This document shows positions 1 to 64,000 of a stretch of DNA of 64,000 bases, one piece after another. The notes below the pieces were generated by a model. The model was not told the origin of the DNA, searched no databases, and saw only the letters and a list, made by a program, of their open reading frames with translations. The stretch spans positions 20,426,103 to 20,490,102 of the forward strand of contig NC_087072.1 of the NCBI RefSeq assembly GCF_026151205.1. The letters run 5' to 3'. Numbering within the stretch: the stretch's first letter is position 1; each line of letters begins with the position of its first letter. This DNA comes from Bolinopsis microptera. Taxonomy: Eukaryota > Ctenophora > Tentaculata > Lobata > Bolinopsidae. The translations under genes were made by a program, and so were the position numbers.

Positions 1-1747
1 ATAACTGATGCTATAAAGGCACAGATCATTCTTTCTTTACAATCTGGTGATTTCGATGATGAAACCATGAAAATTCTCGAGGAAGAACTCGAAAAGATTG
101 ACTCTGTTGATGATGGTAAGATGGAAATCGCTGCTACAAAGAAAGATGGTACACCGATTAACTTGACGGTTAACATCAACAACATTGTCAAGAATATTGT
201 CCCTGTTCCTATGGATGAGGAAGAGGGTTACGAGCTCATTGAAAGTGCGCCAGTTCCAGTCCAATGTGATCTCAAAGTCGCCCTAGAAAGCCCGACTGAT
301 ATCACGGATATCCCTGTTACCGACGATATAAAGTCACAGATTGCTGATACTTTGAAATCGTCAGGTCATGATGAAGAGACGATTGATCTCTTACGAGAAC
401 AACTCGGCAAGTTGTTGAACTTAAATGGTGATACTGTTGAGCTGTCGACGTACAAAAAGGATGGAACTCCAATTGATTTTACGATCAATATTCATCGTAT
501 CACAAAAATAACTGTGCCAGTTTCCCTAAAAGAAGAGCCCCAAGAGGAGAGTCCTGACTCCAAAAAAGTTATCCCAATAACACTTGAAATCAAGGCTCAG
601 ATCGTAGACTCGTTAAAATCTGCTGATCTTGACGAGGAGACACTTGATCTGCTTGAAAAGGAAGTAGAGAAGCTCGACAATCTGGAGGGTCATAGCATCG
701 ACTTAAACATCGCTAAGAAAGACGGAACTCCGATCAGCCTTACTATCAACTTGGAGAACATTACCAAAAACATTGCTCCAACAACCCTTGAAAGTGAGGA
801 TGCTCCTGAGCTCCTGGAGTCTGTAGATATGGATCCGTGTGAAGATATAACTGTTGAGCAAGATATCAAAGAGAAGGTTCATCGTGCCCCTCTTGCACTT
901 GATATCCCTGTTTCACTTGCTTGTATCGGTAAAGACATTAAAGCTGTTCCAATTGGTATGGATGATTACGGATATGCCTTGGAATATCCCAAAGCTAAGA
1001 AAGAGGAACCCCTGGAGCCGCTTGGACAATTCTTGGCAGTCCATACTGAGATAACTGACAAGATTAAAGAAGCAATCATTGCATTGGATATTCCCAAACC
1101 TGCAAAAGAAGATCTGATCAAGGAGCTTGATAACGGAAATATGATGGCTTGTGGTGCAAATGGTCTTATAAAGACTACACTCGAAATTATTGAGCCTGTC
1201 GCTACGCTCGTCAACTTGACTCTTCCTGATACTCCTGTGAACCCAGGTGATATTGTCGTAGACTTTTCTCAGCCCAAAGAAGATACAGCTGAAATACCTT
1301 TGAAAGAAGAGGTTGCTCCTGAAGAGGGTGGTATTGAGGATATTCACGTTGAATCAGAGAAGGTACCCGAAGTTTTAGAAGAGCCTGGTGAGAAGAAGAT
1401 GGTTCCAGTTACCGAAGATATAAAAGCCCAGATCATGGATTCACTGAAAGGAGCAAATCTTGATGGTGAAACCCTTGATCTACTGGAGAAAGAAGTCGAC
1501 AAATTGGACAATCTTGAAGGTGACCAGGTCAAACTTATTACTGAGAAAGAAGACGGCACACCGATAGCTTTGACAATAAACGTATCGCATATTACCAAAC
1601 ATATTGCTTCAATACCTGTGTCAGATGAAGAGGAATATGAACTAGTAGAGCCTGCAGAAGAACCGAAAAAAGAAACCGGCGTCGAAGATTTACCCCTGGT
1701 GGAGGTGGTTGTTGATGTCTTAGATTACTGCAACATCGACGAAGATT
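1..1747 (+). CDS. Large exon of tandem ~75-residue KKDGTPI repeats (partial at 5' end)
   Basis: Open in frame 1 from base 1. It either splices at the good donor GTAAGT at 1748 (phase 1) or stops at the TGA at 1762. The protein contains at least four recognisable copies of one unit, starting near bases 1, 310, 575 and 1405. Each unit has an amphipathic helix (consensus DIKAQIxDSLKxAxLDEET), a second acidic helix (LDLLEKEVEKLDNLEG), then KKDGTPIxLTINxxxITKNI. Acidic Glu/Pro-rich linkers separate the units, and a decayed copy lies around 1030-1260. I do not recognise the family. The phase-1 donor is compatible with the acceptors at 18496 and 19925, so this may be an upstream exon of the giant cytolinker locus; it could equally be the last exon of a separate gene. 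Coding status is secure; linkage is inference. Confidence 0.85.
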
Positions 1748-3249
1748 GTAAGTTTATTAGCTGATCATCATTAACTGAGAGCATTTTTACGGCCTTGATT
1801 GCCGAGTTTTAAGATATTTATTTATTGCCCGTACACTTATATTTTTAACATCTTTACGACGCAATAGTAAGTTATCAAGCTTTAGTTTAGTACGTGTTAA
1901 ACTTATCTTACAATTTGAGCTAGTCGTGCTCACTTTTCTGAGGTTCACAATCGTCTGAAAATAGGAATCTCCGCTATTTCTATTATCACCAAGGGTCCCG
2001 GTATATATGGTTAGAGAGAATTGTGGGGCAACATGTAAGTGACGAAGTCCTGTAATAAGGTTCTGTGCGGTACGTTATATTAACAGTGTGTGCACTGTGC
2101 GTGTGTAAGACCTGTCATGGTCCGAGTAATTTTAAGTTTGTCACAATTACATCCTAAACTTTCATCCTCGGATATAGGGTGTGCAGTGACGGTAATCGTA
2201 AATACAGAAAGCGTCGATCGTAAACTTAGGATTCTTTGACGTTGAAATGTTAATTTATGTAGATATAATTCTGTCAGACACAGTTAAGTTGACATAAAAT
2301 ATTGTTGTGATATACACATGCGTACTTAGTAAAGGGTGGGATTCTGTTCTAGAATCTCGTACAGGTGTCCTGAAATTCTGACAGGAGATTAGATCATTGT
2401 TCTGTGCTGATGTAAGGTTCCAGCGTTCTCCTGTTCCTTACTGTATTAGGGTTGTTTACTGTTTAGTGCACGTGTAAGCTGATGCGACGTACCTTTGACA
2501 TGAGGTAATCTAGCAAGGTCTATGATGACGTTAGAATGGTCCCGTCCCTCAGGAGTACCCAGGTAATGGTTACACGCACAGTGCATACGTATACGGTTAC
2601 AATTATTATATATTCTTCAGAATATACGCGACATCACACATCAATATTGGATTCAACGCTTTCTCATATAAAGTAAAATGTCAAATAATATATATATTAT
2701 ATTATATAGCGGGGTGTGGTGTGTTGGGAAGACCTCTAAAACTTTAGTGCCAGTTAAAATATCGAAACAATATGTAAAACAGCGAGTGTGTGCAGCGTTT
2801 AGCTCCATAGCAGCATCTGGTGGTGTGGGAGCAAGTATTACATGTTAATCTACCCTTTTCTGGAAACATGGCGGTTTATGGTTGAAAAAATTCGGCGAAA
2901 CTGTATTTTGAACTAGTGAAGTTAATTGTACGCAGCCGGTCATAAAACAAAAAGAAATATTCGAAGGTAGCTGTAGATTATACTAGGCTGTGACGGTTGG
3001 TCTCATAAAATGCCCAAACCAAACCCTGCATTATTCTCCAATTAAACACGGGCTGTTTAGCGTTGATATTAAACAAAAGCCTCGTGATTTAGACCATACA
3101 CCAAAACACCATAGCTCCATAGATTCAGGTGAAGTAGATGTATATGGGTAGAATCCTGGTGTTTGTATGCACTACTTCGTATCAACATTTTTATTCGCGC
3201 TGATTTGAGCGTCGTTGTGAGTGTTACATTCCTATCGGAAAGTAGGAAG
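1748..3249. other. Non-coding stretch
   Basis: No supported exon, RNA gene or repeat family seen. An AT-rich TATATA/ATTATA run lies around 2681-2706. A tiny ATG-to-donor frame at 2007-2034 was considered too short to call. Confidence 0.5.
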
Positions 3250-3313
3250 ATGTCGCGTCGTCCTCTTCAACATTCGCTAACCAAAGCGGTTGACCATCGT
3301 CGGATAGGCCAAG
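3250..3313 (+). CDS. Candidate short alternative first exon (first of a similar pair)
   Basis: The ATG at 3250 opens 21 codons (starting MSRRPLQHSL and ending ...RRIGQ) and then reaches the donor G|GTAAAA in phase 1, the phase accepted by the exons at 18497 and 19926. A sequence with the same layout lies about 580 bp downstream (3832-3892). It also ends ...Q|G in phase 1, and its following intron bases resemble this one (both contain a ...CAAAAGTAT stretch about 20-30 bases after the donor). The resemblance suggests a duplicated first exon plus donor. The exon is short and unproven; transcript 5' ends would decide. Confidence 0.33.
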
Positions 3314-3831
3314 GTAAAAACGTCTGAATTCAAACAAAAGTATAACTATGCCAATTAAGGTTTGAGTGTATGAACAATAGAGCATTTCAGCAATCCTATT
3401 GTAAATTCTAATCTGCTGGTCGTAAGTGTTTGATCCGGATCGTCTCTTACTCTTGAAAAAGCCTTTAGCTGAGGAATACGTGTTTTACATTGTTGGATCT
3501 GTTGAGTTGTACGGGCTTCAGCGGTTCTTTGAAAATATACGAATGTTTAAGCGGTCGATCAAGCGGTCGATCACAGCAGAACGGATAATAACTCAAAGTA
3601 GGTTCAAAATATAAGAGTAGATCAAGTGAAACAAAGGTTTGTACAACCCAACTAAACTATTGTGTTAAGTTTGAATTTTGATGCGTTTGTCATTAGTAAG
3701 TTCATTTTTAGTATCCTATTATATATGTGTCTTATAGTATATTGTAAAACTCAAGTCGGGCATTGTATTAAATATGTTGGGTCAGTCGATTGTTCTTGCG
3801 TTTGCTTCAACCACTATTTGAGAGCAGACTG

Positions 3832-3892
3832 ATGTTTCCTCAATTCCGTGCCCTTCTCCGGTCGATGACCGATGAACGGGTTGAGAGGCAAG
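3832..3892 (+). CDS. Candidate short alternative first exon (second of the pair)
   Basis: The ATG at 3832 gives 20 codons (MFPQFRALLRSMTDERVERQ) and ends at the good donor G|GTAAGA in phase 1. It matches the unit at 3250-3313 in length, phase, last residue, and the AAGGTAA.. plus CAAAAGTAT intron start. It would splice to the same phase-1 acceptors downstream. Only the layout and the paired similarity support it. Confidence 0.33.
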
Positions 3893-4350
3893 GTAAGAAG
3901 TTCAAATTTAGACAAAAGTATCTACCTCAAGTAATAGCGTTCAGTGTCTACATCTAAACAAAAGTCTGCGAGCTTCACAGTTCTTCCAATCGTTTAGCAC
4001 ATAACATGTGAGGGCTACTACCGCCTAGGTAATAATATGTATCAAGTAACTGTATACACTCATCATCGGAACGTAACATCATTATTGGAGTGACTCAGGT
4101 CATTATCATCAAATATCAGGTAATAATAAGGATCTTTTGTTAGATGGTCGATGTGCCCCCTGGGCCACTCTCCGCTCTTACTTGTCATCATCACTGTGTG
4201 CTGTTGCGTTCTTTTTAGTTCGGCTTGTGTAAGGTAATACGGGACCGCAGCTGTTTTTTAGTGTCTTAGTTTTAGCTGTGTTGTTTGTAATGGATAGTTT
4301 TAAGTAGTGGTATGGAGGCTGTTGATTTGAAGTATTCGGACCCAGGTTTG

Positions 4351-4458
4351 TGTTGTTCGTGTTGTTCTTTTTATTCGTGTTGTTCTTTTTATTCGTTTTG
4401 TTCGTGTTGTTCGTATTGTTCGTGTTGTTCGTATTGTTCGTATTGTTCGTGTTGTTCA
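4351..4458. repeat. 9-bp simple tandem repeat (GTTGTTCGT family)
   Basis: Imperfect copies of GTTGTTCGT, with TTTTTATTC variants, run through this interval. On the minus strand the array reads as an Asn/Thr/Lys low-complexity frame, which is a by-product of the repeat and not a gene. Confidence 0.85.
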
Positions 4459-4678
4459 CATTTTTAGCTGGTCGGTATACAAGTATTACACTATATCCTG
4501 GGAGAGTTATATAGAACACTAAGGTTGTATGAGCTGGTTGCTGCTTCTTCAGACAGGTCTTTGGCGTGGTGAAAATTATGTACGTTTTAACAAATTAGCT
4601 GTTGAAATGTCGTGAGAGTTGCGGCTGACATCACAGCATGACTAATTGTCATGTGTGGGTGGTGACCTAACCTGTGAG

Positions 4679-4909
4679 TCAAGGTGATACCAGGTTGTCA
4701 AGGTTATACCAGGTTGTCAAGGTGATACCAGGTTGTCAAGGTTATACCAGGTTGTCAAGGTGATACCAGGTTGTCAAGGTGATACCAGGTTGTCAAGGTG
4801 ATACCAGGTTGTCAAGGTGATACCAGGTTGTCAAGGTGATACCAGGTTGTCAAGGTTATACCAGGTTGTCAAGACGATACCAGGTTGTCAAGGTGATACC
4901 AGGTTGTTC
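4679..4909. repeat. 19-bp minisatellite, about 12 copies
   Basis: Tandem units of AAGGTGATACCAGGTTGTC, some with the variant AAGGTTATACC and one with AAGACGATACC. Near-identical units in direct head-to-tail order with no spacers identify a minisatellite. Confidence 0.93.
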
Positions 4910-7475
4910 CCAGGTAGGTAGTAGGGGTTCCATCATAATTCCACTTTAAGACTAAACTAGGGGTTTAACTGGGGGTACTGCAGGTGCGGTGTTGATATTA
5001 TTTTATATAATACTGGATACTAATACAGGTTGCAGGGTGGGACCAGCTGACCATTAGTAGGGTGTGCATTTGCTCTGAATAATCCGCGTCTTTTACTGCT
5101 GAGTAGTCTGACGTCAACTTCACTATTTTACTTAGCAACACGTTTTGTGTTGCGACTAGGACAAGGGAGACTACTGTTTAAACTTTCGATAAATTAGTTT
5201 CAATCAAAACCTTTGTTTGAAATTTGAATAACCATCGCGATCGTTTTACTAATCAAATTTCGTGAGGTCAAATTTAATCGATTCCTGATAGGATGTGACT
5301 TAGACTGATTAGTGATGACGGCATCTCGACATCGAGATTAATTTTGTGAAACAGTCTAGTAGTGTTCCTTGTTCTAACCAGAAAATATGTTTGCAAAAAA
5401 CTAGCACATTGCACAATCTTGAGTGTCAGAAAATGCCTCTAGAAATTGTCCCATTATCTTTCTACAAAGTTCTTATTAAAAAAGCAACGTTCCGTTGCAT
5501 CATTGCATGACTCATAGATATCCCATATTCTCCAAAAGTGTGAAACGTCGGCAGGAGGGAGATATTTATATTCGGTGGCATTTTCTTTGTCATTTGTTCA
5601 ACAATCTGGAGTGGTATTCGCACTATGCTGGAGATTCGTGACGTGAAAACCCGGAGTCCATTGTTACTTTCCATTACAAGAAGTGAAGACGTCTCATCAT
5701 TATACCCGACATATTCTCGACGATTCCAGAAGTTCCAGACTAAGTAGAGATGTGTTCCCCTTAAGTAGACCAGCAAACGTCTGCTGTCTTAACACGACCT
5801 TTCAACAAGCTTGTCAGTTATTAAACCCTACCTAGAACAAGCTTGTTATTAAAACCCTACCCATAGCAACAGTTAATACTTGAGACTGTCAGAACTGGGA
5901 GGTTCCCAGCTCTGATATGGGCCTGTAGTGGAGCTGGGGGTTTATAAAAAACACAAAAACAATGTCTGTTCCACCCTGACTGTCCTTTTAACTTATTTTA
6001 GTTTTAATAGAATGGGTCAACTTGACAACAACTATCAATCAAGGTAGAACTATGAATCAAAGTAGAAGTTGCCATATTTTTACTTTAAAGTATGATAACT
6101 TTGGACGATTTGTCTGTTTTATAAGCACCATGTTTACAAGGGGCCCGTGTTTACAAAACCATGTTCACAAGGGCCGTGTTTGATAAAGGCGGATTACACA
6201 CTGTTTACTGTTATCTCAGCAGATAATGAAAATTTGATTAGGAGTGCATGTTACACAGTCTACCACTGTCACCAACAAGAACCCCCGTTTAATACAGCTC
6301 TGCCACACCTTACAATCTCAGCTGTTTTAAATTTATATTTTCTCGGTCCGGTATCCACTATCCAATATCCATTATCCGGAGTCTCAAGTCTATCCACTAC
6401 TTCACTAGGATCTTTTGACAGTCACTGATTAAGATTGAACAGTTGGTTGGTATCTGAAACATGGCTAAGTTAATCTCAGCACGTCTTTATACCGTACAAG
6501 GGGACTCAAGTGAGGATGGAAGAGTCCTGGAAGCCGGTCCTCTCTAAGTAGGTTATACCGGACTTGTGTCAGTTGTAATCAAATTTGTGCCGTGTACTCA
6601 CACTCACATATAAGATCTGATTTCTAACTCTCTATAGCTTTGTTACGGCACACAGACTCCTGGAATTCTTGTTATGTAACACAGTCTGGTCAACATTGTG
6701 AGAAATTACTCATGCTGAGGAATTTCTGTGTAATATAAAATTAAAGGCCGAATAATTAAAACTGGAATATTCACTGCCGGTATTAGATGAAATTAGAGTT
6801 TGATAAGGAGTGTATTTTTCAGTCAGCTCTCCCCAATTGTCATGTCGTTATCACGGCCCCGGTTAGGTCGTTATCACGGCCCGTACTCTAATTAGTTACA
6901 GGTAAGTGTCACAACACGTCTTATTACCACGTATTAGACCCTCTCGCCTTGCTGTAATCCTGTAATTTTATCATCAGGGCTCATGGAATGTCAGCAATCA
7001 AGTGTGTAAATTACCTTGGTATTGTTTGGTGTCAATGTTACATAATGAACCTTCATTGTAGACTCATAAAGGTTAACTATTAGACGTGTGGAAATATAGA
7101 CAGTTGAGAATGTAGACATATTATAGAAATGTAGAAATATTTCGTGTAAGTACCCTGGCGAGGAATGGTTTACTGTGCCGGCCTGTGTCATTATTAGAAA
7201 TCGTAATTTTTACTGTTCCCACGTGATTCATTCCAGAGTTTAAGGTTGGAAACCCCATTATAATATGTTTAGTGTGATATCATTAAACATTTAACAGGCT
7301 TTATTCTTCATAAATCTAAAAATAACTTGACTTTTTTGACATTTTACCCCTCAAATCATTCTAAAGCTGTAGGCGCTGTAGTGATTCATAACTTTATAAG
7401 GACATCACTGAATTTTACTGTCATGACCACGGAGGGTGTCAACGATATTTGCCCATTCTATACAGTGTACAGATT

Positions 7476-7517
7476 ACAAGGATTTAAGGGTCCGGTACAA
7501 GGATTTAAGGGTCCGGT
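7476..7517. repeat. 21-bp tandem duplication
   Basis: Two perfect adjacent copies (7476-7496 and 7497-7517) of a unit beginning ACAAGGATTTAAGGG. Confidence 0.9.
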
Positions 7518-8439
7518 CTCACTCAGCTCCTGACTGTAACTGATCGTAATTGTTGTGCTCCAGACACAGGATAAAGAATGCTCCTTATCCAGAAGCCTGA
7601 CCGATGTCTGAGAGCAGTAGAAACCAGAGAGGGTAACTAAGATGCCAACACGAGCTGTTGGATCTACCCTGGAGTATAAGGATCATAATCGTACCACACA
7701 ACAGGAGTTTAACAATAAATCACAACTATATCGGGGTATGTTCTGTCCTGTCATCAGCTGTAACCCCGGGCCCTGGCTCCCCCATTTCTGGTTTAGCTGC
7801 AGGATCTTTCAAAACGATGTTGGGGCCATGTTGGCATGTCATCACTTCGGTTCTGGATTGTTGTTATTTCACGCTACATCCACTGCTTTACTTGTTATAA
7901 TGTACTTTGTTTCTTAGTCTGGTATCCGTCACCATTTTTAGCTCGATTATCGGAACCGATTTCCCTGTCTATGTTATATGCGATTTCAGTGTAAAAAGCT
8001 GAAGGTAAAGACAATGCCTATTATCATCAATCCCTTTCTCTGGTTTCTGAAGAGAGGTTTGAATATAACATTATGTTTTACAATACGTTGGAATTTCACT
8101 GAGGTTAACAGAGTGATTTAAGATGTTCTGGAACATTCAGGCTGCTGTAACTGTGCCTGGTGGATGAGTCATATTATCATACTATTAAAGCATTGTCAGT
8201 CATCTGTGTAGGGCTTTACACATGTCTATTTTGTACCTTACAATATCTGAAAAGTCTTTCAAAATTAGGAGAGAGATGATTTCATTTCACAATAATATGG
8301 CCCTCTTAGTTCACTGCTGTCATCAGACCATACCGACGATTCTGTAAACAATTTAGTGGTTAAGAATTACAGCTGGTAGGTATTTCTTGTTCTGATGTAG
8401 GTAGTTCATGTTTAGCTCATATTATCATGAAGCTCGGCA

Positions 8440-8466
8440 ATGATGATGATGATGATGATGATGATG
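8440..8466. repeat. (ATG)9 trinucleotide microsatellite
   Basis: Nine uninterrupted ATG triplets in non-coding sequence. Confidence 0.95.
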
Positions 8467-9371
8467 CGAACCTTTTACAGTTTGCCGTGATTCTTGAGAT
8501 TCATTCAAGTATATAGAAGAATTTGACATTTTTCATGTCTGCTTGTACGTGCTAACTGAACAGTCAAGAGAAGATGTATATTGATATCAATAGTTTTCGC
8601 TCTCAGAACAGCTCAATCATTCTCAGTAACCGTGGTCCCGTGATTGTGAAACTAATAGATCTTCAAAGAGTAGTTTTGTTTGATACTACGACTGAACAAT
8701 AGACAATATCACATGGCTCTTCGAAAAATGGACACTTTGGAATAAGTACTGGAAATGCCGGGCTGCATACCTTCCCCGAGTATCAGCAGCTGACGTAAAA
8801 GCAGGTATATACCGATAATTAGAGAGAGTGTACATTGTATCTCCATCTAATTGTTCAGGTCTAGGTTCGCATAGTCGACCAATTAGCACGTCGACTCAAT
8901 ATCCCAGTTCCCCAAAAAAACATATTTAAAAAACTCATTGGTCCTTGGGTGGGTGACCCTCGGTAAAATTAGAGCTCTTCACTCCACGAGGACCTCCGAC
9001 TGATGGTTCGGTTGGTTCCAACTGGAGACAACCATTGGACTAACAACCTCACAGTCAGCCAGTGGTCCGGATCTTATCATTCCTTCACTGAGTCGCACTC
9101 TCCGATACCACTTTACCTAGTTAGGATAAATTCTTTAGGGTTTTAGAAAGTTAGAAGCTTTGTTGGCTTCTCTCTCTCTCTTGGCCAGATATCGATGACA
9201 TCTCTGACCGGATCTACGTTGTCGGATGCAGCAGGCCTATCTCACCATCTCTTGTTTTATGTGTTTTGGCGTATGTGTTTGCTTGATGGAACTTGACATG
9301 CAGCTCGCCTTGTGCTGTTCCCAGTAGTGTTGTTATTAGTGTGATGTGATTTGATCGGGGTGTAGTGTAAC

Positions 9372-9540
9372 ATGTACGGAGTGGACAGAGGGTGCAGGAA
9401 ACCCTGGAACAAGAGTTTAAGTAAGGTGGTGTCAGAGAGGAGGAAGTTTAGGCTTGTTGCCAAGTGTCAGACTGATCAGGAAGCAGGTTGTGAGGATGAT
9501 GTGGACCAGCTCATTGCAGACGAGCTCATAGCTCTAACGG
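9372..9540 (+). CDS. Alternative first exon with a PWNKSL motif
   Basis: The ATG at 9372 opens 56 codons with clearly higher GC than its surroundings, then meets a donor (G|GTACAT) in phase 1. The N-terminus reads MYGVDRGCRKPWNKSLSKVV. The PW-x-K-x-L-x-K pattern matches the repeated PPWKKQLKK and PAWKKNLKK motifs of the exon at 18497-19162, to which this exon could splice in phase. The shared motif plus matching phase make it the best-supported 5' exon in the 17-kb gap. The C-terminal part is acidic (EDDVDQLIADELIAL). Function unknown. Confidence 0.58.
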
Positions 9541-12500
9541 GTACATATCTCCGTTTAAACAGTGACTATATTTAGCACGTGGGCATGTGTGTCTGGCTTA
9601 TTTGATGACTTACGTGGATCATTTGATAGCACTTGAAACCTTTGAATTGCTTTAGTCGCACACGCTGCGCGCGTGTTACGCTAAATCGTTTTCTATTATA
9701 GACATTTTCTATAACAAATAGGGTTTAGGACAAAGTGCATATTATTACGTCATCATATTGGACGAGGACGCCTTATGAATTGAATCCAGAGATGGCTTCG
9801 TCAATTCAGCTCTGTAGTAGAATAAACTCATCTGTAAGGTTGATACTTGATATCCATCTAATTAAATTAATACACCTAATTAAATAAAACACAGCGTTAT
9901 TTTTATGACACAATCAAACAATATAGCAATAGGACATTCAATATGATATGCAGTATATTATGCAGGTATGGTTTACCTAGTTAACCTAGTTTACCCTGAC
10001 ACAAGAGAATATGAAGTCTGTCTGGAAATGACGTGACTAATCCGACCATATTGTACACTTCTGTTTAATGTTTTATCTAATCTTTTATACACGAATAAGC
10101 CATGGATGATTAAAACATAATATCAAGTAAACATCTAATGCCATGAATTAAATTCAGATAAGTACACGTTATATCGCTGATGATTTTGATTTTTCTCAAA
10201 AATCGTCTGTTAAATTCAAGCAAATATCTTATCTTAAGTGGGTGTCTCTTTGATTTTAGTACATAACTTGTAAGGTACCTGTTGAATAGTAAAGTTCTTT
10301 GTATTTGTCTGTGATTAGCTTGCACTACCTAAACACTCCCCCCACCAGCAGACGACAAAGAAAGGCTGCAGAAAAATCTGTAACATTCTGAATAATGAGA
10401 CATTTTGACGTGTCCTAGGATAAATATTATTTTATATTTTATACGGTTGGTTAAGCTCAACCGTCAACAATGTCTCAATGTATTGCACTGTATAGTAAAA
10501 CTAATTGTGCTACTATAAATGTACAGCTGTTGTGAATAGAAATGTGGCTGTTCCTTTAAAGGCTTAGTTCTCACCGAGTACAATGTTAATAACAGCAAGG
10601 CTTGTTACAATGTAACAATGTTAATAGCAAGGACAATAACACAAGGATAATGATTCTTTTACTGTCTAACATAGTTAGTGTTACACTTAACTGATTTAAC
10701 TATAATTATAATTATAGCTTTAAAGTTTACCACGTGACGGACTCAAAAGTTGGCTTCTAAATTTCTCAAACGTTTAGTGCAATTCAATTGTAAAGGCCAT
10801 CTTTTCACGGGCGCAGTTTAATAGAGCTATAACATAATCACTTTGTATTACTTCATTCTAAAAGGAATAATCGATATAATACTCGGCGCTATCGTAACGT
10901 GACTAATAGTTTAAGTGTGCAGAGAGAGGTAGAGGTAGAGAGTTAGATCTGTAGATTAGTACATTGTTACTGCTGTTAGTTGATTGGTAAGTAAGACCTG
11001 GATAGTGGTTATCTAGAATAGCATTATTATTAACTGTTATATGTTGTAAAAATAGAAGCAGATTCTGAGTTTAATTGCCATGGACCAGCCTCAAGGAGTC
11101 GGTGAGGTATTTTATGAAAATCTATGTCAACAACATTGGCAAATGTTTCATTAAACATGTAAATTGTGGGCTGTTTGGATTTCCTTACCACCTGTGTAAC
11201 TGACCTTACGAAAGCCATTTTCTTAGAGGGCTCAAGATTCATTGTAGCGGTACTCCTCGGTATTATATACAGTACACTCAAGTGTTCATATCCTGAGTAA
11301 GCAAGCACTAAAGTGTAATGTACTGATGTGTATAGTGTATTAGTGCCCCACATATAATGCTATTGACCTATTGTATATCTAGTGATAATGGAGTAAGCTG
11401 TTACCATCCATTATCTACAATCGGCACAGTAATCCAGGTATTACTACTAAAGTGTAGCTCAATTAATTTGGGTTTGACTGTACGAGATATAGTTGAGGGG
11501 ATGTAACTTGTGAAATGTCCAAATATTTTGAAATATTGTGAGTAACAACAACTTACAACACCCTTCAGTGTGGGGAATTTAGAGGGATCTGTCAGTGTCA
11601 TGCTCACTAAATATTATCGTGATAACATAAGATATTAGTAACAGGAAGTAGTGAAAATGAGTTTTGGGGTTGTAACTTGTAGATGGATCTAGTTGCGGGT
11701 AACTGCAGCTGATATCCGTGTAGTAGTTACAGTTGACTATTAGCTGTGTACGAGGCTGTATGATAATGATAGTTTTTAGAAATAACTAGAAACATTGTGA
11801 AACAAAGTATCAGCTATTTACACGCCACATGTAATTGTGTGTACATACTCTCTCCCCGGTGCCTTTCTCCTTAGTGTTCATTTATTAGAACATTGTTGCT
11901 CTTCTACAGTCCACAGGCCACAGGGCGGACTGTAGTGTTCACATTGACCTGAGCAAAAAAACAAGGACACAAATCCTGGACGCTAGACAGGAACCCTGGC
12001 AACTGTAGTTTTTATAATATATCGTTGTTGTCCTGGTCTCCTATTATGGTCATGTTCACGAGATTGTTAATCTAACGTTAATAACAATATCAACCTACTG
12101 TGAATTGTTCCTGAGTACGAGTTTGGTTGTAGTTAGTGACTAGTATAGTGTTGTTAGGTGCCAAGGAAGGTCAGTTACGGTCACGCACCGGCAATATCTG
12201 GGTCATGCACTGGCAAGGTCTTGGTCATTCACCTGTAAAATTGTTCGGAGCAAGGAGCTATATTAATATGTTTAGAGGGTAGGACTCAGCAAGGCCCATG
12301 TAATTTGTTTAGTCTCTTTATATTACATCATCAGGGATTCGAAACAGATGCTGCACTCTTCACCCTGCACTCACAGATTACTGTCTCTTTACAAGATTAC
12401 CGTAATGATAATGAGGTTGTGTTATGATAATGAAGTTGTGTCAAGACAAATGATCCCCAGATCTGCTGCTACAAGGACCCTTAATTTCACGCCCTGCACT

Positions 12501-15500
12501 AAGACCCTTACCTACCTTACATGCGTGAACAGTGAACAGCCTAATGTTATACTAGCAGTTCCTCCTGAAAGAAGTGAGAAAGAGTCTTGCTGCGTCCCTG
12601 AACTCTTCGTCCTGTGCACACTGCACATCTGCACATCTGGTATTGTATTTACTGAAACAGCGGGAATTATGCACGTTGCACGCTTACATATTAATTACAA
12701 GACCATTAGTATTTCCTTTGCTCGGATAAGCGTATAATATCATCATCAAATGATGGTTAAATACCAATCAGGCATTGGGTCTACTATCTTCGACCACCTT
12801 ATTTTGATCAGACCATTCTGGAGACTTCTGTTTAGCATATAATAATATGTTTAGCATATACTAATATGTACAGTAGAGAGACTGTATCATTCTGAATAAT
12901 ACTCCAGAGTCGACTTATGTATAATGCTCTATCCAACCAATAACCATACACGGTCTGAAAGCTCTTTCTTAAAACTTTAAAACAAAAATGAATTACTGCA
13001 ATTACGTTTTAAACATATATGTCCGGATTACTGAACTGGCGGTCCTTTGCAGTATTGGATATAAGTTACTGGTGAGACAGCCGCTACAGTGAGGTGCCAC
13101 CTCACAACTGTACATCACTGGAGGTCACTAAACTTGAATCTCGTGCTTGATAAGCCAGCTCGGCTCAAGTTCAAATCGATGTCGTGCTTGCAGACTGTGT
13201 GTTTTCACACTGGCTAGCAGCATATCAGCATGATGGACTTGCTATCTAGATTGCACGATAATTTACTGTACATGTATGGTAATAGAGTGGGACACAGTGT
13301 ATATAAATGCTATCTGAGAATGTAGTCCTGGCAACCACAGGGAGGGGGGTGCTTAATTTACAACCCTTGTAGTTGTAACAACCTTCAATCTGTGGTAGTG
13401 GAATTAGAGGAGATTATTTTAGCGCACTAAAAAAAATAACACGTTATGTGTAGAGCCAGCCACAGACCATACAGGTATTTAAAGTATTGAGATATTGGTG
13501 TTGCGGTTTTAAAGTCTCCATAGTTTTAAGTTTACGATACATAAGATCATATCTTTTTTACAGACTCATTGTACTTAATTGTACATTTTAATGGTATATT
13601 GTCCTTTTTAACAAAGGGGTCAGGGGAACAGCATTGTTCTATGACCGTCCTTTTGAAGTCTTGTCTATAGAAGCTAAACTAAGTGGTTAACTTCAACTAA
13701 AGACTGTAGACCTATACACAATGTACTACCACATGGTTTCAATGTACATACCAAGGTTGACTCCCACAATTAATGGCTAATAATGTCAACTCTACACGTA
13801 TTAGGTAACGAAGGTAGGTGCTAATATAAATATCATTTCCGCATGTAAATATATACCTCCTTCTCCAGCTATTTGCTCTTCTTTAAGTCTGGGAGGATTT
13901 AGCAAACAGCAACAATTACATACCACCTGATTATAGTGTAACCAGTGTTCAGGTGTGGTGTTATTTGAAAACGTGAAGTGGGTATGCGGAGATCAGGTGA
14001 TATTTAAATGCTACTTAACTAACTGGAACAAGATTTAGCGCGATCTCACCGCTAGATTTCCAGCGCGATCTCACCGCTAGATTTCCATTCTTGTAGTTAG
14101 CTGAGGAATGGAAAGTGAACAGGTCTTAGTCTGCTCGCCACTTCTCCTGATCGGATATCAAATATCATCAGTTTTGGGACAAAACTACTGGTAGATCATT
14201 ACCCCAGAAGAAAGTACCCGGCGAAACTAATCCATGAAAACTAGACCCTTGGCCCTTGGCCCAATACTATTAACGATCGCTAGGCTACGTGATTACGTGA
14301 AGTATAATAGAGAGGAACATCAATTACTATAAGACTGCTGATCAGATCGGAATATTCAAATATCACACTAGCAGTTACAGTATAGTACGACATTTTGTGT
14401 TCAGAGAGAGCTCAGTTTGGTTTGTTTAGATCTATCATTATACCGGCACCTCCTGCGGCACCTCCTGCGGAGAGCTACATGAACTTTGTACATTTCTCCT
14501 AATCACATTGAACACTTATTATAGGGAGCTAGTCATGATCCTGGTCCCACACATCTTTGACTCGTTCACATTCTAAATCTTGTTTGGAATATCTGTTCGT
14601 TTTGTTGTTTCCTGCTACTGTTGTTATATTGTTTACTGTGGGGAGGTCCATTGCCTGCGGTATTGGTAGGAGCATGTTGTGCTGGTCTTGTTGAGTTCTA
14701 AATCTGACCTGTATGAGTGCAGTGCCATTTTGTGTGCCCTAATTCGGTTTTAAATTCGTGTAAAATCCCATTGTGCGGAGTTATTCCTATAAACATTATT
14801 CAAATCTTATTGATGTTTACGTCACTATTGTAGCTCACCCAATCACACCTCTTTTATAGAATCACGTGACTCACACCAACCAATTAGAATGGCAGACAAG
14901 ACCCCGTAATCCAGTTACAAATGTAAGATTCGCTCAAGTGATCGGAGCTATTTCTAGTGCTCCACAGTAGTTCATAACATAGTTCTTCACAACATGACTT
15001 CAAAGTTCAATTAAGACTGTCTTAGAATTCAACTTACGTTTCCATACCTGTGATTATGGTTGGATTTGGAGGTTAGATCTACGCCTAAATGTGGTTTAGG
15101 GTTTTATTCTGCATAACATGGCGTGGTCACTGTGGCTGCTATGTATTTTCCTACTTCTTATATATTTGGTTAACTTGGCAAATCTCCAACAAGCCATGCT
15201 AGTAAACCCTACATAATAGAACCAAGGTCACACATTCCTAAACAAACACACAAGCTCCGCATTTGGTATGTGAAGTATTGTGCGTGTGTGTTAGACTGTA
15301 AGACTGTCAGATCGGAAGTTTGGGTGTAGTTCATTTAGGGAGATAATGAAACACTTTGTTCTGATCTGGTTCCAAAACAAAAGATTAGCTTATAGCTTAC
15401 GATACACGTTATATAGCTTGGGTACTAGATTGTGTATTGTTAAGAAGTCTTAAGTTGGTAATGTGTAATTATTTTATGAGGCTGTAAGTTATTAATATGT

Positions 15501-17849
15501 TACAATGATAAGTTGTTACGTTGTAATGGTGTTTAACTCATGTAAACGGAATTATTGCATATAATTCAGGAATATTATAATACAAAGGTTTAGCAGCAAG
15601 ATGTGAGATGTAACTTGACTGTATTTTCCCCCTAACAACGTTATATTAGAATAAGTATATTAATTCAGGAATATGATCAAGTCGAATAGGCCAGTATTCC
15701 GCGTAAATATTCCCAAACAATTCAAGGAACCCTCTCTCAAGAAGGGGCCCATTTTCTGTACACTACTTTTCTTCTGAAAAGATGCTGTTCTCCAGCGGCA
15801 GCAGCTATATTCTTATTCTACAACCCGTACATTATCATGTAATATAGCTGGAGGTGGTCCAGATGTTCCGTAAATTAATCCATTTACGGGGTCCCCATCA
15901 TTTACGGGAGTGCAGACTGTAGTTCAGCTTAATGACTGGGGTTCAGTTACAAGGTGATTCGTCTACTGTGTTTTTCTGGCCGACTGAGGGGCTGGGCTTT
16001 ACTATGCGGTGCAATAATATTATGCTGGATATGTTATGTATTTCGCTCTATATTCATAAGGGAGTACTACAGAAGATTATAATAATCATTCAACAATGAC
16101 AAGTATATTGTTGTGTCTGAGCCGGAAAATCGCTGTATCTTGTGCCGGATTGTCGTAATTAGTGCATACATAGTGGTGGTTATAAAAAGCAATCAATTTG
16201 TCATGCAATAGATAATCAGCACATGAGTACACCAAGCTGTGTATTAACGGCAGAGTCAATCCTTGTTATAAGGAAGGTTGAAGTCTGGGGGTGATAGTTA
16301 CGCATGAATAGATTCTGGATATATGATCTAAGGAATGATGATGAAATATGAATATATATATTTGAATGTAATAATATGTTGACTGTAGTTCAAATGTGTG
16401 TGTCTGTGAGCCACTGTAAGGGTTTTCAGAACACTCAGGAAGAGCGAGAACATGTTTTAACTGTCTCGTTGGTGGTTCGGCTGTTGACACGTCTTAGTCT
16501 TCATCACGAAAAATAATAGAATATTAAGACGATTAAAACTTTTTGCGAACCAGTGTTAAAAGTTGTATTGCTGGCTTTTTTGTATGCATTACTGAACAAT
16601 TTCTCTGCCAACCTTTTTTAAAACCTAGTTCGGATGCAACATTATTGTAAAGCATATTTATAGCAATTACACATGATAATGAAGCCAAACCACTGGATAC
16701 TTACTTTAACTTACCACGAAGTGATGTTAAATCTATCCACTTTATGTGCATTATAATTTCGTCAAGCAATTGCATTTAACGGAGTAATTCTGAATAAGAA
16801 TCACAAATAAAGATCTACTGTACGGCTCACGAATTCGTCAAATTGGATCCACAGATTTGATTATATAATAGTCACCGTTATACATATATCAAAGGGAGCG
16901 TTCATAGTGTAACAGGAATCAGGGGTCATGACGATCTCACGCAGGATGTGTAGCATGATTAGGCAGTTTCTCTCATTTAAATACATTCACTCGATTAATT
17001 GATTAATGTTACTGTTCTGTTGGAGCCGTCCAGCTTTTCCCAGGAGAATTGAAATTTCGATTTTACAAATTTTGATTCAAACGTAGCGCGCGATAGACAT
17101 TATAATCAATTTTTGTGCGCGCCACGCGCGTTCTAAATTGGAAATGCGTAGATTTAAGTAATTTTCCACGAGACATTCATGTAAATTCGCATGTTTTGAA
17201 GTTTGAGAAATAAAGAGATAGTTTTTATCTTTTCGAGTATATAAACCAATTATGGTAATGATCAAGTTACCATTTCTGCCGTGCAGTGTTAAAATTTTTG
17301 AAATGTATATTAATTTTGATTCTGATTTTTGTCCCCAATTTGTTTCTCGCTTATTCACATTAATTTCAGATTTTCAAAGAGATCTGATCATGATGCAATC
17401 ATCTCGCAATTTGATATAGCACAAGTGTGTTATGTGTTGCCATGTAAGGTCTAATGAATGATCGTTTGGCTTAAATTAGATCTTGGTTGATTTTCTTCCG
17501 AAGCCAAAACCAAGTATAATAATAATAATCAAGCGTTAATTTTTACGGTTGAATTTTAGTTTATACCTGCTAATTGTACGAAAATGTGATGAAGAAATAA
17601 AAGTATAATTCCAGTAAAACATGTACGCTCAAGATTCTTTTAGAACTTATGAATCGATGAATCTAATTTTCAGGTTAATCTAAAATTACTTTTCCCGTTA
17701 TTTTGACGGATAATTATAAAATGCGTTTACCAGTTGCCTTACACCACAGTCAATTAATACATTAGTGTGTCATGCAGTAAAATTTGACGGTGGACCACGA
17801 ATTTTGACGGTAATTAGCAGCCTTGTAGGTTTTCAGAAGGGTTAAAGCA
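9541..17849. other. Long non-coding stretch, probably intron
   Basis: About 8 kb with no convincing exon on either strand. It contains short duplications (12833-12860; 14037-14086; 14444-14467) and AT-rich DNA. A 28-codon hydrophobic frame at 15118 and a minus-strand frame at 11030-11353 were considered and not called. Confidence 0.5.
14037..14086. repeat. 25-bp tandem duplication
   Basis: Two perfect adjacent copies (14037-14061, 14062-14086) of a unit beginning AGCGCGATCTCACCGC. Confidence 0.9.
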
Positions 17850-17855
17850 CAGCAA

Positions 17856-17984
17856 CCAATCAGGACATATCTTCAAGATCACGTGCGACCACGGAACCAA
17901 ACACCCGCCGTCTATAAAAGTAGACATGCTTCGTTGCAGCGTGGTAATGACTTTTTCCTCTTAACTATGTTAGTGATAAATAAA
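17856..17984 (+). promoter_or_regulatory. CCAAT + TATAAAA promoter-like segment (possible solo-LTR remnant)
   Basis: CCAAT at 17856-17860 is followed by TATAAAA at 17913-17919, placing a start site near 17945. This is about 575 bp upstream of the MSWKD.. ATG at 18523, so it could drive that isoform, with a 5' UTR intron using a donor near 18141 and the acceptor at 18496. However, AATAAA follows only 66 bp after the TATA box (17979-17984). That promoter-then-polyA spacing is typical of retrotransposon long terminal repeats. I could not fix TG...CA ends or a target duplication. Confidence 0.4.
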
Positions 17985-18496
17985 GCTTTTTTCTACCTTC
18001 GTGTCAACTGGCAGAGCCAATGGAAAGGCCGGGTTTAAGAAACATGTGGTGTAGAATGCACTTATCAAACATCGGTTCTGTTTCATGCGAGCTTAGCCAA
18101 ACGTTTGCTCTACACTACTCTTTAGTGTTGTTCCAGTCTTGTAAGTCGCAAGACGTCTATTTTGATGTGTCTAAACTAATCCTTTTAAAACCTTTTCAAA
18201 CAGAAAATTGTCTGTTTTGAATTTTCACACCTGCATTTTACATGCCCGCGTGGCTTTGATATCTTTAATATAAATTTGTCACCTAATTTATAATTGGACT
18301 TATGTAAAGTTTAATAAGATGTTGAAAAATGAAGTTCCTAAGGTGCAGGGTGCAAACCTTGAACTGACCAACATCCGCATTACGATTTATCCATTAGCTA
18401 CTGTATAGTGTATAGTGCATAGTGCATACAATGCTCTTAAGAGAATTGATACCCTCAAAAACTGCTTACAGAGTACAACATAATACATTTCAACAG

Positions 18497-19162
18497 TTCA
18501 CATAAGATATGTAGTGAGAGGAATGTCGTGGAAAGACCGACAGAAGACAAGCAGTGCTGGCTCAGTACCCTCCTGGAAACAAAAGCAAGGAGAGAGAGCT
18601 GCTGCTGCTGATAACGAGCCCCCTTGGAAGAAACAGCTTAAGAAGACTGGAGCAAGTACTACGGAGGATAATGTGCCTGCTTGGAAGAAAAACTTGAAGA
18701 AGACAGGACCAAAGAAGGGTGATGAGCCTGAACAGGAGGCACCGTGGAAAGTGAATCTGAAGAAGTCCCAGGCTGTCGAGAAAACTGCTGAAGAGAGTAA
18801 TCCTGACTGGAAAGATGCTAAATTGAAGAAAACAGAGGCCGAAAAGAGGGAAGCCGAGAAACAAAGTCTGAATTATACGCTAAAACCAGTAGAGGTTCAG
18901 GCCAGTTCAGCTTCAGAAGAAAGTCCAGAATGGAAAGATGCTCAATTGAAGAAAACAGAGGCTGAAAAGAGGGAGGCAGAGAAAAACAGTCTTGATTGCA
19001 ACCTGAAACCTGTGGAGAAAAACATTGTGGACCAACCTGTCGTTGAAGTCTCTTCTACGAGCAAAACAGTCGAAGTCTCTTCTACGAGCAGAACAGTTGA
19101 AGTTTCTTCTACGAGTAAAACAGATGTAATTGTTAACATTGGACAGGGTTCCAAACGTAACA
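18497..19162 (+). CDS. Exon of W-K-x-x-L-K-K repeats
   Basis: The likely initiator ATG is at 18523 (MSWKDRQKTSSAG). The frame is open back to a phase-1 acceptor (AACAG|TTC) at 18496, so the exon can be initiating or internal. It ends at A|GTAAGT in phase 1. It encodes about six copies of a short motif: PSWKQKQ, PPWKKQLKKTG, PAWKKNLKKTG, APWKVNLKKSQ, then two longer units PDWKDAKLKKTEAEKREAE and PEWKDAQLKKTEAEKREAE, each followed by a NxxLKPV tail. Three near-identical VEVSSTSKT nonapeptides follow. The protein is highly charged and predicted disordered, as in linear-motif regions of giant cytoskeletal or muscle proteins; I cannot name the partner. Reading past the donor gives hydrophobic intron sequence. 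Confidence 0.8.
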
Positions 19163-19925
19163 GTAAGTACCGGGCCTTTTTATGTTGCATTAATTTATCT
19201 GTCATGACTCTCCACCAAAGTTCATTCCTTATACATTCCATTAGTCGTTGTAATGTGCAGCCTGCAAACGGTAAAACTATTTATTTTTTTTCCCGTTCGT
19301 TTTGCTATCACCGAAAATCAATATGTCAAATACACATTGCATTCTTTATCCGGTTCCAATTATTAAACACTTCTGGGACAGAGTTTTATTAGATTAGCTG
19401 TCATGCGGTAAGATTTGCATCTTCAGACACAGTGCTGTCTTGTCACGAGGCCTATAGTTAGCAAGCTTCACACTATTTCAACCAATTGTAGCACTAAGTA
19501 GTTCGGCAAAGTGGCTTTGAAACGACTCTAAATTTTAAAGCCAATCACTGAAACGAGTTTTCCAATGTTCATTGCCTCTATTTTTACATGTCTCTGCAAT
19601 TACATAATACATCAACACCCACTATATAGTAGTATAAGTTTGGTACAAGTCAGGACACACAAATATCATGAATAATTCCTTTTGGTCGTGTTCTTTGGCT
19701 TCAGTTCCCAGTGCTTACTTGACGTTGTACAATGTTGATAACAGTAAACATTACTCCCTGCCTATAATGAACGTGTTTTGACGTGCTACTAGGTGTTAAG
19801 TTTGCTATTTATAATTGAGCTGTCACTCACATAATCATATCATTTAGTTACGGCCGGGTTTTGACTTGCTGTTTTGTAGTTGTTGTGTTGTACTTCACTT
19901 CTTTGCTCTGACGTTGTTCCCCCAG

Positions 19926-20138
19926 ATCAACAATCTACAGGTTTAGTTGTGGATGTTCAGATGGAGGTGGCCGCTCCCAAGCCCAAGACATTTGTTCTGG
20001 AGCTTACAGAGCAGGAGTGGAAGGATAACCAAGCTATGGGAGCTTTTGCTGGCATGAAGATTTCATACACCATGGAGGGAGAGAAGTATAAGATCGAGAT
20101 GACCGCTGAGCAGTACGAGAAATACAAGAAGAATTGCG
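19926..20138 (+). CDS. ~50-residue module exon 1
   Basis: Acceptor CCCCCAG at 19925 and donor G|GTTAGT after 20138; the exon is 213 nt and phase 1-1. A short leader is followed by the first module, FVLELTEQEWKDNQ, GAFAGMKISYTM and YKIEMTAEQYEKYKKN. The module has two related strand-plus-EQ[WY] halves around a G-x-F-x-G-L/M-x-I core. No known domain recognised. Confidence 0.85.
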
Positions 20139-20268
20139 GTTAGTGACAGCTCATAATTTCGATCCTCCCAAATTTTCACGGGGTCTGCAGACACCCTATC
20201 AGGTTTCATCAGTTCATCGCAATGTACAGTTGAGTTTGAATCGTCCGGTTGATTTGTTATGTTCCCAG

Positions 20269-20427
20269 AAAACCCGGGCTATGTACTGCGACTGAGTGAA
20301 GAGGAGTGGCAGGAGCACCAAGCTAATGCTATGTTTGCTGGCCTCAAGATATCTTACACCATGGACAATGGTACGTATGTGGTCAGACTCACTGATGAAC
20401 AATACGAGGAATACAAGAAGAATTCAG
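20269..20427 (+). CDS. ~50-residue module exon 2
   Basis: Acceptor TTCCCAG at 20268 and donor G|GTACGT after 20427; 159 nt, phase 1-1, encoding one module and little else. It carries YVLRLSEEEWQEHQ, AMFAGLKISYTM and YVVRLTDEQYEEYKKN. It is the closest relative of the preceding module. Confidence 0.88.
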
Positions 20428-20593
20428 GTACGTGTTCGAATTTCATTAATTTTAGTTTTAATTTTTCTATTTCCGGTGCTCATTAACAATCTTTTCCGTA
20501 TCGAATTTTTGTGTATCATTTTGTATCTACCTTGATGACATACTACGTTGGTAATTATTTCTGGAATTGCTATTAGAAAAAGTAAATTGTAAG

Positions 20594-20797
20594 GTGGCTA
20601 CTCCCTGTGCCTCACAACGGAGCAGTACGAAGAACTCCAGAAGTACAACGTGTTCGTCGGGATAAACATCACCTACACAATGCAGAATGGCAACTACGTG
20701 ATCAAGATGACTAATGCTGAGTACCAGATATACCTGAAAAACAGACAAATAGCCGGTCCGATAACCTCAATGCAATATAACATTACTATGGCTGCAG
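20594..20797 (+). CDS. ~50-residue module exon 3
   Basis: 204 nt, phase 1-1, donor G|GTAGGG. The module reads YSLCLTTEQYEELQ, NVFVGINITYTM and YVIKMTNAEYQIYLKN, followed by a ~20-residue tail ending in NITMAA. The acceptor (ATTGTAAG at 20593) has a weak pyrimidine tract, so the exon may be regulated; frame and similarity support it. Confidence 0.78.
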
Positions 20798-21009
20798 GTA
20801 GGGTTTCTGTACACGTCAGAGATTGTGTTCTCGAATAGTTTTATCTTCATGCAAGCATTGAAAGCATACAGTTACACATGTTTTCTTTAACCGCCTTAAT
20901 TGAATTTAGCCTGTGCCTGTGGTATTATTCGACCAAAAAGATTCATTCAACACTTCTATCAGTCACCATAAAACTGCTAGTTAATCAACATTTTTGTTTC
21001 AAAAATTAG

Positions 21010-21216
21010 ATGGCTGGTACAATGTACACCTGACCCCCGAGCTGTGGAATTCCATGCTGGATAACGGCAAGTTTTGTGGTCTTGAAGTGCACTACACTGT
21101 GGAGGAAGCTGGGGACTATGTGGTGAAACTATCCCAGCAGCAATATGAGCAGTTTGTAAGCTACAGATCCAAAGGGGAAGCCTCAAGCGATGTGTTTTCT
21201 GTCACAGTCGACCCGA
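21010..21216 (+). CDS. ~50-residue module exon 4
   Basis: 207 nt, phase 1-1, acceptor AAAATTAG, donor A|GTAAGT. It encodes YNVHLTPELWNSML, GKFCGLEVHYTV and YVVKLSQQQYEQFVSY, then a Ser-rich tail ending in FSVTVDP. The tail pattern (short strand with alternating hydrophobics) recurs in exons 3, 5, 6 and 7. Confidence 0.86.
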
Positions 21217-21325
21217 GTAAGTTAGGACAACCATTGTCTACCCCAGTGTTAAAGTTACTTGCTGCTTTATAACCATGGTGCAGTTAAATAAGTCATCATG
21301 TCTCCTAACAATGTCTCCTCATAAG

Positions 21326-21547
21326 GTGGCAAATACGTATTGGGTCTAGCTGAAGATCAGTATAAGACTCTTGTCTCCATCGGCTCCTTCAAGAACCTGG
21401 AGATCAAGGTATCAGTAGGCTCTGATAGGTCCCACACAGTGATCATGTCTAAAGAGGATTACAACACCTTTCTGACGAGACATTCTGGATCTGGAGGGTC
21501 TAATGAGGATGTTGGAAAACAGTTTAACATCGGTATTTGTCCCGAGA
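21326..21547 (+). CDS. ~50-residue module exon 5
   Basis: 222 nt, phase 1-1, acceptor TCATAAG, donor A|GTAAGT. The module reads YVLGLAEDQYKTLV, GSFKNLEIKVSV and HTVIMSKEDYNTFLTR, with a Gly/Ser tail ending QFNIGICPE. The Penelope-like element lies in the intron that follows. Confidence 0.85.
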
Positions 21548-22036
21548 GTAAGTTGCATGCTGGTCTGAAGTTTTTGTTTGAAAAAAGGCAGGTCTTATTA
21601 AGAGTCGCATGCTACCATCAAGATATTTTGTTTTGAAGAAAGATGAGTCTACATCGCATGCTATCGTCTGTATTTCTACGATATACGGCTAATAATCTGA
21701 ATGCATGATCCCGAACATCTTACCCGGGAATAGAAGGACGTTTCTCGCCGAATACTGGATGCTGATTTCACCCTGTTAATAGCAACTGTATTCTACCGTC
21801 GAATAAAGCCGAAATTCCTGAGATAAAGTTTAACATGTCTGCAGTCTATGAAAACTCACCTCAGATTTCTGTGTCCATTACCTTCGTAACAACTTTCACT
21901 ACATGTTTTATGTTCTTCATACATTTAAACACAAACCAACCAGACGGTTTCGCTGCAACAACCAGCTAACATTCCACATATTTGCGTGTCAAATAACGGA
22001 GTAGTTCGCTGTTTATTAGTCTCATGATTGAAATAC

Positions 22037-24306
22037 TGATATCTGGATATTATCCGGTTGGAAGAGACAAGGACAAGTGAAACAAGGAAGTTAGGAGTAA
22101 GGGCAAATTTTCGGCGTCAACGCCATCTTCAGGCTAAAATTGTTATAAATGTTAGTATATAATAAATGCTTCTATACTAGTTAAAATGCTAAATTAAAAT
22201 TACACACACTGAATACAGGTTACATCAAATGGTATTGTACATTACATTGAAAATAGTGATGTACACACGTTTTACACTCTGTCCAAGTACATAATATCTA
22301 CTGAACAGCAGGGTCGTGTGCTATTTGTTTAAATTTGTCTTTGAATATGTTGTAAAAGAAATCCCTTAAGCTTCTCGCACTCTTCTTTGTTATTGATACT
22401 AGGTTTAAATAAATTAATGTAGTAAGCTTCTGTCACTTTACGTTTAATGGTGCTATATAAGTTAATTTCTAAAATATCGAAGGAAATATCTGGTTCTATG
22501 TTATCGTGAAACTCTGAATAATGAGCAGCCAACGCATTATCAGGATAGGTTAAAGGCCTGTTGACTGCTCTTCGATGCTCTGAAAATCTATCGTGTGCTG
22601 TTCTACTCGTTTCCCCTATATATAGCTCTTGACATAATTTACACGTAACTTTGTATATGACACATTTTGGTTTGCAGTCGTGATTTGTTGTGATGAGTGG
22701 ACATATGATACAGTTTGGTATGGTGCAGTGTGGTTTGTCGTGTGGTCGTGATGAACATAAGATCTCTGAGAGTTTCTTACCTGGTGTGAATATGAATTTG
22801 ACCGGTAAGTTGTGTGAGAGGGCAAATTGAGTGACTTCTTTGGAAAATGGCTCGTTGATGAATGGTAGAGTGCATGTTACGTGGTCGGTATCTTGTATGT
22901 TTGATGATGAAGGGTTATGACGTGTTGTAGGTGAGAGAGGGTGAAGTCGTCCTGTTTTGTTTATACGTCGTGGGTCTTGGTAACCGTTGTTGACCAACAA
23001 GTTGTCTACTATCTTCATGGACTCTTCTTTATACTCTGGTGTTGATGAGCAAAAAGCAGCCGTTTTGTAGAAGTTCTTGATGGTTGCTACTTTAGTTCCC
23101 TCATTGTGGTGGCTGTTGGCGTGCAGTGTGATATTCTTTTTCTGCTTCTTTCTGTAGAATTTGTGGTGTAGTGTTCCCTGTTCGTCGATCTTTATCTGGG
23201 TGTCGAGGAATGGGGTGAAATCCTGACGGCTTTCCGGATAGTCAATTTCCCATTTGAGCAACTGGTCTGGGTCCTCGTTTGAGATGGACTCCACTATCCT
23301 CAGAGCTTCTTCTTTGGAGCTGGCTAGACTCCCGGCATCATCCACGTATCTCCGGTAGAATGAGACGTGTAAATCAGTGTAAATCGATCTTCTCTCGAAC
23401 ATATATACTCGTACTATCGCTCCTATTGGTGATGGTTGGCACCCCATGAAGAGACCAATTTTCTGGAGGTAGAGTCTTGAGTGATATGTAAAATATGAGT
23501 TGGTGAAGACGAATTCAAGGATCTTGTGGATGTGCGTGAGTGTTAGACCCCAGGTGTCGAGGTCTTCCCAATGTTCTTCGGTGAGTGTAATGAGGTCTTG
23601 AATGCAGCCACTGATGTTGATGTTTGTGTACAGTGCTGTGACGTCAGCTGTGAAGAATGAGAGACCTGAGAGTTGTTGATGTGACATGTTTTGAAGGTCT
23701 TCTAGGTGAGTGTGTATATTGCTCAGGTGAGATGGAACATGATTAAGCAGAGGAGATAGAATAGATTTAACAATCCAAGCAAGCTTCTCAGAAGGGGAAT
23801 TTATACAAGACACAATTGGACGTATTTTACAATTAGAAATAATATCTACATCTGAAACTAAGACATTACAATCAAATTTATGAGTTTTCTGTATTAAATA
23901 AATAGTCGGTAGTTGGGTATTTTGTGATTTAAATAAGTCTACTGTTTTGCTGTCATAATTACACATCCTACTTATCTCTGTCCATAACACATTACTCTCA
24001 GTCTCTAGTCTCTCAGTAACCCTGTTGATGAGGCGGCTGTAGGAGACTTCTGAGGGGTTTGCTATTGGTTGGATCCGATTTTGTCGCGTGGTGGTAGGTG
24101 CAACGTAGGTGTACGCTTCTTGCGAGGTCATGTCTGACAGATGTTTCTGCGTAATCTGCTGTTGTACTCCACTGCTCATTATCACAAACTCACCCCCCTT
24201 GTCGCTTCTCGAGAAGTGGAGTTCTTCTTTTCTTGCAATCAAGGATTTGAGTCCCTCCCGTTGTTTTGCTGTTAGGTTAGAGGGTACTTTACTGTGTTCT
24301 AATCTG
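22037..24306 (-). repeat. Left arm of 2270-bp inverted repeat
   Basis: Reverse complement of 24429-26698, with equal length and no difference noticed by eye. It covers most of the retroelement coding region, its 3' UTR and the hammerhead-like segment. Confidence 0.92.
22109..22132 (-). ncRNA. Hammerhead-ribozyme-like core (left PLE copy)
   Basis: On the minus strand: CTGAAGA, one T, the hairpin GGCG-TTGA-CGCC, then GAAA. This is the arrangement of the conserved hammerhead core around stem II (CUGANGA...GAAA). Penelope-like elements are known to carry hammerhead motifs in their terminal repeats. Stems I and III and the cleavage site could not be defined by eye. Confidence 0.5.
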
Positions 24307-24428
24307 GTGTTAATGATGTAACACAGTTGGCGGAGGTGATGTTCCATGGCGAGGTTGGTGGTGGGTGGAGCACCAGCAAACGGTCGTTGAAATGGCACGT
24401 TTTTCGACTTAATAAATGCGAAGCTGGT
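22329..24428 (-). CDS. Penelope-like reverse transcriptase with GIY-YIG endonuclease (left copy, 5'-truncated)
   Basis: About 700 codons are open on the minus strand, ending at TAA (22329-22331). Motifs in order: FFTADVTALYTNI (RT palm), GLFMGCQPSPIGAI (PLE-type motif), SFYRRYVDDAG with the catalytic YVDD pair, FLDTQI, then a Cys/His cluster CTIPNCIICP, and the GIY-YIG domain seen as CVIYKVTCKLCQELYIGETSR with downstream R...EHRRAV. This RT plus GIY-YIG order defines EN-containing Penelope-like elements, which are telomerase-related retroelements. The first in-element Met is at 24347, but coding continues upstream to the junction, so the true N-terminus is lost. The frame runs on to 24626 only because the inverted copy happens to be open; those residues are not natural. 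Confidence 0.9.
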   Translation of the reverse strand, partial: TSFAFIKSKNVPFQRPFAGAPPTTNLAMEHHLRQLCYIINTRLEHSKVPSNLTAKQREGLKSLIARKEELHFSRSDKGGEFVIMSSGVQQQITQKHLSDMTSQEAYTYVAPTTTRQNRIQPIANPSEVSYSRLINRVTERLETESNVLWTEISRMCNYDSKTVDLFKSQNTQLPTIYLIQKTHKFDCNVLVSDVDIISNCKIRPIVSCINSPSEKLAWIVKSILSPLLNHVPSHLSNIHTHLEDLQNMSHQQLSGLSFFTADVTALYTNINISGCIQDLITLTEEHWEDLDTWGLTLTHIHKILEFVFTNSYFTYHSRLYLQKIGLFMGCQPSPIGAIVRVYMFERRSIYTDLHVSFYRRYVDDAGSLASSKEEALRIVESISNEDPDQLLKWEIDYPESRQDFTPFLDTQIKIDEQGTLHHKFYRKKQKKNITLHANSHHNEGTKVATIKNFYKTAAFCSSTPEYKEESMKIVDNLLVNNGYQDPRRINKTGRLHPLSPTTRHNPSSSNIQDTDHVTCTLPFINEPFSKEVTQFALSHNLPVKFIFTPGKKLSEILCSSRPHDKPHCTIPNCIICPLITTNHDCKPKCVIYKVTCKLCQELYIGETSRTAHDRFSEHRRAVNRPLTYPDNALAAHYSEFHDNIEPDISFDILEINLYSTIKRKVTEAYYINLFKPSINNKEECEKLKGFLLQHIQRQI

Positions 24429-24429
24429 C

Positions 24430-26406
24430 AGATTAGAACACAGTAAAGTACCCTCTAACCTAACAGCAAAACAACGGGAGGGACTCAAATCCTTGATTGC
24501 AAGAAAAGAAGAACTCCACTTCTCGAGAAGCGACAAGGGGGGTGAGTTTGTGATAATGAGCAGTGGAGTACAACAGCAGATTACGCAGAAACATCTGTCA
24601 GACATGACCTCGCAAGAAGCGTACACCTACGTTGCACCTACCACCACGCGACAAAATCGGATCCAACCAATAGCAAACCCCTCAGAAGTCTCCTACAGCC
24701 GCCTCATCAACAGGGTTACTGAGAGACTAGAGACTGAGAGTAATGTGTTATGGACAGAGATAAGTAGGATGTGTAATTATGACAGCAAAACAGTAGACTT
24801 ATTTAAATCACAAAATACCCAACTACCGACTATTTATTTAATACAGAAAACTCATAAATTTGATTGTAATGTCTTAGTTTCAGATGTAGATATTATTTCT
24901 AATTGTAAAATACGTCCAATTGTGTCTTGTATAAATTCCCCTTCTGAGAAGCTTGCTTGGATTGTTAAATCTATTCTATCTCCTCTGCTTAATCATGTTC
25001 CATCTCACCTGAGCAATATACACACTCACCTAGAAGACCTTCAAAACATGTCACATCAACAACTCTCAGGTCTCTCATTCTTCACAGCTGACGTCACAGC
25101 ACTGTACACAAACATCAACATCAGTGGCTGCATTCAAGACCTCATTACACTCACCGAAGAACATTGGGAAGACCTCGACACCTGGGGTCTAACACTCACG
25201 CACATCCACAAGATCCTTGAATTCGTCTTCACCAACTCATATTTTACATATCACTCAAGACTCTACCTCCAGAAAATTGGTCTCTTCATGGGGTGCCAAC
25301 CATCACCAATAGGAGCGATAGTACGAGTATATATGTTCGAGAGAAGATCGATTTACACTGATTTACACGTCTCATTCTACCGGAGATACGTGGATGATGC
25401 CGGGAGTCTAGCCAGCTCCAAAGAAGAAGCTCTGAGGATAGTGGAGTCCATCTCAAACGAGGACCCAGACCAGTTGCTCAAATGGGAAATTGACTATCCG
25501 GAAAGCCGTCAGGATTTCACCCCATTCCTCGACACCCAGATAAAGATCGACGAACAGGGAACACTACACCACAAATTCTACAGAAAGAAGCAGAAAAAGA
25601 ATATCACACTGCACGCCAACAGCCACCACAATGAGGGAACTAAAGTAGCAACCATCAAGAACTTCTACAAAACGGCTGCTTTTTGCTCATCAACACCAGA
25701 GTATAAAGAAGAGTCCATGAAGATAGTAGACAACTTGTTGGTCAACAACGGTTACCAAGACCCACGACGTATAAACAAAACAGGACGACTTCACCCTCTC
25801 TCACCTACAACACGTCATAACCCTTCATCATCAAACATACAAGATACCGACCACGTAACATGCACTCTACCATTCATCAACGAGCCATTTTCCAAAGAAG
25901 TCACTCAATTTGCCCTCTCACACAACTTACCGGTCAAATTCATATTCACACCAGGTAAGAAACTCTCAGAGATCTTATGTTCATCACGACCACACGACAA
26001 ACCACACTGCACCATACCAAACTGTATCATATGTCCACTCATCACAACAAATCACGACTGCAAACCAAAATGTGTCATATACAAAGTTACGTGTAAATTA
26101 TGTCAAGAGCTATATATAGGGGAAACGAGTAGAACAGCACACGATAGATTTTCAGAGCATCGAAGAGCAGTCAACAGGCCTTTAACCTATCCTGATAATG
26201 CGTTGGCTGCTCATTATTCAGAGTTTCACGATAACATAGAACCAGATATTTCCTTCGATATTTTAGAAATTAACTTATATAGCACCATTAAACGTAAAGT
26301 GACAGAAGCTTACTACATTAATTTATTTAAACCTAGTATCAATAACAAAGAAGAGTGCGAGAAGCTTAAGGGATTTCTTTTACAACATATTCAAAGACAA
26401 ATTTAA
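24430..26406 (+). CDS. Penelope-like reverse transcriptase with GIY-YIG endonuclease (right copy, 5'-truncated)
   Basis: The same protein as the left copy from RLEHSKVPSNL to the stop at 26404-26406, with identical translated residues across the shared part. It retains the YVDD palm motif, the Cys/His cluster and the GIY-YIG nuclease, and lacks the first ~40 residues present in the left copy. No start codon of its own is evident. The absence of stops or frameshifts in either copy indicates a young insertion or homogenised arms. Confidence 0.9.
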   Translation, partial: RLEHSKVPSNLTAKQREGLKSLIARKEELHFSRSDKGGEFVIMSSGVQQQITQKHLSDMTSQEAYTYVAPTTTRQNRIQPIANPSEVSYSRLINRVTERLETESNVLWTEISRMCNYDSKTVDLFKSQNTQLPTIYLIQKTHKFDCNVLVSDVDIISNCKIRPIVSCINSPSEKLAWIVKSILSPLLNHVPSHLSNIHTHLEDLQNMSHQQLSGLSFFTADVTALYTNINISGCIQDLITLTEEHWEDLDTWGLTLTHIHKILEFVFTNSYFTYHSRLYLQKIGLFMGCQPSPIGAIVRVYMFERRSIYTDLHVSFYRRYVDDAGSLASSKEEALRIVESISNEDPDQLLKWEIDYPESRQDFTPFLDTQIKIDEQGTLHHKFYRKKQKKNITLHANSHHNEGTKVATIKNFYKTAAFCSSTPEYKEESMKIVDNLLVNNGYQDPRRINKTGRLHPLSPTTRHNPSSSNIQDTDHVTCTLPFINEPFSKEVTQFALSHNLPVKFIFTPGKKLSEILCSSRPHDKPHCTIPNCIICPLITTNHDCKPKCVIYKVTCKLCQELYIGETSRTAHDRFSEHRRAVNRPLTYPDNALAAHYSEFHDNIEPDISFDILEINLYSTIKRKVTEAYYINLFKPSINNKEECEKLKGFLLQHIQRQI

Positions 26407-26602
26407 ACAAATAGCACACGACCCTGCTGTTCAGTAGATATTATGTACTTGGACAGAGTGTAAAACGTGTGTACATCACTATTTTCAATGTAATGTACAA
26501 TACCATTTGATGTAACCTGTATTCAGTGTGTGTAATTTTAATTTAGCATTTTAACTAGTATAGAAGCATTTATTATATACTAACATTTATAACAATTTTA
26601 GC

Positions 26603-26626
26603 CTGAAGATGGCGTTGACGCCGAAA
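26603..26626 (+). ncRNA. Hammerhead-ribozyme-like core (right PLE copy)
   Basis: Mirror of the left motif: CTGAAGA-T-GGCG-TTGA-CGCC-GAAA, about 200 bp after the retroelement stop codon. The stem II pairing GGCG/CGCC is perfect with a TTGA loop. Confidence 0.5.
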
Positions 26627-26846
26627 ATTTGCCCTTACTCCTAACTTCCTTGTTTCACTTGTCCTTGTCTCTTCCAACCGGATAATATCCAGATATCAAT
26701 ATTTGCGTGTGTTTTATTACTTTTATACAGCATTTTTTTGAAGCGTTGATTTGCATTTGCAAACAATTAATACATGTAGTTTTCATAATGCAACAAAGTT
26801 ATTAACATAGTAACACGAAGCCGTTGATGAGCCTGCTTCCCTCCAG

Positions 26847-27068
26847 GTGGGAGATACACCCTGGTTTTATCAGCACCCCAGTGGGCCTACCTCTCCAAGT
26901 TGGAGGTCCTGCACCAGCCTGGTGTTCAGGTGGACAAGCAGCCAGATGGCTCCATCATTGTCTACCTGACCCAGGAGCACTACAGCATATTCCTCAGCAG
27001 CATATCTGTCAACTCCAAGCCCCGTGTCAATGTTACCATCACGGATATTACTGTCGAGATGGGCTCCG
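26847..27068 (+). CDS. ~50-residue module exon 6
   Basis: 222 nt, phase 1-1, strong acceptor CCCTCCAG, donor G|GTGAGT. The module reads YTLVLSAPQWAYLS, a divergent middle (VLHQPGVQVDKQ) and IIVYLTQEHYSIFLSS, then a tail VNVTITDITVEM. It is the first constant exon after the retroelement. Confidence 0.88.
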
Positions 27069-27297
27069 GTGAGTCGAGTAGGGTCCCTCTAATCGCACTC
27101 CTCAGACCGGCTAACAGTCCAGGTGCTGGACGCTAATTCTGAGTTTCGTTTTAGCAGCACTCAGTGTAGCATGTACTTAGCAAATTACAACTCTGTTTCA
27201 ATAAGCTTACGAAGGTTTTTAAATCCATGAATGTAATATCTATGTTTGTCCAACCCTTCGTGTACCCCTAACAAACAGTTCGATATCTCCACTATAG

Positions 27298-27510
27298 GTG
27301 GTCAGTATATCCTAGTCCTGACATCACAACAGTGGATCACCCTCCGGAACCAGGGAGCCTTCGCTGGTCTGGACCTCCAAGTAGAGGAGCTAGGTAACGG
27401 AGACCACAAGGTCATCCTATCTGCTGAGGAGTATCAGATGTTCATGACCAGCCAAGCTCAAAGTAACACCAGCACTACTTCACTAGACTTCAAAGTGACC
27501 ATTACTCAAG
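27298..27510 (+). CDS. ~50-residue module exon 7
   Basis: 213 nt, phase 1-1, acceptor CACTATAG, donor G|GTTAGG. It encodes YILVLTSQQWITLR, GAFAGLDLQVEE and HKVILSAEEYQMFMTS, then a tail LDFKVTITQ. Confidence 0.88.
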
Positions 27511-27707
27511 GTTAGGAAAACGTGATGAGAAATACTTGCTGTAAGTAATTTCCAATTTCATCAGAGGAGGTGAGAAGAAACGAATTTCACTCGCTACGTT
27601 TAACGAGACCTATTTTACTATTTTACTCCCTTAAAGTTTATTTAACGATAATATGTCACCACCCCGCCTCACACCCCACTCACACCATACTACCCACCCT
27701 CTTCCAG

Positions 27708-27893
27708 AGAACGACTACGTCATCCATTTGACGGTCGAACAGTTCGAGAAGATGAAGCAGAACGGTTCGTTTGGGGAGCTGGAGGTCAAGTGGGTTCACG
27801 GACCTAACAGGGAGATTCTGGTAACCCTTAACACTGCCGACTACGAAACTCTGCAAAGTAATATCTTCCAGATTACAGCGGAGACGGAAGCAG
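27708..27893 (+). CDS. ~50-residue module exon 8 (last)
   Basis: 186 nt, phase 1-1, acceptor CTCTTCCAG, donor G|GTAGAG. The module reads YVIHLTVEQFEKMK, GSFGELEVKWVH and ILVTLNTADYETLQSN, with a short tail ITAETEA. Its phase-1 end can join the CH1 exon at 29716 (creating a Val codon) or the short stop-containing exon at 28983. Confidence 0.87.
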
Positions 27894-28982
27894 GTAGAGA
27901 CTAATATTCGCACCTAATGAAAGGGTAAATTTCGCGCTAATTCTGATATAATGCTTGTCTAATCCCGCGTACTCTGACCTTATATCACGGAGGATACGAG
28001 GGAAGTGTAGACAGGTGAAAACGTAAGCGTGAGCTGCGGAAAATTTTGCTTTGCGCGAAGTATTTTATATGCTTGCGGCCTGTAATTCGTTTTGACCACT
28101 GCGTTTTTGTGTGTGCAAATGTTTTATGAATTGTTATATGCGTTTCAGAGGCGACTTATATTTTCCCAATGCTTAGACTAACGTAACATCCGGAAATGAA
28201 CATTGTTTATGAGTCGCATTGTTGTGACTTTTCTGAAGACAATATCTGATATCTGACTTATGATCTCCCTGTCGCGAAAAAAAAATTGGAAATATTTCTG
28301 ACTCCTGGGAAAACTTTGGTCAGCTCATTGTTCAAACATTATGATGGTTAAGCTCCAATAATATTCGATACTTTAACTGTCTGCCAATTTGATTAAAATT
28401 CGAGTCCAATACGATCAATACCAATGACGAGAATTGATCACGTAGACAAGTGGACATCCTAGACGTAGAATTGTATGAATGAATGAGTCCATCCTCATTA
28501 ATGGGAATATCCAGTAATATCCAGTAATATCTTATTTTTCTATCATCTGCCCAGCCCTTTCCAACACACTGATATCACAAAATTTAGATCACACAAAAAG
28601 AGGCATGACACCCATCCAAAATACCGCAGGCATGGTATTTCTTTCTAAATTCTATTGAGCTCGGTTAATTGGGCCTAATTAAAAATGTCAGCCGGTTGCA
28701 GGAGTTGGTGATGTCTCTGCCCTCTCCTCGATGCTGCTTTAGACTAAGACTAATTTCTCATTAATTGAACGTCGCAGATCTTGAGACTTTATACGTTACT
28801 ATTGCAATCGCTCATATTTCTTGTTAAAAAGTTGTCGAGGCATAATTATTCTGGCGCCGACTCTCCGCTGGTCATTTATCGTTTTGCGCTGTGATTTTGG
28901 AAATTCTTGTTTGATTTTTCATCTGATTACGTATAATAAGCAGCGAGATATAACTGAATCATCGTTTGTTTGATTTACGTAG

Positions 28983-29011
28983 AAGGGTCAGGATCAGCGC
29001 CTGAAGAGTAA
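28983..29011 (+). CDS. Candidate short terminal exon for the module protein
   Basis: The acceptor TTTACGTAG (28982) in phase 1 leads to EGSGSAPEE and a TAA at 29009-29011. If used, the module-containing protein ends here and never reaches the CH domains. The same acceptor could instead be the 5' boundary of the MADVHSD.. first exon, 67 bp downstream. No AATAAA follows closely. Confidence 0.35.
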
Positions 29012-29077
29012 AAGACAGCTGCAGAAGAAGTTTTAACTTTGAGAGGAGGGTTATTTGGAGTATCTGCTGGAGTGAAT

Positions 29078-29147
29078 ATGGCTGACGTTCACAGTGACCA
29101 TGAACAGGAAGAGGACATCCTAAAGGGTCAAATCTCGGAATATATAT
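29078..29147 (+). CDS. Alternative first exon feeding the full CH1-CH2 domain
   Basis: The ATG at 29078 gives MADVHSDHEQEEDILK, an acidic leader typical of proteins starting with a tandem CH domain. Two phase-1 donors are possible: G|GTCAAA after 29126 or T|GTACGG after 29147. Both join the CH1 exon at 29716. The second lies in a 23-bp sequence that is repeated at 29178-29200. This would be the canonical start of an actin-binding isoform. Confidence 0.55.
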
Positions 29148-29715
29148 GTACGGTTAACTATAAATAATATGAAGTATGAATATATATGTACGGTTAACTA
29201 ATAACTATAAGTAATATCATGTACGGATAAGGACTTGAACTACTTAGATGTATACAGTTCGAGAAGCGACAAAACTAGCATATCGATTCAAAATTCCGAG
29301 AACGTGTAATTTTGATTACTGTCTAAGATATGTTAACTATATCGAACTTGAGGGACATTTCGTCTCTCTAAGTTTTCGAATTGTTTAAATGTATAAGCGT
29401 ACTAAGTATGGTTTGCCAGGATCAGGAATTGGTACTGTTCAGGAAAGGTTTTTGTCCATTGCAGGTAGGCAAAAAGGTGTAAACCCTGTCAGGAATTGTT
29501 GTCAGTTAATTTCTTTTCGTCGTCAAAAATGTTTTATGTCGCCTACATCTGACCAATAGTTACAGTGCATCTTCGGTTTTAGTTTTCTCCAATTGCATGC
29601 CATGATTCGACCCCTCAAAACTGCACACCAGTTTTGAGGGCATTTAACAGCATATTATTGAATATTCTTTCGTTTTAAATCCGCACTCAAATTTTTAACA
29701 TCTTTCCGTTTTCAG

Positions 29716-29777
29716 TACAAAGGGATAACATCCAAAAGAGGACATTCACCAGATGGGCCAACGTTCAACTGAAACCG
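29716..29777 (+). CDS. CH1 exon 1 (actin-binding signature 1)
   Basis: Acceptor TTTTCAG, phase 1 in; donor CCG|GTATTT, phase 0 out. It encodes VQRDNIQKRTFTRWANVQL. The QKRTFTRWAN core is the first actinin-type actin-binding signature at the start of CH1 in spectrins, plakins, dystrophins and nesprins. Confidence 0.9.
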
Positions 29778-30147
29778 GTATTTAATTTGTATAAATTCAG
29801 TACCTTGATTTACCTAGTACATTAATTGTATTTTGATCCAACATCTGGGCCGGATTTAGAACCCAATCAAAATTTGGTCCAGACGTTTCATGACGTATAA
29901 ACCCTTTGATGATAGTTAACTTTAAATGTCTAATAAAATTTAATAAAATATACACGCTCCCGCCCTATAAAAACTGTCTCGCCAAATATGTTTAATTTTT
30001 CAAACCATCTGATAAAATTAATACACTAGTAGCAGTGCCAGTCCATAGGCTACACTGAACACTGAACTGGCCTCCAAGTCACACCGAACACTTTCTTGTC
30101 AGTGTAGAACGAAATGTATAAAATTTAACGTACTTGTCTCTTCTAAT

Positions 30148-30216
30148 ATGGCCGAAAAAGACTGGTACATGCCTATAGAACTCTTTAAAGTTCTCCAAAT
30201 TCCACTACAGTTGCTT
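30148..30216 (+). CDS. Candidate alternative first exon replacing CH1 exon 1
   Basis: The ATG at 30148 opens 23 codons (MAEKDWYMPIELFKVLQI...) ending at the donor GTAGGC in phase 0, matching the acceptor at 30755. The product would lack the QKRTFTRW signature. It is short, so a chance match cannot be excluded. Confidence 0.35.
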
Positions 30217-30755
30217 GTAGGCACGTGTCTCGGATTTGGAACATTCTGGACTAATCCTTTGAAAGTATATCGCTAGTACTACACACACCCAGCCTGTGTA
30301 ACGTAACTATCTGTCGACAGTTTGACATTAAAAGAACAGATATATAAGTGTGTCGTCACTTCTTGTGTCGTCACTTCTGGTCCTTACTTCACCTTAGTTT
30401 GTGATGACAGCTGATATAACCGGCTTGTTAAAAGCTTCGGTAGCTGTTTGAATGTAGTAATAGGGTGGGTCACTGCTTTTGTGTGCTCCCCAAATTGAGT
30501 GCGAGGAAATAAAGTGTTGGGAAACTAATTTGGCTGGATATATCCAGGGTTGCTATATGTACATAATTACCAGACAAACATGACCTGTCAAATGTTATAA
30601 TAGAGTTATATAGAACGGGGGACAGAGGGATAGATAGTGCGGATGACAGAGTGGCAGCTGACAGTGGTTGCTTTCTTATCCTGTTTATCACTAATTATCC
30701 TACGTTTCCCATTCTTCTTCTTCTTAGGTTTCACTAACCAATCATACCTTCCCAG

Positions 30756-30845
30756 AGCCAGGTGGAGGTTGAGGATTTGTACGATGATCTGAAGGATGGT
30801 TTGAAACTTATTGCCTTGCTAGAAAATCTTTCTAAGAAGCCTATT
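30756..30845 (+). CDS. CH1 exon 2 (actin-binding signature 2)
   Basis: 90 nt, phase 0-0, acceptor CTTCCCAG, donor GTAAGT. It encodes SQVEVEDLYDDLKDGLKLIA and LLENLSKKPI. DLKDGLKLIALLE is the second conserved actin-binding signature of tandem CH domains. Confidence 0.92.
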
Positions 30846-31015
30846 GTAAGTCTTAAGTTCAACTTCATACGTGCATATCTTGATTGTGGAAATTGTATAC
30901 AATCGTGTTTTTGTGAAATTATTTAACTGTCATGCCAGTTTCTACAAATCAATTTTATCGGGTTTATCAGTTTGGAATAGTGAATCATTCCGCTGACAAT
31001 TAATCTCAATCTCAG

Positions 31016-31096
31016 AAAAAGACCCAGAGAGTAAAAATGAACATTCACAAACTACAGAACTTAGAATACGCTCTAAGACATCTCGAAAAAGAAGGG
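31016..31096 (+). CDS. CH1 exon 3
   Basis: 81 nt, phase 0-0, acceptor ATCTCAG, donor GTAAGT. It encodes helix residues MNIHKLQNLEYALRHLEKEG, matching the conserved N-v-x-x-AL-x-F/H-L block of CH1. It joins VKLVNI in the exon at 36165. Confidence 0.92.
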
Positions 31097-34043
31097 GTAA
31101 GTCGTCTTCCTCCGAATGATCTTACTTTATTTCACAGATTTGACATCATTACGTGGACACTGGACATCAAGTACAAACTAACGACTATTTTGTATATTGT
31201 TTATTGAATTATCTTAGCCCTGGTTGTGGGGACTTAGCCTTGAAAACACCAGACCTCTAATTCTGTGATAAAGCCGTCATAGCCTGATACCACCTACTCC
31301 AATACTTTAACAGATGTTTTAACACACTTACTAACTGTTATAGAAGGCTTACATTTATTGTTGAGATCCTGCAACATCTTTGCACGGCGATATCTCCAGA
31401 GGTATCTGGAGAATTATATCTGGATCAAGTCAGACCAGTTAAAAGTCACACCCAACAATCTTGTACCGCTCAACAGGTGGCTGTATAACCAGATGTAGAT
31501 GTGGAATAACAAACTAAACTCGATGTAACTATGCAGCTCCGTGAAGTTGTAGTTGTAGAGTAGGTCCTACAATTTGTTAGACCCTGTTGTATTATATTTG
31601 GTGTCATGAAGTATTCTTGTAGTCCTTGACCAGCATTGTTACGATGAGTGCCCCTGATAAAGAGGGTTATGTTAGCTTCGTGTACATCGGTTCCTGTAGG
31701 GAACACTTCGAATGCGTGTACACTACTACAATATGCACATTTTCTGAGCAAACGCTCACTTTCTTTAATGAAATTTCTCTAGACTTTTTGGCTTCACAAT
31801 CATCAAATCAACAGCATAAAAGATAGCCACAGCATGGTACAGCTGGAGGGTTTAAATCGCATTCAAATAACTTAATAACAGTTAATATGTTAAACTTTAC
31901 TGATTGAGAGCCATGTAAAGTTAAATCGCATTCAAATAACAGTTAATATGTTAAACTTTACTGATTCGGAGCCATGTAATATGGCTGCCACACTGGCTCA
32001 TAGCTTCCCGGGCGTGTACTAAATTCGCTCCAACAGATTTTCGGCTGTTTTTTCATTTGACCGAATTAGCAACCTAAAAATAAACTTGATTAGCTGAAAT
32101 GTTGGGTATCTGGCAGCAATTATATGTCGTTATATTACTTTTTTTCGTGGTATCGTTAATTTTTCACAAGGAATCTAATGAATAAATTCATAATTAATTC
32201 CACTTTCTTTTAACTTCAGAACCATCCACTAGCCAGTTTCCACTTCATTCTAGGAATTTAATAATTCGTTAGCTTTGTTCCTTGTTTAATGTTTATTTAT
32301 AATCACTCGGCTCATAACAATTACTATACCTGAAATTGCTATACCTGAAATTCACCCAGTTCTTCCATTACACAAGTCTGGATCATACCTGGTAGCATTA
32401 TATTGTCCAAATGACCTTCATCTGAGACGAACTTCCTGGATTGATCATTTACAATCGGTTACTAAATAGTAGCAGCCAGAGCTTGGGACGCAAAACTTAG
32501 GGAGCAGGACCCTATGAACCTTAATCTTTGTCATAGTACATTCGGCATATCATTGGTAATAATAAAAACGGTTCAATTATCTGGTCTTGATAAAGATACC
32601 GTTCATCACTAACTACTTGTACAGTGTACACCATGTATATTGTACTGTTCTACCTTCGTCTAGTGCTTTACAGTTGACTGAGCGTCAAGGAATGTGAGCT
32701 TCTGTGGCGTCCTGTCAAGTTCCGAGATCAATTATTGAATCTGACGGCTAATACTCGTGAGATACTGGCATTGATAGTTAATTAAGTGTTTAATTAAGTG
32801 CATTCAGAGATAATTATATGATTTAAATTACATGCTCTCCAGCCTATTTAAAGATAATGATGACTGGTTGCCTATTGTTTCAACGATCTATTCTGATTTC
32901 CTTGTTTGTATTTGCGGCTGTACTGAACTCATCACGATTCTCATAATCCTGCAGTACAAGCAAGTACAAGTACCTGAAGGGATTATTGTTATTTTACTAG
33001 TCTTCTTGGGTAGCTCCGTAGTTTTTTGCGGCTAATGAATTGCTTAATGCAGCTTTATGGTTGAACTAGCGCAGTGTACTGTGTAGCCTAGTGTACTATT
33101 ATTGCTGGAGCACTAGATAGCAGCTCACCTTCGTCTTCTCTGCGTCTGCCAAGTTATCATAAGGAACTGCCTAAGAGCTAGATCACTCTAAATAAACTGT
33201 TCCGCTGTCTTGTGTTCCGAGGACTTTACCACTGTTTATAAACATCCTTATTGTGTAAGGAAATAGCTCACTGTTTAGGAACTCTTGCGATGTTTTGTGA
33301 TCACTTCCAGGCTATTAGTATTATCAGAGAGCAATTACCTCTGAGATACTACAAATAATAACTTCCTCACTATAGGATAGTTCAGTAGTTCAGCAGTTAA
33401 CAATATTAACACTCATAGTCTGCAGGACTGCCTGGTCTACAGGAAGCTGATGGGCCCAATTAAACACTCAGTTACTCCTTTAACGAGACCTCTCTGTTCC
33501 TGTAGACAGTTTCTTTAACTCTGTAAACTACACTGAGCTCAGAGGCACTACACGCATCTAGTGCACGTAGTGCATCTAGTGCATGTAACAAATGTTAATA
33601 TTTCATCTTCTTGTTCCGATTGACAGTTGTTCAGTATGTTAGAAGTCATCAAGATCTGGATGTAGAAATTTGATCAGCTAGATTCTGTGAGGGTTCCGTC
33701 ACTATTCGTATAATATGATGCTATGTAAGCCGTCTGGTGTCTATTTTCGACAGAGTATGTAGTGCGTGATTTCAGTATAGACGCTTTTAATTGGGCCAAT
33801 TAAAAGCCGCATAATGGAGCTTTTAAGTTTGTGTCCAGCCAAGCGAGTCTGTAGATAATATGCGCATTGAGATTTCAGGAAACCACAAACCACCGTACAC
33901 TTTATTACGTAGTTGTACAAGAAACAACAATCTTTTCAATAATCGCCGGATCTTTCTGCCATTTGTTGAATACCTATGTTAGCTATTTCCCTTTACCAAT
34001 TGTAATTATTACTCCCACTCCTGTGCCGTTTGTTATCACCATC
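31097..34043. other. Long CH1 intron segment
   Basis: Nothing coding recognised. It contains an imperfect tandem duplication at 31851-31980 and ends with the presumed promoter/5' UTR region of the first exon at 34044. Confidence 0.5.
31851..31980. repeat. Imperfect tandem duplication (~60-69 bp x2)
   Basis: Two adjacent copies (31851-31919 and 31920-31980) share TTAAATCGCATTCAAATAAC and GTTAATATGTTAAACTTTAC. They differ by a 7-bp indel and a few substitutions. Confidence 0.85.
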
Positions 34044-35987
34044 ATGTTTCACAGAACCTTTACTTGGTTGAGTGAGATGAAACGCAGGAAACTGAGCCGC
34101 CCAAAACACCGTCCCTCAGGAGCAGATATAGGCTCTCTACCATCACCCAGCTCTCTACCATCACCCAGCTCTCTAATTTCATCTCCTGAACCTGGATTGG
34201 AGAAACTACCCACAAGTTTGACGGACTACATATCTCCAGATAAACCTCCGAAATCCCTTTATAAAAAGGTCACCTCGTCCTCTGCTTTGTCTCAAACCCT
34301 TTATAAAAAGGTCACCTCGTCCTCTGCTTTGTCTTCAAAGAGTTCTCACGCTGTTCCGAAACACAACCATCTCAATCTCCAGAATCCCGAGTGTTATGAC
34401 CTTTGTTTTAAAACCGAGGAAGATGATTATCAAATCATTCACGACAAGGGAACAGCATTGACGTCACAGAATAGTGATGACGTCATAACAGTGACGTCAC
34501 AAACCAATGGTTATCATCATGATGCACAGGGTGATAAAGGAGACACTTACCTGCCTCTATCTGATCATGATATACAGAAGATCTGTAGTGATATTGTCTC
34601 CACGCTGGGTAATCTAGGGGCTGATATATCTGATATCTCCAGATCTGGTAAGTATAAACGAGAGGATGTAAACTCAGCAAATCTCGCTGTAAGTAGCAGA
34701 ACTCCAACCCCAGCCTCAGAGGAAGGTGCTGTCTCTCCTGCTTCAACCAGGAACTGTTCCGTCCACACGTTAGAATCCAGTTCTGAACTCTCTCTAGAAA
34801 AACAAACAATGAACAACATTCCACACCAAGTACCCACACATACTTTACCCAGGCAGTTGGTAAACAAAGAGCAGATCAACATGAACTACACTGTTTCATT
34901 GTCAGCTCAACTGTCTGTTGCTCTCTCTACCTCTCTACCGAGCCCTGAAGTTAAGCCTGTCTTATCTTCCATACCTCCTGCTATCACTTCTTCAGATCAT
35001 CTTCCTGCTCATCCTCTCAGTTCCAGTTCAGATAGGTCGAGGTTTCCGCTTGATAAACCTCCTAAACACCCTCAAAAACCACTGAGGTACATCAGAAAAA
35101 GGTCCTTAAAGTTTAAACGAGTCAAGAGGAAAGTGAAGAAACATCAGCACATTGTTCATCCTTCGACTGTGGCTGATAATGCTTACAGGCATGCTTCTGA
35201 AAATGTTCACGGACAATCAAGATCACTTCTAATCAACAAGCTCATCAGTCTATATCGGAAGCTTCAGCAACGTTGCAAATCGTTGGAAGCTACGTCTCCA
35301 AAGCCAAAACTCGACAATCCGCTCAAATCTCAAGATGTCAGCAACTGCACTAATTTGAACGAAATTTCTTCGTTACAGCGGTACATGAACACGTGCTATC
35401 AGATGCTAAAACAACAGCTCAGTACCTACGAAAAGAAGATTTTTTTGGAGAAGGAATTGAAGGTGTTCCAAGTAAACGATATCCCTACACGAGTTGCCTG
35501 CTCTAGAGACGTGGTCAGAAGGAACAGTCTCCCTACTGATACACTGTTCGAGTATCTCTTTGGGAAGGAGCTAAAACCATCAGCTGTCTTCGTGAAATAC
35601 GACCGGCGTGTCAGGATTCCTAGTCAGGAAGTGTGCCGGAGGATTATTGGCGAGGTTCCACCTAGCACCAGGTCCAAAACTACCGTCATCCCACCAAAAC
35701 CAGATCAGACAATCTCCACTCCCCGCTCAGAGGGATCAGCAACTACTAGAAATAACTCTTCCCGCCTACCAGAAAAACAAAACACTACTAAAACTGACAA
35801 TAACCGTCAGTATCCAACCCTGGAGTTCAGTCGGCAGTGTTTCACCTCTTCAGACACAGCTAATCAGTGTAGATCTCAAGTAAAGACGTACAGAGTGACC
35901 GAGAGATTAGAGAGCTCTAATGGGGTGGTGACTGTGAAGGATCACTATGTGACTGCTGTGTCATGGATTAACAACAACAAGATATAT
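34044..35987 (+). CDS. Long alternative first exon, Ser/Pro-rich, spliced into late CH1
   Basis: The best initiator is ATG 34044 (MFHRTFTWLSEMKRRKLSRP); the frame is open further back to 33867 without a better ATG. It runs 648 codons to ...WINNNKIY and can use the donor GTGGGT after 35987 in phase 0, which fits the acceptor at 36164 (VKLVNIS). Features: SLPSPSS repeats; a duplicated YKKVTSSSALS block; long Ser/Thr/Pro-rich disorder; a Lys/Arg cluster (RKRSLKFKRVKRKVKKH); and helical, coiled-coil-prone segments around LLINKLISLYRKLQQR and RYMNTCYQMLKQQLS. If the donor is not used the frame stops at 36018. Such an isoform keeps only the last third of CH1. Confidence 0.72.
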
Positions 35988-36164
35988 GTGGGTGTTACTC
36001 TGACATTGACAACAATATGACTGACTTGGCTGTTATGATTCGTTAAGCTTGCCATTACAATATTATGAATCGATAATTTGTCTCCGATATCACACCCAAA
36101 ATAGAGAGTTTTGTCACTTAAATCTCTGCAGTTTCTAGAGTTTATCTAACCGATATTTTTTCAG

Positions 36165-36263
36165 GTGAAACTTGTTAACATCAGCAATGAAGATATCCTG
36201 AGTGGAAATCACAAGCTGACCCTAGGTCTCATATGGACCATAATTTGCAGATATCAATTCGAG
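36165..36263 (+). CDS. CH1 exon 4
   Basis: 99 nt, phase 0-0, strong acceptor ATTTTTTCAG, donor GTAACT. It encodes [20 protein letters not shown] and [13 protein letters not shown]. The D-I-x-x-G-N-x-K-L-x-L-G-L-I-W-x-I core is the diagnostic C-terminal helix of CH1 in the spectrin/plakin superfamily. Confidence 0.95.
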
Positions 36264-36432
36264 GTAACTGTTTTTACTGCATGGTTTCCTTAATCCAATA
36301 TCAAATGTCCAAATATTTTGGACAGATGACAAGGCAAAATTCCTCGACATATCTTTAGATATTTCGGGTATTTTTAGGTTTTTTGGATACTTAAGACCCT
36401 TTCGGGTTGACTAACGTTTCCCCAACTTTCAG

Positions 36433-36512
36433 AACCTTTCTATGGGAAACGTGACAGGTGGCAAGTTGAAGAGCCTGCTCCTGGCTAAGTGTAACCAATC
36501 TATCATGATCGG
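36433..36512 (+). CDS. CH1-CH2 linker / CH2 exon 1
   Basis: 80 nt, phase 0 in, phase 2 out (donor GG|GTGAGT). It encodes NLSMGNVTGGKLKSLLLAKC and NQSIMI, the CH1-CH2 linker and first helix of CH2. The usual LLLW Trp of CH2 helix A is absent (LLLAK), so CH2 is divergent. Confidence 0.88.
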
Positions 36513-37155
36513 GTGAGTGGGTGTATTGCTTATCTGAACAGTAGCATATTGATAAACTATCTTTAGGAGCACATTGATAATAATTTGTGATACAATTATT
36601 TTCATTCGTGTAAATCGTAAACGCCATTGTATCTTGTAATAAACTTGAAGCAGTAATTAGTCGAAGCCCTATATTCTTTAAGTGTGGAACTAGATTTTGT
36701 CCCCTCTGTTGTTTACCTGACCATGACTCACGATGAGCTGATTATGCTGGGGGTTTTAACCTGGATGTTTATCCTATCTTGTTTAGCTCTCAGTAACCAT
36801 CCAAATCACCTCAGGTAACAAAGTCGTAGAAACTCACTAAACTCACGTCATTCCATCCAGATGCTTAGTCTATTGGTGGCACAAAGTGTGGCTGTCATGT
36901 CTGATGTTACTCACAATCACCGCATATCGCCAAATCTAACCGATCAGCTGGATCCTACTTAAAAACCACTCTTATGCCCTGATAATACCGACACGGTCAC
37001 CCAAACTCCTCTATATCTCAATAATTTTACCTCGACCTCACTTCACCCTCGCCTCACCCTCACTTCTACCTTAACAATCACCAAAAGCCGGTTTGTTTGA
37101 AGCACGAGTGAAGCACTAAACCTCACCCTTCTCAAGAACCAGCTCATCCAGAATA

Positions 37156-37301
37156 ATGCACGCAAAGAAGGCGGCTACAGTGTGGCGGATGAAGGGCAAG
37201 AGGAACGGTAACCACAAACCTAACCTGGGCAGTATAAGTGAAGCTGCTGATGATGATGATGATCAGAGTGGGTACATTGATCCGGACGAGCTGGCTAACG
37301 G
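37156..37301 (+). CDS. Alternative first exon giving a CH2-only isoform
   Basis: The ATG at 37156 opens 48 full codons: MHAKKAATVWRMKGKRNGNH, then an acidic run of five Asp and QSGYIDPDELANG. It ends at GG|GTTAGT in phase 2, exactly the phase of the constant exon at 36433-36512, so it joins the CH2 exon at 37752. The isoform would lack CH1, like the CH2-only forms of dystonin and Shot. Because CH1 carries the main actin contacts, such a protein should bind actin weakly. Confidence 0.65.
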
Positions 37302-37751
37302 GTTAGTCATGGTGTGAGAGCGGTGAAGTGGGAGATAACGGTGAAAGTTGTGAATAGTGCTGATGTGAGAATACTGAGAATGAAAAATGAGTGACTAGAG
37401 TGACTGGAAAGCAAGAATGCTATATTCTAATGACACCCGTTCGACTGTGCTGTGAGAGAAAGATGCCGATAGAAGAATGAGCAACTTGAACCAACGATAC
37501 CATAAACTTCCATTTTATATTAAATAGCTTTAAAACCCAGCACGCTTTTGTGGGAAAGTAAAGTGTATCCTGGCATGATTATGATTTTGTAAAGCCTTGT
37601 GAAATTAATTGTGCATATGTTTGCATGTTGAGAGTGATATAAAGTACGTCATGTGTTACCTGTTGTGTGATTAATTAGGCTATTAAGTATATATTGTGAT
37701 TGTGTGCTTATACTGTAAAGTAGTTTCTCTTGACTGACTCTATGCCTTCAG

Positions 37752-37818
37752 GTATCCTCCCGCGAAAGCACACAACTTCACCTCATCATTCCAAGATGGA
37801 ATGGCTTTCTGCGCGATG
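37752..37818 (+). CDS. CH2 exon 2
   Basis: 67 nt, phase 2 in, phase 0 out. It encodes (G)YPPAKAHNFTSSFQDGMAFC and AM. Y-P-x-x-x-x-x-NFTSSF-x-DG-x-AF is the conserved CH2 core. Donor GTAAGT. Confidence 0.94.
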
Positions 37819-37991
37819 GTAAGTTATCATTACGGTTATTATGCGGTCACATTCCAGGATTTCGTAACTAAAACAGGTTGTCTGGTCTGCATGGCCACAA
37901 ATAGCGATGCACGAAAATTGTCGTCAGAAAAATAAGATCTCGGTTTACAAACTCCTCCCCTTTTCACAACCCTAACCCATGTCCCATGTAG

Positions 37992-38210
37992 ATTGCTGCC
38001 CACGCTCCTGACGCTATCGACATTGAGGCGTGCAAAGAGATGGAACCAATCGCTCGACACGAGCTTGCATTTACAGTAGCAGAGGAGAGATTTGAGGTGC
38101 ACCAGCTGCTGGAACCCTACGATACAGTCCATAGCCCTGACGAGAAGAGTATCATGACGTACATTGCTGCTCTAACTGCTAAACTACCTGATCTGGGAGT
38201 CCATGTAGAT
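37992..38210 (+). CDS. CH2 exon 3
   Basis: 219 nt, phase 0-0, acceptor CATGTAG, donor GTGAGT. It contains IAAHAPDAIDIEAC, ELAFTVAEERFEVHQLLEP and SPDEKSIMTYIAAL, matching the CH2 C-terminal half (HxPDxID..., AFxxAE...LLDPED, PDEKSIMTYV). It completes the tandem CH domain. Confidence 0.95.
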
Positions 38211-39143
38211 GTGAGTTGTGTTTTGTTGAATATTCCTGCACGTGCAGATAATAGTAATACTGTGGCTATTTCTTGTTCTTGAAGCTCTATTCTGCTGAAG
38301 GAGTCCAATGAGAAATAGTTGTCTCCAAGCACGAGAAACAGCAATGAATGATATGAAATGCTTTCAACAAATTTCCGCGTTGCAGAAGGAATAACCTGCA
38401 TAGTTTTCATTAACGGCTTTTGTATGTTTCAATTGAAGACGGTTGAACTAATCAACCCTTCTGCGCTTTCACAAGGGAATACAAACCAAACGATTCCTCC
38501 GACAAAGTGAAGCGCTTAGCGCAACGATGAACCTAGCACTTGCTCAATGCTCACAGTACATATTGTATCACCGTGTGATATAATGCGGTTCAAACCAATT
38601 GGATGGGAAACGTATTTATAGTTTCCGATTGGTAGACGTTGCGTACTTTCGGGTCGGGTTAAAAAACACTCAGGACAAAAGAACAAGATACCAAGAACAA
38701 ATACCCATAATTTTTCCAGCATTCAATATCCCCTGCACAATGGTAGGTACATAACAAAGAGTGGCGGTCTCGCCCGTACTTACCCAGCCTTTTATACCTT
38801 TAGTGATCAGCCAACCAGTCACGACACTCATTATCTCGAAGCAATATTATCAAATCACCCTTTTTTCGTGACCAATGTGTTGCCTGCCTGTGTCAATGCT
38901 TGGGATCTGTCACTATTTCCGAAAACAATAGGAGCTTTTGTCCGTATCCGACGATTCGTCCTCGTTCCTAAATTTCGTTGGAAGTGTAGTGACTAAAGAC
39001 CATTCTTTTAGTCAGCTGTTTAGAGTTTGCTTTGTAAACTGTATTTCTGAGGAAATGAGTTGAATATTTGATCGCCGATAAGCACAATTTGAACGTGTTA
39101 CTTACTGGTTCCCATTACTGGTTTCCCATTCTTGAGCGTTGTC

Positions 39144-39209
39144 ATGGATGATAAATTCGAGGAAGTCATCGAAATGATCGAGCGAACGATACGTACTCTA
39201 TTTGAAGAA
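39144..39209 (+). CDS. Candidate alternative first exon for CH-less isoforms
   Basis: The ATG at 39144 opens 22 codons (MDDKFEEVIEMIERTIRTLF...) forming a helical acidic segment. It ends at the donor GTAATG in phase 0, compatible with the acceptor at 39498. It would start the protein just after CH2. Short, so only moderately supported. Confidence 0.42.
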
Positions 39210-39498
39210 GTAATGTCACACACATTAATCTTACCATAACGTATTTCACAATAGATCTTTTATATTGAAATGTTGAATTGATGCTAATTTCAATTCTTTA
39301 GTACTCTGCCATGCCTTGATAAAAGTTTAGTGTGCAGACAACATAAAACGTTGTGCAGATTCGATTCATATCAGTTTGTCCACAACAAATGTGGATGATG
39401 TGCAGTTAGAATTTGTGCAGGCCACAAGGGTACCGGGTTAAGAATATTTCTATAACCCATGCCTGGCATACCACGTGCTGATAGTTGAACTTTACCAG

Positions 39499-39601
39499 GT
39501 TGCGACAATAGACGACTATGCGACCCACGCTCGGGCAGTTAAACAGTTCCTGGGAGACAAGAAGAACAGTTGGGACACCGACCCATTACCCGTCACTGTC
39601 G
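39499..39601 (+). CDS. Post-CH linker exon, start of the helical rod
   Basis: 103 nt, phase 0 in, phase 1 out (G|GTACGT), acceptor TTTACCAG. It encodes VATIDDYATHARAVKQFLGD and KKNSWDTDPLPVTV. It corresponds to the segment that follows CH2 and leads into the plakin-type spectrin repeats. Confidence 0.85.
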
Positions 39602-39630
39602 GTACGTTCCATGTTGACATGATTTTCACA

Positions 39631-39758
39631 ATGCACATAATATGCACATAATATGCACATAATATGAACATAATATACACATAATATGCAATTAACATGC
39701 AATCAATATGCACTTAATATGCAATTAATATGCACTTAATATGCACTTAATATGCACA
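39631..39758. repeat. 12-bp AT-rich tandem repeat (ATGCACATAAT family)
   Basis: About ten imperfect copies of ATATGCACATAA and ATATGCACTTAA lie within the intron after the linker exon. Confidence 0.85.
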
Positions 39759-40364
39759 TTCACTAGAACTTCAAGTTCCACAACACTTAACTATCCCTGT
39801 TTAAAGAAAATTCACCCTCCCTAGCCCAAATTAGTGATGTGGATAACCTTGGAACATGCTCACTCATTACCATCAGTTGCATACTGAATGTTGCTTTGTT
39901 CTGCCCCCAAACCAATAATACCAAATAAAAGCTCTTAACTTAAAGTTTAAGCAGTAACCAGCCATTATAAGCTGATTAGCCCCTATTGAACTGTTGTAGT
40001 ATTGTACCTGGAGGGTATTATATCCTGAGTTTGAGCAGTAAGGTCTGTGTTGCTGCCCAATGCTTGCTATCCTGCATCAAGCATTTTTCATAGTCTGCTT
40101 TCATTGTTTCATCCGCCATAAGGCTCGTGGCAGCCACAATTTGCATTCATAAATGAAATGTTTATTGATAGGTATTTAATGATAGGTATTTTCAATTTAC
40201 ATGGGCATGATTTGACATATTTTGTGCATAGCCTCCATATATTTACATGTCTGAGATTATGATGACTATTGACAATTTGGAGCATATCCCAAGTACATTC
40301 CACCGGTAATTGGGACATTTTTGTGCTTGATTATTATTTGATAGCCTCTCCTGCACGTGACCAG

Positions 40365-40568
40365 AGTACCCTGATATACTCGTGCCCCATGTAACACTAG
40401 CAGCAGGAATGAGAAGCATGTTAAACCCGTTTACTAACCCTGGACCAGATTCACCTACAGAGACGATACAAGCTGAGATTGACGCCCTGAGAGCGTTCGG
40501 AGCCAACCAGATGCCTGATAAGCATAAGGAGATTGACTTGCTGGCTAAAGCTTACAAAGAACTTGAAG
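40365..40568 (+). CDS. Rod exon
   Basis: 204 nt, phase 1-1, acceptor GTGACCAG, donor G|GTATGG. It encodes EYPDILVPHVTLAAGMRSML, a linker NPFTNPGPDSPTET, then a helix beginning IQAEIDALRAFGANQ and ending LLAKAYKELE. Helical and acidic, consistent with the beginning of a spectrin-like repeat. Confidence 0.85.
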
Positions 40569-40977
40569 GTATGGGATGTGGAAGTAAAAATGTTATCACA
40601 GACTTTAACACCTACTGTAACACAGACGTTAACACCGACCTGGACTCAGTTTAGGGCAACTAAACAACAAAATGAAATTACCGGATCAAAGACCAAGTTT
40701 CTCTGCCTTAACACGTGTCGAGAGAATAACAACTACCACTTCTTTGAGGAGTAACAAACACGCGACTGCAACCGCTTGCCAACGACTACTGACCAACTCT
40801 GTGGGAACTACTGCCCTCCAAAACATCTTATACTGAAACATCGACCAACATGACCACTCGCCACTGACCACTATATATAATATAGAACATTTAATGGAAA
40901 ACAGTAAGGATAATAAGCAGTATTCAATATGCATGTATCTAGTTGATTATGTTATCATAACACATTTTTCCTTTTAG

Positions 40978-41110
40978 CAAAAACTGATTCGGACCAACTG
41001 AAGATCATCACGGACGAAGCGCTCACTCCCAAAGATTTGTCAGAGAGCTTCAACATTGCGCTGAACGCCAAGAAAGGACGAGAACAGAGACTCCTAAATC
41101 TCCTTAAAAA
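40978..41110 (+). CDS. Rod exon
   Basis: 133 nt, phase 1 in, phase 2 out (AA|GTAAGT), acceptor TTCCTTTTAG. It encodes KTDSDQLKIITDEAL, TPKDLSESFNIALNAKKGRE and QRLLNLLKK, a helix-turn-helix piece of a spectrin-like repeat. Confidence 0.87.
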
Positions 41111-41933
41111 GTAAGTGTTAATTTGCCTGTGTGTCTATCTTTGTGGATCATTAGATTTTATAAGCTGCAGGAATGTTGCAGAATGGTGATATGTTTCTGT
41201 GAGTGTGTGGGTATGAACCTTACATTTAACTGCTTAAGTTTGCACGGTTCACATCATGTTTGGTACATGCGAGACAGTGCTGTGTTTGTGGTGACGTTTT
41301 GTTTGGCGGCCCAGGAGACATGGTAAGGTGTTGTTGTTGATACCCGGAATTAGTAACTTGAGAACTATGATACGGCTCGGAATGTAGGGCTTGATCTCCT
41401 GAAAATTTCAATTACTGCAGAGTTCAGTGTCAGTTCCGATCGAGAGTTTCTCGATTAGCGAAATCGCGGCTTGGATTCCCTTTGTGATTTCTTTGTAAAC
41501 TTTCGACGTTGTGTTTTTACATCAGAATCCAGCTACCATCGTATTTAAGGTGCTTCCCGTCGAAGCTTTCTTCTTTTCTTATCATTGCGTAATTGTACAT
41601 GGAATGCTGCGTGTCTGATATCGGAATATCACGTCAGCCTTCTCTTTTTATAATTATATTTCGATATTTTTGTTACCTTATTGTTTGTCCTGATTGTATT
41701 TGTAATGAACTCATACTCAAACAACACTGCTACTCCTAGAGAGATCAGTGAATATTTTCACCTCCCTTGGTTCGATAACCTTGTTTCATCTCAAAATCAC
41801 CTTATGGCTAATACTTCAATCCAATTACCCGATCAATATCTGATGATTTACATTCTTGACATATTCTAGTTTGTTCGTTTCCCATTGCCGCTTTCTGGCA
41901 GAAGGTTTTTCTGTTATTGTTATCTCCCTAAAA

Positions 41934-42148
41934 ATGAACTCATGGTTCGCGCCTCTAAACATAGCGACGCCGCCGGCAGCTGCAGCCGGGTCTGGATCCA
42001 GCAGTTCCTCTAGATCCAGTTCGTTCTCTCTGGTTCGGAGACCCCTGATCAAGAGAACCAAGAGTTTGAGGAAGGCCTCTGTTCGAGCTGCTAAGAAGCT
42101 GAGACCCACCAGTATGATCGATGTACCGGCATGGTACAATAATTTGCT
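41934..42148 (+). CDS. Alternative first exon, Ser/Arg-rich
   Basis: The ATG at 41934 opens 71 codons plus two bases: MNSWFAPLNIATPPAAAAGS, a Ser run, then a basic block (RRPLIKRTKSLRKASVRAAK) and SMIDVPAWYNN. It ends at CT|GTGAGG in phase 2, exactly fitting the acceptor at 43017. GC is well above the flanking intron. The exon has the same Arg/Lys-Ser flavour and the same Leu-at-junction pattern as the first exons at 57456, 59531 and 62418. It would start a CH-less isoform; the basic Ser motifs look like basophilic kinase sites. Confidence 0.62.
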
Positions 42149-43017
42149 GTGAGGGCTTCCATTATTTGTTAATTTGCTTCGATCTTTTACACTTTCACAA
42201 GATTTGATAATTGTTTGGTTTTATTCAGCATGATTAGTGTTAATTTGTGAACGATCTGTTGTTTGTTCCACTTCGAGAAGCAGGACACCTAAAAATTGTG
42301 CCCTGAAAATATTTTGGTAATCGGTATAGAAGAATGTGAATCAAATTCAAAGAATGGGGATACGTATCTTAGCTCCTGTAACTGTAAAGTTGAGTGTTGA
42401 CAAATTGGCATGCTAAGACAGATCAGGGTTGAATTTGAGTTATACTTCTTCAAGATCATGTTCAGATTCGGATGGTAGTCAGCTTTGTTACTATTCCGAA
42501 TTGTCACAAACGTGTTTGTCACCCAAAGGTAGCTTAGTTAAAGGTATCAAGGCTTTGTAACCTTGTAACGTGTATCAGATTTCTTTGAAATAACAAGAAT
42601 AACTTTGGCCATTGGCCAATGATCGTTGAAATATGTATAGATGTATCTGCTTATCTGAGTGCACAGGGCACACTATTTTTCATCCTAGTTCAGTAGATGC
42701 GCTTAGTGATGTTGATGTTCATTCTTTGCACTGCTGTGACTTGACCGTGTCCATGAACTGCTTATCAGTCAGCGATGTTTGTCGCTGCTTCCTTCCTAAT
42801 GTCTTTCCTCAAGTAAATACCTCAGTCAAACCGTGCCTTGTTTACATTGATGTGCAGATGTAACCAACTTGTTTGTAAATATGTACATTGCACAATGCAC
42901 AATGTACCTTGTTGTTTGTAGTTTGTCCGTGAGAAGATTAAAGTGTGTAAGTTAACCCAGTACGCTATATCAGTGTACACTAGTAACTTCGTATTAACTT
43001 ATCTCACCCCCTTACAG

Positions 43018-43348
43018 GAAAGAGAACGAGGGTTCAGACCTAGAGAAGATAAGTGTTGACTGTGGTTCAGTCAAGGAGAAGCTCCGCCAGCTGGCTGGAG
43101 AAGTGAGCCGAGGCAAGGAGACTTGGCCGGATGCCAGCCAGCCCGAGATTAAGCGGGACTGTGACCGTATTGACGGTTTCATCGACGTGATCACAGCAGA
43201 TTTAGATAACATCACGAAGAAGTATAACGAGGTGGCACAGTATGCTACAGATACGGATACTATCACTCCCATTGCAGTTCTGATAGATGAGCAGAACACT
43301 GAGTTTGAGCAGATTGTTGAGGACTACCGAGCCTTCATATCTCAACAT
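43018..43348 (+). CDS. Spectrin-repeat exon
   Basis: 331 nt, phase 2 in, phase 0 out, acceptor CCCTTACAG, donor GTAAGT. It contains KENEGSDLEKISVDCGSVKE, KLRQLAGEVSRGKETWP, CDRIDGFIDVITADLDNITK and IDEQNTEFEQIVEDYRAFIS. Long amphipathic helices separated by short turns indicate a spectrin-like three-helix bundle of the plakin domain. Confidence 0.9.
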
Positions 43349-43707
43349 GTAAGTATTAATAACGTACAAATTACTTCGCTTAATTATCGGCTGTCGTTTT
43401 GTACTTTTTGTAAGAGACACCGAAACACGCACTTTTCCACTTTTTTCGATACGTTAAGTCGTTGTTGCGGTTGTTGTATGTACTCGTTCTAAATGGCGAA
43501 CTTAAAGTCTTCGCATACATGGATTAGAGGGCACAAAGTCGTGTTGACTCGCTCCACTTCTTCCACCAAAATCGTACGAAACGTTTATAGGGTTTGCGTT
43601 TGCCAATTTGTCAAATTATCTGTCTGATCTTGCAATTTCTAAAACAACCTATTTAATAATGCTCTGTCCCTGCTCCGATTTTCCTTACAAGCTCCCAACC
43701 CCCTCAG

Positions 43708-43875
43708 ATGAAGGATTCAGAGGACTCTCTGCTGAACAAGATCAAGGATCTGAGCGAGAAGCTGGATGCTAAGAGGACAGGTCTGAGTAACATTCAGTGG
43801 ACTAACGACCTCGCTGTTCTCAAGTCTTGTCTGGAGGACGTTGAGAAGATTCAGAATGACATCAATACTCTCGAG
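43708..43875 (+). CDS. Spectrin-repeat exon
   Basis: 168 nt, phase 0-0, acceptor CCCCCTCAG, donor GTACGT. It encodes MKDSEDSLLNKIKDLSEKLD, NIQWTNDLAVLKSCLEDVEK and IQNDINTLE. A helical heptad pattern with a conserved-looking Trp fits spectrin repeat helix A/B. Confidence 0.88.
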
Positions 43876-44104
43876 GTACGTGGGTGGTTACCCTTTAATA
43901 TCGGCAACGTTTCTACCTAAAGTAAGTATTAGAGAACCAGGTGGTTACTTCGGGAGACATAATATGGTTCCCTCCCTGGTCTGGCTTCTAATGGTCTATT
44001 AATAGCTGGAATAGATTATAAGATTGCAAAATTGTCGAATGTTGTTATTATAGTATTATGTATCATACATGAAATTTGTGTTTTTTGTTTTCTGATAGAA
44101 AGTC

Positions 44105-45070
44105 ATGGTATCGTCAAATAACCTGACTGTTCGTGGAGTTCCAAGTGAGGTGGAGAGGTACTGTTCGACAGTCTACCATATTTTCCTGTTCTTTTCTTCC
44201 ATAGTTGGGAATTCCATCATCTTGATCGCCTCAATAAAGTACGATACCATCAACCTCAATCGCTTCATCGTCGCCCTGATCCAACACATTGCTGTTGCCG
44301 ATATAATCACTTCCATATCCTACGTCATCTTGCCAGGCACAGTATCCCAGATCGCAAACAAATGGTTTCTCGGCGATTTCTGCCATATCAGTGTTCCCCT
44401 TTCATGGCTCTGTTATAGAGCTGCTGCATATCTTCTATGTGTTATGATAATCAGCAAGGTGTTTATATTGCGATACCCCCTTCGTTCAATCACCCTCTCA
44501 AAACTCAGGGCCCACAAAGTGGCAGCAATCATTTGGACTTGGAGTCTTTTTTATCCGGCTTACAATCTCATAGCACGTAATCATTCCTACTTCGACTATC
44601 GAGTTTATAACTGTACATACAGTGAGCTTGCATCTGGATGGAAATGGGTCAAAGTTGTAGCTGGGGGCTTCCTGAATATCACCATTGTCATGAGCACTGT
44701 TGTTCTACTGGTTATGGCAAAAAGGATGACTAGACGGAGAAATGATTTGAGATGGCAAGGTGTCTTGACCGTGGTGCTAACCTCAAGTGTACACTTTTTA
44801 TCAACTTTACAATACGCTGTCTACCTGGTTGCTGATTACCTTGTGACTGAGAAATATTTGGGTTACCTAGATCCTGTCTTCCGCAGAATATCCCTCAATA
44901 TGGCTTATCTGAACATTCTCTGGAACTTCTACGTTTATATCTTCACTATCAGCAGCTTCAGAGAGTTTGTACGGTCTAAGATACGGTCGCTTTTACGATT
45001 CATGCCGGTTCTGCATCCAAATTCTGTTGGTTCATTGCAGACTAACAACCACCAGTCACAGGAGTTATGA
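44105..45070 (+). CDS. Intronless class A (rhodopsin-type) GPCR nested in an intron
   Basis: 321-residue single-exon protein on the same strand as the host gene, with its own polyA signal at 45088. Seven hydrophobic segments can be placed at roughly residues 18-42, 52-76, 92-117, 137-158, 185-208, 220-243 and 260-283. TM1 has GNSIILIAS (N1.50). The TM3-ECL2 disulphide pair is present (GDFCH and YNCTY). The DRY position reads SKVFILRYPLR, so the Asp-Arg-Tyr triad is replaced, and the TM7 NPxxY region reads LWNFYVYIF. TM2 carries LNRFIVALIQHIAVADI, which resembles a large orphan receptor expansion I associate with cnidarians. Ligand unknown. The next host exons are in phase without it. Confidence 0.9.
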   Translation: MVSSNNLTVRGVPSEVERYCSTVYHIFLFFSSIVGNSIILIASIKYDTINLNRFIVALIQHIAVADIITSISYVILPGTVSQIANKWFLGDFCHISVPLSWLCYRAAAYLLCVMIISKVFILRYPLRSITLSKLRAHKVAAIIWTWSLFYPAYNLIARNHSYFDYRVYNCTYSELASGWKWVKVVAGGFLNITIVMSTVVLLVMAKRMTRRRNDLRWQGVLTVVLTSSVHFLSTLQYAVYLVADYLVTEKYLGYLDPVFRRISLNMAYLNILWNFYVYIFTISSFREFVRSKIRSLLRFMPVLHPNSVGSLQTNNHQSQEL

Positions 45071-45087
45071 AGGACAACATGTTATGG

Positions 45088-45093
45088 AATAAA
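45088..45093 (+). terminator. Polyadenylation signal of the nested GPCR
   Basis: Canonical AATAAA, 18 bp after the GPCR stop codon. Confidence 0.7.
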
Positions 45094-45344
45094 AAACAAA
45101 CTTGAATTTTCTTTACTCTTTCACTCGAACCAATTACGCGAACAAAAACTATTACTGGGTACCTTTCCTTGTATTGTGATGATGACATTATGTTGAGCTT
45201 ATTGGCCTTTATCTAAAACTCGGCAGCGCGTACAAATCAGAAGAGAGGATACATCAGGTGAAGGGTAAATATTACTTTCAATAGTGCTGAGGCATCCTTG
45301 TGTGATTACCGTGTTATTTGAGGTAAAAACGTTGATTATTTCAG

Positions 45345-45513
45345 GCGGATAAAAACGAGCTGAAAGCAAAGCACGAGAGTCTGGTACCCTCAGACCCTCT
45401 GTACGGCAAGTTTGACGCTGTGCTGGCTCGCTGTATCGAGAAGTTTGACGATACTCAGAAGCAGGCTGTCAGGTCCCACCACGATCTCAGCATTCTCAGG
45501 AAATTCCTTGAAG
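45345..45513 (+). CDS. Spectrin-repeat exon
   Basis: 169 nt, phase 0 in, phase 1 out; acceptor TTATTTCAG, weak donor G|GTTGGT. It encodes ADKNELKAKHESLVPSDPLY, FDAVLARCIEKFDDTQKQAV and RSHHDLSILRKFLE. Helical; continues the plakin-domain repeats. Confidence 0.88.
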
Positions 45514-45917
45514 GTTGGTTTCTTGCGTGTGTGTATCTACTTACATATTTTCAAATATTCTCAGTATTGTCATTCATTTATCGGGTGTATGCTTTGATCT
45601 CCTCCTGGTAATATTATAATAGCTTGATAAAGCATTGTCATAAAGCTAAAGATATTATAGGTTCTATTGAACATTTTAATTGTTACGCAGACACAATTCT
45701 TCTTAATTACATACATATTATACCTCATGAATCAACCGCTTTGTCTTGTTCATGTCTCAAGTAAAAGTTGACTGAAGTAGTATGACAACTTCCCCAAGCC
45801 ATTCAATTGTATAAGCACATTTTATTAAACATATTGAGACAAATAAATTCTCTTCTGCCACGCCTATCGGAGGTATTGTTTTCCAAAAAATTTAAACATG
45901 AAAATCAAGTTCAGAAC

Positions 45918-45948
45918 ATGCGACTGGATGCCATAGATCATTTAGAGG
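45918..45948 (+). CDS. Candidate tiny alternative first exon
   Basis: The ATG at 45918 gives MRLDAIDHLE and ends at the perfect donor G|GTAAGT in phase 1, matching the acceptor at 46650. The frame is open upstream to 45807. The constant exon before it also ends LE|G. Too short to be secure. Confidence 0.3.
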
Positions 45949-46650
45949 GTAAGTGGGTGTGTGCATGGTTAAAAACCCGAACTTCGAACTCCGGAATTAT
46001 AAACTCCGGAGTACGGACTTCCGTCATTGTGAAATAGTCGTCTAAGTTTTTATGCACTGAAGCTGCTGCAGGTTCAGCAGTTGATGATTGAACAGTGTTG
46101 CAGGGAATTCTACGCTCTATAGTGTGGTTTTTGAGGAAAAAGAAAAACTTTTGGCTCACACACCCACAGACCCTTCTAGCCTCCACCTGAATATTTTTTT
46201 GAATTCCAGAATTTTGTTTTATGGTATCTGATATAAAGTTGTTAAGCTGCGTACGTTAACCATAGATGCCAGCTTCTTATTGATACCATGATGAGCGCTT
46301 TAACTTTAACAAAGCATCTAATAGTGCCTAGTGCCTATACCACCTAATTTGTACTGGCAACTATGGTGCGTGAGCTGATCGTTTTTTCTCTTACTTCCGT
46401 TTGTGTTGAGTTCTTAGCTATGTGTACCTAACAACGTTTTATGGATTTCCTGTATCGCCCACAATGTGTCATGATGAAGAACTGAAAGTCGTATGGATTA
46501 TTGTTCGTGTGGTACAGTCAACGAATATTTAACGAAAATGCTACAATTAAACACAAACCACATCACATTATCACAGTTTCCATAATCCGATCGCGACCAC
46601 AGTTACCAAAATACTGTTAATTTGGTCTGAACAACATTTAATATTTGCAG

Positions 46651-46766
46651 GAGTATTCCAAGAGCTGCCCTGGATCAAGAAACAGGAACAGAACGAGATC
46701 AAGAGAAGGTGGCACATTGTAGTGGACCCCTCTGCTATGCCACCCTGCTCTCAAGTAGAGTACCAG
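46651..46766 (+). CDS. Spectrin-repeat exon
   Basis: 116 nt, phase 1 in, phase 0 out, acceptor ATATTTGCAG, donor GTGTGT. It encodes (G)VFQELPWIKKQEQNEIKRRW, HIVVDPSAMPPCSQVEYQ. The exon is Trp-rich at helix positions and has a short non-helical connector. Confidence 0.86.
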
Positions 46767-47384
46767 GTGTGTACCACGTGAATATTTGTACCACGTGATT
46801 ATTACTTATCATCTTCTTATCTTGTGTTTTTATGCGAACTTCTTATCTTTAGTTCCTGGACCGTGGGATCAGTTTTGTCGTATCTGTAAAGTTTATTTCG
46901 TTACAGTATCCTGGTCTTTACATTTTGTTAGTAATCGAGTGAATAACAGCCTATTGTTTGAGGCTATTTCCTCCTCCATCAGTGTTTGCCTATAATGGAC
47001 CACTCACAAGATAGATGACTTTGCAATGTGCACATTGTGTACCTGTTATCGTTCTAAGCTAACAAACCCTCAGTTTAAGTACCTGGTGATAAGTACCTAA
47101 ACTGTATTTTCTCACGTGGCAATCTCTACCTCTCTCCGCTAAGAACCTATTACAATAAAAGTTGGCCACATTTTACATTTTGATAGCATTGTTACATGTG
47201 CTATACCGTTGCCCAAATATGTCCCGTAAAACACTATAACCTCTGTAGTGCACAGTGCTTCACTGCCTTCATTCAGGCAGGTTTTAGCCATAAGTTTATA
47301 AACAAAATGTCTATTGGATATAGAATCTTAGAATTCTAGGACTGCTCCCGTAACGTATAAATACATTTCCGGGCAGTATCCAAG

Positions 47385-47634
47385 AAGCCTGACCCAGTCT
47401 GAGGACTGGTCCGCGTACTACTTATGACATGATGGTAAACACATCATGAGAATGGTATAACGGATGCAATTAGTTACGACTAGCATTAATTGACATGCCA
47501 CATTTAATTAGTACATAGTAATCGTTGACTTCATGCAACGTTATAATTAATGCTAGTATATGATCTGTTTACCATAATGTCATAAGTAGTCTGCAGACTG
47601 GTCCACGGATTGGTCAGCGGACTGGGTCGGGCTT
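47385..47634. mobile_element. Decayed inverted-repeat (foldback/MITE-like) element
   Basis: Left arm 47385-47440 (begins GCCTGACCCAGTCTG, ends ACTACTTATGACATGATGG) is approximately the reverse complement of right arm 47567-47634 (begins CCATAATGTCATAAGTAGT, ends GGACTGGGTCGGGCTT). The arms show mismatches and a small insertion. The centre also contains inverted matching pieces (CTAGCATTAATT against AATTAATGCTAG). No clear target duplication found. Confidence 0.45.
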
Positions 47635-48353
47635 CGCGGTGAAGAAATTTCACATCTACAAATTTCAAATCACAAACGATGCATTGCCAGTTTCTTTCAA
47701 TAGTTTCTTTCAATAGTTAATTTGATTTGAAACAAAGAATGTTTAATGTTATGCTGGGGAAATGCTCGGACTGGTTAGGGCAGGCACAAGTAAGCAGAAT
47801 TTGACTGTACTTTATGATCGGGGAAACTAGTAACATCCATGTTAAAACACATGTGCTCTGGACGCCTACTCTTGCCCTCATAAACATCGCCACATCTACT
47901 TAATAAGTTAACTGGTAGCAATCCCAGAGTTATAATATATGCGCATTTTTATTCATTAGAATAATATTATTTTTAATTAGACATGGAAGTCACAGACAAA
48001 TGAAGCTATTGATATTTCTGGCATGACATGTGGAGTCAATTAATAATCTGACACATCTTCCGTTTGTAGTTATTTGCATCATGATTCACTTTGTCTCTTG
48101 CCTTTCATAATCAATACCGTTTTTCTGGCAACTATTATCGTCATTAGACTCACGAAAAACATCAATAAAACTTAAATTAAAATATTTTTCTAGGTTCTCC
48201 ATACATAGTTCATTTTCGTAATTGTTGCCTACCGTTTTCATGGTTCTTCTTCCCAAGGGTGATGTAAGGATTAATGTGATTTACCACTAGCAGATCTTAC
48301 CTACACTAACTGATTTACGGATCTGGTCATGTGATCAGCCCATTTGGGCCGCC

Positions 48354-48449
48354 ATGCGGTTCACTATCAGTATAGTTAGATTAATCTTCCTTCGAGCCTT
48401 ACCTGCGGTCACTATTGTCCGTAATGAAAAAGTTGAGGACGAAAATATG
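48354..48449 (+). CDS. Candidate alternative first exon with a strong Kozak context
   Basis: GGGCCGCCATGCGG at 48347-48360 is a near-ideal start context. It opens 32 codons (MRFTISIVRLIFLRALPAVT ... DENM), a hydrophobic/basic N-terminus that could act as a membrane anchor or targeting peptide. It ends at the donor GTATGT in phase 0, matching the acceptor at 48558. Confidence 0.42.
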
Positions 48450-48558
48450 GTATGTTTAAGTGGTGGAGTTATTGAAATAAGTTCACCTCACTCGTTGTCA
48501 GGGGTTCTGTCTTGTTAACACCCCTTCTCCTCCTCCACCCTCACAACTATTATTTCAG

Positions 48559-48997
48559 GCTGAGCTAGCGAAGCTGACGCAGCACGAGAGCAGCATAACC
48601 CAGCTGATAAAGGTAGCAAAGAACCTGATCAAGGAGTCTCCTGAGCTGGACGTCCTGGTTCAAGAGCCCATGTTCAGACTGGAAGTAGAGTGGAAGAGAC
48701 TCTACAACCTGATGCAGTGCTGTAACACCCAGCTGAAGATCTACGAGGAGAACCTGCCCTTCTACAGAATACTCAACTCTATTACTAAGAACACTAATGA
48801 TATCAACGAGGCTTTGCTCCATCCTAACAAGGAGGACCCGACCAAGTACAAGCAGCTGTTAGAGCAACATAACAAGAATATTGAGATTGGACTGAACCAG
48901 CTGGAGAAGTTGGATAAGTACCCCTCTACTGGATACTTCATTGATAGGTCCATCCTTCCATCTGATGTTAACGGACTTGGAGATGTCTACCTCAGAG
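48559..48997 (+). CDS. Large spectrin-repeat exon preceding the SH3-like segment
   Basis: 439 nt, phase 0 in, phase 1 out (G|GTAAGT), acceptor TATTTCAG. It contains AELAKLTQHESSITQLIKVA, FRLEVEWKRLYNLMQCC, FYRILNSITKNTNDINEALL and NIEIGLNQLEKLDKYPS, then a non-helical stretch DRSILPSDVNGLGDVYLR leading into the SH3-like exon. In plakins the SH3 is inserted in a central spectrin repeat in just this way. Confidence 0.9.
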
Positions 48998-49238
48998 GTA
49001 AGTGTCGTAGTACACTTTAGCATATTTTGAATGAAGTATTATATTGCATCTTTTTACAATTAATAAAGAAATTGTTTAGTTAGGAAAGCGCTATTTATAA
49101 GAAATCCGTACCTTTTACGTACTCGTAAATTGCCGTCTAGCTAGAACAAATCCATCTCGAAATCAATTACGTGACGCGTTACGTGCCGTTTGGCTGGGGT
49201 CTGACTGTCATAAATAAAAAATGTTAATTAATTTGCAG

Positions 49239-49387
49239 GAGAGAAGATCCTGCGCCCAGGTGACACAACCCAGATCACCCGTGTTGGTGATAACCTGGTA
49301 TGTGAGGTGAAACTAGACTCCGGCAAGAAGGAACTTCTTCCCATTGTTTACTTCACCAGACCTTACGAACCCCCAATACTCAAGAAG
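49239..49387 (+). CDS. Plakin-type SH3-like exon
   Basis: 149 nt, phase 1 in, phase 0 out, acceptor AATTTGCAG, donor GTATGT. It encodes (G)EKILRPGDTTQITRVGDNLV and a strand-rich part SGKKELLPIVYFTRPYEPP. The order beta-GD-beta-x-V-x-SGK-x-x-LP-x-V-x-F-x-x-P resembles the plakin SH3 (KGDE...W.V...G.E..VPSVCF..PP). Plakin SH3 domains usually lack canonical Pro-ligand residues and pack on the neighbouring repeat. The match is by eye. Confidence 0.65.
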
Positions 49388-49847
49388 GTATGTCTGGTAT
49401 TGTTATTTTAATCAAGATCTCTAGTTATACCCTTTTTTGTTGTTCCTGTTGTGGTTGTGATATCCACTTAACCTCGTTGGGTCTACGTATGTCTAGACGT
49501 GTATAGGGGTCCCTTAATGTAGGACATGGTGTAGTTAACCCACCCCTAACCCTTAATACCCTGGGATATAACATTAATTGACCCCCTCATTGTATACCCA
49601 CGGGGAATCAGAGTTTGGTGGACGTATCAAATATAATTGAGCTCCCTAAATACTCGGCTTGCTTGGGTTGCATGAAACTATTTGTCCACTAATTTATTTA
49701 ATGGGGGCTTATTGTGTAGCATCTAGCTTCACTTGCCAGCAATTCTGCTAATCATCTTGTGAAGCTTTAGTTTCGGCTTTAGTTCTGGTTTTATTTCTGG
49801 CTCTAGTTTTTACACCGTATTTGGATTGTTGCACCACGCTTAAAACC

Positions 49848-49892
49848 ATGCTCGTTATTCATTCCATCCTAATGAGGGAACAGCCTCTGAAA
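49848..49892 (+). CDS. Candidate tiny alternative first exon
   Basis: AAAACCATGC at 49848 begins 15 codons (MLVIHSILMREQPLK) ending at the donor GTAAGA in phase 0, compatible with the acceptor at 50062. Could be chance. Confidence 0.25.
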
Positions 49893-50062
49893 GTAAGAAA
49901 CATTTTGCTGATCTAGAAACACCGAATTAGTTAGTCAGTAGTCTGATAATCAAAATTCATGTTACTGACAATGTTCATGAATTATCTAGCATTCATATAA
50001 CTTGCTACCTTGCTAATTAATTACTTTTTGATTCAATTTTAAAATATAACCTTGCGTTTCAG

Positions 50063-50194
50063 TTCATCATCCACCACAAGCAAAGAGTGGAGGAGATCAA
50101 TGTGAAGGTGGAAGCACTGACCAAGGATCTCATCTCTCAGAAGATATTCGAGGATATGGAGGATGTTCTCATGTGGGAGGACCTTCCTGATGAG
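50063..50194 (+). CDS. Spectrin-repeat exon after the SH3-like segment
   Basis: 132 nt, phase 0-0, acceptor TGCGTTTCAG, donor GTGATT. It encodes FIIHHKQRVEEINVKVEALT, KDLISQKIFEDMEDVLMWED and LPDE: the helix that resumes the spectrin repeat after the SH3 insertion. Confidence 0.88.
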
Positions 50195-50314
50195 GTGATT
50201 TGTTTACTTAATCACGTGACAATAACATCATTTTCCCTAAGGACTCTTTCCAAAATGTGTAATTCTTATTAACCGGAGAAATAAACAACAAACTAACTCA
50301 ATTCCCTCTTACAG

Positions 50315-50474
50315 TTGAGCGAAGACGAAATTGGAGTGATCAAAGCTGAGTGTGAAGCTGCTGTCAAAGCTTGCCAGGAGAGAGGAGATCAGGAGACTGC
50401 TGATGCTCTGACTCTCAAACTTAACCTCGTCATCAGACACACTGCTGATCTCGCAGAAAAAGCTAAACTTTCCA
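50315..50474 (+). CDS. Spectrin-repeat exon
   Basis: 160 nt, phase 0 in, phase 1 out (A|GTAAGT), acceptor CTCTTACAG. It encodes LSEDEIGVIKAECEAAVKAC and ETADALTLKLNLVIRHTADL, two amphipathic helices. Confidence 0.9.
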
Positions 50475-50675
50475 GTAAGTTGGCTTTTACAAGCACTTTT
50501 ATATTAGAGTAATTAGCGAGTTAGAGGCTAATAATCTAGACATTTTGTCTTATTTTCTAAATTCCATAAACAAGGCTTGTTTTTCGTCCAACTCCTTGTC
50601 GGCATTTTTATTTCAATGTCTTATTGTGCGTAACCTGCTAATATCTTACTCTCAACTTCTCTCCTTCCACATCAG

Positions 50676-50827
50676 AGGATATTGGAGATGAAGTTGATGG
50701 AGTAGAGGAGGATATCAAGGTTGAGATGGACTGGGCACATACCACCGAGAAGACAATAGATGATCTTCTGGTGAAGGTGCCAGCCAAGGACCCTCAGGAG
50801 ATCGAGATGAATGTCAGGATCTATGAT
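50676..50827 (+). CDS. Spectrin-repeat exon
   Basis: 152 nt, phase 1 in, phase 0 out, acceptor CCACATCAG, donor GTAAGT. It contains VEEDIKVEMDWAHTTEKTID and DPQEIEMNVRIYD. The W-A-x-x-x-E-x-x-x-D/L pattern is typical of spectrin helix A. Confidence 0.9.
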
Positions 50828-51354
50828 GTAAGTGCTGTCTTTCTGCATTTCCACCGATTAGTTTTAACTACAGTTTAGTTCTCCCGCTGCAAATAGTTTT
50901 AGCATCCTCGTGCATTTTCCCATTTGCTGATTTCTATCAGAGCTATAATAGAAGCAGAATTGTTTATTATTAATAAGCATGAGCTGTAAGCAAACAAACC
51001 AAACTTTTCTCTGAGTATCTTAGCAAATAATTTCATTGAAACTGAATCTTTTCTTTGATAATATTTATCAGCTGCCACAAGTGAGTTGCTTTACATCTTA
51101 GCTTTCAATGCATTTCATCTTCAAAAATATAACTTAAAAGCTTGTTTTTCTTTTTAATAATTAAAATATCTACAGCTTTTAACAGCCAAATTTAAGCTGC
51201 AGCTGCATCCTTTTGAAGACATTTCAGCATGATTTTCCGCCCTTCATGGAACCTGAAATCGTCGTACATAACGTACGGCGCATTATGCATCCGGCGTGCA
51301 TCCCAAAGAAGCAAGAGTGAAGCATGATTTTGATACGTTTTATGATATCTTCAG

Positions 51355-51441
51355 ATTCAACCTTATCAGGAGATAGCTTCCGAGTTCCCGGGTCACGAGA
51401 TGAAACAGAAGGAGATAGTTGTCTCATGGCAGAACATCAAG
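51355..51441 (+). CDS. Spectrin-repeat exon; branch point for alternative 3' ends
   Basis: 87 nt, phase 0-0, acceptor ATCTTCAG, donor GTGAGA. It encodes IQPYQEIASEFPGHEMKQKE and IVVSWQNIK. It can join either the acidic terminal exon at 51831 or the continuing rod exon at 52759, both in phase 0. Confidence 0.88.
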
Positions 51442-51830
51442 GTGAGACAGAATGTACAGTGTACATTGTACTTGTATTATTGTACACTTGCAGCTGTGTA
51501 TATTTAGAGAATTTGATTAATTGCTTTTCCATCGAAATTGTGGCGGTCTTTCAAATCTTATGCTGAGACGGTGAAGTTAGCTCTCAGCTTCTGAGATATC
51601 ATATGCTTTTAATCTTACGCTTATATTTAAACATTTCGCGGAATTTTTGTGGAGTCGCGGGCACGCGTATCTTGATGACCACTTTCCTGCTATCAGTTGA
51701 GTAATATTGAGCTATAATTTACAGCATTTAAACCATCTGCCTCAATAATAATGGACGAATATTCTCGAATATTCTCGACTAATAATGACAGTAGTGTGTT
51801 GACTCCCCTCTCTCTCTCCCTGTTGTGTAG

Positions 51831-51959
51831 AATGACCCGCGAGTAACTGTAATAGATTGGACTGATGACGGGAGCGACAGTGAGGAGGAGGAGGAAGAGG
51901 TTCTGATTGAGCGTTATAACAGTGTGCATGATGTAGAGTACTTTAGAGTAACTTATTAG
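51831..51959 (+). CDS. Alternative acidic 3' terminal exon
   Basis: The acceptor, with a long CT-rich tract ending GTGTAG (51830), opens phase 0: NDPRVTVIDWTDDGSDSEEE, continuing EEEVLIERYNSVHDVEYFRV and ending TY with TAG at 51957-51959. The reading frame fits the preceding exon and has coding-like composition. It would end the protein within the plakin rod with a Glu/Asp/Ser tail that contains CK2-like sites. ATTAAA at 52040-52045 may serve as its polyA signal. Confidence 0.62.
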   Translation, partial: NDPRVTVIDWTDDGSDSEEEEEEVLIERYNSVHDVEYFRVTY

Positions 51960-52039
51960 AGAGTGTTTTAGAGAGTGTGGCAATTTGAGCATGATCGCTG
52001 AGATACCTGAGCCGAGTTGTTTGAGAGAAAGTAATCAGG

Positions 52040-52045
52040 ATTAAA
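52040..52045 (+). terminator. Possible polyA signal for the short isoform
   Basis: ATTAAA, the commonest variant signal, about 80 bp after the stop of the acidic terminal exon. Confidence 0.4.
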
Positions 52046-52404
52046 CACTGATTAGTGTTTGTCCTGAGTCATGTTGTACGGGTAACACGATACACCATCA
52101 TTGCTGCTCGGGACTATAGAGCAGTTAGTTCTCACTAGTAAACCCTGTTGTTTGGGCATGTTGTTGTTTGGTAAACAGCTCTAGAGTTGCTTTACTTACA
52201 AAGAGACTGTTATTATCCTGCGTGGTTAGCAATATAAGAATATTTATTAGATATCACGTGACAGAATTTAAATTTCATAGCCAGTCAGTACACTGTATTG
52301 AGTGGCCGTGAAATTTAAATTTTGTTTTATTTATTATTTGATTAAATAAGGCGGATAGTTCTCCGTATCCTACTCCGTGTTTTTTACAGTTGCTATAAAC
52401 GTTG

Positions 52405-52569
52405 CTTAGGCACAGGGACAAAAGGATTTCGCGGCATGTACGAAATCGCGAAATTTCCCATTCTCCACGACAAATTTTATGTGTAGTTTAATGTATAGCC
52501 TGTTAAATTTCGCGGTATCGCGAAATTTGGCCAAAATAATCGCGAAATCCTTTTGTCCCTGCTTAGGCA
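52405..52569. mobile_element. hAT-type MITE with 8-bp target site duplication
   Basis: The element body 52413-52561 is 149 bp. Its terminal 21 bp (CAGGGACAAAAGGATTTCGCG, 52413-52433) are the perfect reverse complement of 52541-52561. It is flanked by the 8-bp direct repeat CTTAGGCA (52405-52412 and 52562-52569). The CAGGG-type terminus and 8-bp duplication identify the hAT superfamily. There is no transposase, so it is non-autonomous. The centre contains further CGCGAAAT palindromes. Confidence 0.88.
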
Positions 52570-52758
52570 TAACTTCTGTATCTGCTAAGAGATAGATCAG
52601 TTTCTGTATGATTAACAGAGTCAATAGAAGTAGATATCTGTGTGTTTATCAAAATGCAGTTAACCCTGCAGAGGTGGCCGCCTCTATTAGCAGCTCATAT
52701 CCCACATGGTGCTGTAAACCACTACCACAACTAGATCCTAATCATACCCTCGTTCCAG

Positions 52759-52881
52759 GACAAGAACCTCAAGTTGGACAAGGACCTAGATCCCGAGATA
52801 TCTGATATGCAAGATATCATGAGGAATATCAAGAAAAAGAAGAACGATCTCTACGATAAGACCACCATCGAGTTTGTTGAC
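52759..52881 (+). CDS. Rod exon
   Basis: 123 nt, phase 0-0, acceptor TCGTTCCAG, donor GTAAGT. It encodes DKNLKLDKDLDPEISDMQDI and MRNIKKKKNDLYDKTTIEFV, a basic helix of a spectrin-like repeat. Confidence 0.88.
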
Positions 52882-53028
52882 GTAAGTTCCTCTTTAGAGC
52901 TACTAGGATGTTTCCACTTGAGATATTAGAAATATGAGATTCAAAATGTATTTTGAAATCTGAAAATTGAACGTTGAATCCACTTCAAGGTGGTCTGTAT
53001 TGCTATCAAAACTTTATTTCTATTTCAG

Positions 53029-53139
53029 CATGAAATGAAGCCTCTTGAGGTTTGGGTTGACGTAGCACGAAAGAGGGTTGATCAGATCGATGTTGACGGA
53101 GACCTACCCAAACTCCAGAAAATTATTGCAGAAGTAAAC
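53029..53139 (+). CDS. Spectrin-repeat exon
   Basis: 111 nt, phase 0-0, acceptor TCTATTTCAG, donor GTAAGT. It encodes HEMKPLEVWVDVARKRVDQI and DGDLPKLQKIIAEVN, a helix A-turn-helix B arrangement with the typical Trp. Confidence 0.9.
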
Positions 53140-53573
53140 GTAAGTTTCTTATTCTGAGTTAAACTTTTGAGATATGTAGTGATGTAAATACTAGATGTTA
53201 GATACCAGATAATAGATGTTGTCTTATCTAAGATATTATGGTAATAGATAAGTTCTGCCCATACTTCCTCGTGTTATGTTCAAAGTTTTGAAGTGTCATG
53301 TTGTCCTCAAATTATTTTTTCGGCTTGCGATTTATGTTGGTTCAGAACTGTTCTCAAATATTGGACCACAAAAGAATGTCATAAACTGTCCTATTTACAG
53401 ACAGCCTAGCTATGATTGATTGATAAAGGAATGGCAATATAATTATAATGACTTTGGTGATAAAGAAACACATTTAGGATATACGAAGACACTTTCTTTT
53501 TTTTTGAATATTCATTATCAGGTCATAAAAATCAATCATTTAGTTAAGCGTAGTAAAGATAAACACTGCCACT

Positions 53574-53593
53574 CACACACACACACACACACA
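53574..53593. repeat. (CA)n microsatellite
   Basis: About ten CA dinucleotides in an intron. Confidence 0.9.
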
Positions 53594-53904
53594 CTCTACT
53601 TTTTGTTTACTTCGTGCCAACTGTTATTGTTTGTCTGCCTAGTGCTTGTCGTTGTCGGTGTACTTGCCTTTGAAGGAATATGCCACATGTTGAAATTTAC
53701 CCGGATCTGAAACCAGATGTAGGAACTTTAAGTTTAATAATTTCCGAACCTGCTTGCAAATTGCGTTTAGACTAGTACCGTAGCGCCAAAACGTTGTATC
53801 CTCTGATTTAATAAAGTTTATTAATATCAACCTCTAAATTTTTCTCGATAAAACTTATTCGACCCCATCAGTAACTCCTCCTCTGAGTAACTCCTCTTCT
53901 TCAG

Positions 53905-54111
53905 GTGTTCCTCGAGGACATGAAGGAGAAGGAGAAGGACATGGACCGTCTCAACAGCAAATGGGAGGAGGGAGTTAGCCTGGGTCTCGAGAACCCTGAC
54001 ATTGAGAGAAGGATTGCCAAACTGAACTGTGACTGGGATGAGCTTTGTGACCTGACTGAGAACAAAAGCAACACTGCCAATACCGCCCTGCAGAACATGG
54101 AGGATTACGAT
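53905..54111 (+). CDS. Spectrin-repeat exon
   Basis: 207 nt, phase 0-0, acceptor CTTCTTCAG, donor GTAAGT. It contains VFLEDMKEKEKDMDRLNSKW, IERRIAKLNCDWDELCDLTE and KSNTANTALQNMEDYD. The W-x-x-L-x-x-L-x-x-x spacing is characteristic of spectrin helices B and C. Confidence 0.92.
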
Positions 54112-54346
54112 GTAAGTTTCAGCTTTAAAGTAGGGTTGGTTGCGCGGTGGAGACTCCTTTGCGTGGATATCGCACGCTTGCTTAATTGTTAATGTTCCCT
54201 GAGTTATGAAGAGATTTTGGATTGTGCCATGATGTGCCCATTTTGGGATGTGCGACTGATTGAGGGTACATTTTAAATCATATTCTTGATAATGATTTAA
54301 ATTATACATTTTTTTGACTTGTTGTGATCGAAATGAATTTTAACAG

Positions 54347-54367
54347 ACCGATTGGATTGATCAGAAG
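54347..54367 (+). CDS. 21-nt microexon (one heptad)
   Basis: TTTTAACAG precedes and GTATGT follows a 21-base segment encoding TDWIDQK in phase 0-0, between two phase-0 rod exons. Inclusion adds exactly seven residues, one helical heptad, at a helix C/helix A junction. The next exon contains a similar IWIAEKQ. An alternative is a chance pair of splice signals. Confidence 0.5.
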
Positions 54368-54739
54368 GTATGTCATGAATGCCGGCGGCTCGCTCAATCG
54401 CCCCTCTTTAAATTTTTTGGATAAAATATTCTCAAATAATGCATGATTGATTCAAAAGCTTTTGTGATTAAAAGCTGCTCAGATCAACAAAATCAACAAA
54501 ATCGATTGTATGTGTCCATAATCACCTTCTAATCAAGACTGGTTTTATGATTCCCTTCAGCAAATCAGCACTTCTGCACCTTAGTTTCAGTCATATAACG
54601 ACTGTTTATTTATTTCCAAAAATCCTAAAAATCGCATATTCGCATATCATTTAACTCGTACTTGCCTATTAAATAACAAACCATGATTTGATTTGACACG
54701 TGTTCAACGTGAGCCGCGCGCTTACCTACCCCTATTCAG

Positions 54740-54944
54740 GCTGCTCTGGAGTCTGTGGACATATGGATAGCTGAAAAGCAGGACGTGTTGAAAGAGTTCG
54801 CTGAGATCCCAATGGATCGTGATAAGCTTGACAGAATGTTGGGTGAACACGAGATGACTATCCGGGATATTGAGGATAGGAAACCTAACATTGAGGCTAT
54901 CCTGGAGAAGGGAGGCTTGATAGTGGAGGCTCTCAAACACCCTG
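54740..54944 (+). CDS. Spectrin-repeat exon
   Basis: 205 nt, phase 0 in, phase 1 out (G|GTTAGT), acceptor CCCTATTCAG. It encodes AALESVDIWIAEKQDVLKEF, IPMDRDKLDRMLGEHEMTIR and DIEDRKPNIEAILEKGGLIV. Helix A with W-I-x-E, then helix B: a textbook spectrin-repeat pattern. Confidence 0.93.
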
Positions 54945-55212
54945 GTTAGTTGGACATTAGTGGAGTGTTTTTGGAGTGTTATTGGATTGTTTTTGTCTCT
55001 GCCTCTATGACGTGCTGAGTATAACTGATGAAAAAAAGTATATGTTAGAGGTATCCGATTATTTCTAAATGAAATCATTGATTACAATGTTGTAACAACG
55101 GGAAGTAGATATGTTACGATATTATAATTAATGATACAAATATTACAAACAACATGACGCACGTACACTGGAAAGTGAGAAGTGAGTAGTAACTGAGTAA
55201 TACCCACCACAG

Positions 55213-55352
55213 AGACAAAGAAAGCAGCATCTGACAAACTCAACGACCTGGATAAGAACTACATAGAACTGGAGATCAACTGTGCGGCCATCACCAGGAA
55301 ACTGAAAGATGCCCTTGGTGACATGTCCGATCTGGACGATAAACTAAAGGAG
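55213..55352 (+). CDS. Spectrin-repeat exon
   Basis: 140 nt, phase 1 in, phase 0 out, acceptor CCACCACAG, donor GTACGT. It encodes ETKKAASDKLNDLDKNYIEL and CAAITRKLKDALGDMSDLDD. It completes the preceding repeat; the next constant exon in phase is at 63699. Confidence 0.92.
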
Positions 55353-57455
55353 GTACGTTGTTTTTGTGATATAGTTAAAGGGTGGTACGTGGGGGGATGG
55401 CAGAGGTGTCTTTTACAATTTTTCAAAATGTTCAATTAATTAAGGTCAGGGGTCGGGAACAATTAAAATGCCTCTACTAAAGTCGTTACAGTACTATTTA
55501 GGGCTTGTGGCTAGAGATTACCCTTAATGTATTCACGAGTATTCGATCTTCCGGTCGGGTTATACTACAAGGCTTACTAGGCTGGTTTGTGGGTGATGTT
55601 TTAGTTGAGAATACCCTGTTCACATTTACATTGTGCTAGTCAGTGTTACTGCTAGTGTTTCGGAGCACTCCAGATACTCAATGATACGATCGCGCTAGGT
55701 GAATAATTGTATCAATTTTACTAATGATTAGCAGCTTTTCTGTAAAATGTAATATAGTATTCGCTACTTTAGTACTTTGTTGTGCTTTTTTAGACCTACC
55801 TGTGAATTGTGGTTATCTTTAAGAACTCTAATGCAACTTTTGTAAGTTGTAACAAATAGTAGTACCACGTGAGGTGGGTGCAATTATTCCGAGTAGAGCT
55901 GACATGGTGATCTACTCATCCCACCATTTTGAGATAGCACCAATGACTCAAACACCACGTGACACGTGTTTGACCACGTGGCTGTAGCCTACCTGATGCA
56001 CTCCGCGGTATACCACACCTTTAATAGTACGATCATAATTTCACTGCTATTGTCCAGCTACCTTTATAACCCACCCCCTGCTCCCCTGTATTGTGCATTA
56101 AACATTTTGCTCGTGATGAAATGATCGAAATCGTTATGTGTCCCCGGCATATGATCATTATCCCTTTTGCTGCCACTCGAAAACTTAAATCTTTAAATCT
56201 TCCCCCAGCTCCCCTGCTTTTATAGTTCACTGTCACAAATTGCTGTATCATAATAATCTTTCTGAAACACTGCTACTTGAGTCGTAATGTGGCCTTATGT
56301 TCAATGTGTTATTACATCATTCGTTACTTAATGTGTATATACATATAACGTGCTGCTGCGTCATGTTGGACATAATTTGAGATTAATTAATCTAGACGTG
56401 CTGGGGCTTGGTATTATAACTGATTTGTTTCAATTCTCGGGAATCAAATTCCAGTATTGATTCTCATTTCTCACGTCATTTGTTTTGAGGGCTCTGTGTT
56501 TGTAATTTGTATCCGTCTCGCTTTGTTACGGCTACAGTTACGAGATCATTGCTCAGATGTTCTATATTATGTTCATAATTTCCAAGTAAATTATGTTGAA
56601 TAATATGATATATATTTATTATATTCATGACGTTCGAAAATAATTATGTTATCTTTCTACTGTCGTTCACTTGTAGTTGCCCGCTCCGTTCATGAGTTCA
56701 GAGGAGTAACTTAAAGACTTAAGAACTCATTACATAATGTATCATTATATATGTATATATGCAGTCTGCGTTTACATGATTTCGTCAGTTTGGCTTTTAA
56801 TCGACCACAACGAGCAAAATTAGATCAACGATCTTAAATTTGTTATCTTATGGTCATAGAAATGTTAGTTCATTGAAATTTTGTCGGTTAAAAATTCTTG
56901 AGAATTCCCCATTGTCACCCCTTACTGACATTTCAAATCACAAATAACGATGAGTTGTCATATCGATAGTTTGTAAGATTTGCTCTATGTATTACTATGA
57001 GAACGGAGCAAAAATTACATTTCTTCCAAAATTAATCAGTCGAATTTAATAATTGGTCAAGCATGTAGCGTGACAGAATTACACGTTAACCCATGCTAAT
57101 TGATAAACTGATGGACCTGGTCTCCGTCTTGCCTGTCTTCTTATTTAAACAAGGAACTGTCACGGTCAAAAAGAGCAAAAGAATGCTCGCTGGGTAGTAA
57201 CTGCACGCAGTATGCATCACCTGCCCCCGCATCTTGAGCACGCACGTTGTTTGATTATAATTTCTTGTTGAAGTGTAGCGAGATTCTTCGTACGGCTTCC
57301 TTAACCAATTATTTCGAATCAACGGATAGATATTATTTTGCCAGTTGTATACCTTCGTTTTGAGCGCCACCTCATTTTTTGTTCGTTGATCGCTTTTGGT
57401 ACCGCCCGATATGCGTTGATAGTATCAGAGCGTTTTGAGATCGTTGTGTGGGGGA
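55353..57455. other. Intron segment upstream of the first-exon array
   Basis: No exon recognised; AT-rich with CACGTG-containing stretches around 55864-55980 (several CACGTG E-box cores). It presumably contains promoter sequence for the first exon at 57456. Confidence 0.4.
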
Positions 57456-58871
57456 ATGAGGGAAAATGAAGAGATTCAGAGAACACACGATGTCAAGAAA
57501 ATGGCACAACTGTTAGAGGAACTGTCGAGTGATACCGACATTGGTACTAACCAAATCAATAGCTCAATTGTCACGAACGATGTGCCGGGTAGAACGTTGC
57601 AGAGCAATTTGGTGACTAGAGCAAATACAATATATTCAATGACACCCAGAGTTATTCGACCAAGACAGAACTCCTTTGTAAAGTTTAAGGAGTTGGACCA
57701 CAATGATTTATTTGTAACGAAGTCCCATGATTCCTACTTTGACGAAAGGGGTGCTAGACTTAAAAAACGGGTGTCATTTAATTTTGAAATTCAGTCGGAC
57801 GACGGGGATACTTGGTCACCTACGGAGAGTAAGGGTGGGTTGAACGATTTTCAGCGAGCTGATTCCACTTTGAAAAGAATAGAAAAGCGATCACAAGTCA
57901 GCAAATCTTTCAAACCAATGCAATCTTTTGATGAATCCATTGAACAGATCGCTTCGCCTGATCAAAAACCTTATATTGTAAAGCCTTTGAAAAGAAAAAT
58001 TTCGTTTGTCTCTTTCGTCAAAAACATTCAAAGGGATAAAAATCGTTGTACTGCCAACTCGTCTTTAAAAGAGTGGAAGAATGGCCCTATCACCACGCGT
58101 CGTAATTCATTCATGAACTTCATCCAAAACCAAAAACCTTCCTCCAGCCGTCCTCCAGTCTGTCCTGCTTCTGCTATTAAAAACCGATCTCTCATCTGCA
58201 GGGATTTTGAGGGCGAGGACTCCCTAAACTCTATCTCTTCTTTCACCACTATGAAGAAACACAACATCAAATCTGATCAGAATTCACCGAACAGACCTCC
58301 TCCTTTGATACAACCCAGACTCAAGCGAAATTCCTCCCGAACATCAGTAACACTTATATTCAATAACCAATATGACAGTCAGTCTTTAAATTCATCATAT
58401 CAAGGATCTAGTTGGAGGAGTTCCAGCTCTTTTTCACGGTCCGACTCGGGTTACACTTCAAATCAGTCCCTCCCTCCGCCTACACCAATCACAGAAACCC
58501 ATCACCACCATCAGCCTTCAACTACTGCCAACCAGCGTCCCAGCATATCCCAAAGTACTGCCACAATAAAACGGCGGCTCTCTCAGATCCCATCCAACCC
58601 CATCTACGAAGATTTCCCCCATGCTCTAGAATCTATCAAGAAAACTAGCAATAGCGATGCTTGTGACCTTGAGAAATTACGTCACCGTACTATGAAATCA
58701 CCGGAAATGATTGATAAGTCCAAGAGGAAGGAGTCTAAGAGCACGCTGATGACGAAAACCAGACGGTTCTCACAGAACGTTTTAGGTCACATTGCCAAGA
58801 AGCCCCGCAAGTCTCAAACCAGGTCCACCAGGTTCATCGGGGTTAACAAATACAGGGCTTTTGAAAATTTG
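57456..58871 (+). CDS. Long alternative first exon (472 codons), basic and Ser-rich
   Basis: The first good ATG is at 57456 (MRENEEIQRTHDVKKMAQLL; the frame is open from 57435). The exon ends ...RFIGVNKYRAFENL at the donor GTAAGT in phase 0, fitting the acceptor at 63698 (VVRWEDES). Apart from the N-terminal helix it is disordered. Motifs include repeated RxNSF-type basic-Ser sites (PRQNSFVKF, TRRNSFMNF, LKRNSSRTS, IKRRLSQIP), a DSGYTS motif at 58443-58460, and a His run (ETHHHHQ). The F-x-GVNK end is shared with the exon at 62418. It would start a spectrin-repeat-only isoform. Confidence 0.78.
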
Positions 58872-59390
58872 GTAAGTTGCTGACATTACATCATTTAATT
58901 TCGTTTTATCTGTAATATGCACTTACGCATTTTTGAATGTGGCCGGAAACAATATAACCGTGGAATATGATTTAACGGAAATACTGCAAAGTTAATAACA
59001 TGCAGCTCAGTGGATCATTTGGCCTGAAATATTGTTTTTAAAATATGCTCGTGGTTTAAATTACTGGAAGGAAAATACCTGCAGCTAGCATTATGACTGG
59101 CACCGTGATCTATCGGTCGGTACTTGGGCTGTCCTGTTATAATCTCTTTATCTGAATTTAAAGTTTCAAATTATCGCAATCAAATTAGGTCTCAAATTGC
59201 CCAGCCCCAGGCCCGATAATGGATTATGTTGTCACTTGCTAAGTGATCAATGCCACTATCAAAATATGTATCATTCATGCTATGCATACAATTAAATATA
59301 CCCCCTATGTACCCAGATTACCTCCCTCAGATCATTGTCCCTAGTATACCATCTAATGTGTCCCTCCCTTATCGTGCCCTAAAGTAGATC

Positions 59391-59426
59391 TGTGTCGCGT
59401 GTGTCGCGTGTGTCGCGTGTGTCGCG
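59391..59426. repeat. 9-bp tandem repeat (TGTGTCGCG x4)
   Basis: Four perfect head-to-tail copies. Confidence 0.93.
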
Positions 59427-59530
59427 TGCTGTCTGCCGACCCGTCTGTCAGACCTCCGTCCGTGTTTCACCTTTCTTCACCCTTGTTTTTGTGTCGCTAC
59501 TACACAATATACACGTTATAATATTCTGTC

Positions 59531-59647
59531 ATGAAAATAGGAAACATTTCCGTTACCCCTCGAACAGCCGGTGCTATCAGTTCTAGCTCGGATAGGGCGA
59601 TGATTTGCGACACCTGTGTCATATACTGTTACATCCCTCGTCTATTG
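59531..59647 (+). CDS. Candidate alternative first exon (39 codons)
   Basis: The ATG at 59531 opens MKIGNISVTPRTAGAISSSS ... CYIPRLL and reaches the donor GTACGT in phase 0, compatible with the acceptor at 63698. It has a Ser-rich segment and a Leu at the junction, like the neighbouring first exons, plus four Cys residues. No domain recognised. Confidence 0.45.
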
Positions 59648-60424
59648 GTACGTGTACATAACGTCACTGCTTTGTGTTTAACATTGTTTATCAAATTCCT
59701 TTGTGCCCTTTTTTGTTCGATTAAAATTAGCTGTTGCGATAACATTTTAAAATAAAACGACTTTTTAAACTTCGATGTTATCTAATATCTAATTTTCTGT
59801 ATCTTTTTTCAATCTGAAAATTTGGGCTTGACATAAGAAAAGTTGGCACATTTTTTGTTCTGTTATTGACGTCATGGAATTAAACTTGAATTAAACATCA
59901 AACCCGTCATGGGTATTGGGTATTTACCTAAAATAATTGCCAATTAATGAACCCATAACACTATCACCAACATAGCAAGAAATTTCATACTCCTTTTTCT
60001 TTAGAAATGTAGCTCGTTATTCTGCATCGCCCAATGGTAACGATCTGATATAATTGAGTACGGTTAATATCCTATGAAGGGGGCTGAGCATTCTCATAAC
60101 TTCGATTTAAGTGATAATTTCGTGTGAGGTCGGTTTTTAGATTTTAGAATGTCCTTACACTTCATAGTTTCTTATAAATTGATGCGTTAACTTTAATAAG
60201 CACAACCTGTTCGCCCACTTGACGTTTGGTGGTTACACTAACCACCTTTATCGCGGATGACCGAGGTCAGAATATTCTAAAAAGACATGATAAACCGACC
60301 ACCTGTTTGTTCGTATGGAAAATCTGGAGACCATTCTTCAGTTTGACCATCCAGACCTAGCCATCGTTTATCTTCGCTTGATTCCTATTTCAATCCTGCG
60401 GTTGCTGCCGTCGAAGTTCGTTCG

Positions 60425-61792
60425 ATGGAGCCGTTGAAACGTTCTATTTCTATAGATTTGTTGATCGATTCTCGGGCTAGTCACAATTCTCTGGATAGCG
60501 GATACACCTCGGACACTTACCTGTTTTCTCCGGACACTTATCCAGATGTAACCTCTGACCGTAGTCTCACAACAACACTTTCCAATTGTAGTATCAGACC
60601 AGGAATCAAGTTTTCTCCCTCTCTGTTGGGTCGCTGTGTAGATAAACCAGTAGATACCCTCTCACGTGACACATCACGTGACACATCACCTACAGTTTCA
60701 GATAACACTACTCTCACTGAACCCTCCACTACAAACACTACTCCAGATCCTGCTGATGCTAGTTTAGATCCGATCAGCCTATATAGTCTTGAAGCTAAAG
60801 ATGTTTGCTTTTCCGTTCCTGTTCAGAAAGATGACGATAGTCCTGTTGAGACCGGGAAATTTTCGATTGATTCAACTTTTAATGCTGCTTCTTCAAGATC
60901 TTTAAGAGTATCGGTATCATCCCAAAACACTAAAAAGTTTTCAAACCTTGCTAATAAGTTTGAATCTTGTAGTACCCAAGATAAATTAGAGTTTGTTTCT
61001 TACTATGTCGCTACTAATGAACAACGTATAAAGAAGAGATCCATCGCCGAGAAGAGAGCCATCGCTGAAAAGGTTAAATGTGAAAAGGATGAAGTGATTG
61101 TTATGACTATTCCTAAAAAGATTTTTGGGGGAATTTCTGACAAACTAACTTATACCAAACCACTTTCCAAACTTATTGTCAGAATTGAGACCCCAACGTA
61201 TAACCTCGGTCTAAAACCTTATAGACGAAAGCATATGGAGCCTGATTCTTATAGAAGTAATCACGAAGAGCCTGATTCATGCAGTTTAAAGAAAATGCTG
61301 GAGTATGACGAAATCAGTTCACCTATGGTTTCAGACCGTGATAATGGTGAAAATGATAATGATAGCATGTGTAAAGAATATCAGCAACCTACCTCCCTCT
61401 TACTAGACTTCCACTCTTCGTTAGAATCCGTCTGTATTGAGAACTTTTTACTTCAGGGCTCTGAAAACATCTCAGATAAACTAAAAGTCGAGAAGACCCT
61501 GCACTTAAGTGAATGGGGCAGATGGAGAAAGAAATCGATAGATCTTCCAGAGGTTTTTCGTCAACGCAGACCAAATCCGTTGTCCTCTAGATATCTCGGA
61601 AGGGAGATCTCATCCACTACTCATCTCGAAAAACATCCTTGTAAGCTGTTTTTGTCTAAAAGAGAAGAACAAGAGGAGGAAGAAAGTCCTCTTTTGGGGA
61701 GTGCTTCTTATTCTCAACCTGTTTCTCTAGTTTCCGAATCCGTCTCTCCTGTGAAACAAAATTCTAAGAAGAAGAAGATGAAAAAGCGATAA
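60425..61792 (+). CDS. Long Ser-rich open exon (455 codons), alternative first exon or separate gene
   Basis: ATG 60425 (MEPLKRSISIDLLIDSRASH) to TAA 61790. Coding character is clear from length and codon use. It carries DSGYTS (60494-60511), the same motif as the exon at 57456, a tandem SRDTSRDTS, duplicated RSIAEKRAIAEK, and duplicated MEPDSYR/EEPDSCS units. It ends in an acidic run followed by a poly-Lys tail (KKKKMKKR). No strong phase-0 donor is present; the best is GTGAAA after ...SESVSP near 61750, and a GTAAGC near 61640 is in phase 1. It may splice to 63699 through a weak donor or end at its own stop. No known domain. Confidence 0.7.
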   Translation: MEPLKRSISIDLLIDSRASHNSLDSGYTSDTYLFSPDTYPDVTSDRSLTTTLSNCSIRPGIKFSPSLLGRCVDKPVDTLSRDTSRDTSPTVSDNTTLTEPSTTNTTPDPADASLDPISLYSLEAKDVCFSVPVQKDDDSPVETGKFSIDSTFNAASSRSLRVSVSSQNTKKFSNLANKFESCSTQDKLEFVSYYVATNEQRIKKRSIAEKRAIAEKVKCEKDEVIVMTIPKKIFGGISDKLTYTKPLSKLIVRIETPTYNLGLKPYRRKHMEPDSYRSNHEEPDSCSLKKMLEYDEISSPMVSDRDNGENDNDSMCKEYQQPTSLLLDFHSSLESVCIENFLLQGSENISDKLKVEKTLHLSEWGRWRKKSIDLPEVFRQRRPNPLSSRYLGREISSTTHLEKHPCKLFLSKREEQEEEESPLLGSASYSQPVSLVSESVSPVKQNSKKKKMKKR

Positions 61793-62417
61793 CCAATCGA
61801 TACTAGGTTTCTTGGGTTCAACCCACTCTCGTATCTTAAGCACATGGTAATTGGTAGTTCTAACTCCTGTTTTTCACCTCAGTCATTTCATTTTTACGTT
61901 TTGTTGGGTTTTAAGCACACTCCCACTAACTTTATTATTAAATGCGTGATCTGATTTCAGGTGTGGGTGAGCTGAAAGTATGTGATTTGCTTCATGAAAA
62001 TTAAAATTGATGGTACCGGAAAAGTTAATAAAATGCTGTGCATTCTTACAATTATATGAGAGGATACAACTTAGTGATCCTGGCCCAATTTACTGGCTGC
62101 TTAATTTACATGACAAGCATTGCTGGCTCTATAGTTAAATCTCGGGTTTAAATTAATTTTCAGCGTGTGTCCACTAATTGACGGTGCATTAATTCTCTAT
62201 GACAATGTTAACCGGAAACTTTGCCGTGCATTTACTATAGACTGCTTCTCTTTATCCAATTTGTCTCATTTTTAGCGTCAGATTAGGCCATGTGTTTGTA
62301 GATTTGTTTAAAGTTGGCATCTTTTCCACTATTATAGAGGTTCAGCAAAGTTGTGTATAGCGCAGAGGGCGCCTCTCCGCACCCCTCTTAGGAGCATCAT
62401 GCTCTGTGCTGTGATAA

Positions 62418-63332
62418 ATGTTTCTGAGAGGTGAAACATACAAGAGTTCAGCAAATGTTTCCTCAACCACCCGGCCCAACTTCCATAAGTTCCTCTTCAA
62501 GGTTAAGAAAGGAGAGCAAGTTCAGTACAACCCTCCTCTTCGTACTATCGACTTGTCTAACGCTCAAGCTCTTCCCCATTTTCCAAAACCTGCCAAGAGA
62601 AAACAGTCAAAGGATGGAATCATCAAAAGATGGAGTCTCAAAAGATCGTCTAAAGGTAGGAGAAGTGTAGACTCTTCCCCGCCTAAAGTCTCTCGGAGCC
62701 CTTCAATCACATCTCCACCACAGAACTATGTTAAGAGGTGGAGCCTCAAACGTTCAAACAAACGGTTATCAGCTGTTACCAGTGACTGGAGCGCTCTGGA
62801 TGAGCCTGAAGAAGGTGGTTTATCTGAACAACTTGAAGCAAACACCGTTCATACTAGGGTCAGAAGATGGAGTACTGTTAGCAAGCAGAAATCTCTACCT
62901 GCATCCACCGAAAGGAAGCTCGAGGACGAAGATGTTATTGAAGAAAACGAGATGGTTAAGGTAAAGCAGACAAGATCACTACGTTTTAAACCCGTCAAAG
63001 AGGAGCGAGCTTCCTGGCGACTATCTCTCCAAGACGGCTGCAATGGAGCTAATAAAGCTTGTGTCTACCTCCAAGACACCGCGGAAGTATCTCCCTCTGA
63101 AGAATTCCAAGCTCTGAAGCGGACTCTGTCTGGAGCTCAGTTCTACAAGGATAACTCTGCTTTGATGTTTCTTTTTCCTGAGACTGATCCTACTCCGACC
63201 AGCAGATTGGGTTCTTTGATAAGGATGACCAGTTCAAGGAAGTCACAGTTGGTGAAGGAAGAGGAGAGGAAGCTGAAACGATGGAAAAAAATATTTATGG
63301 GAGTTAATAAAAAATTCGTGCTGAAACATTTG
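62418..63332 (+). CDS. Long alternative first exon with RWSLKRS repeats
   Basis: ATG 62418 (MFLRGETYKSSANVSSTTRP) runs 305 codons to ...FMGVNKKFVLKHL and the donor GTTAGT in phase 0, matching the acceptor at 63698. The frame otherwise stops at 63363. It contains repeated basic-Ser motifs IKRWSLKRSSKG, VKRWSLKRSNKR and VRRWSTVSKQK, strong basophilic-kinase or 14-3-3-type candidates. The C-terminal F-M-GVNK-x-x-x-x-x-x-L aligns with F-I-GVNK-x-x-x-x-x-L at the end of the exon at 57456, implying duplicated first exons. It is disordered apart from the basic helix near the end. Confidence 0.78.
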
Positions 63333-63698
63333 GTTAGTGGTCAGAAGTATTGTTTGATAATTTGAGCCTCAACAAATTCAGATAATTTACTTAGTATTTT
63401 TTATCGCCATGCCACTTTGTTAGTCTTATACCATCGGATAAGTTCTATGGTATGATAGCTATTAATAGAATTGTACTACATTATGTCCGACGAGCTCAGA
63501 AGCCATTTTACATTTTCTCCAATTGTAATTTTTCCTCAGTAAATACATCCGTGTGATAATGGTGTAAAATTGATTATTATTAACTGGGAAGTGGGAATCG
63601 GGAGGGGTACTATTTGGTAAATTTCTACTGTTTTCTTAATGCGAACTATACGTCCCCTTATATTGTTTGATCACACCATGATAATGTATTTCTCTCAG

Positions 63699-63819
63699 GT
63701 CGTCAGGTGGGAAGATGAAAGCAAGGACTACATCCAAAAACAGGAGCCTGTTAGTGAAGATCCTGAGAAACTCAAGGAACAGATTGCCAATCTCGGCGAG
63801 TTCAAAGAGGCTGTTGATG
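63699..63819 (+). CDS. Spectrin-repeat exon, common acceptor for the downstream first-exon array
   Basis: 121 nt, phase 0 in, phase 1 out (G|GTAAGT), acceptor TTCTCTCAG. It encodes VVRWEDESKDYIQKQEPVSE and KLKEQIANLGEFKEAVD. The W at helix A position and the L-x-x-L spacing fit a spectrin repeat. In phase with 55352 and with the donors at 58871, 59647 and 63332. Confidence 0.92.
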
Positions 63820-63993
63820 GTAAGTTATTCCAGAATAAATTTGTCTAGGAAACATTTCTAAAGAACTTTCCAATCCTAGATGCGATTGTTCAAATCTGAA
63901 AGATAATTGGAAAATGAGGAGCCCAAGTCAAAAGTTTTGTCGTGCTTGACTGGTTCAAAGTTATTGCTATTTCATCAACGTATCTATTCTCAG

Positions 63994-64000
63994 AGATGAG
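63994..64000 (+). CDS. Start of the next rod exon (cut by window end)
   Basis: TATTCTCAG at 63985-63993 is an acceptor in phase 1 that matches the preceding donor. Only seven exon bases are visible. Confidence 0.55.

Follow-up and report, generated by a model that had tools for sequence, protein, structure and literature searches.

A spectraplakin-type gene in the window

The window analysed, 64,000 nucleotides of Bolinopsis microptera DNA, contains a real cytolinker gene of the spectraplakin type (Table 1). Its constant model has 26 exons from 29716 to 63819, which when joined encode 1,301 amino acids with neither a stop nor a break of phase; a possible exon at 51831-51947 is absent from this model. 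The spliced CH pair matched the tandem CH domains of spectrin, plectin and MACF1 among PDB sequences with E values of 4e-51 to 1e-47 (the query carried one placeholder junction residue; without that segment, E was 5e-44). The best PDB match rose from 153 to 177 bits when the 29716 exon and the 29078 segment were added together. The exons from 63699 onward, the first of which begins inside a spectrin repeat, gave a PF00435 match above the cut-off (6.1e-8), and a further spectrin repeat at 53887 scored 2.8e-4, alone below the cut-off. On the same strand, 80.7 kb past the window (G000:C1:20570803), lies a GAS2 (GAR) domain of 98.7 bits, followed about 1.4 kb later by two SGIP motifs in one predicted exon. 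These SGIP motifs fit an SxIP tail, which we take to bind EB proteins. We infer that the GAS2 domain is carried by the same transcript as the window exons. The clean joining of the 26 exons, the CH pair, the spectrin repeats and the downstream GAS2 domain agree with the single cytolinker gene assumed in the earlier note.

A plakin domain is weakly suggested by the sequence. The joined plakin-region query, in which exon 46651-46766 and some of the residues at junctions were missing, had the BPAG1 plakin domain as its best PDB sequence, a weak match (E 0.22), and no Pfam plakin or SH3 family was listed. Judged by eye, the segment 49239-49387 is SH3-like. No EF-hand pair was seen by eye before the GAS2 domain in the predicted exons inspected. 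Within the lengths covered, padded protein searches gave no match at E ≤ 0.01; the database may therefore lack full-length isoforms of this gene. The longest reverse-strand ORF between 28 and 64 kb has 170 aa, which counts in favour of the first-exon reading set out below; past the window, reverse-strand ORFs reach 619 aa, which counts against it.

Table 1. Constant exons of the gene, candidate first exons and a neighbouring intronic ORF (all on the forward strand; positions are those of the window)
Feature	Position	Strand	Observation
Candidate first coding exon, weak, CH1+CH2 isoform (MADVHSDHEQEEDILK..)	29078..29147	+	phase 1 fits 29716; donor 3.4 bits
Constant exon, CH1 helix A, phase 1 to 0	29716..29777	+	PDB match gain with 29078 segment
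Constant exon, CH1	30756..30845	+	Pfam CH 2.5e-4, alone below cut-off; joined model
Constant exon, CH1	31016..31096	+	Pfam CH 0.016, alone below cut-off; joined model
Likely alternative first exon A of 648 codons; phase 0, fits 36165 (or 36433)	34044..35987	+	ORF of 721 codons
Constant exon, CH1 end	36165..36263	+	CH-pair matches; joined model
Constant exon, CH2 helix A, phase 0 to 2	36433..36512	+	CH-pair match; joined model
Probable first exon of 48 codons (phase 2, fits 37752); alternatively cassette 37137-37301	37156..37301	+	donor 6.7
Constant CH2 exons	37752-37818, 37992-38210	+	second: Pfam CH 2.1e-7; joined model
Constant exons	39499-39601, 40407-40568, 40978-41110	+	joined model
Probable first exon of 71 codons, without CH domain; phase 2, fits 43018	41934..42148	+	donor 5.5
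15 constant exons, plakin region and spectrin repeats	43018..55352	+	no stop or phase break when joined
Alternative first exon B (well supported), 472 codons, phase 0 to 63699	57456..58871	+	6 homologues; donor 8.7 bits
ORF C, 455 codons, own stop, same intron as B and D, outside the isoform set	60425..61789	+	no phase-0 donor of ≥4 bits in frame
Likely alternative first exon D of 305 codons; phase 0, fits 63699	62418..63332	+	codon score +0.24
Constant exon, predicted partner of B and D	63699..63819	+	PF00435 match from profile position 16

Long coding frames inside the introns

The ATG-led frames listed in the earlier note at 34044, 37156, 41934, 57456 and 62418 all exist, with donors of phase 0, 2, 2, 0 and 0 that fit the next constant exon. 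Three of them (A, B and D) are hundreds of codons long, as had been stated. The phase fit alone is weak, being expected by chance once in three for each candidate. Chance ORFs are nevertheless ruled out for the long frames by their length, their codon use and, for B, conservation: by our own arithmetic about 1e-5 chance ORFs of at least 300 codons are expected in 36 kb, counting both strands at ~39% GC. In a leave-one-out codon test, A, B and D were positive in frame and negative after the donor, and A and B were also negative before the ATG; for A the scores per codon were +0.18 in the exon, -0.32 before the ATG and -0.33 after the donor. Over the last 30 codons before the donor the score was only 0.03 (A) and 0.04 (D). 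A codon model trained on spectrin-repeat exons had left A, B and C near zero, which we attribute to amino-acid bias, and the leave-one-out model was used instead. This test misses some real genes and exons; the score of constant exon 36165, for instance, was reached by 22% of null windows.

These data support, with a probability of roughly 0.7, the reading that the three long intronic exons (34044, 57456, 62418), and probably the two short ones at 37156 and 41934, are alternative first coding exons of a single spectraplakin-type gene, which would replace the CH pair wholly or partly.

Exon B provides the best case. It has six database homologues (95, 69, 57, 57, 54 and 46% identical), whose matches span 71-72% of the query, that is, the exon alone. 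The start Met column, the tail and a terminal V-S are invariant in all seven sequences, four of the six homologues begin exactly at the conserved Met, and the homologous proteins stop 1-6 residues after V-S. The V-S corresponds to the translated donor (GTNAGY-like), so that conservation of the donor of B was judged from protein; the last block of the alignment is the most conserved (0.91). The homologues are proteins without visible gene context and none of the six extends into the spectrin repeat; hence it is by inference that B is joined to 63699. A DNA search found B as a single copy in the genome. Conserved motif columns comprise one RVxF (7/7), a second RVxF (6/7), SxIP (6/7) and DSGxxS (7/7), which resemble PP1-docking, EB-binding and phosphodegron sites, respectively. 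The predicted structure has a mean pLDDT of 39.9 and no usable fold, and the B segment is, by this prediction, mostly disordered.

The long ORFs could also be independent nested genes on the same strand, each ending at its own stop, a possibility that the earlier note did not weigh. We regard this as unlikely for A, B and D. Nested intronic genes are abundant in the ctenophore Hormiphora, where 2,357 lie in 1,654 hosts, many of them parallel to the host (PMC8527503). The present host already has such a case: the ORF at 44105-45067 resembles the dopamine D1A receptor (E 1e-6), has an AATAAA 18 nt past its stop and is a nested GPCR gene, despite a negative score in the leave-one-out codon test. 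ORF C fits as well, with no phase-0 donor of at least 4 bits within its frame and with ATTAAA and AATAAA 145 and 235 nt past its stop; no known product was found for it, and it is probably another nested gene. The earlier note mentions neither ORF C nor constant exon 29716-29777. A, B and D resemble the nested genes in being same-strand coding sequence inside introns, and differ from them in ending in phase-matched donors near the constant exon or, for B, in a conserved donor. An own stop with a poly(A) signal together with a separate product was found for none of the three. The invariant V-S that follows an invariant tail in 7/7 sequences argues against a nested gene at B, where the first AATAAA or ATTAAA comes 408 nt past the stop. 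Neither signal occurs between the stop of A or D and the constant exon; the two stops end 145 and 334 nt before that exon, and over so short a stretch a missing signal would by chance be commoner than its presence.

The tails of B and D also speak against nested genes, as they are alike at equal distance from the junction. Both carry GVNK-x6-L; in a test made after the likeness had been noticed, 17 of 200,000 random pairs gave an anchored match at least as good. The tail of A matched neither of them (scores 0 and 1). An unanchored profile search ranked D first among the non-self sequences, but only with E 2.6 (E 32 for the best single domain); with a 45-column profile the value was E 10. A to D were also considered as duplicates of one another and rejected as such: local alignments of the pairs did not score clearly better than shuffled sequences, and only the anchored B-D tail stood out.

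First exons or internal exons

We then weighed another reading, in which some of the candidates would be cassettes within the transcript or alternative last exons; it appears improbable. The 165-nt segment 37137-37301, with an acceptor of 5.2, would be symmetric (phase 2-2) if spliced in between 36512 and 37752. D could be internal, given its phase-0 acceptors at 62502 (5.0) and 62724 (7.2), and A has an acceptor at 33879 (4.8). Such values are not foreign to the gene, as five of the 26 constant acceptors also score below 6 bits, but the other 21 reach at least 6. Furthermore, phase-0 acceptors within the initial 377 nt of the B ORF reach 3.4 at best and the Met of B is invariant, a TAA immediately before the ATG of D closes the frame, and the codon score of A is negative before its ATG. 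It counts against the first-exon reading that the donors of A (4.7), D (4.4) and 41934 are below 25 of the 26 constant-model donors. Other phase-0 donors lie near that of A, which can equally splice to 36433. D, a single copy in the genome, has at 62960 an in-phase donor (7.3) that outscores the one at 63332. We take A and D to be likely alternative first exons.

The same role is probable for 37156 and 41934, whose codon scores exceed those of all 396 and all 67 overlapping null windows, respectively. The 37156 exon holds an EF-hand-like loop, with a weak Pfam EF-hand match (0.009) below the cut-off. Its product had been described as a CH2-only isoform; it would in fact lose exon 36433-36512, helix A of CH2. 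Starts in most large introns had also been proposed. Among the introns of more than 1,200 nt from exon 29716 to exon 63699, four of eight have a supported start, which is not a majority, or four of seven if the possible exon 51831-51947 is counted.

The earlier note added seven short candidates, which as a class occur at chance level and are, with high probability, chance ATG-to-donor frames. Run over the remaining 24.3 kb of intron, the same rule gave 36 frames; the reverse strand had 25, and 40 Markov shuffles yielded 31.9 +/- 6.1, with nine of them reaching 36; the codon scores of five of the seven fall inside the null. Some observations point the other way. Short frames of at least 30 nt with a donor of at least 6 bits are in mild excess (15 seen, 7 on the reverse strand, 7.6 +/- 3.3 shuffled, with one of the 40 shuffles reaching 15). 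The codon use of 29078 and 39144 is above that of ~98% of intron windows (the score of 29078 is reached by 2.1%) in a test that also misses a constant exon, with no fitting donor above 3.5 bits for either, and 45918 has a fitting donor of 10.5 bits in the right phase to exon 46651, without a codon signal. Thus, the proposal of alternative first exons holds best for B, is likely for A and D and probable for 37156 and 41934, while most of the short list is attributable to chance.

Predicted isoforms and comparison with known systems

The following scheme, with its splicing partners, 5′ ends and functions, is read from sequence. A transcript would start at an alternative exon, via a local promoter or spliced-leader trans-splicing, and this exon would be joined to the constant exon of matching phase that follows. 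A different N-terminal segment would thereby take the place of the actin-binding CH pair, wholly or in part. B and D would enter the host protein near the start of a spectrin repeat, whose first helix would be completed by their shared tail. The B isoform might be a microtubule-side, actin-free linker under phosphorylation control.

Alternative beginnings inside cytolinker introns are a known architecture, apparently met here in an early-branching animal group. Splicing into exon 2 of plectin keeps the actin-binding domain, and dystrophin is a CH-plus-spectrin-repeat protein. Plectin (PLEC) has a dozen alternative first exons that give different N-termini to one cytolinker (PMC8468861), a likeness to the isoforms predicted here. 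The plectin first exons are short segments, twelve of which splice into exon 2 (PMC8468861), whereas the candidates here lie in different introns, reach 648 codons and would remove the CH pair partly or wholly. Dystrophin has four internal promoters with unique first exons, which produce the N-terminally truncated isoforms Dp260, Dp140, Dp116 and Dp71 (PMC7372313). It belongs to another family; its full-length forms have only 11, 3 and 7 unique residues, and the available part of that source describes no long disordered lead segments. These two systems had been overlooked when the density of starts was called exceptional. In Drosophila, Shot-PC is a natural isoform without CH1 that has its own lead sequence, which its authors suggest may inhibit residual actin affinity (PMC9320987); the portion of this paper at hand names no lead exon of 300-650 residues, in contrast to the candidates here.

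The first plakin domain has been placed in Cnidaria (PMC9145010), in a paper of which the main text lacks the string 'ctenophor'. Our literature search, with subscription journals largely outside its coverage, found no paper joining spectraplakin and ctenophore, and none combining spectraplakin, alternative promoter and first exon. For Bolinopsis microptera, the paper on the assembly reports Iso-Seq and a BRAKER annotation (PMC10232365). If transcripts confirm the predicted isoforms, on/off switching of the actin-binding end of a cytolinker by alternative starts, as in plectin, Shot and dystrophin, was already elaborate in one of the earliest-branching animal lineages, with at least one replacement N-terminal segment conserved across relatives. 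The gene would then also be a clean place to ask whether spliced-leader trans-splicing creates N-terminal isoforms.

Origin of the 5′ ends

The 5′ ends could be made by promoters or by spliced-leader trans-splicing, a mechanism that the earlier note did not weigh. In the second case, transcripts of the long gene would receive the leader at an acceptor shortly before each alternative exon, with no separate promoters involved; this is a variant of the alternative-first-exon reading, not exclusive of it, and we hold it possible, if less than even in probability. The spliced leader is frequent in Hormiphora, on 56% of Iso-Seq reads (PMC8527503). Three leader-like sites on C13, with AATTTGAG followed by GTAA, score 44, 46 and 52 against the Hormiphora leader, while 300 random 80-mers score at most 22 and three other matches 19-26. 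D has a strong acceptor (62392, 8.4 bits) 26 nt ahead of its ATG, and A is preceded by one at 33839 that scores 6.6 bits. However, no acceptor in the 60 nt leading up to the ORF of B exceeds 3, acceptor-like sites are common, and an upstream ATG occurs between 62392 and 62418.

A bolder version appears doubtful to us: that in ctenophores one spectraplakin gene has at least six N-termini. Several of them would be long disordered regulatory modules that bear motifs for phosphatase docking, EB binding and degradation and were inherited from the common ancestor of several ctenophore lineages; each may gain its own 5′ end by spliced-leader trans-splicing within the introns of a single giant transcript. 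If true, N-terminal isoforms would arise without separate promoters, by a machinery that may also free nested genes.

The last 20 bases of the Hormiphora leader had no match with fewer than five mismatches in the 224 kb searched. Genome-wide, the 21-base end of the leader with at most three mismatches was found 36 times forward and 23 times reverse, against 17 and 29 for the control. The variant leader pattern gave 24 forward and 12 reverse matches, against 7 and 5 for the control, with a cluster on C13.

Coding frames in the introns of the host gene

The constant exons of the cytolinker host gene (constant by the model, from which a possible exon at 51831-51947 was excluded) join into 1,301 residues without a stop or a phase break. 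Their CH1+CH2 part matches structures of spectrin, plectin and MACF1, and the best match, of 177 bits, falls to 153 bits without exon 29716-29777 and the segment at 29078. Pfam assigns spectrin repeats to the exons from 63699 onward (6.1e-8). On the same strand, 80.7 kb past the window end, lies a GAS2 domain (98.7 bits), and an exon 3′ of it carries the SGIP motif twice. The layout is that of a spectraplakin. A plakin region is weakly supported by its sequence: the top PDB match was BPAG1, weak at E 0.22, and the Pfam comparison found no plakin family. Late in the gene, a 1,600-codon ORF ending in phase 0 reads as a giant exon, internal or alternative first.

On the plus strand of the 28-64 kb region, five ORFs outside the model reach 300 codons or more, and the longest on the minus strand is 170; farther downstream, the minus strand also has long ORFs, of up to 619 aa. 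When each of A to D was scored with a codon table trained on the three others, the in-frame score of all four lay between +0.17 and +0.24 bits per codon, the other frames being lower. Upstream of the ATG the score drops below zero in A (−0.32 over 63 codons) and in B (−0.23 over 11 codons), as it does 3′ of the donors of A, B and D; the final 30 codons ahead of these donors score 0.03, 0.20 and 0.04, respectively. The shorter frames 37156 and 41934, named after their ATG, score higher than every length-matched null window (396 and 67 overlapping windows) and are probable alternative first exons. An EF-hand-like loop, DDDQSGYIDPDEL, is seen in exon 37156, within the CH2-coding part of the host gene (Pfam EF-hand E 0.009, under the cut-off).

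Features of the locus and of separate stretches outside the window (L013, L015, L016, C13)
Feature	Position	Strand	Description
Upstream coding sequence	18517-27515	+	5′ of host gene
Reverse transcriptase/GIY-YIG, copy 1	22329-24626	-	5′ of host gene
Reverse transcriptase/GIY-YIG, copy 2	24391-26406	+	5′ of host gene
Constant model	29716-63819		26 exons
A	34044-35987	+	ORF of at least 300 codons outside model; candidate first exon
37156	37156-37301		Shorter candidate first exon
EF-hand-like loop	37240-37300	+	In exon 37156
41934	41934-42148		Shorter candidate first exon
GPCR	44105-45067	+	ORF of at least 300 codons outside model
B	57456-58871	+	ORF of at least 300 codons outside model; candidate first exon
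C	60425-61789	+	ORF of at least 300 codons outside model
D	62418-63332	+	ORF of at least 300 codons outside model; candidate first exon
596-codon ORF	L013:2043-3830	+	Downstream intron
1,600-codon ORF	L015:9919 to L016:4718	+	Late in host gene
Spliced-leader RNA-like cluster	G000:C13:12811469-12894453		Three sites

Conservation of exon B up to its donor

The case for B as an alternative first exon is strong. A query of 663 residues (472 from exon B and 191 from the constant part) retrieved 6 proteins at E ≤ 1 among 5,786 candidates, with identities of 95, 69, 57, 57, 54 and 46%; we infer that they belong to ctenophores. Each covers 71-72% of the query, of which exon B makes up 71.2%. In the alignment of seven, the column of the start Met is invariant; four of the six homologues start there and the other two a few residues earlier. 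At the opposite end, all but two columns of the tail RFIGVNKY.AFE.L are invariant, and no other block of the exon is as conserved as the one bearing it (0.91). The tail is followed by V-S in 7/7, and the proteins stop 1-6 residues further; in the window, the V-S codons GTA AGT are the exon B donor itself (8.7 bits). An RVxF-like motif and DSGxxS keep the same columns in all seven sequences, a second RVxF-like motif and SxIP in six; the observed motif counts were reached in 0 (RVxF-like), 0 (DSGxxS) and 13 (SxIP) of 500 column shuffles. Structure prediction gives a disordered chain (mean pLDDT 39.9) and, at ORF residues 476-485, a tail helix of low confidence. The DNA search showed B to be single copy.

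Exons D and A

Counted back from the junction, the D tail IFMGVNKKFVLKHL aligns gap-free with that of B, at a score that 17 of 200,000 composition-matched random pairs reach, a post hoc value for a likeness noticed before it was tested. When 224 kb were searched in all six frames with an unanchored profile, D was the best non-self match for 30 columns, at E 2.6 (E 32 for its best single domain), and had E 10 for 45 columns. The A tail matched neither that of B nor that of D. Exon 63699 enters its spectrin repeat at profile position 16; the tails of B and D would both complete helix 1 of that repeat. D is single copy by protein search. The donors of A (4.7 bits), D (4.4) and 41934 (5.5) are each below 25 of the 26 constant donors, and an in-phase donor at 62960 within D (7.3) outscores that of D. 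The stop of A ends 145 nt 5′ of constant exon 36165, leaving little space for a separate gene; A could be spliced to 36165, or to 36433 if the symmetric exon 36165 is skipped. The support for A and D as alternative first exons is fair to good.

Short candidates, nested genes and neighboring sequence

The earlier note had also proposed seven short ATG-led frames and alternative starts in most large introns. Frames of this kind number 36, against 25 on the reverse strand and 31.9 ± 6.1 in shuffles, as chance would give, with a mild excess where donors are strong; the remaining candidates are weak, and a start is supported in four of the eight introns above 1,200 nt, short of "most".

ORF C (455 codons, own stop) is not supported as a first exon; it has no phase-0 donor of at least 4 bits in frame and no PDB match at E 0.1; poly(A)-like signals lie 145 and 235 nt 3′ of its stop. 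The hexapeptide DSGYTS is common to C and exon B. The GPCR ORF, intronless and rhodopsin-type inside intron 43876-45344, is a separate nested gene, with E 1e-6 to the dopamine D1A receptor and AATAAA 18 nt past its stop. The 596-codon ORF, flavin amine oxidase-like by eye, is possibly another on the same strand.

Two head-to-head reverse transcriptase copies of identical translation, Penelope-like by our reading, carry a GIY-YIG domain; the Pfam values of the minus copy, 2.7e-5 and 0.003, are both under the cut-offs. The upstream coding sequence shows by eye WKK..LKKT repeats, then several GG.Y.L.L...W copies; five pieces of it gave no Pfam family above its cut-off. The assembly (264.65 Mb, 232 contigs; window at G000:C1:20426103-20490102) has 13 contigs of 15-26 Mb each, C1-C13, with a computed share of 97.5%, and C14-C16 are below 0.2 Mb. 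This agrees with the 13 chromosomes reported for ctenophores; a passage of PMC10232365 gives 97.23% of the B. microptera bases in 13 chromosome-scale scaffolds.

Putative isoforms and their 5′ ends

Most likely, an alternative exon would provide the start codon and an N-terminal segment that takes the place of the CH pair, wholly or in part, and would be spliced to the next phase-matched constant exon. The isoform would bind actin more weakly or not at all and would keep both its rod of spectrin repeats and the end that binds microtubules. The principle is already known from published accounts of the dozen alternative first exons of plectin, the natural CH1-less isoform Shot-PC and the unique first exons at four internal promoters of dystrophin. 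The host gene differs from them in how long the lead exons are, in their scatter over several introns, in the several entry points at which CH parts would be lost, and in lineage.

Either promoters or leader trans-splicing may create the 5′ ends of the alternative exons. An acceptor of 8.4 bits 26 nt upstream of the D ATG would suit trans-splicing, whereas B has no comparable one. For Hormiphora, a passage of PMC8527503 reports that 56% of Iso-Seq reads carry a leader and counts 2,357 nested genes. On contig C13, three clustered spliced-leader RNA-like sites (L042, the same site as L049; L046; L048) have the leader end AATTTGAG followed by GTAA and resemble the Hormiphora spliced leader, in support of a ctenophore genome, with scores of 44, 46 and 52, compared with at most 22 in 300 random 80-mers and 19-26 for three other matches.
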